Part shown: piece after piece, positions 1-64,000 of the stretch
Numbering within the stretch: position 1 is the stretch's first letter
How the letters are laid out: every line of letters begins with the position of its first letter
Source: Clavelina lepadiformis
Lineage: Eukaryota; Chordata; Ascidiacea; Aplousobranchia; Clavelinidae
Assembly: GCF_947623445.1 (NCBI RefSeq)
Contig: NC_135241.1
Location: forward strand, 21,702,501 to 21,766,500
DNA length: 64,000 nucleotides
Reading direction: 5' to 3'
Position numbers and translations under genes: made by a program
The notes under the pieces: generated by a model
Told to the model about the DNA's origin: nothing
What the model saw: only the letters and a program-made list of their open reading frames with translations
The model's database searches: none

Positions 1-1871
1 TTTTAAATTAACTCCCTGTCATTAACCTGCAGACCGCATCTGTCAGATGCCCATTTCGCTTCCGGTGTCGTAGCAACGCGCCGACAAAATATGCGAGTCT
101 GAAAACGACATTTCATTAAGTATTATTTCACATATTGCTATTGCACTATGATACATATGTTCGCATACGCTACACTTCCTATAGTTAAAATAATGACTAC
201 AAACCGTTTGAAAAGGCAACGTAATCCATCGCGTGCTACAGAATAGCGTAGACTCATTTTAGAAAGATATTTTTGCTCAGAAATGTTGGGATGGGAGACG
301 GTTCTTGAACACTTAATCTTGCATGCTAATCATGACAGCTTTATTGGGAAATAGTGTTAAGTCATCATTAGTTGTATTTACTTAAACCGTAGCGTTTAAT
401 TTTGAAAATAGATTTAAACATTAATGTTATTTTATTAGAATCTCGTTTTAACAATAACCTTAATCTGTTTCATGATCACTTTTTATGCGTGGTTCTTTCT
501 TGACTGATGTCCATGTTTATTGTTTCCAATGCGCGGTTGAAATGTTTTATAGACCTTAACAAAACTCCTTCATAATGATGATATGCTTGGGCTAAAAAGT
601 CCACTTTCTTTATTACGAAATAACATCATGTAAATTCTAAAGTAAATATTTCCAAGCGACAATCGGATTTACTAATCTACATTTTGCTTCGTGGAACTAA
701 GTCTAAAATGTTCTTTGAAACCTATCCAACATTAATGCTTTCTATAATGCGGATGTGTAAGGTTAAACTTATTTATGCAATTGAATGACGTAATGTCATT
801 ATTTTCACCATTAAATACGTTTTAAGAATGCAGTTTGCAACACGTCTGTAATGGACCGGGTTTACCGTAAATGAGAGAAAATGACGAGCAAGCTTCCGCC
901 AACCTTTTTGTGTCTGGAGTTCTGGAATGGAATAGTTTTTAATTGTTTTGTTCTAGAACTCGTTTCTGGTCTGGGCCTTTTTTGATAAATTCAGACATTT
1001 ATAATTTCCGGAAAACGTTTCCTTATGAAACGGTTCTTTCCACGGTTTTCTTTCGTAATGTCTGTAGCGAAATGAAAGAGAAAAAATGTTGATCGAAACA
1101 TTTTTTCTGAAAAACTCCAAATTTGTTCTAATGATTATTACTGGTTTTCAACCCCTTTCTGCATCGGTAATGTCTTGTTGGTTTGTTTGTCATCGCCATA
1201 AATAGATCTTTCAAGTTTCGTCCATACTGTACTTGCATTTTCCTTCCACGTAATGGTTCATGGATTTGTATTTTTCACTTTTGAATCTGTTTTTGAATAG
1301 TTTTGAAGAAATGTGTATATTTTCAAGCGCGCAAAAACTGTGCAAACAGCAGACTGGTTGACAAATCGAAAACTTTCTACTATGCACCCACACTATGATA
1401 TGAGTTGTATTATTTGTTAAAAACTTCAAAAGCCATATACCCGATGCATTAAACACTATGGTCTTACATTTAACAGCCAGTTCAAATAAGCCCTAAAGCG
1501 AAAAAATGCCAAACGTGCCAGTATAGGACGATGATAAGACTTAACTTTGGGGAGAATGCTCGCCAATTACTTCTTTATGTCCGCATTTTTCTTAACTGTG
1601 AAATATGCAAATATTTCTCCTAACATTACCTTCGATAAAAGTAAATTTCATTTCAAACGTGTAATATCGTTACCAACTTAATTTACAGTTTTCTAATAAT
1701 GGTGGTATGTAATTTTCAAGTATTAAGTGAACAGGAATTTTAATATCGCTTTAACGAAGCAACGGAAACAGTAATTTAGCTTAATTTTGACGCGTCTTTA
1801 GTTAGAAAAATCCATCGGAAGAAAGGAAGAGTTAATTTATCTTCATTAAGTTTAATTTTTTCAATTGTTAG
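1..1871. other. Noncoding sequence upstream of the first visible DOP1 exon
   Basis: No exon could be supported here. The first DOP1 exon begins at 1872 with two bases of a split codon, so a further upstream exon must exist, probably outside the window. This stretch is therefore most likely the 3' part of a long DOP1 intron. Short open frames exist on both strands but none has splice sites or recognisable protein sequence. Confidence 0.6.
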
Positions 1872-4800
1872 AAACTCCAGCGAAACCCGATGAGGTTCTT
1901 CCAGCAAATCAGTCACGGCCGATATACGAACACAACCTGCCCGTCGCAAAACAAGCTTTGTTGACCACGTCACTTATTAGGATTCTTCGACTCCAGGTAA
2001 ATGACCTTAACTTCTAGTTGACTACAGTTATATTTTAGCAATATGTATAGCTACGATAATGTCCTATGGGTAAAGGTGATGCTTTGCTTATAACATGCAA
2101 CGTACATTGTACAATATATATAGGTTAAATTAACAAATATGCCAATTTCAATGCGTAAAACAATGTGGTAAACATTAAACTAGGATCAGAATCTTGAAAC
2201 TGTAAATCACGGCGTAATTGTGAACAGCTAAAGCTGTGAAACGATTATATCTCGATCCGTGATGCTGATAACGATAGTGACAAGGTCACTATAACCTATA
2301 TAGGTGTCGTTTATTTAACTGACCTAAGCGTGACTTGTAGCTAAATTTCTTTCTTAAAACCATGATCTTTTACCTTCGGGGCAAACTAATAGGGACAAGC
2401 TTTGTGCGTAACCGTTATCATGCCCTCTGGCTTGGTTGGTTCCTTGGCGCATTGATTTCTGATTTCGTTGTAAAGCTTTGATTAAATTGAACGATGTTAA
2501 TTGCTTGTAAGTAATTTCCCTTAATTTTCTTGCCTCTTTTTCCATAACTCTCTTTGAAGCAAGACAGTTTCGCATACTGTTAGATAAAAAAGCAAAGGCG
2601 ACAGGGTACGCTTAATGTATTTTTCAAACTTGCACTTAAAAATCTTATCAAGAAAACCTGGATTTTACTCTAAAGCTCTCAAATTTTGCATCACACCCTA
2701 GCATTCGCGCCTTTCTATCAGAAACTATTACATGTTTCTAACCATGCTATGAAGCTTGATACTTTGTTATCGACTTCTGTCAAACTGTTTGTACCTGGGC
2801 TTACAACTCGTATGCTTTAAAAATCATCCTCATTTGACCCCGTTTGTGAAAGGGAAAAGGGGGACGTTGAAGAGGTTTCATTCATCCTGGCTTACTTTTC
2901 AATTACCTGTTGGTGTAACGTCCACAGATAGTGGAGGTTTTACCGTGACAAAACGTGCCAAAAGTCCATTTTATAGGGTCGTATAATGCACTGCGTTCAG
3001 TTAGTCACTGTTTGCTTGATTCACTTTCCGTCGTCCCATTTTCTTTGTATTCTCAAGACTTGTTTTTTGTTTGTGATATAGTCGGCATGTGACGTCCACG
3101 TCGTCTGGCTCGATACGATGATGTCATCACTGCCTTTTTTAAGCAACGCATTGCCGGAATTGGCGGCTCCGGTGACGTCACAATTGTGTAGAAACTTGGA
3201 AACTGCGGCCGACTTGTATGTTACTTGGAACGACAACGAACGCTGCAATTGCTTAGTAAGTTCTATGCATTAACTGCTTTTGATAACTATTGGGTCATAT
3301 AATTGAAATTTTTTGCTGACTTTTCACGTTTTAATTATGTTTATTTTGTGTCAGCCTCCAATGCCTGCTGGGTACGTCATAACCTTGCTGAAGGCGCTGC
3401 GAACTTTGACCCACTTCACACTGCTACTCCACACCGGGTCAGGACTGCAGAACCCAGCACAGGCAGCAGGTGTTGTATAAACCACTCAAGCATCACAGTG
3501 TATTAAGCGCATGTGTTCTTACTGTCAATGAATGTTCCTTGTAAGTTTGTTGAGTTGCTCTATTTGTGCTCTTCGTATACAGGACAACTTATTAAGGAAC
3601 GTGCAGGGTCCAGTGCGCCCTCTTCCGGTAACCAGACCTTAAATAATACCGGTTTCTCGGCTCTAGGCAGTTTACTCAACGTGTTTACGACGAACAGCTC
3701 ATTGAAGGTATGAAGGTTGTGATCTATGCAGAAATTCATTGGTGACCTGATATGGGTGTGTTGTATGTGCTTACAACAATGGATTCCGAATTATTAACGC
3801 AGCTTAAACCTTCAATTTTAAACCTTCTTCTCGATTTAACCCGCGTAATATGCTACGGACGTCGTACTAATACCATGTTTTAGAAAGATAATACCATGGT
3901 TTAAAAATAGAAGTTTTTAGCCAGCAGCATACTTGTCAAGTACTTTGTAATGAATTTAAACGTTTCCGGTCTTCTTTCATCAATGTACGCATTTTGATGG
4001 ATTGAAATAAATATTAAAGCAGTGTTTGAGTAATACCATGTGATCGCATTCCTGCGCAGACGCAACGGAGCGTCGAGGAACAAATTCTATCCGCGGAGTC
4101 ACTGGAGTCAAGGAAGTCAACGTTACAAAGTCTTCCACGACTAGTCTCCAGCCTTGCTGTTGTTTGGGATAGGGTCGTTGCCAGAAGCTCGGGTTATGTT
4201 CCCGGGGAAATAGTTAGTTTTATCTTAATAATTTCTCCTAACTATAACGATGTAGGTGTTGGTATGCTAACCGCTCTGATTAAACTCGTAATTTCTGGAA
4301 TGTAAGAAGCGGTTACACTTCCGAGTAGTTAGTTATCCATTACATAACACTTTAAATGCTTTTTCACCTAAAATGCAAATTTTAAAATATTTCGACCGCG
4401 CATTAAAATACTTCAGACTTGCAACTTACCGAATCATTAACCCTAATAACAAAATGATACTTTGGTGTAGAATCGTAAATCACTCGGTCACGTGAATCCG
4501 TGCGTTGCTATGGGCGATAGCGAGTCAGTGTCACAGAATGTCTTGCAGCTTCTCAATCCACTGGCGATGCAGGTAATAAAGGATTCATTATTACGTAAAA
4601 AAAATTTTCTTTTCATCTGTGCTTTCATTAATTTGCTATCGCAGTATGGGGAAAGTTTATTAAGCGGATTGGCGATCGTTTGGGAGCGGAGAGGGCGAGA
4701 TCAACAGCCAACGGACAAGCTCCCTACAAAGGAGTTATGCGAAGAACAAATGCAACTTTTAAACGTCGTCTGCTCCGTTAGATCCTTGCAATGTGACGTC

Positions 4801-7800
4801 ACATTGGGTTTAGTGAAGCGTGTCATCATGAAGCCCCCGGAATTTCCGGCCCCTAAGTCCGTGAAAAGTCGGAAAACATCATTTGAGGTGAGTGTTATTG
4901 CGTAGGTTCTATAGATTTGAAGATACACTAAACTTTGTAGTTACGGTTCGTTTTTGTTTCTAAACCAAATGGTCTTGATTGAAACTCGTTAGACAAATAT
5001 GGGCTCCGAGCTTAAAGTGTGTTAAGTCATGAGACCAAATACTAAGGTCACACGTCACACGCTTTTTGCATTTCAAGGAATGTTTGCTTGACTTCTCCCT
5101 ACGATACCTTCGCCGCCAAAACGTCCAATCTTTGAAAGAATCTTGGTCCAGTGTGCTTGCTTTACTACGCGATTGTCTGTCTCTGGGCCCGGCCGTCACC
5201 CCGACAGGAGGGTCGTCTACTTCGGGCACGGCTGCGCCGGGTAGGCGTCAACTGAGCCCCCGGTTTCATTTCCTGCTCCTTCTGCTTGTGGCGGAATACG
5301 CGCGAAGAGTTCCCCCTTTTGAAGACAAGAAAGATCAGAAGGATTTACAGGTTGGTGGATACCGGTGACATTGCCCCGGTATGTTTCCTGAAAGAGTAGA
5401 AACATCTTTAATAACACACAGGCATTAGGGTACAACTAAAAACTTAAACGAATTAGGCTTGAGCTGTATCTTTTGTTAAGCATTTTTAAGGATTTTTTTC
5501 TCTTGTTACTGTTACGCTAACTGAGAAATTAATCTTGCGCTTAACTTTAATAATCTCAGGACATCTGTGTCAAGTGCATTGAAGCGTGTAACGACATCGT
5601 CAACTGTTCACTGGAGTATGGTGGTTGGCTGGTACGTCGCCCTCCCTCGGTGGTCAGCCAACCACAGGCACCTGTGGTCAAACAAAGCAGCAAACTCATC
5701 ACTGAATCGGCGTCATCGGTCGAATTCTTAGGTAAATGTGACGCGTAATTTATTGTGACGTCACAATTTGTCATAACGTTTGTTCAACATGACGTAGATT
5801 CAAACGCGAACAAAAATTCGACCCAGCTAAAGATTACCAATTCCGACCCGGGGTTAGATTCACCCACCGAACCCCCTAACTCGCTCTCTATTTCAACATC
5901 GGCGCTTCCCCCGGTAACAAAGCCCCATTATGAAAGCAGCGTGCAAGCGTTGAACTTACTGGCTCAGGTATTTTGAAGTTTAGGCTAAACACTTTTGTCT
6001 CCTTTTATTTCCATTAACTGTTTTATTTTAACAAAAGTTGACATATTTTATATAATTTTACCATGAATACCACATCTATGAAAAGATGAACCTGCTAAGA
6101 CTAGTGCTACAGTGTAACAATGCAAAACAGTGATTTGATAATATTCGATCCATTATTCGGTTATATTCACTCACTTTCATAGGTTGTTGCCAATCTGCTG
6201 GATGTAACGTACGGGAGTGAGGAAAAGGATAAAACGGTCCCCGTGTTAACCCCAATCATGGCCAATGTGACCCCATATTTGAAGAATCACAGGTTAATCG
6301 ACGCAATGTTCAGATTTATTTCACCGACTTTTAACTTGGAATGGTGTCGTGGTGTGGAGCATAAATACGACTTAACGTTTACATAAAACATAGTATAACA
6401 TCTGTGAACATTATTTTTTCATAACATTTATGTAATTCTCTTTGCAATAATCCTTCTTTGCCGTTAACTAAATGCTTTAATAACAAAGCGACGAATCCAA
6501 ACAAGTCAATGTAATTTGTTTCCTTTCTTTCCCAGTCTGAAGAACGTGGCCAGCTACATGGCCGCGGTAAAGCTCCTTTCCAGTGTGAGCGGATATCAGC
6601 AGACCAGGAGAGCTTGGAAGAGGGATGCTTACGAGCTCTTCCTCGCTCCGGACTTCTTCCAAATGCCTCTTGATAGCGCAACAGAATGGAGGAACGTCAT
6701 AGACCATCTGATGACGCATGATGCAACCACCTTTAAAGAACTAATGGGTGACTATTACGTCATCAATATATTGTAATAACGACATTTAGTTAGATGTTTC
6801 CTTGATTTGCAGTGCGCATCGGGATGACTAGGAACGCAGCATCAGGTCCCTCGTTGAACATTTTCTCCAACAAGGAACAGGTGAATGTTTTGCTAACGTC
6901 ACTCATATTTGATATGAAACAGTTTTTTAAAACTCCAATACAAGAATTCCGCTGTTTTTACCTTTGAAGGTTAATTCGGCAAAAATCTCCCAAAATTTTC
7001 ATTAAGTAATTAACACGCTGAAAATACCAAGCACCAGTTATTAACGCCTGTCTGTAACTACCGGTTAAAACGAGTGACCAATTACCGTTGTTTTGAACGT
7101 AACAGGAGCTGGAACAAAGGGCAACTTTGCTCAAGAGACTTGCCTTCGTGATATTCAGCAGCGGGTTGAACCAGTACCAACGTCACCTGCCCGAGATTCA
7201 AGAAAGATTGTCGGAAAGTTTGAAACTTCACCAAGTGCCAGCCGTTCAAGAACAGGCGAGTAAAACTAGTTTGTTTGGGTCGTCAGTGATGCTTTTATTC
7301 ACTTTTATATACTATAGTTGACATTTTGTTTATAGCAAACTGTAGATAAGCACTTTGATTAACTAATCAGAAATACACGCCTCCTTGTTGTAATACATAA
7401 CAAAGGTGCGTGATTACTGACTTGGGAATATGCTATTTAAATACTTTACCGGTTCTCGCCACTATAATCACGGTTTGTTTTCGGCGCGCAGGTATTTCTC
7501 TGTTTTCGCGTTCTTCTCCTGCGCGTTTCTCCCAACCATCTGACATCACTGTGGCCTTCAATAATCACTGAGTTGGTAAGTTTTGTAAAAGATCATTCCG
7601 CGCTGTTGTAATCGCGGAATGATTAATTAATCTTAAGCTTTCACGGCTCTCCCCGATGCTCAACAGGTCGGTTGATTTCGTTGTGCTCGATCTGTTTTTT
7701 TCACTGGACTGTTGTTTTTTATTGTAATTTCGACTTGGTATTAAGCTTATGTGCTTTCCCGCGAGGATATCTTTACTGTTTAGGTTCAAGTTCTCGGTCA

Positions 7801-9292
7801 AATGGAACAAGATTTAATTCTGCGCGATTATGACGACACAATCGATAAGGAATCGGCTGAAATAAGAAGTAAACCTAACTCGAGTACGCCAACTAACGGT
7901 GTTTCAGGACTCTTTTCAAATTTGTCAAACTCGCCCAGTGCTAGTTACGTACAAGAAAGGCAAGTGTTATGGCATTACGTATTCTGGCTGATGTTTGCAT
8001 TAAATGCATTTTTCCAGATTGACTGGGATAAAATATTTGCGACATATGTTTAACGCCTTTGATTTATGGCATTTATCGGTTTTCATTGAATAATGAGAAA
8101 TGGTTACGTCATAGATGGATGAAAATGTATCTATCGGCGTGCAAGTTGCTTGACCTGGTGTTGACTCTACAATCAACTCAGCTTAACCATTTCAAGGCAA
8201 GTTATTCAAAATTTTCTTGTCACGATACTTGCTGCCCTTTTTACCGTCGTCATTATCATGTAAACACATCTTTTATGACGTAGATATTTCGATGGTCATT
8301 CGTTGGCGAACCTGGTGACGTTTTTGACGACGTCAAAGATGAAGAAGAAGCAGAATCGGATGAAGATGATGACTTAAATAAATCAAGATTTGTTCCTCAT
8401 TGTGTCAGGATAAAACGACTTATGTCCAAGAAGGTCGGTGACAAACTAAACAATATTAGAAATAAACTCAAACTTTTGTGATATTTTTCGAAGCTTTTAA
8501 CATCAAACACTTTCAACAACGACAGAGCTTTGACAGTGATCAAACATGAATCTATTGACTCTTTTATTTGTTCTCCGTATGATTCGCAACTCCCAACACT
8601 TTGCTTCTCCGATGGAGCTTTGTGTAACGTCATCTGGCTGAGTAGTTGTAGACGTAGTCTATTGCTGTAGTTACCATGCACTGTTGCCTGAATCCACAAA
8701 AGTACCGTGATCATGAAATGCCCACATATTTTGTTTCCATTTATGGCGAATACCTTAAGTTGACTTGACCAGCCTTGCATTATATGATAATCAAAATGAA
8801 GCTTAATTTTTAGCATCCCTCTGATAAGCTCTCCTTACTTGACGTTTCTCCATTGCGCCCACTTCTGGACATGCGACGTATGACGTCATTATATCAGTTG
8901 CAGCCTTTCTTCAACACGATCGTATCTCCCAGCTTGGTGCTGACGTCACATGAGCCCAAGCTTTCTGCTGGGTCCACGAGCAGCGGTAAAGTTTTATGCG
9001 GCGCAGTGGTGTTTTAAAATTAGTAACTATTTAGTAAAATTTTCTTTTAGATTTTTTAATTACTTCATTCATTTCGTAATTCTTTCTACAACATTTATTA
9101 AAATGTTTATTTGAAGGTCTACTCTAAACGTTTGAAACAGTTTGACCGGGTGTTTTCTTGAGAAGTTTTTTCTCTAATTATATTCCATTTTAATTAAATA
9201 ATCTTACACCGCTTTCGTCAGATTCCAACAAATGCAGCAGCCCTTTTATTAAGAGACTTCTACTGAAAGATTTCGTTGAAGCAATGACGTAA
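1872..9292 (+). CDS. dop1: DOP1 (Dopey) homologue, C-terminal 948 codons, 20 exons, 5' partial
   Basis: DOP1 proteins are large cytosolic proteins that work with MON2 in Golgi/endosome membrane traffic. Exons read in one frame: 1872-1996, 3082-3255, 3355-3469, 3583-3707, 4060-4192, 4529-4572, 4645-4887, 5078-5350, 5560-5731, 5798-5967, 6183-6292, 6536-6747, 6813-6880, 7106-7255, 7492-7575, 7784-7959, 8115-8196, 8284-8433, 8814-8985, 9222-9292. All phases agree and the joined frame ends at TAA 9290-9292. Diagnostic stretches recalled from vertebrate DOP1 include [57 protein letters not shown] and [11 protein letters not shown]. Vertebrate DOP1 is about 2,300-2,470 residues, so roughly the last 40 percent lies here. 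Three introns (starting 7256, 7960, 8197) use GC donors. The least certain boundaries are 4192 and 4529, chosen by phase and homology. The 5' exons lie outside the window. Confidence 0.93.
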
Positions 9293-9637
9293 GAAATCCA
9301 TGATTATGAAGCGGGCACTTTTGTACTACTTCGTGTTCACTGTGTTTGTTTAAGGCTTAGCTTATTTTTCGTAGTAAGTTTTTAATCTTAGGTAGAAAAT
9401 GTAGCACGTCAGAAAAAAAGTAAATAAGTTGTGTCTTGTCCTGTGCAATTTGCATGTTTTATCGCTTCAAATATCTATAGCTTGTACTGCTTGTTCATTT
9501 TGTTTCTATACTTCTAACGCAAAAAAACTCTTGTCAGTTTTCGAATCACGTCACGTTCTCTAAGACTTACCGCTTTTGTGTTTTGCGTTGTCATCCCGTA
9601 TTCGCCCACTTTCGTTCCATCTTCTATAACTTTATGA

Positions 9638-9643
9638 AATAAA
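9638..9643 (+). terminator. Poly(A) signal of DOP1
   Basis: A canonical AATAAA lies about 345 bases after the DOP1 stop codon, on the same strand. It is the first clear signal in the 3' untranslated region. Confidence 0.55.
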
Positions 9644-9659
9644 AGATCATAAGTCATAA

Positions 9660-11302
9660 CATTATTGCCTTATAAACGGATGCAGGTCTTTTTCAAAGTG
9701 CGCGTAAATGAAATTGCTTGCCAATCAAAGCATAGTTATTTATTCGTTGTTCTATTTTTTGTTGAAGCAGCTAACTTAAAAATTCATCCTTCCAGAAATA
9801 TTTAAAATATCCGCTACCTCTTTAATTGAAATGCAAGCAACCGAATATTGATCTGCTTGCGTTGTATTAATTCACTAATTTGTAACAGCACTTCATCGAA
9901 TATATTACTGTAATTTTTTCATGTTCGGAAGTATGTTTGCAAGTGTTAAAGCGTACCGTATAAAAGAGAGGTAAAGTTTGGCAACTTGCATTAAGTTTAT
10001 TTTTGGTGTGTAGGAGACCGGGGCTTAAAGTACCAGAGGCGGATTGTAGCTTTAACTTTTATGAAGCATTTCGCGCAATAAACAATTTACACAAATCTGT
10101 GTCAGTATTCGAACTCTGTGAACAGGATTAGTTTCAACGTTCCTCATCATGAATAGTGCGAGTATTTTCTGTTTTACTAAGTAGAAATAAACTTTTATAC
10201 ATATTGTTTTGTTTTCAAAATAACGGTAACTCACTCTAAACGTTTCAAGGTTACTGGATTGAGAATGAGACATAAGGTAGTCAGGCTAATCACAAAAGCT
10301 GGGCTTTCTTCAGGCTTCATTTTATATTTAATTATTGTTAAGCTTCCTACTGCATATGCACATCATTAGCTCATGACGCTATTTAACGCATTTGTAAATA
10401 TTTTCAGTAATGACTTATGTCCGATAAGTGTTATCTTCAGTAGCAAATTAAAAGATCGGGTTTAAAAAAAGCGAAAAGTTATAATACAGGTAAATTTGAC
10501 TTTGCTGTTTAATTTTCTCGAAACATATTTCGATTTACCCATGCATTATTATTGTATTATAACGCAACTACCGACTCCATCTGTTCACTGATTTCTCTTT
10601 TATTTTTTCATACTATTTGCCATTCTACATAATTCATATTCTTTTTCATTCTCCCATGTTGTCAACATTATTTTTTTCAATAGATGGTCGGTAATTCGTT
10701 TCTTCTTCCACCGTGCAAACGCAACCTTGCATCCAGCTCCACCATTTTTACCTTTTGCTGTGAGCCTATTTCCTTTACTATATTATGATGATACTCACAA
10801 CGTTTCCTTTTATTTATTGATGAGTTTAAAAATTCTTGTACAGTATAACCCCGTGTACTGCAGTCTGTAGTACTCTCGCATTATTTTCGGTCGGTAAATG
10901 GTAAGTAGTGCAAACAAGATATTTGTTTATACTTTATCACCTTATGTTTTTAGAAACTTAAATAGAAATTTAGAGGTTATTTGTTGTTGTTTATTTCCAA
11001 GAAAAACAAACTTGTCTATGCAAAAGAGATATAGGCTATATACAAAATGTAATCTTTTTGTTGTTTATTGCCGAAAATCCTGCAACAGAAAAATATTTTT
11101 TGCTGTTTAAACAAAAGATGAAAATCTGGATAATGAGAAGAAATGGCATATCTTAACCATTATCATAATATTTTACAAAGTTAACTGTTATATAAAAAAT
11201 CAACAAAAACTGAAGTGACTCCCATAAACCTTTAACTTTTTAAGTCAAATAAATGCATCAAACCTACCTTGTTGATGCTATCTACATGATGCTCATCCTT
11301 TG
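9660..11302. other. Intergenic, no gene seen
   Basis: AT-rich sequence between the end of DOP1 and the last exon of peptide gene A1. The few short open frames lack splice sites, signal peptides or family resemblance. I saw no repeat shared with the rest of the window. Confidence 0.5.
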
Positions 11303-11840
11303 CTAACCGTGCATATCTCGAGCTTCGTTCATGCCTGCAAGTTGACAAAAAACAAGTTGGTTAGAAAAAAATTCCTCGCCAGTGAAGTTTTAGACATTAG
11401 GATTGCTTAAACTTATCAAAAAAAAACGTTGTTTTCTATTGTTTGAAGTCTATGCTTTAACATCTTTGAAGTAAGGTACCTTCATCTTCAAACCTGAAAA
11501 TAAACAAAACAAACAACTGTCAATTAAATCAGATAAAAGAAATGTATCGTGAAAGTTTCTAGCATGACACTAATTAATTTCATCATTACTACCAGATCTT
11601 CAAAAGCAGATTTTTCAAAATATATCGGAAGAAATCAGTTACTGTACAAACGCGAAACCTTCATTTAACTAAAAAATTTTAAGTCATTTAAAAACTTTAC
11701 ATTTCCTCCTCGAAAGTGTTTTCCACACCCTTCAAGCTTCTCTTCTCCATCGTGGAAGATCTACGTCTATAAGTGAATATTGCTGTTTCCGCAGTGAGCA
11801 CAAGACATAAAAGTAAAGCAACTACAATGACTTTATTCAT
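11303..11840 (-). CDS. Secreted small peptide A1 (61 aa, three exons)
   Basis: Exons on the minus strand are 11701-11840, 11480-11493 (a 14-base microexon) and 11303-11334, giving 61 residues and a TAG stop. Residues 1-20 (MNKVIVVALLLCLVLTAETA) are a clear signal peptide with Ala-x-Ala before the likely cut. Then comes a basic segment with YRRRSSTMEKR, followed by an acidic run EEEMFEDE and a short tail ending RDMHG. Donors are GTAAAG and GTACCT; both acceptors end in CAG/TCAG. Without splicing, exon 1 would simply run on to a TAA after residue 47, so the unspliced form is an alternative. The same 2+14-base junction occurs in family B, which supports the spliced model. No named family recognised; I infer a secreted effector such as an antimicrobial peptide precursor. 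Remnants of this gene lie at 17757, 22141 and 35126. Confidence 0.65.
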
Positions 11841-12960
11841 TTTGTTTGCTGTAATCTCAATCCCTACAGTTAATTTTTGATGCTAGGTTAAAGTTATTTT
11901 GCCTTCTAATATACAAAAATATGCCTTTGAGTGAAACCAATCGCCCAGTAATAATCTCTTAAATATTTTCCGATAATTTACCAGATGATGCTACATACAG
12001 GGACGCTTTCTTCAAGTGACTTGATAGACGACGGAAAAGCGTGATATAAGCGTTTTTTATGTGGGCAAATTTGATTAATGACAAAAATTACAAAATAAAT
12101 TGGAAATTTCATGCGTCTTCACTCATCCTTATTTCTAGCTAAAAGAAACATTTGCGTTCGCAGCCGGATTGTTTTTCTCTTCTCTTCCATAAACTAAAAG
12201 TCCTTCTCTATTTAGAACGTGATATGCGATACGTGACGTGTTATCATACTGTTGTTAATTAAAAATTGTCACTGTAATTTAAATTTTGCAGACGAGTAAT
12301 GCGTTTTCGTGCTAATTTGAAGCAACATTTTCGTTGAATTCACATCTTATCAGCACGTTTTCACTTTATACGTGCACTATGTTATACTTCTTAAACTAAC
12401 GTGTGTAACTTTTTATTTTATGAAATTGTTTTTTTCGGCGTGTTATGCCATTTCCTCTATATTTTTACCGTTTCATGCGAAGAAAAATTGTCTGTAATAA
12501 ATGAGTGGTCAGTTTTCCTTAGAACCCAGCTGAAGGCTTGTATTGACTTTATCTAGCTGCTATAAATGCAACAAATACCTGCGTATTATAGTTTATAAAA
12601 GGATCCATTTAGGTAGCACTAATCGTCCAGCAATATTCTCACAATTATTCCCCAAGGTTTAGCAAATAATCTTACCGAGAGAAACTTCCTGCGAATGGTA
12701 TTACAGTACAAACCGTGTATAATACCGGAATAACACCGGAATAATACCATTGCTTTTCAACATGTTGTCATGTGAGCAAAGTAATTAACTAAAAGTGATG
12801 GGAACAACGGAGTTTTCTGAACATCGTTGAATTTTGAATATTTACCAAACGTTCTGTCTACAGCTCTGTAAAATGATAACAGATCTCGTAGAAAACATTG
12901 CTTTTATTGCAAGCTAATTAATACAAACAGTTTGTGGCATATTCAGCATTATTTGCAACG
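11841..12960. other. Upstream region of A1, repeated in unit 3
   Basis: No exon could be supported. From about 11930 onward this sequence is repeated at about 22200-23150, carrying through into gene C, so it is the left part of the larger duplicated block. It should hold the promoter of A1 on the minus strand; an AT-rich ATATAAG-type stretch near 12040 is a weak candidate only. Confidence 0.5.
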
Positions 12961-13455
12961 TCATCCCCTGCGGAACCAAAGAATAACGTTTTTCGGTGCA
13001 GCGTAATACTCGTAATACCCCAAGTCATCTGCAATGCAAAGTATAGTCACAATTAGAAAACTAAACATACCTGTGATAATCAAGATCATGTATATTTCTG
13101 ACCTTTGTCGTCAGACCTACCATTGAGCCTTTCTTGATGCCTACAAAGACAGCTGTCGTTACCAGATATCAGCTAAATGTCATATAGCTAAATCACATTA
13201 CTAATATCATGAACATTTTCGCTTTCTGTTATATGGTTGAACAATTGAAACTTTATGGACTCATTTTACAAGAAGCAAATTATCATAGGAGCATTTTTGC
13301 GATTTTCTGCTACTTATGCCAAAAAGATCGTACTTGACTCACCGAATAATTTTTCTAAAGGTTGATGAACTGCTTCTTTTTGCAATGCTTCGACCTTCAG
13401 ATGGATACAAAAGACAGAATATTACACAAAAGGTAAAAAGAGTTTTTCTCGGCAT
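12961..13455 (-). CDS. Secreted small peptide C1 (66 aa, three exons)
   Basis: Minus-strand exons are 13343-13455, 13121-13140 (20-base microexon) and 12961-13028, reading 66 residues to TGA. The start MPRKTLFTFCVIFCLLYPSEG gives a basic n-region and hydrophobic core of a signal peptide with a cut expected near SEG. The mature part is basic at first (RSIAKRSSSSTFRK), then mixed, with a tyrosine-rich YYEYYAAPK and a tail ending LWFRRG. Donors are GTGAGT and GTAGGT, acceptors TTGTAG and TTGCAG. A second copy at 23149 keeps every splice site, length and frame and has a silent change in exon 3 (TTG to TTA), which is good evidence that the model is real. Exon 1 ends in phase 2 and exon 2 in phase 1, as in A and B. 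No named family recognised. Confidence 0.68.
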
Positions 13456-13483
13456 ATTTACTGCTATAATATTTATTTTTCCG

Positions 13484-13490
13484 TTTATAC
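13484..13490 (-). promoter_or_regulatory. TATA-like sequence upstream of C1
   Basis: Read on the minus strand this is GTATAAA, about 30 bases before the C1 start codon and kept in C2. It would leave a very short 5' leader, so the true start of transcription may lie elsewhere. Confidence 0.3.
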
Positions 13491-14567
13491 AACAGATATT
13501 GTGGTGCTCATCATCTATGGCTATACTTGCTCCGTCTTTTAACAATACATTTTTCCAGTAAATTCATTTTATGCGTGCCTGTACCATGCTTATACACGTA
13601 CATTGCTCACAGGATAGAATAGCGTTTTCTTATAACAAGTAATTAATGGTTCCGTTTCAGTTCACCATTTGCTAAAGATACCAAAGCACAATAGCAATAG
13701 TCCACCAATAGCTCAAATTATTTATCATTCGAGGTGTCTGCGCGCATAGCATCAATATGCTGTCGTAGCTGAAGCTTTTCAATACTTTTATTTCAAACTT
13801 TGATATATGTTTTCTCAACGTCAATGAATATCATAACTTCTTAAGGGCATTCATACAATGCTCTTTCAATACTTTACTAAATATCCAATTTGGTAATAAA
13901 TAAGCCCATTTCAGTGACTGAACCATGCTTCGTTTCTAGTTTTCGGTGACCAATCACCATTTTTATATTCCACACACCTATACGACTAATGGAATATACT
14001 CTTGGTGCCATTGAAACATAGACGCACTGCGCCGATACTGGATAGGACTATTTCAAAATTTTGCGTATTATTCTTTGATCTGTCTTCTTCCTGAAACTAC
14101 AAATATTGATTTTCCAGATTTAAAATCACCGTAATTTCGAATGATAAAACAATTCGTTTAAACTATGAATCTTCAGCTTGCAGATGATAAAATATCACTC
14201 TAGTGTGGGCTTATATAAACCATATATTTAGTCATGGTCGAAATTTAATAATAATCAGGTTTTCTTATGCATAATTTATGCTGCAGCGACAAGTCACACT
14301 GGTTTTTCTTCTCTTAATTGGTTTTCATTAAACATTTAATCAATTCAGGGTCACTATTCTTACGACGCAGAAGTCACACAACCAAAGTAGTATTTGAACT
14401 GGTATTTCTGGAATAGGTTCAAAATACAGGATATGCCATTGTGACTCGAATATATGAACGGATAATTGCGTGCTATTATTGCAATAATTGATAAAATGCC
14501 CACTTTATTACAATCTCGATTAATGATCTGTAGATTTTTTGTGCAAATCATGGATAGGTTATTACAG
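13491..14567. other. Spacer between C1 and cassette D1, with a bidirectional TATA-like site
   Basis: No complete gene seen. A TATATAAA-type stretch at about 14211-14218 is kept at about 18620 and 31079 in other units. It could serve the + strand D cassette, or the C gene on the minus strand. A short frame after it (ATG at about 14278) looks like a signal peptide but is stopped in the other copies. Confidence 0.4.
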
Positions 14568-14649
14568 GGTTTGCATCGTGCAAGAGTTGGCCTGTCAACA
14601 AACGTGAATTCTAATTTGAATGCTGACGAGATAGTGCTGCAGTATGCGA
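14568..14649 (+). other. Exon-like segment a of cassette D1
   Basis: An 82-base open segment bounded by TTATTACAG and a strong donor, GTAAGTG. It reads GLHRARVGLSTNVNSNLN and further in one frame without a stop. The copy at 31440-31521 keeps the frame; the copy near 18978 has a stop and a deletion. Its end phase (one base left over) does not match the phase needed by the basic exon at 14899, so the link between them is unresolved. Confidence 0.3.
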
Positions 14650-14898
14650 GTAAGTGATACTGATTAATGGAGAGGTCTGAACAGAAAGTTTGCATCCTGG
14701 ATGTATTATGCTCAGCATAGAAGTTGGATCGTATTGAGCAAATCAGCGGCTCTGCTGCGGAAATCTGCTGTTTTTGGATTAACGCCTTGTCATCACAAGT
14801 TTTAGCCTATAAGCCAAGAACAATGCAATAAGAATTCAGTTTTAAGTTAAGATTGTTGCGTTGCTACGCTGGTGAAGAGCTATCCTTTTTCTGAGCAG

Positions 14899-15064
14899 GT
14901 ACAGACGTGAGTACATTAGCGCTTATACGCTGCAATATGTGAACAAGCTCGCAGCTGTTTATTGGCGGCTCAGAGAACGGAAGTTGTTCAATCATATATT
15001 TTACCGCTGGCGGTGGAAATTAGATCTCGATGAACCAGATTTAGCGGGAATCGTGGCAGGCTAA
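14899..15064 (+). CDS. Cassette D1: conserved basic exon of an unresolved + strand peptide gene
   Basis: After a TTTTTCTGAGCAG acceptor the exon reads one base of a split codon and then 54 codons to TAA. The product begins YRREYISAYTLQYVNKLAAV, continues with a very basic WRLRERKLF...FYRWRWK stretch and ends with an acidic LDLDEPD tail. The same exon is present at 19807, 32313 and 35971. Between copies several changes are silent in this frame (AAC/AAT, AAG/AAA, CAT/CAC, GAA/GAG, GCG/GCT), while the sequence just upstream is less conserved; both point to coding in this frame. An AATAAA at 15314-15319 follows. The upstream exon carrying a start and a signal peptide was not found, so this is a partial model. 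Confidence 0.42.
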
Positions 15065-15313
15065 TAAGTTAATAGTTAAGTTATAATGCGACTGTTCTTC
15101 AGCATGCTGCTCATCCTTGATATATTCGCTTCACATTCCTTTATCAGTGAGCATATTATATTTGATGTTATTTGTAAACATGCATGCGTACGTACGTCAT
15201 TTGTTTCGTTTTGATTTTTCAATTTGACAATTTGACAATTTGAAAGTGTGACCTCACAATGAAGTTTGCAACAAGTTTCCTTTTATTGTTATTTCTTTAT
15301 TTTAAACACATTG

Positions 15314-15319
15314 AATAAA
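15314..15319 (+). terminator. Poly(A) signal for cassette D1
   Basis: AATAAA on the + strand about 250 bases after the D1 stop, repeated at the same place in the other units. Just beside it, at about 15282, TTTATT gives an AATAAA on the minus strand that would suit gene B1, so D and B transcripts converge and may overlap. Confidence 0.4.
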
Positions 15320-15589
15320 ACTTGCAACTGCGTAAATGCGATTCTTCAAGTTGAAAAGTGGAAGTCCTGTAAAACGTAATTTCTTTTAGAAAGAATATTT
15401 TGATGTAATGCATAAAATAAGAAATAGTGATTATCTAGCAAAACTTACACAAAGAATTGATGTGTCGTGTGAACAGTAACTGTATATGCAATGATATTGT
15501 AAATCATTCGGTTAGTTTTTTCAACTTAACTTAAACTGTGAGAAACAGAACAAACCTTATTTTCATGTCATAAAACTGCCTCGGGCCTG

Positions 15590-16120
15590 CTACAAGCCAA
15601 TTACGCCGTCGTCAACCACATCGTCTATGCGTTAAGTAATAAAAGATTTAGAAAGATTTTCAATAATTAAATTGGTAAAGTAAAACAAATAATGAACCTC
15701 AGATGAATAAAAGTACTGTACATGTTGGTTTAAATTGAAAGTTTCACCAAGACATAGTTTTACAGCAGTTTGTTACGTTGAGCAATATGTAGATGTTTTC
15801 TTTAGCTTCAACTATCATACAACTTACTGCCATCCACAAAACTGAAAGGTAAATAAATCAAATAAATTTCAAAATAATCTTAAGATACCACACACAACTA
15901 CGACATCAAACTTGTCGGCATATCAAATGTCTTAAATCTAAAGACCCAGATTGATGTGTTTTACTAAACCGATTCATTCTTACATGCTTTCATCCAAGGA
16001 TTGGTGATTCGCTTCAACGCTTTTTTCCACTTTCCTCACAAGATATCTTCTTCCAAAACCTTCAGTGGTCGTGGTAAGCAAAAGGCACATCAGCAAAGCA
16101 ACGATGATTACTTTATTCAT
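15590..16120 (-). CDS. Secreted small peptide B1 (61 aa, three exons)
   Basis: Minus-strand exons are 15984-16120, 15828-15841 (14-base microexon) and 15590-15624, giving 61 residues to TAG. The signal peptide MNKVIIVALLMCLLLTTTTE is followed by a basic stretch GFGRRYLVRKVEKSVEANHQ, then SLDESIFVDG and a strongly acidic end NDVVDDGVIGL. Donors are GTAAGA and GTAAGT; acceptors CTTTCAG and GCATAG. Length and exon phases equal those of A1. In this copy the microexon begins with T, giving Ile where B2, B3 and B4 have Met. The signal-coding DNA is identical in all four B copies, while the segment right after it differs in each. A secreted peptide with a basic core and anionic end is typical of antimicrobial precursors; that role is inference. 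Confidence 0.72.
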
Positions 16121-16172
16121 TTCTGTTTCACTTCAAGATTTTACACTTTCTGATATTTTGTCTTACGTAGCC

Positions 16173-16179
16173 TATATAT
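16173..16179 (-). promoter_or_regulatory. TATA box of B1
   Basis: Reads AATATATA on the minus strand about 55 bases before the B1 start codon. B2 keeps it; B3 and B4 have AATATCTA at the same place. Confidence 0.45.
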
Positions 16180-16451
16180 TAAAATTGAAATATGAATAAA
16201 CCCATAAGACGCTTTTTCATTAAAACCAATGCGATTGCAAAAAGTCTGTGCATGAAGAAAGGCTTACTAGGGGAATGTCTGCCATAACGGGACACTTTTA
16301 AGAAAACTGCTCACACTCCAAAACACGATTTGCTTTCGCTAATCTTTTTTCGGTTATGTTAGATATGACATCGCTTGGAATTAAGCGCAAGAGTTTGAAT
16401 AACTTTTATTTTGTTGTTTATTGAGTTATTTATAAAAAAAATTGAATTTTT

Positions 16452-16491
16452 TGTCCCATCTTGTATAACCATGGTAAACCAAGATGGGACA
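16452..16491. repeat. Inverted repeat (hairpin) upstream of B1
   Basis: Perfect 12-base arms TGTCCCATCTTG and CAAGATGGGACA separated by 16 bases containing CCATGG. It sits about 330 bases before the B1 start. The same structure lies at about 21249-21285, 33777-33816 and 37522-37555 before B2, B3 and B4, with small changes in the arms of B2 and B4. Confidence 0.7.
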
Positions 16492-16499
16492 GCACGCAT

Positions 16500-17756
16500 A
16501 AATCTTTGAATATAAAACCTTGCTTTAATTAAGCCGTAATCTTAGAAAATTTGCCTTTGAAATAAGATTGCTTAACCTTAAAACAAAAATTGAATTGATT
16601 TTGCAAAGTTTAGTTGTCGAACAGACGAATAAATTGATTGAGACAGACAGACAGAGAGGTAACGCAAGATGATCCTCTAAAATTCTGTGTGGGCATTTCT
16701 TTCTAGCGTTTACATTTGTTAAACAGGAAAAAGAACTAGTTTTCTTTGGCAAATTATGGCATGCGAGCTTTATTAAATTTTGCTTGGTATATAGGCTACT
16801 GTAGGCCACAACGTCAAAGTATTTTGTTTCCATTTCAAGTATAGGCAGACCTCATAATTTACCAACTAAATCTGTAGATGTGTTTATTTGAAAATGCTAC
16901 CAATGCTTTCTGGTTGTGTTGTATATATGCCGTCCAGTATAAATTGATTTTTTTCTAATTTATGAGATGATTTCTAAAATATGTTAAACGCGTCAGATTT
17001 TGTGGAAAAACAAGTTTCCCATGTAGCCTAATATTTTCTCTAACAGACAAAACGTTGTGTTTGTTCTATGTAACTTTAAGTGTTTTGTATTTTTTTCGGT
17101 GGTATCATAACAAATGTTGATAAATTTGAATTTGGTACAAATACAAACGCACTGATCCAAACTAAGTCGAACGTTATGAAAATAAAGAAATCAGTTTCAC
17201 CACTCTAAAGTTTAATGCTAGTTCATCAAGTCGAGACAATGTATCCAATCTTAAAGAAGCCATTACACTGTCAATAAACGGTTGCTGAATGACAAACCGC
17301 TAAATCTGCCAATGTTCAAGTTATCACATATTAACTCATGTTTTTTAGTTGTTAGTATAACAAAAACCAAAAAAGCATAACTAAAACCTAGTTATGGAGC
17401 AAAACATCCGAGTAGATTTTAAAATTTGGGTTTCTTTCTTTCGATAAAAATAACTCAAAACATAAATTAAGCTAGTTTTTCGTTAATATGTCAAAAAAAA
17501 AGTGGAAACGTAATGGATTTAAAACAAAAGTCCATTTGGAGCTAGTTTATGGCTGATAGGAATTATGGCGATGTCTCACCTTGTGCTATGTGCCATCATG
17601 GGCGACTTTCCTTTAATTCCAAATGGTTGCATTACAACTACCTCTTGCCCTAAGCACAGCAATGTGCAATGAGTAATATAACGGAAGAAATCAGTTCCTG
17701 TACAAACGCGAAACCTTCATTTAACTAAAACATTTTAAATCATTTAATAGCTTTAC
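16500..17756. other. Unit tail upstream of B1
   Basis: No gene seen. This stretch recurs, with indels, at about 21300-22140, 33830-35125 and 37570-38745. It contains a short AGAC microsatellite near 16641 and AT-rich sequence. It is the spacer between a B gene and the next unit. Confidence 0.5.
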
Positions 17757-18031
17757 ATTTCCTCCTCGAAAGGGTTTTCAACATCTTTCAAGCTTCTCTT
17801 CTCCATCATGGAGGATCTACGTCTGTCACTGAATCGTACTGTTTCCGCAGTGCGCTTATGCGGTACAACCTGTTAGGGGGCTGACTATTTGTTGACGGCA
17901 GAGCTAAGCCAGACATAGCGGGCATCGTACCACGTGGTAAGCTTTTAACATAATAGTTGGGTTATAGAATGACTGTTCTTGCGCATGCTGCTAAAACAAA
18001 CCACCAAAGCAAGGATGATCACTTTATTCAT
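17757..18031 (-). pseudogene. Broken copy A2 of peptide gene A
   Basis: The two ends of A-type exon 1 are present: the start and signal sequence MNKVIILALVVCF at 17990-18031, and the basic/acidic part with DRRRSSMMEKRSLKDVE at 17757-17855. They are separated by about 135 unrelated bases that resemble a decayed end of the D basic exon and the sequence after it. The signal is therefore cut from the mature part and no intact frame remains. It marks a recombination junction between unit 1 and unit 2. Confidence 0.6.
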
Positions 18032-19561
18032 TTTTTATTTTACCTCAAATTTCTTACGTCTTCCGATATAGATTGCTTTAAACAAAAAACATTACAAACA
18101 TATTACTAAACATTTATACTACATTACAAACATATGAAACCTAGCACGTTTTATTCACTAAAATCAGTGATTTAACGATTACAAAAATACGCTAAGTTTT
18201 ACTGAAGTATAGCCAGTCTGCCGCTTGCTCTAAGCAGCAACGTACATAGAGAGCAAATATTCTTGTTTTGGTTTTCATAGCAATCTTGCAGTTCTTCGTA
18301 GGCCGCTTGTCTGGAATAGAAGTATGTGATTAATATATGAGCTAAATAGGAATTCTACTGCAAAAAACGTTTCTTGTAACTTACATTGAAGTTGTTTTGC
18401 TCGAAATTTAAACGTGCAAAAATGTATTTTGCAAATCTGCCGATAGTTTTGCAAAATATTCGTAGCAAAATGTTTCACAAATATTGCGTTTTAACTATTT
18501 CATTGTACTTATATTAATGCGGTATTGCAATTTCTGAAATTAAAACTGGCTTTTAAAAGAGATTTAAAGTATGAATCTTTAGATTTCAGATGATAAGATA
18601 TTCCTCTAGTGTGGGCTTATATAAACCATATATTTAGTCATGGTCGAGTTTTAATAATAATCAGGTTTTCTTGTGCATAATTTATGTTGTAGCGAAATGT
18701 CACACTGGTTTTTCTTCTCTTAATTGGTTTTCATTAAATATTTAATCAATTCAGGGACACTATTCTTACAACGCAGAAGTCACACAACCAAAGTAGTATT
18801 TGAACTGATATTTCTGGAATAGGTTTAAAATACAGTATATGCCATTGTGACTCAAATATATGAACGGATAATTGCGTGTTATTGTTGTAATAATTGATAA
18901 ATTGCCCACATTATTGCTATCTCGATTAATGATCTGTAGATTTTTTTCGTGCAAATCATGGATAGGTTATTACAGGGTTTGCATCGTGCAACAGTTGGCC
19001 TGTAAACAGATGTGAATTCTAATTTGAATGTTGGCGAGATGCAGTATGCGAGTAAGTAATACTGATTAATGTAGAGGTTTGAACAGAAACTTGACTAGCT
19101 ACTATAATACGATTGAATTTGATACTTCGATCAAGTTATAATTACGATTTATGTTTGTAACTGAGTTTGAATGGGTTTGCGCGCTGCAAAGCAGAATCTA
19201 AAGAGGTTTTGTACAACGTTGGTATGTGCAGCATTCATCACAATGTGACAAAAGTGAGACGTTGCAACATTTTGCTGCTTTATATTCTTTATTCAGTTCC
19301 TCTTGTTGGCATCGCAACATTTTCTAAGTGGCCGGCAGCCCTTTTTTAATTTGTTACTGACAAGTTTTTTTTTTGAGTTTCTTTTATTAATTTCTACATA
19401 AAAGTTTTTTTAACTTGTAAGAATTTGTTAATGACCAAATCAAAATGTAACAAAGTTAAATCATAAATAATTACAGCTTTGGGTAGAGATTGTACGATTT
19501 TAATTGTCAAAATAGGAATTTTACTGTAACTTGAAGAATATTTCAACTAATTTTAACTTAG
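18032..19561. other. Spacer and decayed 5' part of cassette D2
   Basis: From about 18550 the sequence copies 14170-14660, including the TATATAAA stretch, but the segment-a equivalent near 18978-19050 has a stop and a deletion. From about 19090 to 19560 it matches 31660-32125 and 35250-35731. One short frame there (start 19167) has a hydrophobic LLLYILYSVPLVGIA run. It recurs in two other copies but lacks a convincing donor site. Confidence 0.4.
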
Positions 19562-19683
19562 GCAAATGGAGCTGGTGTAGAATCCGCAGCATTGATCCCA
19601 TTCAAAAACTTCTATATTTCATAAAACACTTAACACAACATGTACGGTTAACAGCAAAATTGAAAACCTTGTTTTTGGATTAA
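19562..19683 (+). other. Exon-like segment b of cassette D2
   Basis: Follows a TTTTAACTTAG acceptor and reads GKWSWCRIRSIDPIQKLLYF and on to a TAA, a basic amphipathic sequence. The copies at 32126 and 35732 keep the frame, with two silent and about three replacement changes seen. Whether it is spliced to the basic exon at 19807 is unknown, and unit 1 lacks it. Confidence 0.3.
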
Positions 19684-19806
19684 CGCCTTGTCATCACAAG
19701 TTATAGCCTATACGCCAAGAATGATGTAATATATTTATGAATTCAATTTTAAGTTAACATTGTTGCGTTGCTACTCTGGTGAAGCGCTACCTTATTTTCT
19801 ATGCAG

Positions 19807-19975
19807 GTAGAGACGTGAGTACATTAGCGCTTATACGCTGCAATATGTGAACAAGCTCGCAGCTGTTTATTGGCGGCTCAGAGAACGGAAGTTGTTCAAT
19901 CATACATTTTACCGCTGGCGGTCGAAATTAGATCTCGATAAGCCAGATTTAGCGGGAATCGTGGCAGGCTATTAA
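19807..19975 (+). pseudogene. Cassette D2: basic exon with an early stop
   Basis: Same exon as D1, but the first full codon is TAG instead of TAC, at 19808-19810. The rest of the frame (55 codons including the stop, ending GIVAGY then TAA) is open. If D is translated in this frame, this copy is dead; that is the inference. Confidence 0.4.
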
Positions 19976-20380
19976 GTTAACAGTTAGGTTATAGTTCGAC
20001 TGTTTCGTTTTGATTTTTCAATTTGACAATTTGAAAGTGTGACCTCACAATGAAGTTTGCAACAAGTTTCCTTTTATTGTTACTTCTTTATTTAAAACAC
20101 ATTGAATAAAACTTGCAACTGGGTAAATGCGATTCTTCAAGTTGAAAATTGGAAGTCCTGTAAAACGTAATATTTTTCAGAAAGAATATTTTGACGTAAT
20201 GTATAAAATAAGAAATAGTAATTATCTAGCAAACCTTACACAAAGAATTGATGTCTCGTGTGAACAGTAACTGTATAAGCAATGATATTGTAAATCATTC
20301 GGTTTGTTTTTTCAACTTAACTTAAACTGTGAGAAACAGAACAAACCTTATTTTCATGTCATAAAACATCCTCGGGCCTG

Positions 20381-20918
20381 CTACAAGCCAACTACGCCAT
20401 CGTCAACCACATCGTCTATGCGTTAAGTAAAAAAAGATTTAGAAAACATTTTCAATAATTAAATGGGTAAAGTAAAATAAATAATTAACCTGAGTTGAAT
20501 AAAAGTACTGTACATGTTGGTTTAAATTGAAAGTTTCACCAAAACATAGTTTTACAGCAGTTTGTTACGTTGAGCAATATGTAGATGTTTTGTTTAGCCT
20601 CAACTATCATACAACTTACTGCCATCCACAAACCTGAAAGGTAAACAAATCAAATAAAATTCAAAATAATGTTAAGATACCACACATAACTACGACATCA
20701 AACTTGTCGGCATATCAGATGTCTTAAATCTAAAGACCCAGATTGATGTGTTTTACTAAACCGATTCATTCTTACATGCTTTCATCCAATGATTGGTGAT
20801 TCGCTTCAACGCTTTTTTCCAACATAACAGCTCTTCTTCTTCTTCTTCTTCCAAAACCTTCAGTGGTCGTGGTAAGCAAAAGGCACATCAGCAAAGCAAC
20901 GATGATTACTTTATTCAT
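20381..20918 (-). CDS. Secreted small peptide B2 (63 aa), with an arginine run
   Basis: Exons 20776-20918, 20630-20643 and 20381-20415 on the minus strand, 63 residues. The signal peptide is identical to B1. The next segment reads GFGRRRRRRAVMLEKSVEAN: six arginines, encoded by a run of AGA codons (CTT/TTC repeats on the + strand, 20831-20852), replace the RRYLVRK of B1. The microexon gives MFVDG and the tail NDVVDDGVVGL. Splice sites are as in B1. The codon run is a likely result of slippage; the frame is kept. A TATATA stretch lies about 55 bases before the start. Confidence 0.7.
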
Positions 20919-22140
20919 TTCTGTCTCACTTCAAGTTTTTACACTTTCTGATATTTTGTCTTACTTAACCTATATATTTAAATTGAAATATGAATAAACC
21001 CATAAGACGCTTTTTCATTAAAACCCACGCGATTGCGAAAAGTTGGTGCATGAAAAAAGGCTTACTAGGGGAATGTCTCCCACAATGGGACACTTTTAAG
21101 AAAACTGCTCACACTCAAACACACGATTTGCTTTGGCTAATCTTTTTTCGGTTTCGTTAGATATGACATCGCTTGGAATTAAGCGCAAGAGTTTCAATAA
21201 CTTTTTTGTTATTTATTGAGTTATTTATAAAATAAAAATGAATCTTTTGTCCCATCTTGTATAACCATGATAAACCAAGATGGGAGAGCACGCATAAATC
21301 TGTGATAGCAAAACCTTGCTTTAATTAAGCCGTAATCTTAGAAAATTTGCCTTTAAAATAAGATTGCTTAAACTTAAAACAAAAATTGAATTGATTTTGC
21401 AAAGTTTAGTTGTCGAACAGACGAATAAATTGATTGAGACAGACAGACAGACAACGCAAGATGATCTTCTAAAATTCTATGTGGCCATTTCTTTCCAGCG
21501 TTTACAGTTGTTAAACAGGAAAAAGAACTAGTTTTTCTTGGCAAGTATAGAAAAAATAAACAATAAAAATATAGAAATCAGTTTCACCACTCTAAAATTT
21601 AATGCTAGTTCATCAAGTCGAGACAATGTATCCAATCTTAAAGAAGCCATTACACTGTCAATAAACGGTTGCTGAATGACAAACCGCTAAGTCTGCCAAT
21701 GTTCTAGTTATCACATATTAACTCATGTCTTTTAGTTGTTAGTATAACAAAAACCAAAACATAACTAAAACCTAGTTATGGAGCAAAACATCCGAGTAGA
21801 TTTTAAAATTTGGGTTTGTTTTATTTCGATAAAAATAACTTAAAACACAAATTAAGCTAGTTTTTCGTTAATATGTCAAAAAAAAGTGGAAACGTAATGG
21901 ATTTAAAACAAAAGTCCATTTGGAGCTAGTTTATGGCTGAAAACAATTATGGCGATGCCTCATCTTGTGCTATGTGCTATCATGGGCGACTTTCCTCTAA
22001 TGCCAAATAGTTGCATTACAACTACCTCTTGCCCTAAGCACAGCAATGTGCAATGAGTAATATAAAGAAAGAAATCAGTTCCTGTACAAACGCGAAACCT
22101 TCATTTAACTAAAACATTTTAAATCATTTAATAGCTTTAC
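20919..22140. other. Unit 2 tail upstream of B2
   Basis: No gene seen. It holds the B2 promoter region with a TATATATT stretch (about 20971), a GGGGAATGTCTCCC motif (21068-21081) and the hairpin at about 21249-21285. It then copies the unit 1 tail with a large internal deletion. Confidence 0.45.
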
Positions 22141-22182
22141 ATTTCCTCCTCGAAAGTGTTTTCAACATCCTTCAAGCTTCTC
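22141..22182 (-). pseudogene. Fragment A3 of peptide gene A
   Basis: Only the last part of A-type exon 1 remains (RSLKDVENTFEEE); the signal and basic segment are gone, replaced by the sequence that starts the unit 3 copy of the 11.9-13.8 kb block. Confidence 0.55.
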
Positions 22183-23148
22183 TGACAAGCGTTGACTTCT
22201 AAGCGTTTGTCATGTTTGTCAACCAATCGTCCAGTAATATTCTCTTAAATATTTTCCGATAATTTACCAGATGATGTTACATACAGGGAAGCTTTCTTCA
22301 AGTGACTTGATAGACGATGGAAAAGCGTGATATAAGCGTTTGTCATGTGGACAAAAATTGATTAATTACAAAAATTACAAAATAAATTGGAACTTACATG
22401 CGCCTTCACTCATCCTTATTTTTAACTAAAAGAAACAATTGCATTCACAGCCGGGTTGTTTTTCTTTTCTGTTTCTTAAAACTAAAAGTCCTCCTCTATT
22501 TATAACATGATATGCCATACGTGACGTCTTCTCGTGCTGTTGTTATGCATTTTCGTGCTAATTTGATGCAACATTTTTGTTGAATTCACACCTTATCAGC
22601 ACGTTTTCACTTTATACGTGCAGTATGTTATACTTCTTAAAATAACGTGTGTAACTTTTCATTTAATGAAATTGTTTTATTGGCGTGTTTTCCTTAGAAC
22701 GCATCTGAAGGGTTGTATTGACTTTATCTAGCATTCTAGCTGCTATGAATGCAACAAATACCTGCGTGTTATAGTTTATAAAAAGATCCATTTGGGTGGC
22801 ACTAATCGTCCAGCAATATTCTCACAATTTTTCCCCAACGTTTAGCAAATAATCTTACCGAGAGAAACTTCCTGCGAGTGATATTACAGTACAAACCGTG
22901 TATAATACCGGAATAACACCGGAATAATATACCATTGCTTTTCAACATGTTGTCATGTGAGCAAAGTAATTAACTAAAAGTGATGGGAACAACGGAGTTT
23001 TCTGAACATCGTTGAATTTTGAATATTTACCAAACGTTTTGTCTACAGCTCTGTAAAATGATAACAGATCTCGTAGAAAACATTTTTTTATTGCAAGCTA
23101 ATTAATACAAACAGTTTGTGGCAAATTCAGCATTATTTGTAACGTCGA

Positions 23149-23649
23149 TCATCCCCTGCGGAACCAAAGAATAACGTTTTTCGGTGCAGCGTAATACTCG
23201 TAATACCCTAAGTCATCTGCAATGCAAAGTGTAGTCACAATTAGAAAACTAAACATAACTGTGATAATCAAGATCATGTATATTTCTGACCTTTGTCGTC
23301 AGACCTACCATTGAGCCTTTCTTGATGCCTACAAAAACAGCTGTCGTTACCAGATATCAGCTAAATGTCATATAGCCTTTATCTCATTACTACAGTAATA
23401 TCATGAACATTTTCTCTTTTTGTTATATGGTTGAACAATTTAAACTTTATGGACTCATTTTACAAGAAGCAAATTATCATAGGAGCATTTTTGCGATTTT
23501 CTGCTACTTATGCGAAAAAGATCGTATTTGACTCACCGACTAATTTTTCTAAAGGTTGATGAACTGCTTCTCTTCGCAATGCTTCGACCTTCACATGGAT
23601 ACAAAAGACAGAATATTACACAAAAGGTAAAAAGAATTTTTCTCGGCAT
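23149..23649 (-). CDS. Secreted small peptide C2 (66 aa, three exons)
   Basis: Exons 23537-23649, 23309-23328 and 23149-23216 on the minus strand, the exact equivalent of C1. Splice sites, exon lengths and stop are kept. The signal reads MPRKILFTFCVIFCLLYPCE; compared with C1 I see Thr5 to Ile, Ser19 to Cys and Ile37 to Ser, plus silent changes. The last two exons code the same residues as C1. The gene lies only about 330 bases from the transposon inserted at 23979, so part of its promoter may be displaced. Confidence 0.66.
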
Positions 23650-24300
23650 ATTTACTGCTATAATATTTATTTTTCCGTTTATACAACAGATATTCTGGTG
23701 CTCATCAGCTATGGCTATACTTGCTCAGTCATTTAACAATAATTATTTCCAGTAATTTTATTTTATGCGTGACTGTACCATGCTTATACACGTACATTGC
23801 TCACAGGATAGGATTGCGTTTTCTTATAACAAGTAATTAATGGTTCCGTTTCAGTTCACCATTTGCTAAAGATACCAAAGCACAATAGCAATAGTCCACC
23901 AATAGCTCAAATTATTTATCATTCGAGATGTTTGCGCTCATAGCATCAATATGCTGTCGTAGCTGAAGCTTTTCAATACAGTCGAATCCGCTTAATTCGG
24001 ACACCGGATAACCCGGACAACCGCTTTATTCGGCCAAAATGCTCGGGAACGGAACAAAAGTAAAAATTGAACGTAAAAAAATCCTGTTAATTCGGACAAT
24101 TCTCCGCTTAATTCGGACACAGGTTCGCAATTCCATCGTTAGGTTATGACACAATAAACAGTACTTCGTTCGTTTTAAGACAAGATGCAATTGCATTATG
24201 AGTGATTATGGTGAAACAATGACGATCCATGCAGTAACAATCGACAATGAACTCATATAACGCCGTGCCAGCTTCATAGTCGCTTTTACTTGGGTACAAT

Positions 24301-24719
24301 TGTAACCAAACTTTTTCTTTAACCAGGAACTGCCCGCTCCACAGCTAGTCAAATAGCTAGGTTTGCTTTAACATCTTTTAATGGCATTTTACTTAATAAA
24401 AACGATCATCTCTCACTGAAACCGAAACGTAACTGCCCACAACCGTCGCCCAGCCGCGCACAGTACTACCCCAAACAAATTCCACGCGAGGAAGGAATCA
24501 ACGTGGAACGTAAAACACGATACTAACTTAGCCTTTGGGGTAACTACGTGAGACGTCACAAGAGATTTGATAAAAACAGGTGTACAAGAACAAGTAAAAG
24601 AACATAAACAAGTAAAATACGGCAGACCGTGAACATGCATAAAAACAACACAATGCAAAGAAAAGACGGTATATAATGTGGTGTCTACAAAACAGGTGCA
24701 TAAAAATAATCCCGTGACA
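24301..24719 (-). repeat. 3' LTR of the retrotransposon
   Basis: 419 bases, TG...CA ends. Resembles 29877-30365 in the first 25 bases and in patches, with many substitutions and indels. Confidence 0.8.
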
Positions 24720-24756
24720 TCCCCCCCAGACCAGTTCTTTTCCGGCCCCGGAAAAG

Positions 24757-27700
24757 TTATTCAATATCCGGGTAAAAACGTGTTTGTCTTCGAGCTCGCC
24801 GTGGCGGTAGGTTTCTTTCCGTCATGGCCGAAGTGGTCTCGCTGGGAATGGGGCCGTTCTCTTCGAGGGCAGGTTGGCTTGTCTCTATTGTCTCGTTATT
24901 GCCCTCCTCTGTGATCCTGAGTTGCCCAACTGCCGAGTCTTCCCGTCCTTGACTACTGGATAATCGCTCAGTCGCGCTCGTATTGATTGATGTAGCCTCG
25001 GATTCTCCGGTGGCGGTATCCGTTGAATGTAGTGGTATGAACACCAAACCTTCAAAAGGAGAACAGTGGTTAATGCCATTATCCGGAACATGATCGTACG
25101 GGAGTTGATTGTCACGCTTGTCATCACTATGAACCCTTAATTTCATTCTGTTAAAATGAACCGTTTGCTCTTTGCCGGCTTTGTCTTTAATAGTATAAGT
25201 GGGATGTCGCGCGTTCACTACCGTGAAGGGGCCCTTGTAAGGAAGATGAAATTTGCGATATTCTCCCTGTGGGACCACTGGGTCTTTCAGCCATACTTCT
25301 TTCCCCACTTCAATTGGTAGCCCCCTTTGTCGTTGGTCGTAGAGGTCGGCCATCTTCGTTCGTTGTTTCCGTAGCGTTTCCCGCACCGTCTTTTCTGCAA
25401 TCTTTAACCGCGTTTGTAAATCCTGAATAACCGACGTTTTCAGCACTCCACCGGTCGGTGTGCCCAATAAATCCGCAGGTAAACGAAGCGTACGACCAGT
25501 TAATAAGAAATGCGGCGATACACCTGTGCTGTCGTGGACGCTCGCGTTATAGGCCGCCACGACGGCTGACAAAGCTTGATCCCAACTACGTTGATCCTCC
25601 TGTACGTAATTTCGCAACATGGTGATGATAGTCTTGTTGTTTCTCTCAACTCCCCCGTTCCCTTGTGGATGATAACTTGTGGTCCTTGTTTTCGAACAAC
25701 CCATCAATCGTAATAGTTCTTTGAAGACCTCGCTCTCAAAATTCCCACCCCGGTCGCTGTGGATAACATCTGGTACACCATGAACTGTGAACCATCGGTG
25801 GAACAAGACGTCCGCTGTGGTTTTTGCTGTTTGACTGCGCATGGGCCAGGCCCTTACATACTTGGTAAATAAATCGCACGCCACCAAGATGTATTGAAAA
25901 CCTGATGATGTCATAGGTAGGGGTCCCACGACGTCTATTTCTACTCTCTGCATTGCCCTATCTTCCGTGGACGGAACCAACCTCGCCCTTGGTTCGGCCG
26001 GCGGTTTCTTGTTCCTTTGACATACATCGCAGTTTCGGCAATATTTTTCGGTGTCCTGTCTCCAACCAGGCCAATAAAATTTTTCTTCTACTTTGTGGCA
26101 AGTTTTCGTCAACCCTAAATGAGCCCCGCCAAGAACGCAATCGTGTAGTGACTGTAAAACAGACAAACGCATAGGTTCCGGAGTTATAAGTCGATAACAG
26201 TGTGTTCCCGGTAAACTGCGATTACTATTTGCCCAATAAACGGGGCCGTCAAAAGTGTGTAAACTCCCAAATTGGGCCCATAGATGCTTAGTCATTCTTG
26301 ACAAGTTTTTAACGTGTTTGTACGGAGGTCTTTTCCCCAACTGTAGCCATCTCAAAGCGGGGGCAATCTCTGCGTCCTCTTCCTGTAGATTCAGTACTTC
26401 ATTCGGAAGAAACCCGATGTTGCCTCTAAGATCTATGTTGTTGACTGTTTGCTCGTAATCTTCGAGGCTTGTTGCAACTTGTTGGTCATGCTGTTTGTAG
26501 GGGAGGTTCACCTGTGTACCTTCGTTAGGGCGTCGACTCAACGCGTCAGCGTTTTTGTGTTTTTGTCCTGGTCGATGGAGTAGCTCAAAATTGTACTCGG
26601 CAAGGTGTTCTATCCATCGAGCGCATTGTCCATACAACTCCTTTGACTGCCATAACCAACGCAACGATGCATGGTCCGTCCTCAGCAAAAACTTTTGACC
26701 TAGTAGGTGACACCTATTCAATTTTGTTGCCCAGACGACCGCCAGAAGTTCTTTTCGAGTCGTGGAGTAGTTCTTTTCTGCTTTCCCTAGAGATCGGCTA
26801 CAATACGAGATCACACACTCTCTGTCATCTGTGACTTGTGACAGAACAGCACCAATTGCGTTATCGGATGCATCGGTGTCGAGAATAAACGGCTTGTCGT
26901 AGTTTGGGTATGACAGCACTGGTGCGGTACACAGCAAACGCTTCAATGTAGCAAAGGCGTCCTGATGCTCTTCGGTCCATTGAAACGTCTTGTTCTTCTC
27001 GGTGAGCTTGTGCAACGGTGAGGCAATTTTGGCATAATTTGGAATAAACTTCCTATAATATGATGTCAGACCCACAAACTGTCGAACGTGTTTCACGGTA
27101 CGAGGTATCGGCCAATTCGCGACTGTCTCTACTTTCTCGGCGTCGCACATCACGCCTTCCTTAGAAATTTTATGCCCTAAAAATTTCACCGATTCTTGAA
27201 AAAGAGAGCATTTGGACGGTTTCAGTGTTAAACCGGCTTCTTCCAGTCGGCTTAAAACGTCGCTTAAACGAGACATGTGCTCCCCGAATGTGCGACCATA
27301 CACTATTACATCGTCTAAATATGCTAAAGCGCCGCGCCACTCCAATCCATTTAGAACGATGTGCATCAATCGTTGAAATGTAGCTGCCGAATTGCTAAGA
27401 CCCATCGGCATAACGTTCCATTCATATAACCCCATGTGGGTGGTAAAAGCAGTAACCTCGCGAGACCTGTGATTCATGGGTATTTGCCAATACCCTGAAC
27501 GCAGATCCAGGGTAGAAAAATAAATGTTACTCGACAATTCGTCCAGGCTCTCGTCGACACGTGGGATTGGGAAACTGTTCTTTTTCATCAGGTCATTCAC
27601 GCGCCTGTAATCAACACAAAACCTCAACTCGCCCGATTTTTTTCGTACAAGAACAATGGCGCTGGACCAAGGGGATGTGGATGTGCGAATCAAGCCTTGC

Positions 27701-29802
27701 TTCTCCATTTCCGTGAGGATTTCTTCTACCTGGCGCTTGTCTCGAGGGGGTATTCGACGATGCGGTTGTCTCACAGGGGCGCTAGTCCCAATGTCAACAT
27801 GGTGTTCTATCAAGTCGGTTTTGCCTAGATCGAACTGACTGGTCGAAAAACACTTCCAATGCTTCGATAATAAATTGAGTACTTCGCGACGTTCACTCTT
27901 AGACAGCTTCGTCCCTAAATCTACGCCTTCTTCAATAGCTTGCAAGTGATCACGCTGGGGTTTAAAACGATGTTCTTCTACCGACGCCACGGAGCATCTT
28001 TGGTCGGAGTTCACAATGCATCGGTTATTATTGCAGTCACACGTGGAATTTAATCTCGAAACTAAAGCGCACGTGCCGGGCTGGTAAACATCACCTCCGC
28101 CGAATACAGAGACTGGATGTAGGGTGGCGACCCTGGTTCCGTTGACTAATTTGACTTCGTCATCACTGAAATTAGCCAATCGAATGGGGACCTTTCCGTT
28201 ATGAACTTGCGTGAGGTAGTTACCCGCTAGTACCCCATATTTATCATTCAATCGGAGATTACCTTCAACTAGTGCCGGAAACTCAACGTCGGGCATCTTA
28301 AGCATCGGATCCATACAAAATATGCCAAAAGTACACACCTCAGTGGAAGCGGGGACGATCAGGTCTTCGACGATATAAACCTCGTTTCGCTGTAAGGTCA
28401 CTTTTCCATCGAGCAGGGGTGTCGACGACGATCCGGCTTCTAGAATTTTGTCTTTGTAGCAGATCCGGCATTGGTGATGCTGGACGAAATCTAACCCAAT
28501 GATGAAATCTTCCGTGAGTTGATTAACTACGTAGATTTCGCACTCTGTGATCAAACCGGCCACTTGCACTGATAATGTGACAAGGCCTAACACCTGTAGG
28601 GCCGTCCCGCTAGCCGTTGTTAACTGTGTATCTAACGTGGGGCCTAGTGTAGTACTCGGATTTTCTGACGAAACTTTATCGAACAAAGTTTTAGACATGA
28701 GTGATACGCTGGCTCCCGTGTCTACCAGAGCACAAATGGGCATAGAACACAACATCATATTAACATACTTGCATAACCTTTTCCGGTATTGTTGTTGAGC
28801 GAGTGTTGCGGTGGCTGGAGCAGGCGGACGGGATCGATTCCAACTTAACTTTGATCTGTTTACATCAAATGCGTTAGTCCGAGGGTTGTGATTCGTAGCT
28901 AGGCTTTGACGGTTTAGGCGATCTCGCCTAGATGAATCATATTTAGACGGATTTGCATTTGAGCGTGGGTTGTTTCGGACCCCACGTGTTTTATCGGAAG
29001 GGGACTTACGGTTTCGGTATCGTTGATTTCTTCCTTCAGACGGACCCGGTGCGCGTGGTCTCCATTGGAGGCGATCCACGTCTCGTTGTAAAATGTTCAT
29101 TTGCGTTTTCACTGAAGACACAGTTTCGTCAATACTGGAAATCCGGCCTTGAATATTGTCATTAAACAATTTTATCTCGCTACTTATCTTAGCAAGTTCA
29201 TTCTTCATCAAAACAGTCGCTTCGTCCTGGCGGCTTTCGTCTCCATGTGAAAGTCGAGCGACAGTGAACACGTCTGAACACGAAGTCTTTTCCGAGACGT
29301 CCAGGGCAATGGCTCGGGCGCTGGTAATGAAGAAGTCTCTGCCGATCTGTAGGTCTGCGACTAAGGTTTCCGATATTTTGCGGTTTCTCAAACCCCGGAT
29401 CAATGCCAAGTAGAGTACCTCATTTTTTACAGGTGCTTGATCTGCACTGGCATATGCCATGTCACCCTGCTTCCGCAAAGCGTAGACGAATGATCGTGTA
29501 GATTCGTCCGGTTCTTGTACCCTATCCAAAAGGCTGTTTTTTAATCTGCTGATTTCCGCCTTTGATCGCCCTGCTTCTGAAGCCCTTTCCACCAACTCGT
29601 CGAACTCTAAGTCGTAGACGGAGGCATCTTTCCCTTGAATTTCCCAGACAAAGTCCTTATCGAAACTTTCAATGAGGAGGTGTTTCTTAAAATCTTGATT
29701 TGCCCTAACGCTGGCGCAGTAAGAGTTAAAAACTTTGAGAAAGTCTTGAAAGTCTTCATTGGACTTATATCTCAGTGGAGGCAACGTCACATTAAAAGCC
29801 AT
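24757..29802 (-). CDS. Gag-pol polyprotein of the Ty3/Gypsy element (1,681 aa)
   Basis: A single uninterrupted frame from ATG at 29802; the open frame extends a few codons further upstream without an ATG. Gag-like region about 1-330 with a basic RNR/RR-rich end near 250-320 and no CCHC zinc knuckle that I can find. Aspartic protease LVDTGAS with the catalytic Asp near 361. Reverse transcriptase with AYLDDV at about 827-832. RNase H begins LDTDAS near 974. The integrase zinc-binding segment is near 1220-1261, and the catalytic triad is Asp about 1290, Asp about 1350 (HSDRGG), Glu about 1386 (GNGGVERN), spaced as D-D-35-E. All key residues are present, so the frame looks coding-competent. Gag and pol are fused without a frameshift. 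Confidence 0.92.
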   Translation of the reverse strand: MAFNVTLPPLRYKSNEDFQDFLKVFNSYCASVRANQDFKKHLLIESFDKDFVWEIQGKDASVYDLEFDELVERASEAGRSKAEISRLKNSLLDRVQEPDESTRSFVYALRKQGDMAYASADQAPVKNEVLYLALIRGLRNRKISETLVADLQIGRDFFITSARAIALDVSEKTSCSDVFTVARLSHGDESRQDEATVLMKNELAKISSEIKLFNDNIQGRISSIDETVSSVKTQMNILQRDVDRLQWRPRAPGPSEGRNQRYRNRKSPSDKTRGVRNNPRSNANPSKYDSSRRDRLNRQSLATNHNPRTNAFDVNRSKLSWNRSRPPAPATATLAQQQYRKRLCKYVNMMLCSMPICALVDTGASVSLMSKTLFDKVSSENPSTTLGPTLDTQLTTASGTALQVLGLVTLSVQVAGLITECEIYVVNQLTEDFIIGLDFVQHHQCRICYKDKILEAGSSSTPLLDGKVTLQRNEVYIVEDLIVPASTEVCTFGIFCMDPMLKMPDVEFPALVEGNLRLNDKYGVLAGNYLTQVHNGKVPIRLANFSDDEVKLVNGTRVATLHPVSVFGGGDVYQPGTCALVSRLNSTCDCNNNRCIVNSDQRCSVASVEEHRFKPQRDHLQAIEEGVDLGTKLSKSERREVLNLLSKHWKCFSTSQFDLGKTDLIEHHVDIGTSAPVRQPHRRIPPRDKRQVEEILTEMEKQGLIRTSTSPWSSAIVLVRKKSGELRFCVDYRRVNDLMKKNSFPIPRVDESLDELSSNIYFSTLDLRSGYWQIPMNHRSREVTAFTTHMGLYEWNVMPMGLSNSAATFQRLMHIVLNGLEWRGALAYLDDVIVYGRTFGEHMSRLSDVLSRLEEAGLTLKPSKCSLFQESVKFLGHKISKEGVMCDAEKVETVANWPIPRTVKHVRQFVGLTSYYRKFIPNYAKIASPLHKLTEKNKTFQWTEEHQDAFATLKRLLCTAPVLSYPNYDKPFILDTDASDNAIGAVLSQVTDDRECVISYCSRSLGKAEKNYSTTRKELLAVVWATKLNRCHLLGQKFLLRTDHASLRWLWQSKELYGQCARWIEHLAEYNFELLHRPGQKHKNADALSRRPNEGTQVNLPYKQHDQQVATSLEDYEQTVNNIDLRGNIGFLPNEVLNLQEEDAEIAPALRWLQLGKRPPYKHVKNLSRMTKHLWAQFGSLHTFDGPVYWANSNRSLPGTHCYRLITPEPMRLSVLQSLHDCVLGGAHLGLTKTCHKVEEKFYWPGWRQDTEKYCRNCDVCQRNKKPPAEPRARLVPSTEDRAMQRVEIDVVGPLPMTSSGFQYILVACDLFTKYVRAWPMRSQTAKTTADVLFHRWFTVHGVPDVIHSDRGGNFESEVFKELLRLMGCSKTRTTSYHPQGNGGVERNNKTIITMLRNYVQEDQRSWDQALSAVVAAYNASVHDSTGVSPHFLLTGRTLRLPADLLGTPTGGVLKTSVIQDLQTRLKIAEKTVRETLRKQRTKMADLYDQRQRGLPIEVGKEVWLKDPVVPQGEYRKFHLPYKGPFTVVNARHPTYTIKDKAGKEQTVHFNRMKLRVHSDDKRDNQLPYDHVPDNGINHCSPFEGLVFIPLHSTDTATGESEATSINTSATERLSSSQGREDSAVGQLRITEEGNNETIETSQPALEENGPIPSETTSAMTERNLPPRRARRQTRFYPDIE

Positions 29803-29813
29803 ACTGGTAAACA

Positions 29814-29844
29814 ATACCTTGATACCTTGATACCTTGATACCTT
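29814..29844. repeat. Short tandem repeat of ATACCTTG in the retrotransposon leader
   Basis: Nearly four copies of an eight-base unit just upstream of the gag start codon. Confidence 0.7.
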
Positions 29845-29861
29845 TTTGACTGCGGGATCCT

Positions 29862-29874
29862 GGCGCGCTCGCCA
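29862..29874 (-). other. Primer binding site of the retrotransposon
   Basis: Reads TGGCGAGCGCGCC on the coding strand, two bases after the 5' LTR. The TGG start fits pairing to a tRNA CCA end; the tRNA was not identified. Confidence 0.5.
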
Positions 29875-29876
29875 AT

Positions 29877-30365
29877 TGTAACCAAACTTTCTTTACCAGG
29901 TAAGCTCCCCGCTTAACGGCTAGTCAATTAGCCAGACTGTCTTATTTCTACGAGTCTTCCTTAGATAAAAACAAACGTCTTCTTTTATTAAAACCAAACG
30001 TAGACTGACTACACTCGCCCAGCCGAGCGCGACACCTCACAAAACACAAATTCCACGTAATCAAAGAATCAACGTGGGACGCTGAATACTAATTAGGCGC
30101 TCGGGGTAGCGAGACGAAACGTCACTAGTGAAAAAATACGTGTACACTTAAACATGTAAAATATAGCAGAACGTGAACATGCATAAAAATGACTAATGTG
30201 AACAACAGTGAAATAAAACAAATATAGACTACGTAACCAGACAAACATAAAAATGATACAACAAAAAGAACACGTCCGACTAAATCAATCAATACAAAGG
30301 GGTTCAGAAAAACAGTGCACATTGAGATTGCTATAAAACGGGTGCCTAAAATAAATCTCGTGACA
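29877..30365 (-). repeat. 5' LTR of the retrotransposon
   Basis: 489 bases, TG...CA ends, partner of 24301-24719. Confidence 0.8.
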
Positions 30366-30663
30366 CAATTGCGTCCATCTTGTAGGACAAAATTGTACAG
30401 AAAAGTTTAGCACGAAAATTGAAATTGCTCACTAAAGTAAACGAAGACGTTTTATGCGATCAGTGCCAGTTACTGCAGTATAGCGCAGCTGCAATTCATT
30501 TATTACGCAACACTACAGTATTTTAAATGCGTTTTTTGCCTTTATGCATGCCCATGAAACGAACAATTGATGTTCCGCTTAATTCGGACAAAGCCGTTTC
30601 TCCGCTTAATTCGGCCAAAAGTGAGCGGAACCAAAGTGTCCGAATTAAGCGGATTCGACTGTA

Positions 30664-32125
30664 CTTTCATTTCAAACTTTGATAAATGTTTTGTCAATGT
30701 CAATGAATATCGTAACTTCTTAAGAGCATTCATATAATGCTCTTTCAATATTATATACTAAATATCCAATTTGGTAATAAGTAAGCCCATTTTAGTGACT
30801 GAACCATGATTCGTTTCTAGTTTTCGGTGACCAATCACCATTTTTATGCTCCACACACCTATACGGCAAATGGAATATACTCTTGGTGTCATTGAAACAT
30901 AGACGGGATAGGCCTATTTGAAAATGTTGCGTATTATTCTTTGATCTGTCTTCTTCCTGAAACTACACAATACTGATTTTCCAGATTTAAAATCACCGTA
31001 ATTTCGAATGATAAAACAATTCGTTTAAACTATGAATCTTTAGATTTCAGATGATAAGATATTATTCTAGTGTGGGCTTATATAAACCATATATTTATTC
31101 ATGGTCGAAATTTAATAATAATCAGGTTTTCTTATGCATAATTTATGCTGTAGCGAAAAGTCACACTGGTTTTTCTTCTCTTAATTGGTTTTCATTAAAT
31201 ATTTAATCAATTCAGGGACACTATTCTTACGACGCAGAAGTCACACAACCAAAGTAGTACTGTATTTAAACTGGTATTTCTGGAATAGGTTTAAAATACA
31301 GTATATGCCATTGTGACTCGAATATATCAACGGATAATTGCGTGCTATTATTGCAATAATTGATAAAATGCCCACTTTATTACAATCTCGATTAATGATC
31401 TGTAGATTTTTTGTGCAAATCATGGATAGGTTATTACAGGGTTTGCATCGTGCAAGAGTTGGCCTGTCAACAAACGTGAATTCTAATTTGAATGCTGGCG
31501 AGATTGTGCTGCAGTATGCGAGTAAGTGATACTGATTATTGGAGAGGTTTGAACAGAAACTTTGCATCCTGGATGTATTATGCTCAGCATGGATGTTTAA
31601 TTGGATCGTTTTGAGCAGAACAGCGGCTCTGCTGCGGAAATCATCACTCATATTACCGGACTAGCTACTATAATACGATTGAATTTGATACTTGGATTAA
31701 GCTTTATTTACGATTTATGTTTGTAACTGAGTTTGAATGGTTTTACGCGCTGCAAAGCAGAAGCTAACTAGGTTTTGTACAACGTTGGTATGTGCAGCAT
31801 TCATCACAATGTGACAAAAGTGAGACGTTGCGACATTTTGCTGCTTTATATTCTTTATTCAGTTGCTCTTGTTGGCATCGCAACATTTTCTGAGTGGCCG
31901 TGAGCCCTTTTTTAATTTGTTACTAACAAGTTCTTTTTAAATTTCTTTTATTAATTTCTACATCAAAGTTTTTTTAACTTGTAAGAATTTGTTAATGACC
32001 AAAATAAAAATGTTCAAAGTTAAATCATAAATAATTACAGCTTTGGGTAAAGATTGTACGATTTTAATTGTCAAAATAGGGATTTTACTGTAACTTCAAG
32101 ATTATTTCAACTAATATTAACTTAG
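30664..32125. other. Continuation of unit 3 after the insertion, with 5' part of cassette D3
   Basis: Picks up the sequence of 13780 onward from unit 1. It holds the TATATAAA stretch (about 31079), the open segment a at 31440-31521 with donor GTAAGTG, and the short hydrophobic frame near 31740-31915. No complete gene could be assembled. Confidence 0.4.
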
Positions 32126-32241
32126 GCAAATGGAGCTGGTGTAGAATCCGCAGCATTGATCCCATTCAAAAACTTCAATATCTGATAAAACACTTAACGC
32201 AACATGTAAACAACATAGCCTATACGCCAAAAATAATATAA
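32126..32241 (+). other. Exon-like segment b of cassette D3
   Basis: Same start as 19562 (GKWSWCRIRSIDPIQKLQYL) but the last part is replaced after TQHV, where CAT is followed by GTAAAC, a possible donor. Confidence 0.28.
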
Positions 32242-32312
32242 TAAGAATTCAGTTTTAAGTTAAGATTGTTACGTTGCTACACTGCTGAAGATCTACCTTA
32301 TTTTCTAAGCAG

Positions 32313-32481
32313 GTACAGACGTGAGTACATTAGCGCTTATACGCTGCAATATGTGAATAAACTCGCAGCTGTTTATTGGCGGCTCAGAGAACGGAAGTTG
32401 TTCAATCACACATTTTACCGCTGGCGGTCGAAATTAGATCTCGATGAGCCAGATTCAGCGGGAATCGTGACAGGCTATTAA
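32313..32481 (+). CDS. Cassette D3: conserved basic exon, partial gene
   Basis: Same exon as D1: one split-codon base then 55 codons to TAA after a TTTTCTAAGCAG acceptor. Product runs from YRREYISAYT through WRLRERKLFNH to LDLDEPDSAGIVTGY. Relative to D4 the changes AAC to AAT, AAG to AAA and CAT to CAC are silent, and Trp to Ser and Ala to Thr are replacements. Start exon not found. Confidence 0.42.
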
Positions 32482-32914
32482 GTTAACAGTTAGGTTATAG
32501 TGCGACTGTTCTTCAGCATGCTGCTTATCCTTGATATATACGCTTCACATTCCTTTATCAGTGAGCATAAGTGTGACCTCACAATGAAGTTTGCAACAAG
32601 TTTCCTTTTATTGTTATTTCTTTATTTAAAACACATTGAATAAAACTTGCAACTGCGTAAATGAGATTCTTGACGTTGAAAATTGGAAGTCCTGTAAAAC
32701 GTAATATCTTTTAGAAAGAATATTTTAACGTAATGCATAAGATAAGAAATAGTAATTATCTAGCAAACCTTACACAACGAATTGATGTCTCGCGTGATCA
32801 GTAACTGTATATGCAATGATATTTTAAATCATTCGGTTTGTTTTTTCAACTTAACTTAAACTGTGAGAAACAGAACAAACCTTATTTTCATGTCATAAAA
32901 CATCCTCGGGCCTG

Positions 32915-33448
32915 CTACAAGCCAACTACGCCATCGTCAACCACATCGTCTATGCGTTAAGTAAAAAATATTTAGAAAAATTTTGAATAAATAAATGGAT
33001 AAAGTAAAACCAATAATGAACCTGAGTTGAATAAAAGTACTGTACATGTTGGTTTAAATTGAAAGTTTCACCAAAACATAGTTTTACAGCAGTTTGTTAC
33101 GTTGAGCAATATGTAGATGTTTTCTTTAGCCTCAAATATCATATAACTTACTGCCATCTACAAACCTGAAAAGGTAAACAAATCAAATAATATTCATAAT
33201 AATGTTAAGATACCACACATAACTACCACATCAAACTTGTCGGCATATCAAATGTCTTAAATCTAAAGGCTCAGATTGATGTGTTTTACTAAACCGAATC
33301 ATTCTTACATGCTTTCATCCAATGATTGGTGATTCTCTTCAACACTTTTTTCCACTTTCTTCACAACATATCTTCTTCTTCCATAACCTTCAGTGGTCGT
33401 GGTAAGCAAAAGGCACATCAGCAAAGCAACGATGATTACTTTATTCAT
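32915..33448 (-). CDS. Secreted small peptide B3 (62 aa, three exons)
   Basis: Exons 33309-33448, 33152-33165 and 32915-32949 on the minus strand. Signal peptide identical to B1 and B2. The following segment is GYGRRRYVVKKVEKSVEENH, again different from the other copies. The microexon gives MFVDG with a silent change (GTA for GTG) and the tail is NDVVDDGVVGL. Splice sites are intact. The TATATA stretch of B1/B2 reads TAGATATT here, so promoter strength may differ; that is inference. Confidence 0.7.
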
Positions 33449-33980
33449 TTCTGTCTCACTTCAAGTTTTTACACTTTCTGATATTTTGTCTTACGTAGCC
33501 TAGATATTAAACTTGAAATATGAATAAACCCATAACACGCTTTTTCATTAAAACCAACGCGATTGCAAAAAGTCTGTGCATGAAGAAAGGCTTACTAGGG
33601 GAAAGTCTCCCATAAAGGAACACTTTTAAGAAAACTGCTCACACTCAAAAACACGATTTGCTTTGGCTAATCTTTTTTCGGTTATGTTAGATATGACATC
33701 GCTTGGAATTAAGAGCAAGAGTTTTAATAACTTTTTTTGTTGTTTATTGAGTTATTTATAAAAAAAAATCAATTTTTGTCCCATCTTGTACAACCATGGT
33801 AAACCAAGATGGGACAGCACGCATGTATCTTTGTTAGTAAACCCTTGATTTAATTAAGCCGTAATCTTAAAAGTTTTGCCTTTAGAAAATTTGCCTTTAA
33901 AATAAGATTGCTTAACCTTAAAACAAAAATTGAATTGATTTTGCAAAGTTTAGTTGTCGAACAGAGGAATAAATTGATTG

Positions 33981-34062
<82 letters not shown>

Positions 34063-35125
34063 CTCAAGATGATCTTCTAAAATTCTGTGTGGCCATTTCC
34101 TTTCAGCGTTTACAGTTGTTAAACAGGAAAAAGAACAATTTTTTTTTGGCAAATAATGGCAGCCGAGTTTTATTAAATTTTGCTTGCGCGCCACAATGTC
34201 AAAATATTTTGTTTCCATTTTAGGTATAGGCAGACCTCATAATTTACCAATTAAATCTGTAGATGTGTTTATTTGAAAATGCTACCAATGCTTTTTGGTT
34301 GCCTTGTATATATGCCGTCCTGTTAAAATCGATTTTTTTTAATTTATGAGATGATTTCTAAAATATGTTAAGCGCGTCAGATTTTGTGGAAAAACAAATT
34401 TCCCATGTAGCCTAATATTTTCTTTAACAGACAAAACGTTGTGTTCGTTCTATGTAACCTCACGTGTTTTGTATTTTTTTCGTTGGTATCATAATAAATG
34501 TTGATAAATTTGAACTTGGTACAAATACAAACACACTGATCCAAATTAAGTCGAACGTTATAACAATATAGAAATCAGTTTCACCACTCTAAAGTATAAC
34601 GCTAGTTCATCAAGTCGAGACAATGTATCCCATCTTAAAGAAGCCATTACACTGTCAATACACGGTTACTGAATGACAAATCGCTAAATCTGCAAATATT
34701 CAAGTTATCACATATTAACTCATGTCTTTTAGTTGTTAGCATAACAAAAACCAAAACATAACTAAAATCTAGTTATGGAGCAAAACATCTGAGTAGATTT
34801 TAAAATTTGAGTTCGTTTTCTTTCGATAAAAATAACTTAAAACACAAATTAAGCTAGTTTTTCGTTAATATGTCAAAAGAAAAGTGGAAACTTAATAGAT
34901 TTAAAACAAAAGTCCATTTGGTGCCACTTTATGGCTGAAAGAAATTATGGCGATGTCTAATCTTGTGCTATGTGCCATCATGGGCGACTTTCCTTTAATT
35001 CCAAATGGTTGCATTACAACTACCTCTTGCCCTAAGCACAGCAATGTGCAATGCGTAATATAACGGAAGAAATCAGTTACTGTACAAACGCGAAACTTTC
35101 ATTTAACTATCATTTAAATCATTTA
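33449..35125. other. Unit 3 tail upstream of B3
   Basis: Repeat of the unit 1 tail, with the GGGGAAAGTCTCCC motif (33598-33611), the hairpin (33777-33816) and an expanded AGAC microsatellite. No gene seen. Confidence 0.45.
33981..34060. repeat. (AGAC)20 microsatellite
   Basis: Twenty perfect AGAC units. The same site has only a few units near 16641, 21440 and 37707 in the other array units. It creates long artificial repeat frames on both strands that should not be called genes. Confidence 0.95.
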
Positions 35126-35150
35126 AAAGCTTTACATTTCCTCCTCGAGT
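35126..35150 (-). pseudogene. Fragment A4 of peptide gene A
   Basis: Only the donor-side end of A-type exon 1 (acidic Glu codons and GTAAAG) remains before the sequence switches to the D cassette of unit 4. Confidence 0.45.
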
Positions 35151-35731
35151 TTGAAACAGAAACTTTGCATTCTGGCTGTATTATGCTCAGCATGGACATT
35201 TGATCGTTTTGAGCAAAACAGCGGCTCTGCTGCGGAAATCATCACTCATATTACTGGACTAGCTACTATAATACGATTGAATTTGATACTTAATCGACTG
35301 TAAGTTATATTTACGCTTTATGTTTGTAACAAAGTTTGAATGGTTTTGCGCGCTGCAAAGCAGAATATAAAGAGGTTTTGTACAACGTTGGTATGTGCAG
35401 CATTCATCATAATCTGACAAAAGTGAGACGTTGCAACATTTTGCTGCTTTATATTCTTTATTCAGTTCCTCTTGTTGGCATCGCAACATTTTCTGAGTGG
35501 CCGGCAACCCTTTTTTAATTTGTTACTAACAAGTCCTTTTTTTAAGTTTCTTTTATTAATTTCTACATCAAAGTTTTTTTTAACTTGTAAGAATTTGTTA
35601 ATGACCAAAGCAAAATGTTCAAAGTTAAATCATAAAATATTACAGCTTTGGGTAAAGATTGTACGATTTTAATTGTCAAAAATCGGAATTTTACTGTAAC
35701 TTCCAGATTATTTCAACTAATATTAACTTAG

Positions 35732-35853
35732 GCAAATGGAGCTGGTGTAGAATTCGCAGCATTGATCCCATTCAAAAACTTCAATATTTGATAAAATACT
35801 TAACGCAACATGTACGGTTAACAGAAAAATTAAAAAACTTGTTTTTGGATTAA
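35732..35853 (+). other. Exon-like segment b of cassette D4
   Basis: Reads GKWSWCRIRSIDPIQKLQYL, then on to KNLFLD and a stop. Kept in frame with 19562; ATC to ATT and ACA to ACG are silent. Confidence 0.3.
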
Positions 35854-35970
35854 CTCCTTGTCATCACAAGTTATAGCCTATACGCCAAAAACAATGTAAT
35901 AAGAATTCAGTTTTAAGTTAAGATTGTTGCGTTGCTACGCTGGTGAAGAGCTACCTTATTTTCTATGCAG

Positions 35971-36139
35971 GTACAGACGTGAGTACATTAGCGCTTATAC
36001 GCTGCAATATGTGAACAAGCTCGCAGCTGTTTATTGGCGGCTCAGAGAACGGAAGTTGTTCAATCATACATTTTACCGCTGGCGGTGGAAATTAGATCTC
36101 GATGAGCCAGATTCAGCTGGAATCGTGGCAGGCTGTTAA
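35971..36139 (+). CDS. Cassette D4: conserved basic exon, partial gene
   Basis: Same exon as D1 and D3, open for 55 codons to TAA, ending AGIVAGC. An AATAAA follows near 36378. Start exon not found; the unit 4 copy lacks the TATA stretch and segment a because the unit begins within the cassette. Confidence 0.42.
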
Positions 36140-36654
36140 GTTAATAGTTAGGTTATACTGAGACTGTTCTTCAGCATGCTGCTCATCCATGATACATATG
36201 CTTCACATTCCTTTATCAGTGAGCATATTATATTTCATGTTGTTTGTAAACACGCCTGCGTACGTACGTCATTTGTTTCGTTTTGATTTTTCAATTTGAC
36301 AATTTGAAAGTGTGACCTCACAATGAAGTTTGCAACAAGTTTCCTTTGATTGTTATTTCTTTATTTTAAACACATTGAATAAAACTTGCAACTGTGTAAA
36401 TGCGATTCTTGAAGTTGAAAATTGGAAGTCCTGTAAAACGTAATATCTTTTAGAAAGAATATTTTAACGTAATGCATAAAATAAGAAATAGTAAGTATCT
36501 AGCAAACCTTACACAACGAATTGATGTCTCGCGTGAACAGTAACTGTATATGCAATGATATTGTAAATCATTCGGTTTGTTTTTTCAACTTTAACTTAAA
36601 CTGTAAGAAACAGAACAAACCTTATTTTCATGTCATAAAACTGCCTCGGGTCTG

Positions 36655-37188
36655 CTACAAGCCAACTACGCCATCGTCAACCACATCGTCTATGCGTTAA
36701 GTAATAAACAATTTAGAAAAATTTTGAATAATTAAATTGGTAAAGTAAAAGAAATAATGAACCTGAGTTGAATAAAAGTACTGTACATGTTGGTTTAATT
36801 TGAAAGTTTCACCAAAACATAGTTTTACAGCAGTTTGTTACGTTGAGCAATATGTAGATGTTTTCTTTAGCCTCAACTATCAAACAACTTACTGCCGTCC
36901 ACAAACCTGAAAGGTAAACAAATCAAATAAATTTCAAAATAATCTTAAGATACCACACATAACTGCGACATCAAACTTGTCGGCATATCAAATGTCTTAA
37001 ATCTAAAGGCCCTGATTGATGTGTTTTACTAAACCGATTCATTCTTACATGCTTTCATCCAATGATTGGTGATTCGCTTCAAAGCTTTTTTCCACTTTCT
37101 TCACAACACCTCTTCTTCTTCACCAACCTTCAGTGGTCGTGGTAAGCAAAAGGCACATCAGCAAAGCAACGATGATTACTTTATTCAT
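36655..37188 (-). pseudogene. Peptide gene B4 with a stop right after the signal peptide
   Basis: Exons 37049-37188, 36893-36906 and 36655-36689 match B1-B3 in length and splice sites. The signal-coding DNA is identical, but after 22 codons TGA occurs at 37120-37122 where B1 and B2 have GGA, and the residue before it is Trp. The remaining frame is still open and keeps the acidic tail. As read, the product would be little more than the signal peptide. It is either a recent pseudogene or a sequence error. Confidence 0.65.
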
Positions 37189-39564
37189 TTCTGTCTCACT
37201 TCAAGTTTTTACACTTCCTGATATTTTGTCTTACGTAGCCTAGATATTAAACTTGAAATATGAATAACCCCATCATACGCTTTTTCATTAAAACCAACGC
37301 GATTGCGAAAAGTCTGTGCATGAAGAAAGGCTTACTAGGGGAAAGTCTCCCATAATAGGACACTTGTAAGAAAATTGCTCACACTCAGAAACACGATTTT
37401 CTTTGGCTAATCTTTTTTCGGGTATGTTAGATATGACATCGTTTGGAATTAAGCGCAGGAGTTTTAATAACTTTTTTTGTTATTTATTGAGTTATTTATA
37501 AAATAAAAATGAATCTTTTGCCCCATCTTGCATAACCATGATAAACCAAGATGGGAGAGCACGCATAAATCTTTGATAGCAAAACCTTGCTTTAATTAAG
37601 CCGAAATCTTAGAAAATTTGCCTTTAAAATAAGATTGCTTAACCTTAAAACAAAATTTGAATTGATTTTGCAAAGTTTAGTTGTCGAACAGACGAATAAA
37701 TTGATTGAGACAGACAGAGAGACAACGCAAGATGATCTTCTAAAATTTTGTGTGTCCATTTCTTTTGTGGGTCCTTTCAGCGATTACAGTTGTTAAACAG
37801 GAAAAAGAACTAGTTTTACTTGGCAAATTATGGCATGCGAGCTTTATTAAATTTTGCTTGGTATATACTGTAGGCCACAATGTCAAAGTATTTTGTTTCC
37901 ACTTCAGGTATAGGTAGACCTCATAATTTACCAACTAAATCTGTAGATGTGTTTATTTGAAAATGCTACCAATGCTTTTTGGTTGCGTTGTATATATGCC
38001 GTCCTGTTAAAATCGATTTTTTTTAATTTATAAGATGATTTCTAAAATATGATAAGCGCGTCAGATTTTGTGGAAAAACAAATTTCCCATGTAGCCTAAT
38101 ATTTTGTCTAACAGACAAAACGTTGTGTTCATTCTATGTAACCTCACGTGTTTTGTATTTTTTTCGTTGGTATCATAATAAATGTTGATGAATTTTAACT
38201 TGGTACAAATACAAACACACTGATCCAAACTAAGTCGAACGTAATAAAAATATAGAAATCGGTTTCACCACTCTAAAGTATAACGCTAGCTAGTTCATCA
38301 AGTCGAGACAATGTATCCCATCTTAAAGAAGCCATTACACTGTCAATAAACGGTTGCTGAATGACAAACCGCCAAGTCTGCCAATGTTCAAGTTATCACA
38401 TATTAACTCATGTCTTTTAGTTGTTAATATAACAAAAACCAAAACATAACTAAAACCTAGTTATGAAGCAAAACATCCAAGTAGATTTTAAAATTTGGGT
38501 TCGTTTTTTTTCGATAAAAATAACTTAAAACACAAATTAAGCTAGTTTTTCGTTAATATGTCAAAAGAAAAGTGAAAACATAATGGATTTAAAACAAAAG
38601 TCCATTTGGTGCCACTTTATGGCTGAAAACAATTATGGCGATGCCTCATCTTGTGCTATGTGCCATCATGGGCGACTTTCCTCTAATGCTAAATAGTTGC
38701 AGTACATCCTACCTCTTGCCCTAAGCACAGCAATGTGCAATGAGTAAAAGTAATACCTAAATCTGCTTTCAATGGTAGTTTTTAAGCTCTTTGTATACGC
38801 TTTTTTTGTAGGAAGTAGACTGCAGACGTTTTATCCTGTAAATTTCTCCAAAGCTGTTTTCCTTGAAATCGATACCAGGAAACACATGTTTTGCTAAGTA
38901 AGCTGTCATAGGCAATAAGGCTATATGAAACTTTAACAAAATACGTGGTGCAAACTATTTCAAAAAGAATTATTTCTGATTATGTTTGTATATAAGTTTC
39001 TTGCATATTAATATGGCATTAAAAACACTTAGGCCTATTCTCTTTCGGCGTGGAATGGGGCCAACTTAGGCTAGGATCAATCGCAGCGAATTTAAAGATC
39101 TTTCAGTTTTTATGTTTGAATTGCCTGGACACAGCGTTGGTGATACCAATTGAAATTGTAGCCTAAAGGGTACTACTTACTGGATTATTTCCTTCTTGCG
39201 AATGGTGTTGTCAACAAACAGTTAAATACTCGAGTGCGAGGATTTTCTAGCTGGTAGGATCAGTTGAGAAAGATAGAAGAATGCTTTTGATGAAGATGCT
39301 TTTGAGAAGAATGCCAGGAGTGTCTAAGGGATGGAACTGAGAAGAATTGTTTTGTGTTCGGTTGATCCAGGGTTACTATCTGTGGAGAGACGTCTTAAAA
39401 ATCGTCTGTTTGCATCCTTCGTATCTGAACGACAGCTGTTACGAAATTCTAGCTGTGATGTATGAAAAGACAACGATCTTTTTCAGCAAGTGGACGTGGC
39501 ACCCTGCCGCTAGCTAGCGGCCGGGATGGTGAACCCTGTGTTCTATGTTTTCGACCTTTGATAT
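37189..39564. other. Unit 4 tail and unique spacer
   Basis: Up to about 38745 this repeats the unit tail with the GGGGAAAGTCTCCC motif (37338-37351) and the hairpin (37522-37555). From about 38750 to 39564 the sequence is unique in the window and no gene could be supported. Confidence 0.45.
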
Positions 39565-40225
39565 GGGATCACGACATATGACCGTGAACAAACTCACCGG
39601 CGACAACTGGTAGTGGACAACTGACCGGCAACAAATTGGCCGGCGATCAAATTAACCGTGACGTAAATTGGCCGGCGATAAAATTAACCGTTGATAAATT
39701 GGCCGGCGATCAAATTAACCGGCGACAAATTGGCCGTCAAAAGGTCAAAATTCTAATTCACTATCTAGTCGCGCATCAGCTTTAATCCCAGCCAATTAAG
39801 TATGTGTATTGCAGTCAAGGTTGACTGATTTGTCAAATAACAGTTTGTGTAAATTTTAGTGCCCTTATTATGTAGTGTCATATGTGTTTGCAGTGAACTT
39901 CTTTTAATGTTGTTACTCGTATTTCTCGTATTTCCGGAAATATTTCTGTTTATTATAAAAAAACAATTTTTTTAAAAACAAAGGAAATAGTTACAAACAA
40001 ATTTACAAATTTACTTTACATATCATATACTACCATCAACTTAAACACAATAATTCAGCACTTGCACGGTCAATTTACCTCCCGGTCAATTTTCATTCCG
40101 GTAAGTCTGTTCCCGGTTAGTTTGTTCGCGGTCAATTTACATCACAGTCAGTTTGTTCGCGGTCAATTTACGTCACGTTCAGTTGTCCCCGGTGAGTTTG
40201 TTCGCGGTCATATGTCGTGGAACCC
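39565..40225. mobile_element. Non-autonomous TIR element with an 8-base target duplication
   Basis: The ends are inverted repeats with CACGACATATGACCG in common; TTTGATAT flanks both sides (39557-39564 and 40226-40233). The outer ends carry repeated GGCGATCAAATTAACC and CAAATTGGCCG motifs and their complements. No transposase frame. An 8-base duplication fits hAT-like elements; up to 10 bases could be counted, which would fit Mutator-like ones. Confidence 0.75.
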
Positions 40226-40258
40226 TTTGATATAACTTACATGTATGAAGGCTGTACC

Positions 40259-40774
40259 CAGAGGTGGGCAGTCGGTACTTTGAAGGTACCGTCGGTAACA
40301 GTACTGGTACTTAGCAAAAAATGTACCGACGGTTCCGGTATTCAGTACTGTTTTAAGAAAGTAGTTCGGTACATTGTCGGTACCGGTACTTTTCGTGTAA
40401 AAGATGCTGCTGCAAATGCAATATTTACCGCTATTATGCCCCGGTAAAGGTTACTCTAGGTCAAAACATATGTCACGTTACCAGTTCGCAATTTTACTTG
40501 ACATTTCTAGATTAAAAAGATCAACAGATCCTGAAATTGGTATTAAGGATTAATTAACATGTGTTTTTGAACACGTAGGCTACTTGTTAAAATTTTGAAC
40601 TAGTCACGTGAAAAGTACCTAGTACCGGGACTGACTGAAATTTCTTGAAAATGTAATTCGGTACAGAGATTCAGTACTTTTTTTCAAAAGTACCGAAGGT
40701 ACCGGTATCGGTACTGAAAAAGTACCGCGGCACAGTAATTCGGTACTACAGCACTGCGGTACTGCCCACCTATG
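40259..40774. mobile_element. hAT-type MITE
   Basis: Inverted ends CAGAGGTGGGCAG and CATAGGTGGGCAG, rich in GGTACCGGTACT-like internal repeats. Flanking eight bases GCTGTACC and GCTATATC match at six positions. The CAGAGGTGGGC end is typical of hAT elements. No coding frame. Confidence 0.72.
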
Positions 40775-40787
40775 GCTATATCATAAT

Positions 40788-40816
40788 ATAGATATAAATA
40801 TATATATATATATATA
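40788..40816. repeat. TA-rich simple repeat
   Basis: ATATATA run immediately after the hAT MITE. Confidence 0.8.
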
Positions 40817-41362
40817 GTAGGTTACATATTTGCGTGCTGATTTTGGCTCGATGAATAGTAACACGTCACGAAAATACAATATGCTTTTTAGTATTGTCCG
40901 CTCTCAGATAACCGTATTAAACACTTCTTGCTGAGCCCTATCCCTAGTGGTCCGTCTACCTCATTCTGATAAGTGATAATCTATGTGCTCCCTGCAACAC
41001 GTGTATGACGTGTTGAAGAAGGCAGAGGCTTGTTTGTTTGTATCTGTGCAGAAATATCTTTACTTCGTATTTGTGTAGTAGAGTTCGAGCAAGGTTGGTA
41101 TGATTTACAAAAGCATAGGCCTAGAACGCGAGAGTTATGTATGAATATTAGTGAGATTTTTTGGATCTAGGCCTAGTGTACAAGAGCACGACCAGATGAC
41201 ATCACAATTTCAGTAGCTGGGGTCTAGGCTAGTATACAAAAGCATCCTGTGGTTGTGCACTTGTATACTATACCCTTACATTTTACCATATCTTACTGCA
41301 GCTGTTAAAACAAAAAATGGAATTTTACATTGAACGATAAAATGTCATTTTGAAAAGACAAT

Positions 41363-43723
<2,361 letters not shown>

Positions 43724-44460
43724 GCATAAACAGCAGAATGTCTGTCTAATGTATGTTTTGCTCTACTCGGAGAGTGACTGAGTGTGTCTGTGAACTCCTA
43801 CATATGATTTTGATGGTGGCAGAGTGGAAAGGCGGGTGTTTTTTGTTTTCTTTGGTATCATAATTTACAAGATTTTATTGCAATTTCTGTTTGATTTTAA
43901 AAAATTTTTAAAGTTGTTTCACTGATTTGTTTCTTTTTGCAGTTTACGTTGGTTTTGAATAATCTCCAAAATGCGGTAGTACTTAATAAATTATTGTTGT
44001 TTGCATGAAAACTTACAAATCATGTCATGACTCATGAGTCATGACAAATAAACCCGTGCAAGCCCAGACTGTATTTTGCTGAATGTAGTGTTGTATACGG
44101 TCAACTGCTTGAGAAAAATTATTTAGTTGCGATTTTGTTGTTTGTGTCATGTCTGTCATTATTTGTTAAAAGCGGCCAAGTACTGTTTTTCTCACACGTT
44201 TCTGGCGATAATATTACGTTCATTTTCAAGCTGTGACTTTCTAAAGTGTTTGTTTAATTAAAACTTTGAAATCAAAATGGTATGTTATTGCTGTCAAAGT
44301 AGATATTTGAGATCCGGTTATGCAGCGAAATCAAGTTTAAGCAGTTTAAGCCTGGCAACATCACCTAAGATGAGATTTGTCGGAAGAGGATTTCGATGAT
44401 ATGGAAAGTCAACTTAACTTGCTATACGTTTTTCTTCGCGACAGAATAAATCTTTCGGTA

Positions 44461-44820
44461 GGGTGATCAACCGTCATATACGCCGTGCATTTTAAAACCC
44501 TTTAAGGAACCTAGTCAATTTGTGCAAGAAATTATGCAAAGAAGTTCCAAGTTTTAGCAGATTAATTTGCCAGGCAATCTACGTTTTTGAAAGGAAAGCA
44601 AAACTGCACAATCTATAGTACACCCTGTAAATCTAAAATTTTTCAGGAGAGCATTCCCTCGGACCCCATGCGATAGATTACTACGACTCTTGCACTTTTA
44701 ATTGGCTGCAATAACTTTCACACAATTGACAAAATGCTCTCCTCTGCAAAAAATATATTGCATCCGTTCTGAATCAGACTGAGACTGTTAAGTATTTCTT
44801 TGAATTGAAGTTGGTCACCC
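44461..44820. mobile_element. Small TIR element between AK6 and RGS, copy 1
   Basis: 360 bases with ends GGGTGATCAAC and GTTGGTCACCC, flanked by TA on both sides. No coding frame; probably a MITE. The copy at 55565 has GGGTGACCAAC, improving the match of the two ends. Confidence 0.5.
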
Positions 44821-45434
44821 TATACTGACTGGCTAGTACTTGAACTTGCAGAAAATGAATGCTTCTATGGAAGGTTTATTTTTATTTGCAATATAAACAA
44901 AAAATTCTGGTAACGTTGTTGTGAGCTGTGGTGCCAAAGAAATACGTACTTGACTTGCAAATACTGCGCTTGTAAATCGCAAAATGCTAAACAAGTGACA
45001 TTCCAATCTAAGACGTCCAAGTAGTATTGAGCTTCCTGCTTGAGCTATTATCGCAAAATAGTTAAAGCAATTTTATTAGGCTGTTACAACGGCTGCAAGA
45101 CTTCCATAACTCTGGCATGGAGAGGATACGGCGCCGTTTTTACACCAAGAGCGCGCGAAAAGTCAAACCTCGTCCCATTAATTATCTCTTTCGCAGGCTT
45201 GCGATAGCATTTATTATTTCTGTCAATAACCCCACTTCTTACTGCGAAACGGAAACACAGCAAGTGACAAACGTTACTCTGACTTATATAGCGAACAGCT
45301 GAGTGCCAGTGACATGTATAAAGCACTTAGTTCTTGCATCAGCCCACGTAGGTTATAGTTTTGTAGCAGAACAATTGATTGAGAAGATTGCAATACTTGC
45401 GGCTTACAAGCTAGTAGTCTATAGAAATAAAATC

Positions 45435-46777
45435 ATGGTTTGGAAAGCGAGCGGTAGCAACAGTGTGGCTATTACAATTGCTTCAGAAGAATTTACATTT
45501 CAACAGGCAAGTTAGCTCGAAATTTGATGTCGTCATTTATATAACAACAGTTTGAACGGTTTTCAACTTGAAAACTTCTAAAAATTTTAGACCAACGCGG
45601 GACATCGTGTTGAAGAGCGACGACCGGCACAAACCAGCAGCTCCTTATACGTAACAAATCAATCGACGTCATTACGCTCTACCGATGACGAAATGAAGAC
45701 GTTATCATACCATCGTGTGAATACTACACCCATGAAAAAGTCTTTCGTTCGACGGAACGCAATGAAAACCAGGGTGACTTCGTTAAGGTAGAAGTCGTAA
45801 TTTTAAACCTGCAACGTTTACTAAGGAGATATATAACGTGTGTAGGCGTAAAAGTCACCTAATATTTGAAGACTATGATTTGATTTAGATCTTATGATTT
45901 AACTTTTTCCAACGACTTACGTAACGTTTATAGAGTTTCAAATATTTACATTGGTTCAATATTCAGAAAACGAATGATGAAGACGAATCAGCTTTTCGAT
46001 ATCTTTGTTGCAAATAAGCGTAAGTTTTATCGTTTATCGTCTACTAAGCTGGAAGGTGCCTGGTCCTGTGGTTGTGGCCGTTTTTATTACAGGTTGTCTA
46101 GAAATGTCTGATCTAAACTTTGGAAAATTTTTGTGAATTTTTTTTGTGAATTGTCAATGATGTTTTGACAGTTGGCCTTTCTGCTTTTCGGAGTTTCCTT
46201 GAATCGGAATTCAGCAAAGAAAACTTCGATTTCTGGATCGCCTGCGAAAAATACAAGACCTTGAAGAAACCGTGTCTCGTAAAGGAAGCTCAAGAGATCG
46301 TAAACCAGTTTTTGTTGCCAACTTCACCAAACCAGGTTAGTGGTGTAGGCTACAGATCACTTTCATACCATACAGCGGCGACTTATTGCGAATAATAATC
46401 CTATAACTAAGTTATATATAGGCCTAATATTATATTTCTCCACTATTCCGACTCTTTGTGACAAACGTCATTTTAAGGTCAATATTTCCTGGCTGACACG
46501 CAAGTTTGTGCTGATCAAAGCCGAGGGAGGGAGGCGCGACGCATTTCAGCGCGCCCAAGAACGAATTTACCAGTTGATGAGCGAAGACTCCTTCCCACGA
46601 TTTTGCTCCAAATATCCCAGTCTTGTTTCTCACGTCATCGAACTTCATAAAATAACAAAAAAAAAACCGGAAAAAAGTTTTAACAACAACCTTGAAAAGC
46701 CTATGTGCTTCTCTCCCATTGCATGTAAAGTAACCCTCAGGCGGACGTCATGTATTGTGAGAAAACAGGCACCTTGA
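45435..46777 (+). CDS. RGS-domain protein, copy 1 (261 aa)
   Basis: RGS proteins speed GTP hydrolysis by G-alpha subunits. Exons 45435-45506, 45591-45787, 45967-46019, 46172-46335 and 46478-46777 join in frame from MVWKASG to TGA. The RGS domain covers about residues 98-215: LFDIFVANKLGLSAFRSFL, FSKENFDFWIACEKYK, then after a splice VNISWLTRKFVL, FQRAQERIYQLMSEDSFPRF. The N-terminal 90 residues are Ser/Thr/Arg-rich with no domain, and the C-terminus is basic. The first intron uses a GC donor (CAG then GCAAGT). A domain plus short flanks resembles the small R4-type RGS proteins. A TATATA stretch lies near 45285. Confidence 0.88.
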
Positions 46778-48238
46778 GTTTAGCCTAAACCCGCAAAACT
46801 TGAGAATAAGACTTTTTCTTTGAAAGTGTGGGGAGTTTACGCTAGTTTGGTGCTTTATACATACTTTACGGACCTGGGTTTCATTAATCTCTTTGTACAC
46901 TGCCAGCATGCTTAATTATCTATATCTTTGCAGTGGAAGTCTTCAGTAATTGCTGAACTAAACACTTTCTGCCACTTTCATCACAAGCATGCTCTAACAA
47001 ACACAAGCTGTGATAAAAAGATTGATAAAAAGAACTTATACAAAAGCAAATAATCATGTTAGTATGTTTGTGAAGTTTTATTTTATGTTCTAAAGCTTAT
47101 TAAGTTTAATTTAGGGCGAGTCACTTGATGTTCGAAGACTAAAATTTACAGCCTTGCGTTAGTTTCCTCTCGACCTACATACTGTACTTTCATGACTATT
47201 CAGTCACTATTGTCACAAATCACTGTTGTTTGATGTAAATTGATGATTACCAAATTTTTCTAACCTCTTTGTTTGTTACTTGATTCATCTATTTTCAATA
47301 TTCTAACTAAGTAACTAACATTTTAATATTCTAATTCTAACCAAACTGGAACCCACCCGGGGAATAGAGTTTGATCAATGTCTACAGCATATAGGCAGCC
47401 AACTTTTCACTACAGTTTGGTCGCAAAAATGTCATAGCTTCTATATATACTTGTTGTTATACATTATCATCGAAGACCTCGTTTTCATGCTGACATTAAA
47501 TTAGTTTAAATTCGTCGTGGGGAAAAAAGTAACGGTACCAGGCCAGCTCCCAGTTCGTTGGTGTAACCGTTCTGCTCGTTACCGCTGTTTTCCGTAATTA
47601 TCCCCGATTATTGAAATTCAAGTTTATGAATAAATATATATATAAACTGTATTTTCCTTTTGAGGTTTTATACCAACCGGTTATAAAAAGAAAGAATCAA
47701 GAAACAGGCTAATGTTACACCAGTAAATAATACTGTTACTGAATGATTTTGTGGTTTTGTATAGCTGGTACTGGCTACTAATTTATTATCATAATTGCTA
47801 GATTCAATATCTGTAACAACTTACGTAAGAAGCACATGTGGTGCTCAAACACAAGTTAGTAGTTAGTACTTGGCTGCCATTCCATATAATTCCATAGTTG
47901 TAGACTACTATTTTCGTGTAATTACGAAGATTGTAAACCTACAGTTTTTTGTCGCGACAAAACTGCTTTTCTCAAAACGTGTTGCGTAAGATGTTTTACA
48001 ATTCATAACATTGCATATTTATTACATTTTCAATTCAAACAAAATCAAAACCAGAAATTCATACGAACACATGTACAAGTTCTCAAAAAAAACTTCATAA
48101 ATTTTTCCAATAGCAATTAATAACATAAAAAACACTACCTTTGTTTTAATCAACCCAGTATATAAAAGAATTAAGAAAAACTTCACCGGGTTTCATGTCG
48201 AATGTTCTCCGACGTAATTCGGTTAGGCATTTCCTATC
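46778..48238. other. Convergent spacer between RGS and the receptor-like gene, copy 1
   Basis: No gene seen. AT-rich, with AATAAA on the + strand near 47627 that could end the RGS transcript. It matches the second copy almost base for base. Confidence 0.5.
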
Positions 48239-49332
48239 TTATACTCCATGAAAGTCGGATTTTGTATTGACCGTTTTTTGAAGGCGAATAGCCTGGATTC
48301 TTTCCGGTCGTGGAGGTATTTCTGGAGTGGAAAATGATAGACACCATGGAGCCAACCTGCTTTTCCAGTCTTTAAAACCAAAAAGGGTGAGAAGCAAGAG
48401 CGCGACCGAGTAAGCAGCATGAGTTGTTACGTGGACCAAGTTGTTGCGAGTTATCAAAGGAGTCGTAAGGGAGAAGGTGTCAATGACGATGATAAGGATG
48501 GCGATCACGAAAGATCGTTTTATCACGGCCAAAACCTTACCATCGCTTGAAGAACCGTTGTCTTTATTTGCTAAAGTTAGGGCTGATGCGCGGCTTTTTA
48601 GGATTGGATGAGCAAGGAGGGCTGCAATCAATAAATTCAATGCAATAACAGATCCGCTGAGTGAGTACAAGATTCCGCCTTCAATGTCCTTCCCTTTGAC
48701 TGCTACACAAGGAAGCTTGCCTTGATATTTTTCGTATTTAACCAAAGTTAACAACAGCACGGGATTTCCGAGTTCATTAAGACACAACCAAACAAAAGAG
48801 AAAGAACTTAAAAATCGTGTGATTGGCGTCGTGAGATGGCGCGTTTGCTTCTTCACATAGAACGATCTCTGCCTCGACCAGAGAGAGAAATACACAGAGA
48901 AATAAAAGCATGTCAGTAAAGGCTTTCCAATATTCTTAATTAAGTTGCAATTGTCGCTGTTTTTCATATGGAGAAGTATTTGCAACGGCAACCACCGGTA
49001 AAATGTCCCCAGAAAAAGACTGGCGGTTGCGACCAGGCAAAATATTCTTGGAAACTGGCTGTAAGCATATTCTGTGAACTTATTATTGTTGAATATTTTC
49101 TTCTGCTGGGTTTTGTTACCTTGTTTTCTTGCTGATTTTTTTCATACACACACAGAGCAACGAAGATATACAATGTTATTGCCGTGGTAACCAGAAAGAG
49201 ATAAAAATAATACGTTTTTGAGAAATTTGTAATCCAGAGTTGAAAGCTGAAATTTCCCTCGCCAACCTCAGTTTTATTCTCCAAAGAAACTGTTGTCGTT
49301 TCTACCAACGCAGAAGGTTTTGTGGTAAACAT
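48239..49332 (-). pseudogene. Seven-transmembrane receptor-like gene, copy 1, frameshifted
   Basis: A single-exon frame starting MFTTKPSALVETTT at 49332 encodes the N-terminus and first transmembrane span. It then shifts at a run of seven T (49136-49142), where copy 2 has eight. The remainder, to the stop at 48239, carries the other spans. Features of the whole: three N-glycosylation sites before span 1, seven hydrophobic spans, and Cys residues placed before span 3 and between spans 4 and 5 as in the usual receptor disulfide. There is no DRY or NPxxY motif. A TATATAAA lies 50-60 bases before the start on the minus strand. The family is not recognised. The frameshift may be real or a homopolymer error. 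Confidence 0.65.
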
Positions 49333-49401
49333 TCTAAATCTTGTCCGCACTCGTCAAATACGCTGCTTGATAAGTGAAGTTTCAATGGAAGCTTTTTTCA
49401 A

Positions 49402-49409
49402 TTTATATA
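49402..49409 (-). promoter_or_regulatory. TATA box of the receptor-like gene, copy 1
   Basis: Reads TATATAAA-like on the minus strand, about 55-70 bases before the ATG, and is present in copy 2 near 60507. Confidence 0.45.
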
Positions 49410-50749
49410 CCCCGAAGACAGAACCAACAAAATGCAAACGTAAAATTGTTCAGTGTAGCTTAGCAAACTTATAAGTTGTCAGCACCAAAGTAGCTATTAA
49501 GAAGTTAAACATCATATTCGTCTTATTTCGAACATCACAACAGGACCGTATTAGCAATAATTTCATTTGCTTCCCATAATACATTACGTCGACCTTTGAT
49601 GAATGGACTTAAAAAGGTTTTTTACCATGTGCTTATGAAATAATAATATTGTATTGATAAACTTTTTATCTTCTTTTCTTTAAATTAGGTCAAGTTTGTT
49701 TTACGCAATCACAATTGAACAATCATATGTCAAATTTTAAACAACCAAGCAAATGACCAAATTTTATTAACAAAATAGTTTTGTTGAAATCTGTCACAAC
49801 AACAGGATTTGTTATAGGCCTACATTCTCCCCAATAAACTCACTGAACATCCAGTAAGTAGTGTTTTTCTTCGTACTTTTTAAATTAATAAAATAGCTAT
49901 CATGTAGCTTAAACTACAGTGTTAAGTCAGTTTTAATACTGACCAAAACCGGCTGATGAATTTGCCTCAACGTCCATAAAACACAGACTAACTTATAACT
50001 TGTAGGCAAACGAAAAATTTCCCGGAAATGACATCAGAACGATCTTACTTTTCGGAATGAAAAATGTCTTTGCATGACTTAAGATCAAGGATGATTTTCC
50101 TCGCAATAAATTAATACTTGTCGTATCAAGTTATGCGATTCGGATATACGTCAAACGAGTTACGAAGGTGATCATTTGTTGAATGTAGTTGGGAAAAAAA
50201 TATCTACAACTATATCTCTCGGTCAGGGCCTGATGTTACGCTTACGTCAAACACAGTCAAATATTCTGCAACAATCATGTTCAACTCAACGTTACAACAG
50301 TAATTTATTATTCAGTTAGTGTTTAATATTTTATAATTTACGAAAACTCTACAGCGCACGCACGATAAACCGTAATTAAGGCGGTAACTACGACGTCATT
50401 TTTGTGTCTAACGATAAAAAAGTTTCAAATATTTCTAGCCTATTTGATGTGTTTTTTTGTGGAACTTATATTTTAAAATTTGTTGCATAGCCTACTTATA
50501 ACTTATACGTTAAATTTACCCAATACAAAATACATCACTTTCGTTATGCACATTTCCATTTTCAAGATAAAACAATAACTAAGTTAAACAGTATACAGTC
50601 AGCAGGCCTGCATATAGTATTGAAAACACTGGCTATTTTCTTGTTATTATAAACAAAAATAGGTTACTCAGGTATATTGTGATACTGACATTGTTGAGAG
50701 AATATCTCTGTCGACATACTCTTTAACGTTAAATTCAATTCCGATTTCT
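49410..50749. other. Spacer between the receptor-like gene and its decayed neighbour, copy 1
   Basis: No gene seen; repeated nearly unchanged in copy 2 at 60515-61854. Confidence 0.5.
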
Positions 50750-51614
50750 TTAACTTTTTTCAAGAATCTGATTTTGCATTCGCTTAATTATCATTACATG
50801 GATCCCTTCCCGACGTGGAGGTATTGCTGGAGGGGAACTTGGTAAACGCCAAGGAGCAAACCTCAATCTCCAGTCTTTAAAGCCAAATATGGTGAGAAGC
50901 AAGAACGCTACAAAGTAAGCACCATGAGTTGTTACGTGGACCAAGTTGTTGTGAGTTAAAAAAGGAGAAGTTGTCAACGATGATGATAAAGATGGCGATC
51001 ACGAAGGATCGTTTTATTACAGCCAGAACCTTACCGTCGTCTGAGGAACCGTCTGTGTTGTTTTTTGAGGTTACGATTGTCGCGCGGCATTTTAGGATTT
51101 TTATGAAAAATCAGGGCTGCAATCAATAAATTCTATGCAAGAACAGATCCGTTGAGTGAGTACAAGATTCCGCCTTCAATATTCTTTCCTTTGACTGCTA
51201 CACAAGGAAGCTTGCCTTGATATTTTTCGTATTTAACCAAAGTTAACAACAGCACGGGATTTCCGAGTTCATTAAGACACAACCAAACAAAAGAGAAGGA
51301 ACTTAAAAATCGTTTGATTGACGTCGTGAGATGGCGTGTTTGCTTTTTCACGTAGAACGATCTCTGTCTCGACCAGAGAGAGAAATACACAAAGAAATAA
51401 AAGCATGTCAGTAAAGGCTTGCCAATATTCTTGTTTAAGTTGCAATTGTCGCTGTTTTTTACGATCGTGGTAACCAAAAAGAGATAAAAATAACACGTTT
51501 TTGATAAGTTTGCAATCCAGAGTTGAAAGCTAAAATATTCCTTGCCAACTTCAGCTTTGCTCCCCCCAAAAATGCTGTCGTTTCTTCCGACACAGAAGGT
51601 TCTGCGGTAAACAT
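50750..51614 (-). pseudogene. Decayed paralogue of the receptor-like gene, copy 1
   Basis: Starts at ATG 51614 (MFTAEPSVSE) and matches the intact relative through spans 3-4 and 6-7 (for example FVWLCLNELGNPVLLLTLVK and NNLVHVTTHGAYFVA). It has an early frameshift, lacks most of spans 1-2 (VTTI runs directly into VKNSDNCNL), has a stop after span 5 begins, and its last part is again in another frame. Clearly a tandem paralogue that lost function before the 11-kb duplication, because both copies share the damage. Confidence 0.75.
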
Positions 51615-51639
51615 TCTGGAATTTGGTTTTTAAGTCGAC

Positions 51640-53283
51640 TAGTCAGTTGGCACGCGGCTTAATAGGTGAAGCTTCAATAGCAGATGTTTCATGTATGCAA
51701 TTTATACAACTCTTTTTGTAAAGAAGGAGCTCTTTTTTAAAAAATGATTACACAAAACCGTAAAATAGACGGGTCTGACTGCATAATCATGGCCCGTTTA
51801 GGAGCTACATCAAAATAATAAATTATTAATTAAAGCCTAATGAAAAATAGGCCGTGGTCAAGCTTTGCAAAGATAAGAGGACCACAACAGCTTCACTTGG
51901 CGCAAAAGTATCTCGTTTATTAATGTTGATTAACCCAAAATGAATTCGATTCACGTGTTATATGAGTGAATGACGTAGTAGATTTGTTTTAATAATTTTT
52001 GAATCAATGTGACGTCAATCAAAATTTCCTTGAACTGGTATAGAAGGAATTAAGGAAAGCAATTACAAGACATCAATGTTTAATTAGCCAAGTTTACAAA
52101 TTATTTGGTTACGGTGGAGAGTGTTATAAGTCAAATACAAATTATAACACGAATCAAGTTAACCTACATTAAAATAAATGCACAATTGTGATTGGCAAGG
52201 GCTCTGTTTTTTCATGACCTTTTTTGATTGTAAGCAATTGTCGACCTCACTTGTGTGGCCAGGCAATGTTTAAAAAAATGGAATCTGCAACTAATCGAAG
52301 ATGGCTTGAAATCCATGCTAATTTAAATTTTGATTGACCCAATCATTTGTGTTTGAAACACCGCATTATTTCACTCAGATAGAAAGTTTTTAAATTGAAA
52401 TAATTTGGACACTGTTTAGATTAATACAAGCTAGACTGCTAGAGTATTCACACTACAGTTTATTCTAATTTAAACTCTTGCATTTTTTTCATAAATAAGA
52501 AGTACTATTTTTACCGCGAGGTGGTAGCATAACCCAGAAAATGGAATCTCCTAGCTTGCCCTAAACTACCGCAAGTGTAGGCTAAACTAAACTATCTCCA
52601 AAATGAAGTTTTCACTTTGTTTTGGTTGTGTGTTTCATTGGAGATTTCGGTCAGACGGTAGATTTTTCTGAAAATAAAAACTGCATTGGTCATTATTAGG
52701 GTCTAGTATACAAGTGCACAACCAGATGACGTTACATTTTGAGTAGCTGGGGCCTAGTATAGAACTGTACAAAGGCATTCTGTGTGGCAGTGGCAGCCTT
52801 TTTTTAGCAAGTGCTCAAATTTATCTTACACTTTCTGATCCAAATGAACAGTTCAAATGTTTACATGTAATAATTCCTAATGCCGAAACTTGATTGTTTA
52901 AACTTTCCTCTAGCAACAACTCTTACTAGCTGTAAACAGTTTATCATGAAGTTCTTTTTTATTATAAATTGCTTCTCAAAATTTGTATGGGTGGGTTTAT
53001 CTAACGTAAACATGCCTATCCATATTCTGGGCACTGTGCATTAAAGAGTTTGGTTGAAAAATAATTTGCTCAGACTTTTGTCTAGATACTTGATTGGAAG
53101 TAAGATAAATGACAAACAAAATATTTTAGATACGTATCATATGATATGATGTACTCATTCTTCTAATAAAATAAAACCAACTGAACAATATGCTTGTTTG
53201 CTACTTACTGACATAAAGCACAATAAAATCTGCATGAGCATAATGGTCAACCGACATTCATCCAATTACACCAATTGTAAGAC
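51640..53283. other. Right part of duplication copy 1, no gene seen
   Basis: From about 51640 to 52900 it is repeated at 62745-64000. The part 52900-53283 is not matched in copy 1 of the region left of AK6 exon 2, so the AK6 first exon has no counterpart here. Confidence 0.5.
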
Positions 53284-53766
53284 ACAGACACAGTTCACAG
53301 TTGTTGAAGCTGATTTTGCTATTTTCTCCCCAGCTTTTACCCTCAGACAAGATGGTAACCAATACTCCAAAAAATCTTTATTGGTTACTCTGCTTCAACT
53401 ACAGGTTTATTGCACCACATAATTTGTTGTGCCTGGAAAACGTTTCTGGTTTGTTGTAATTCTTATTTTGCAACGCTGAATATTATTTGCAATCAAATCA
53501 ACATCTTTGTCAAATTATGCATGATTTATGTGTATACATGTATAAACTGGTACTATTATTCGTCTATACAATCGAAAATAATGTTTTCAACGAAACCAGT
53601 TAAAAAGGGTAACCATACAAGAAGCTATGCCGTTTGGCATGGTCATGTGAGCATTTAATTCTGTGGTTGTTATCCAATAAAAAGCATGAATTTTGAAAAA
53701 TGTATTTGTGATGATTTGGTTCCATAAATACTGTGATATATACTGATCTCATTAACTTTACAAAAG

Positions 53767-54838
<1,072 letters not shown>

Positions 54839-55564
54839 ACAGCAGAATGTCTGTCTGATGTATGTTTTGCTCTACTCGGAGAGTGACTGAGTGTGTCTGT
54901 GAACTCCTACATATGATATTGATGGTGTCAGAGTGGGAAAGGCGGGTGTTTTTTGTTTTCTTTGGTATCATAATTTACAAGATTTTATTGCAATTTTTGT
55001 TTGATTTTTAAATTTTTTTAAACTTCTTCCGCTGATTTGTTTGTTTTTGCAGTGTATGTTGGTTTTGAATAATCTCCAAAATGCGGTAGTACTTAATAAA
55101 TTTTTGTTGTTTGCATGAAAACTTACATGTCATGTCAGGACTCATTACAAATAAACCCGTGCAAGTCCAGACTGTATTTTGCTGAATGTAGTGTTGTATA
55201 CGGTCAACTGCTTAAGGAAAACTATTTAGTTGCGATTTTGTTGTTTGTGTCATGTCTGCCATTATTTGTTGAAAGCGGCCAAGTACTGTTTTTCTCACAC
55301 GTTTCTGGCGATAATATTACGTTCAGTTTCAAGCTGTGACTTTCTAAAGTGTTTGTTTAATTAAAACTTTGAAATCAAAATGGTATGTTATTGCTGTCAA
55401 AGTAGATATTTGAGATCCGGTTATGCAGCGAAATCAAGTTTAAGCAGCTTAAGCCTGGCAGCATCACCTAAGATGAGATTTGTCGGAAGAGGATTTCGAT
55501 GATATGGAAAGTCAACTTAACTTGCTATACGTTTTTCTTCGCAACAGAATAAAATCTTTTGGTA

Positions 55565-55924
55565 GGGTGACCAACCGTCATATACGCCGTGCATTTTAAA
55601 ACCCTTACAGGGACCTAGTCAATTTGTGCAAGAAATTATGCAAAGAAGTTCCAAGTTTTAGCAGATTAATTTGCCAGGCAATCTACGTTTTTGAAAGGAA
55701 AGCAAAACTACACAATCTATAGTACACCCTGTAAATCTAAAATTTTTCAGGAGAGCATTCCCTCGGACCCCATGCGATAGATTACTACGACTCTTGCACT
55801 TTTAATTGGCTGCAATAACTTTCACACAATTGACAAAATGCTCTCCTCTGCAAAAAATATATTGCATCCGTTCTGAATCAGACTGAGACTGTTAAATATT
55901 TCTTTGAATTGAAGTTGGTCACCC
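55565..55924. mobile_element. Small TIR element between AK6 and RGS, copy 2
   Basis: Copy of 44461-44820, also 360 bases, ends GGGTGACCAAC and GTTGGTCACCC, flanked by TA. Confidence 0.5.
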
Positions 55925-56538
55925 TATACTGACTGACTAACAAGTTTACTTGAACTTGCAGAAAATGAATGCTTCTATGGAAGGTTTATTTGCAATATAA
56001 ACAAAAAATTCTGGTAACGTTGTTGTGAGCTGTGGTGCCAAAGAAATACGTACTTGACTTGCAAATACTGCGCTTGTAAATCGCAAAATGCTAAACAAGT
56101 GACATTCCAATCTAAGACGTCCAAGTAGTATTAGGCTTCCTGCATGAGCTATTATCGCAAAATAGTTAAAGCAATTTTATTAGGCTGTTACAACAGCTGC
56201 AAGACTTCCATAACTCTGGCATGGAGAAGATTCGGCGCCGTTTTTACACCAAGAGCGCGCGAAAAGTCAAACCTCGTCCCATTAATTATCTCTTTCGCAG
56301 GCTTGCGATAGCATTTATTATTTCTGTCAATAACCCCACTTCTTACTGCGAAACGGAAACACAGCAAGTGACAAACGTAACTCTGACTTATATAGCGAAC
56401 AGCTGAGTGCCAGTGACATGTATATAGCACTTAGTTCTTGCATCAGCCCACGTAGGTTATAGTTTTGTAGCACAACAATTGATTGAGAAGATTGCAATAC
56501 TTGCGGCTTACAAGCTAGTAGTCTATAGAAATAAAATC

Positions 56539-57881
56539 ATGGTTTGGAAAGCGAGCGGTAGCAACAGTGTGGCTATTACAATTGCTTCAGAAGAATTTAC
56601 ATTTCAACAGGCAAGTTAGCTCGAAATTTGATGTCGTCATTTATATAACAACAGTTTGAACGGTTTTCAACTTGAAAACTTCTAAAAATTTTAGACCAAC
56701 GCGGGACATCGTGTTGAAGAGCGACGACCGGCACAAACCAGCAGCTCCTTATACGTAACAAATCAATCGACGTCATTACGCTCTACCGATGACGAAATGA
56801 AGACGTTATCATACCATCGTGTGAATACTACACCCATGAAAAAGTCTTTCGTTCGACGGAACGCAATGAAAACCAGGGTGACTTCGTTAAGGTAGAAGTC
56901 GTAATTTTAAACCTGCAACGTTTACTAAGGAGATATATAACGTGTGTAGGCGTAAAAGTCACCTAATATTTGAAGACTATGATTTGATTTAGATCTTATG
57001 ATTTAACTTTTTCCAACGACTTACGTAACGTTTATAGAGTTTCAAATATTTACATTGGTTCAATATTCAGAAAACGAATGATGAAGACGAATCAGCTTTT
57101 CGATATCTTTGTTGCAAATAAGCGTAAGTTTTATCGTTTATCGTCTACTAAGCTGGAAGGTGCCTGGTCCTGTGGTTGTGGCCGTTTTTATTACAGGTTG
57201 TCTAGAAATGTCTGATCTAAACTTTGGAAAATTTTTGTGAATTTTTTTTGTGAATTGTCAATGATGTTTTGACAGTTGGCCTTTCTGCTTTTCGGAGTTT
57301 CCTTGAATCGGAATTCAGCAAAGAAAACTTCGATTTCTGGATCGCCTGCGAAAAATACAAGACCTTGAAGAAACCGTGTCTCGTAAAGGAAGCTCAAGAG
57401 ATCGTAAACCAGTTTTTGTTGCCAACTTCACCAAACCAGGTTAGTGGTGTAGGCTACAGATCACTTTCATACCATACAGCGGCGACTTATTGCGAATAAT
57501 AGGCCTATAACTAAGTTATATATAGGCCTAATATTATATTTCTCCACTATTCCGACTCTTTGTGACAAACGTCATTTTAAGGTCAATATTTCCTGGCTGA
57601 CACGCAAGTTTGTGCTGATCAAAGCCGAGGGAGGGAGGCGCGACGCATTTCAGCGCGCCCAAGAACGAATTTACCAGTTGATGAGCGAAGACTCCTTCCC
57701 ACGATTTTGCTCCAAATATCCCAGTCTTGTTTCTCACGTCATCGAACTTCATAAAATAACAAAAAAAAAACCGGAAAAAAGTTTTAACAACAACCTTGAA
57801 AAGCCTATGTGCTTCTCTCCCATTGCATGTAAAGTAACCCTCAGGCGGACGTCATGTATTGTGAGAAAACAGGCACCTTGA
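56539..57881 (+). CDS. RGS-domain protein, copy 2 (261 aa)
   Basis: Exons 56539-56610, 56695-56891, 57071-57123, 57276-57439 and 57582-57881 correspond one to one with copy 1 at an offset of exactly 11,104. I saw no difference in the coding sequence. The GC donor of intron 1 is kept. Domain description as for the first copy: RGS fold at about residues 98-215 with short basic flanks. Both copies look functional unless the duplication is an assembly artefact. Confidence 0.87.
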
Positions 57882-59342
57882 GTTTAGCCTAAACCCGCAA
57901 AACTTGAGAATAAGGCTTTTTCTTTGAAAGTGTGGGGAGTTTACGCTAGTTTGGTGCTTTATACATACTTTACGGACCTGGGTTTCATTAATCTCTTTGT
58001 ACACTGCCAGCATGCTTAATTATCTATATCTTTGCAGTGGAAGTCTTCAGTAATTGCTGAACTAAACACTTTCTGCCACTTTCATCACAAGCATGCTCTA
58101 ACAAACACAAGCTGTGATAAAAAGATTGATAAAAAGAACTTATACAAAAGCAAATAATCATGTTAGTATGTTTGTGAAGTTTTATTTTATGTTCTAAAGC
58201 TTATTAAGTTTAATTTAGGGCGAGTCACTTGATGTTCGAAGACTAAAATTTACAGCCTTGCGTTAGTTTCCTCTCGACCTACATACTGTACTTTCATGAC
58301 TATTCAGTCACTATTGTCACAAATCACTGTTGTTTGATGTAAATTGATGATTACCAAATTTTTCTAACCTCTTTGTTTGTTACTTGATTCATCTATTTTC
58401 AATATTCTAACTAAGTAACTAACATTTTAATATTCAAATTCTAACCAAACTGGAACCCACCCGGGGAATAGAGTTTGATCAATGTCTACAGCATATAGGC
58501 AGCCAACTTTTCACTACAGTTTGGTCGCAAAAATGTCATAGCTTCTATATATACTTGTTGTTATACATTATCATCGAAGACCTCGTTTTCATGCTGACAT
58601 TAAATTAGTTTAAATTCATCGTGGGGAAAAAAGTAACGGTACCAGGCCAGCTGCCAGTTCGTTGGTGTAACCGTTCTGCTCGTTACCGCTGTTTTCCGTA
58701 ATTATCCCCGATTATTGAAATTCAAGTTTATGAATAAATATATATATAAACTGTATTTTCCTTTTGAGGTTTTATACCAACCGGTTATAAAAAGAAAGAA
58801 TCAAGAAACAGGCTAATGTTACACCAGTAAATAATACTGTTACTGAATGATTTTGTGGTTTTGTATAGCTGGTACTGGCTACTAATTTATTATCATAATT
58901 GCTAGATTCAATATCTGTAACAACTTACGTAAGAAGCACATGTGGTGCTCAAACACAAGTTAGTAGTTAGTACTTGGCTGCCATTCCATATAATTCCATA
59001 GTTGTAGACTACTATTTTCGTGTAATTACGAAGATTGTAAACCTACAGTTTTTTGTCGCGACAAAACTGCTTTTCTCAAAACGTGTTGCGTAAGATGTTT
59101 TACAATTCATAACATTGCATATTTATTACATTTTCAATTCAAACAAAATCAAAACCAGAAATTCATACGAACACATGTACAAGTTCTCAAAAAAAACTTC
59201 ATAAATTTTTCCAATAGCAATTAATAACATAAAAAACACTACCTTTGTTTTAATCAACCCAGTATATAAAAGAATTAAGAAAAACTTCACCGGGTTTCAT
59301 GTCGAATGTTCTCCGACGTAATTCGGTTAGGCATTTCCTATC
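57882..59342. other. Convergent spacer, copy 2
   Basis: Near-identical to 46778-48238; no gene seen. Confidence 0.5.
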
Positions 59343-60437
59343 TTATACTCCATGAAAGTCGGATTTTGTATTGACCGTTTTTTGAAGGCGAATAGCCTGG
59401 ATTCTTTCCGGTCGTGGAGGTATTTCTGGAGTGGAAAATGATAGACACCATGGAGCCAACCTGCTTTTCCAGTCTTTAAAACCAAAAAGGGTGAGAAGCA
59501 AGAGCGCGACCGAGTAAGCAGCATGAGTTGTTACGTGGACCAAGTTGTTGCGAGTTATCAAAGGAGTCGTAAGGGAGAAGGTGTCAATGACGATGATAAG
59601 GATGGCGATCACGAAAGATCGTTTTATCACGGCCAAAACCTTACCATCGCTTGAAGAACCGTTGTCTTTATTTGCTAAAGTTAGGGCTGATGCGCGGCTT
59701 TTTAGGATTGGATGAGCAAGGAGGGCTGCAATCAATAAATTCAATGCAATAACAGATCCGCTGAGTGAGTACAAGATTCCGCCTTCAATGTCCTTCCCTT
59801 TGACTGCTACACAAGGAAGCTTGCCTTGATATTTTTCGTATTTAACCAAAGTTAACAACAGCACGGGATTTCCGAGTTCATTAAGACACAACCAAACAAA
59901 AGAGAAAGAACTTAAAAATCGTGTGATTGGCGTCGTGAGATGGCGCGTTTGCTTCTTCACATAGAACGATCTCTGCCTCGACCAGAGAGAGAAATACACA
60001 GAGAAATAAAAGCATGTCAGTAAAGGCTTTCCAATATTCTTAATTAAGTTGCAATTGTCGCTGTTTTTCATATGGAGAAGTATTTGCAACGGCAACCACC
60101 GGTAAAATGTCCCCAGAAAAAGACTGGCGGCTGCGACCAGGCAAAATATTCTTGGAAACTGGCTGTAAGCATATTCTGTGAACTTATTATTGTTGAATAT
60201 TTTCTTCTGCTGGGTTTTGTTACCTTGTTTTCTTGCTGATTTTTTTTCATACACACACAGAGCAACGAAGATATACAATGTTATTGCCGTGGTAACCAGA
60301 AAGAGATAAAAATAATACGTTTTTGAGAAATTTGTAATCCAGAGTTGAAAGCTGAAATTTCCCTCGCCAACCTCAGTTTTATTCTCCAAAGAAACTGTTG
60401 TCGTTTCTACCAACGCAGAAGGTTTTGTGGTAAACGT
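59343..60437 (-). pseudogene. Seven-transmembrane receptor-like gene, copy 2, start codon lost
   Basis: The frame is continuous through all seven spans (364 codons counted from the position of the copy 1 ATG). Spans lie at about 41-63, 95-113, 136-154, 174-198, 219-244, 273-294 and 301-320. N-glycosylation sites are at 19, 27 and 36, and Cys129 and Cys209 could form the extracellular disulfide. However, the start ATG is ACG (60435-60437), an in-frame stop lies a few codons upstream, and the next Met is after span 2. So this copy keeps the frame but lacks an obvious start, the opposite of copy 1. An unseen upstream coding exon is possible. Confidence 0.6.
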
Positions 60438-60514
60438 TCTAAATCTTGTCCGCACTCGTCAAATACGCTGCTTGATAAGTGAAGTTTCAATGGAAGCTTT
60501 TTTCAATTTATATA

Positions 60515-61854
60515 CCCCGAAGACAGAACCAACAAAATGCAAACGTAAAATTGTTCAGTGTAGCTTAGCAAACTTATAAGTTGTCAGCACCAAAGTAGCT
60601 ATTAAGAAGTTAAACATCATATTCGTCTTATTTCGAACATCACAACAGGACCGTATTAGCAATAATTTCATTTGCTTCCCATAATACATTACGTCGACCT
60701 TTGATGAATGGACTTAAAAAGGTTTTTTACCATGTGCTTATGAAATAATAATATTGTATTGATAAACTTTTTATCTTCTTTTCTTTAAATTAGGTCAAGT
60801 TTGTTTTACGCAATCACAATTGAACAATCATATGTCAAATTTTAAACAACCAAGCAAATGACCAAATTTTATTAACAAAATAGTTTTGTTGAAATCTGTC
60901 ACAACAACAGGATTTGTTATAGGCCTACATTCTCCCCAATAAACTCACTGAACATCCAGTAAGTAGTGTTTTTCTTCGTACTTTTTAAATTAATAAAATA
61001 GCTATCATGTAGCTTAAACTACAGTGTTAAGTCAGTTTTAATACTGACCAAAACCGGCTGATGAATTTGCCTCAACGTCCATAAAACACAGACTAACTTA
61101 TAACTTGTAGGCAAACGAAAAATTTCCCGGAAATGACATCAGAACGATCTTACTTTTCGGAATGAAAAATGTCTTTGCATGACTTAAGATCAAGGATGAT
61201 TTTCCTCGCAATAAATTAATACTTGTCGTATCAAGTTATGCGATTCGGATATACGTCAAACGAGTTACGAAGGTGATCATTTGTTGAATGTAGTTGGGAA
61301 AAAAATATCTACAACTATATCTCTCGGTCAGGGCCTGATGTTACGCTTACGTCAAACACAGTCAAATATTCTGCAACAATCATGTTCAACTCAACGTTAC
61401 AACAGTAATTTATTATTCAGTTAGTGTTTAATATTTTATAATTTACGAAAACTCTACAGCGCACGCACGATAAACCGTAATTAAGGCGGTAACTACGACG
61501 TCATTTTTGTGTCTAACGATAAAAAAGTTTCAAATATTTCTAGCCTATTTGATGTGTTTTTTTGTGGAACTTATATTTTAAAATTTGTTGCATAGCCTAC
61601 TTATAACTTATACGTTAAATTTACCCAATACAAAATACATCACTTTCGTTATGCACATTTCCATTTTCAAGATAAAACAATAACTAAGTTAAACAGTATA
61701 CAGTCAGCAGGCCTGCATATAGTATTGAAAACACTGGCTATTTTCTTGTTATTATAAACAAAAATAGGTTACTCAGGTATATTGTGATACTGACATTGTT
61801 GAGAGAATATCTCTGTCGACATACTCTTTAACGTTAAATTCAATTCCGATTTCT
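60515..61854. other. Spacer, copy 2
   Basis: Repeat of 49410-50749; no gene seen. Confidence 0.5.
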
Positions 61855-62719
61855 TTAACTTTTTTCAAGAATCTGATTTTGCATTCGCTTAATTATCATT
61901 ACATGGATCCCTTCCCGACGTGGAGGTATTGCTGGAGGGGAACTTGGTAAACGCCAAGGAGCAAACCTCAATCTCCAGTCTTTAAAGCCAAATATGGTGA
62001 GAAGCAAGAACGCTACAAAGTAAGCACCATGAGTTGTTACGTGGACCAAGTTGTTGTGAGTTAAAAAAGGAGAAGTTGTCAACGATGATGATAAAGATGG
62101 CGATCACGAAGGATCGTTTTATTACAGCCAGAACCTTACCGTCGTCTGAGGAACCGTCTGTGTTGTTTTTTGAGGTTACGATTGTCGCGCGGCATTTTAG
62201 GATTTTTATGAAAAATCAGGGCTGCAATCAATAAATTCTATGCAAGAACAGATCCGTTGAGTGAGTACAAGATTCCGCCTTCAATATTCTTTCCTTTGAC
62301 TGCTACACAAGGAAGCTTGCCTTGATATTTTTCGTATTTAACCAAAGTTAACAACAGCACGGGATTTCCGAGTTCATTAAGACACAACCAAACAAAAGAG
62401 AAGGAACTTAAAAATCGTTTGATTGACGTCGTGAGATGGCGTGTTTGCTTTTTCACGTAGAACGATCTCTGTCTCGACCAGAGAGAGAAATACACAAAGA
62501 AATAAAAGCATGTCAGTAAAGGCTTGCCAATATTCTTGTTTAAGTTGCAATTGTCGCTGTTTTTTACGATCGTGGTAACCAAAAAGAGATAAAAATAACA
62601 CGTTTTTGATAAGTTTGCAATCCAGAGTTGAAAGCTAAAATATTCCTTGCCAACTTCAGCTTTGCTCCCCCCAAAAATGCTGTCGTTTCTTCCGACACAG
62701 AAGGTTCTGCGGTAAACAT
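61855..62719 (-). pseudogene. Decayed paralogue of the receptor-like gene, copy 2
   Basis: Same breaks as 50750-51614: early frameshift, internal loss covering the end of span 1 through span 2, and a stop within span 5. I saw no new damage. Confidence 0.75.
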
Positions 62720-62744
62720 TCTGGAATTTGGTTTTTAAGTCGAC

Positions 62745-64000
62745 TAGTCAGTTGGCACGCGGCTTAATAGGTGAAGCTTCAATAGCAGATGTTTCATGTA
62801 TGCAATTTATACAACTCTTTTTGTAAAGAAGGAGCTCTTTTTTAAAAAATGATTACACAAAACCGTAAAATAGACGGGTCTGACTGCATAATCATGGCCC
62901 GTTTAGGAGCTACATCAAAATAATAAATTATTAATTAAAGCCTAATGAAAAATAGGCCGTGGTCAAGCTTTGCAAAGATAAGAGGACCACAACAGCTTCA
63001 CTTGGCGCAAAAGTATCTCGTTTATTAATGTTGATTAACCCAAAATGAATTCGATTCACGTGTTATATGAGCGAATGACGTAGTAGATTTGTTTTAATAA
63101 TTTTTGAATTAATGTGACGGCAATCAAAATTTCCTTGAACTGGTATAAAAGGAATTAAGGAAAGCAATTATTAGACATCACTGTTTAATTACGGTAACCA
63201 AGTTTACAAACTATTTGATTACAGCAGAGAGTGTTATACGTTAAATACAAATTATAACACGTACCAAGTTAACCTACATTAAAATAAATGCACAATTGTG
63301 ATTGGCAAGGGCTCTGTTTTTTCATGACATTTTTGATTGTAAGCTATTGTCGACCTCACTTGTGTGGCAAGGCAATATTTAAAAAAATGGAAACTGCAAC
63401 TAATCGAAGATGGCTTGAAATCCATGCTAATACAAATTTTGATCGACCCAATCATTTGTGTCTGAAACGCCACATTATTGCACTCACATATAATTTTTTT
63501 AAATTGAAATAATTCGAACACTGTTTAGATTAATGCAAGCTAGAGTATTCACACTACAGTTTATTCCAATCTAAACTCTTGCAGTTTTTTTTTTCATAAA
63601 TAAAAAGTACTATTCTTACCGCGAGGTGGTAGCATAACCCAGAAAATGGAATCTCCTAGCTTGCCCTAAACTACTGCAAGTGTAGGCTAAACTAAACAAT
63701 CCCCAAAATGAAGTTTTTACTTTGTTTTGGTTGTGTGCTTTATTGGAGATTACGGTCAGACGGTAGATTTTTCTGAAAATAAAAACTGCATTGGTCATTA
63801 TTAGGGTCTAGTATACAAGTGCACAACCAGATGACGTTACATTTTGAGTAGCTGGGGCCTAGTAGGCTATAGAACTGTAAAAAGACATTCTCTGTGTCAG
63901 TGGCATCCTTATTTTAGCAAGAGCTCAAATTTATCTTACACTTTCTGATCCAAATGAACAGTTCAAATGTTTACATGTAATAATTCCTAATGCCGAAACT
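62745..64000. other. Right part of duplication copy 2, no gene seen
   Basis: Matches 51640-52896 with scattered differences; the window ends here. Confidence 0.5.

Follow-up and report, generated by a model that had tools for sequence, protein, structure and literature searches.

A cluster of short genes with a tiny middle exon

What does a 64,000-nucleotide stretch of Clavelina lepadiformis chromosome 2 (the window) encode in a compact group of gene duplicates, each with a tiny middle exon and each for a short, apparently secreted peptide? Six gene models (A1, B1, B2, B3, C1 and C2) were rebuilt from the sequence, all on the minus strand and with open frames, giving precursors of 61, 61, 63, 62, 66 and 66 amino acids, respectively. 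All six use GT donors and AG acceptors with intron phases 2 then 1, and the middle exon measures 14 nt in A and B and 20 nt in C.

A1, 11840-11303, minus strand: intact model; exon 1 11840-11701, 14-nt exon 11493-11480, exon 3 11334-11303; 61 residues
C1, 13455-12961, minus strand: open model; exon 1 13455-13343, 20-nt exon 13140-13121, exon 3 13028-12961; 66 residues
C1 middle exon, 38-nt form, to 13103, minus strand: in public model P0004
B1, 16120-15590 (coding), minus strand: intact model; exon 1 16120-15984, 14-nt exon 15841-15828, exon 3 coding 15624-15590; 61 residues
B1 3' part, feature to 15285, minus strand: exon 3 extends to 15556; exon 4 from 15366, 3' UTR or alternative coding
B1 poly(A) signals, 15301 and 15287, minus strand
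A-type remnant, 17855-17675, minus strand: 89.5% identical to A1 over 181 nt
B-like signal-exon remnant, 18069-18002, minus strand: 77.9% identical to B2 over 68 nt; ATG at 18031
B2, 20918-20381, minus strand: intact model; exon 1 20918-20776, 14-nt exon 20633-20620, exon 3 coding 20415-20381; 63 residues
A-type remnant, 22183-22059, minus strand: 92% identical to A1 over 125 nt
C2, 23649-23149, minus strand: open model; exon 1 23649-23537, 20-nt exon 23328-23309, exon 3 23216-23149; 66 residues
B3, 33448-32915, minus strand: intact model; exon 1 33448-33309, 14-nt exon 33165-33152, exon 3 coding 32949-32915; 62 residues
A-type remnant, 35148-35057, minus strand: 90.5% identical to A1 over 95 nt
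B4, 37188-36655, minus strand: full layout with an in-frame TGA in exon 1 directly after the signal; probable pseudogene

A preliminary description of this DNA had proposed six intact models with 61-66 residue precursors, two introns around a 14- or 20-base exon, and several remnants. Each model was recovered at the same coordinates, the junctions 15984/15841, 15828/15624 and 13343/13140 fell at identical positions on rebuilding, and the remnants were located as B4, three A-type pieces and one B-like signal piece. Scans of the window with Rfam (gathering threshold) and for tRNAs returned no match.

Diverged copies elsewhere in the genome

An intact diverged copy (E1) lies on chromosome 1 and an inverted pair (D1 and D2) 0.37 Mb from the array on chromosome 2, while F1 and a copy of C, both on chromosome 1, are broken. 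The three-exon layout and the intron phases are common to A, B, D and E. Outside the window the middle exon is 14 or 17 nt long with the frame kept, D1 and D2 adding the 17-nt form to those described earlier. The middle exon of E1 was sought by scanning for AG-N(11/14/17/20/23)-GT, which yielded three open candidates; one is homologous to the 14-nt exon and identical to that of B2 at 10 of 14 positions, a match that random 14-mers of the window reach with a frequency of 0.0005. A codon-degenerate pattern for the start of the signal matched nine times in 209 Mb, always within the family, and its backward control not once, which argues that the array is more than chance. All four matches to a microexon-plus-splice-site pattern (control, 0) were likewise in the family; this pattern was derived from the known copies and so is partly circular, and it is too strict for A1, B1 and B4.

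Precursor layout and selection

Exon 1 of the A, B, D and E genes encodes a signal peptide, as read from the sequence, a basic core and the start of an acidic tail, the remainder of which is encoded by the microexon (14 or 17 nt) and the short exon 3. The core, 12-14 residues long and mostly arginine-rich, begins with an aromatic residue or carries one close to its start; it contains neither cysteines nor a repeated or conserved short motif. With core charges of +4 to +7 and charges of -7 to -11 on the 27-33 residue tail, the arrangement of signal, cationic core and anionic end first described for A and B is borne out along with their gene structure. The boundary between core and tail reads Lys-Arg/Ser in A1, D1, D2 and E1, and Glu-Lys/Ser in B1, B2 and B3. 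A1 ends in Gly.

The diverged paralogs lend this layout further support. Between B2 and E1, nonsynonymous sites of the signal changed at 1/48 and synonymous sites at 8/15, and synonymous change exceeded nonsynonymous change in the signal for B2-E1 (p 1.3e-5), D1-E1 (8.1e-5), A1-B2 (0.0014) and B2-D1 (0.03). In the same pairs nonsynonymous change was higher in the core than in the signal (p 8.9e-10, 3.5e-6, 0.007 and 1.3e-6, respectively). Thus purifying selection acts on the signal peptide, and the basic core is hypervariable. Plain intron/exon identity with loose gap costs failed to discriminate, as shuffled introns scored 0.68, and exon and intron conservation was therefore judged by scores against shuffles; codon counts replaced the B1-B4 core mismatch of 0.32, which was inflated by misaligned Arg codons. 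Exon 1 and the microexon of A1 align to the diverged copies, and its exon 3 showed no conservation against them (z 0.4-1.6).

C1 and C2 form a weaker part of the array than A and B. No homology between C and A/B was detected (probability 3%), and there was no sign of selection on C1/C2, exon 1 being 108/113 identical compared with 283/294 for the introns. What ties C to A/B is confined to the intron phases, their proximity and a single chimeric public model, and the initial view of C as a clear member of that family was not supported.

In C1/C2 the exon 1 copies resemble each other no more closely than the introns do, which would suit an array that is mostly dead or never translated and in which recent duplication and gene conversion have kept chance frames similar. 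Broken copies point the same way, both inside the window (B4, the A remnants) and on chromosome 1 (F1, the C copy). Such an origin is nonetheless highly improbable, given that diverged copies show purifying selection on their signals, that microexon lengths keep the frame and that the splice junction is present in public models.

Comparison with known peptide families

Myticalins, linear cationic antimicrobial peptides of Mytilus with proven activity, are described as restricted to mussels (PMC5577615). As presented there, they share with the Clavelina family a conserved signal, a hypervariable cationic centre and an anionic C-terminal extension; the Lys-Arg site before that extension recurs in A, D and E and reads Glu-Lys in B. 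In both, signal and core lie in one exon and a phase 1 intron interrupts the tail, and both are multigene families with pseudogenes, each apparently in a single lineage. The myticalin centre is defined by >10% Arg and pI>11 (PMC5577615), and a conserved signal with a hypervariable cationic centre of >10% Arg occurs in A, B, D and E. In contrast, the Clavelina core (12-14 versus 23-42 residues) and tail (27-33 versus 35-75) are shorter than those given for myticalins (PMC5577615), the Clavelina genes have two coding introns and a microexon with no 5' UTR exon seen, and the word-limited profile search found no sequence homology between the ascidian and mussel families.

The Ciona LCAMPs (Ci-MAM, Ci-PAP and the MNKSALL-signal family) are ascidian precursors of similar size, described with the order signal, cationic, anionic, a signal conserved within each family and some cores with Arg runs (PMC7387483). 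That order within 50-100 residues is found in A, B, D and E, and the MNK signal start of one LCAMP family matches that of the Clavelina genes (PMC7387483). In contrast to the Lys-Arg/Ser boundary of A, D and E, no basic motifs were found at this position in the LCAMPs (PMC7387483), and the Clavelina cores are shorter and less hydrophobic. The homology comparison took in one of 22 listed candidates, KH.S921.1 (P0005), for which hhalign gave a probability of 2.3% over 10 columns; homology was not detected after the tenth residue. Organisation resembles that of myticalins and LCAMPs, and we assign the family to neither.

Styelins and botryllin are likewise ascidian cationic antimicrobial peptides made as pre-propeptides, a status that is putative for Clavelina; botryllin differs in its 158-residue precursor and 37-residue mature form (PMC9966394). 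Schistosome micro-exon genes also combine secreted, fast-changing products with very short exons and alternative-splicing variants, but in these, symmetric exons of 6-36 bp are described as making up ~80% of the coding region (PMC5825161). Each Clavelina gene instead has a single microexon of 14-20 nt, asymmetric because its length is not a multiple of three, which accounts for ~7-10% of a coding sequence of 186-207 nt, and falls outside that definition.

A word-limited profile search of public proteins gave four matches, all from C. lepadiformis, to which the family appears confined among the matches listed. Titles and abstract openings of 11 papers on Clavelina and antimicrobial peptides name no Clavelina peptide-gene family.

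Putative host-defence peptide precursors

We consider it probable (about 60%) that the A/B/D/E family encodes precursors of short secreted host-defence peptides, an antimicrobial function being a good, if putative, inference. Antimicrobial peptides typically show, as here, a fast-changing charged middle within a conserved remainder, the same plan has proven activity in myticalins and Ciona LCAMPs, and tandem duplicates lie alongside decayed copies. The precursor would be secreted or stored in granules, with the acidic tail neutralizing the core; cleavage at Lys-Arg/Ser (A, D, E) or Glu-Lys/Ser (B) would then free the cationic core to act on microbial membranes. Copies would arise by tandem duplication, after which the cores diversify.

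Several observations run against this reading. Set beside the cationic amphipathic alpha-helix that characterizes LCAMPs, the cores are short, with a moderate helical moment (0.22-0.34) and hydrophobicity near zero, and are less amphipathic than Ci-MAM-A; the Lys-Arg site is lost in B, A1 exon 3 is unconserved and public 3' ends differ. Beyond the lack of homology to the one known precursor compared, searches gave no meaningful match to the family in Pfam (best E 0.12, below cut-off) or NCBIfam, or to B1, the sequence searched, in PDB.

A hypervariable core behind a conserved signal is also seen in toxins and reproductive proteins, and the family could serve another fast-evolving secreted role, as a chemical deterrent of predators or larvae, in gamete interaction or allorecognition, or as a tunic component. 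A toxin comparison for such a pattern is drawn in PMC5577615. We regard these roles as unlikely, since an Arg-rich, cysteine-free core with a matching acidic tail fits antimicrobial precursors better. Less likely still are neuropeptide or peptide-hormone precursors, from which short signalling peptides would be cut at basic sites (RR, KR). The signal peptide and cleavage-like sites would suit them, and the terminal Gly of A1 could permit amidation of a cut product, yet the segment from signal to KR is the most variable, the very part that in a receptor ligand would be expected to vary least, and the cores have no repeated or conserved short motif.

As host-defence precursors, the genes would provide a compact case of diversification by tandem duplication and decay, with a constant signal, a slower acidic part and a fast core, and they offer ready peptides for activity assays at sea-water salt.

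Public gene models and possible splicing between neighbours

The microexon had been expected to escape ordinary gene callers. This holds in part: a word- and length-limited search of public proteins yielded none that represents A1, B3, D or E, whereas the public predicted proteins for B1 (P0002-P0004) and B2 (P0001) include the junction of exon 1 with the microexon. These public models differ at their 3' ends from those rebuilt here and disagree with one another there, so the microexon complicates annotation of such genes.

In P0004, exon 1 of B1 is joined to exons 2-3 of C1, and P0003 uses an acceptor just past the stop codon followed by exon 4; canonical splice sites for both 3' joins are present in the window. 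These models fit a scheme in which splicing would treat the B-C-A array as a cassette, with the signal-plus-core exon of one gene joined to a neighbour's 3' exons or to alternative acceptors. Matching intron phases (2 then 1) would permit such joins, and one and the same core could carry an acidic tail, a basic tail that contains cysteine, or the C tail. We hold this arrangement to be doubtful; if true, it would enlarge a defence-peptide repertoire by inter-gene splicing.

Gene models in the array

The preliminary description claimed six three-exon genes, and all six could be reconstructed, on the minus strand, where it had placed them, with GT-AG introns of phase 2, then 1, and open frames.

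Copies in the window
A1: open frame of 61 residues, middle exon (microexon) of 14 nt
B1: open frame of 61 residues, middle exon of 14 nt
B2: open frame of 63 residues, middle exon of 14 nt
B3: open frame of 62 residues, middle exon of 14 nt
C1 gene: open frame of 66 residues, middle exon of 20 nt
C2 gene: open frame of 66 residues, middle exon of 20 nt
B4: seventh copy, complete layout, in-frame TGA directly past the signal
17.7-17.9, 22.1 and 35.1 kb: A-type remnants
18.0 kb: B-like signal remnant

On the minus strand the genes follow the order B-C-A, repeated with partial losses. Such an order is consistent with tandem duplication: across the array region, 20 aligned blocks are 83.4-95.5% identical, and the introns of B1-B4 diverge at 4.9 and 5.6% of the sites compared.

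Relatives elsewhere in the genome

We searched the genome (209.06 Mb, 95 contigs; window at C2:21702501-21766500, the contigs C1 and C2 being chromosomes 1 and 2). At E up to 0.001 this gave at least 7 matches for B1; at E up to 1, at least 9 for A1 and at least 6 for the C1 gene; and at E up to 10, at least 9 for D1 and at least 10 for E1. These sets overlap and their matches run exon by exon; the counts are lower bounds. Nine places, namely A1, B1-B4, D1, D2, E1 and F1, matched a codon-degenerate pattern representing the start of the signal.

Copies outside the window
C2:21334131 (-): D1, one arm of an inverted pair with D2
C2:21343330 (+): D2, the other arm
near C2:21340.1-21340.7 kb: D-type fragment, exon-3 side
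C1:11893123 (+): E1, genome search match
C1:11891741 (-): F1, exon 1 frame broken
about C1:11888640-11889105: broken C-type copy

D1 and D2 have a middle exon of 17 nt and a third exon terminating in ..DVIDAGEVGL. In E1 the first intron spans 1287 nt, and the middle exon of 14 nt was located by an open scan that yielded three candidates; the third exon was chosen from 30 listed acceptor candidates by resemblance to B and D. The frame is kept with each middle-exon length. As 14, 17 and 20 nt are not divisible by three, skipping of the microexon would result in a frameshift. We consider A1, B1-B3, D and E almost certain to be real genes, and have moderate confidence that C represents separate genes.

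Public gene models

Approximately 5.8 billion proteins were searched with a profile. Of 1197 candidates, four matched at E up to 10, all of them unnamed predicted proteins of C. lepadiformis (P0001-P0004). This search requires common words and similar length; therefore, that A1, B3, D and E are missing from the matches does not prove them unannotated, nor does it prove that other species lack relatives. The junction after exon 1 proposed in the preliminary description was placed alike by others in the public models, which differ in their 3' ends. P0001 (B2) and P0002 (B1) splice exon 1 to the microexon and then read through into intron 2 (..FVDGSKLYDS). P0003 runs from the microexon to an acceptor right after the stop codon (window 15586) and on to exon 4 (15366), with four residue differences from the equivalent join built from window B1. 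P0004 joins B1 exon 1 to a 38-nt form of the C1-gene middle exon (13140-13103) and C1-gene exon 3, and is identical at 80/80 residues to exons joined from the window, a hint of neighbouring genes being spliced together.

Read by eye, a stretch resembling ..GSFMT/DSFMT is kept directly after the TAG that ends the B and D frames (15546-15590, and the corresponding places after exon 3 in copies L027, L028 and L024). In E1, where the stop is absent, this stretch continues the frame as coding sequence. It may be a relic of a tail that was once longer, or reflect the alternative acceptor seen in P0003.

Conserved signal, hypervariable core

Between diverged copies, signal-peptide changes are mostly synonymous. 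For B2-E1, synonymous change was 8/14.7 sites versus 1/48.3 nonsynonymous (p 1.3e-5; counts were rounded for testing); the same excess was seen for D1-E1 (p 8.1e-5), A1-B2 (p 0.0014) and B2-D1 (p 0.03). Nonsynonymous change in the core was well over that in the signal (B2-D1 p 1.3e-6, B2-E1 p 8.9e-10, D1-E1 p 3.5e-6, A1-B2 p 0.007). Core dN exceeded dS in some pairs only (0.87 versus 0.33 for B2-D1, but 0.65 versus 1.04 for D1-E1), and core dS rests on approximately 8 synonymous sites; we therefore describe the core as hypervariable, with positive selection unproven. Tail dN was intermediate at 0.30-0.38 (B2-D1, B2-E1, D1-E1), with dS of 0.64-1.26.

Among B1-B4, 0/63 signal sites varied versus 33/344 in introns (p 0.005), an invariance that gene conversion could alternatively have caused. 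Comparisons among B2, D1 and E1, scored against shuffles, gave z of 13.7-15.1 in exon 1, 4.2-8.2 in exon 3 and 2.7-3.4 in the microexon; the introns ranged from -0.0 to 6.2. Counting against the selection reading, the B2-D1 introns remain alignable (z 3.3-6.2), and A1 exon 3 did not align with the other copies above shuffles (z 0.4-1.6). The C genes lack clear selection evidence, because exon 1 is no more alike between C1 and C2 (0.96) than the introns (0.96 and 0.98), despite exons 2-3 differing at just 1/88 sites.

Precursor product and comparison with known peptides

A predicted signal of 20-21 residues, its cleavage point placed by eye, precedes the cores IFTYRRRSSTMEKR, FGRRYLVRKVEK, FGRRRRRRAVMLEK, YGRRRYVVKKVEK, WRRRRAGLKIVKR and WGKHRYFSNRKVKR. 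These carry charges of +4 to +7, and the tails -7 to -11. At the boundary, A1, D1, D2 and E1 have KR|S, and B1-B3 have EK|S. Core hydrophobicity is approximately zero, below that of Ci-MAM-A and Ci-PAP-A and similar to the active Ciona peptide KH.C7.94 (-0.03 computed; -0.033 in Table 3 of PMC7387483).

The precursor plan is shared with the mussel myticalins, which combine a conserved signal and C-terminal part with a hypervariable cationic centre, a Lys-Arg site and an anionic extension; signal and core lie within one exon, a phase 1 intron lies in the tail, and pseudogenes occur (PMC5577615). The LCAMPs of the ascidian Ciona have the same order of parts, although their authors note a boundary without basic processing motifs (PMC7387483); in the one precursor compared for homology, only the MNK start was in common. 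Because homology to either has not been demonstrated, we keep the Clavelina family outside both, and by analogy its peptides would most likely function like them. Botryllin has a precursor of 158 and a mature peptide of 37 residues (PMC9966394). The turgencins from Synoicum turgens, another ascidian, contain six cysteines (PMC7024374), whereas the Clavelina cores have none. Schistosome micro-exon genes resemble the family solely in having very short exons in secreted-protein genes (PMC5825161). Overall, we put the probability that the array consists of host-defence peptide genes at roughly 60%. What is new is the family itself, seen so far in C. lepadiformis alone, with its short basic core and frame-bound microexon in the pro-part, together with the hint that neighbouring genes are spliced to each other.

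Neighbouring sequence

Between B3 and the C2 gene, nested transposons at 23979-30663 interrupt a duplicated block. The outer element is TA-flanked with inverted CAGTCGAATCCGCTTAATTCGG ends. The inner one, by eye a Ty3/Gypsy-type LTR element, has a 1711-residue stop-to-stop frame (24757-29892, minus) and stretches close to both ends that are just 67.9% alike over 358 aligned positions. A perfect AGAC microsatellite of approximately 20 copies lies at 33981-34061; by eye, its counterparts in the duplicated blocks, near 16.6, 21.4 and 37.7 kb, are far shorter. Further along, 42179-52890 and 53286-64000 form a tandem duplication of approximately 10.7 kb (97.2% identity). One ORF in it (46349 and 57453) matches the RGS domain (Pfam E 1.9e-5); another, with multiple membrane spans, is open at 59343-60458 but divided between two overlapping frames at 48239-49353.
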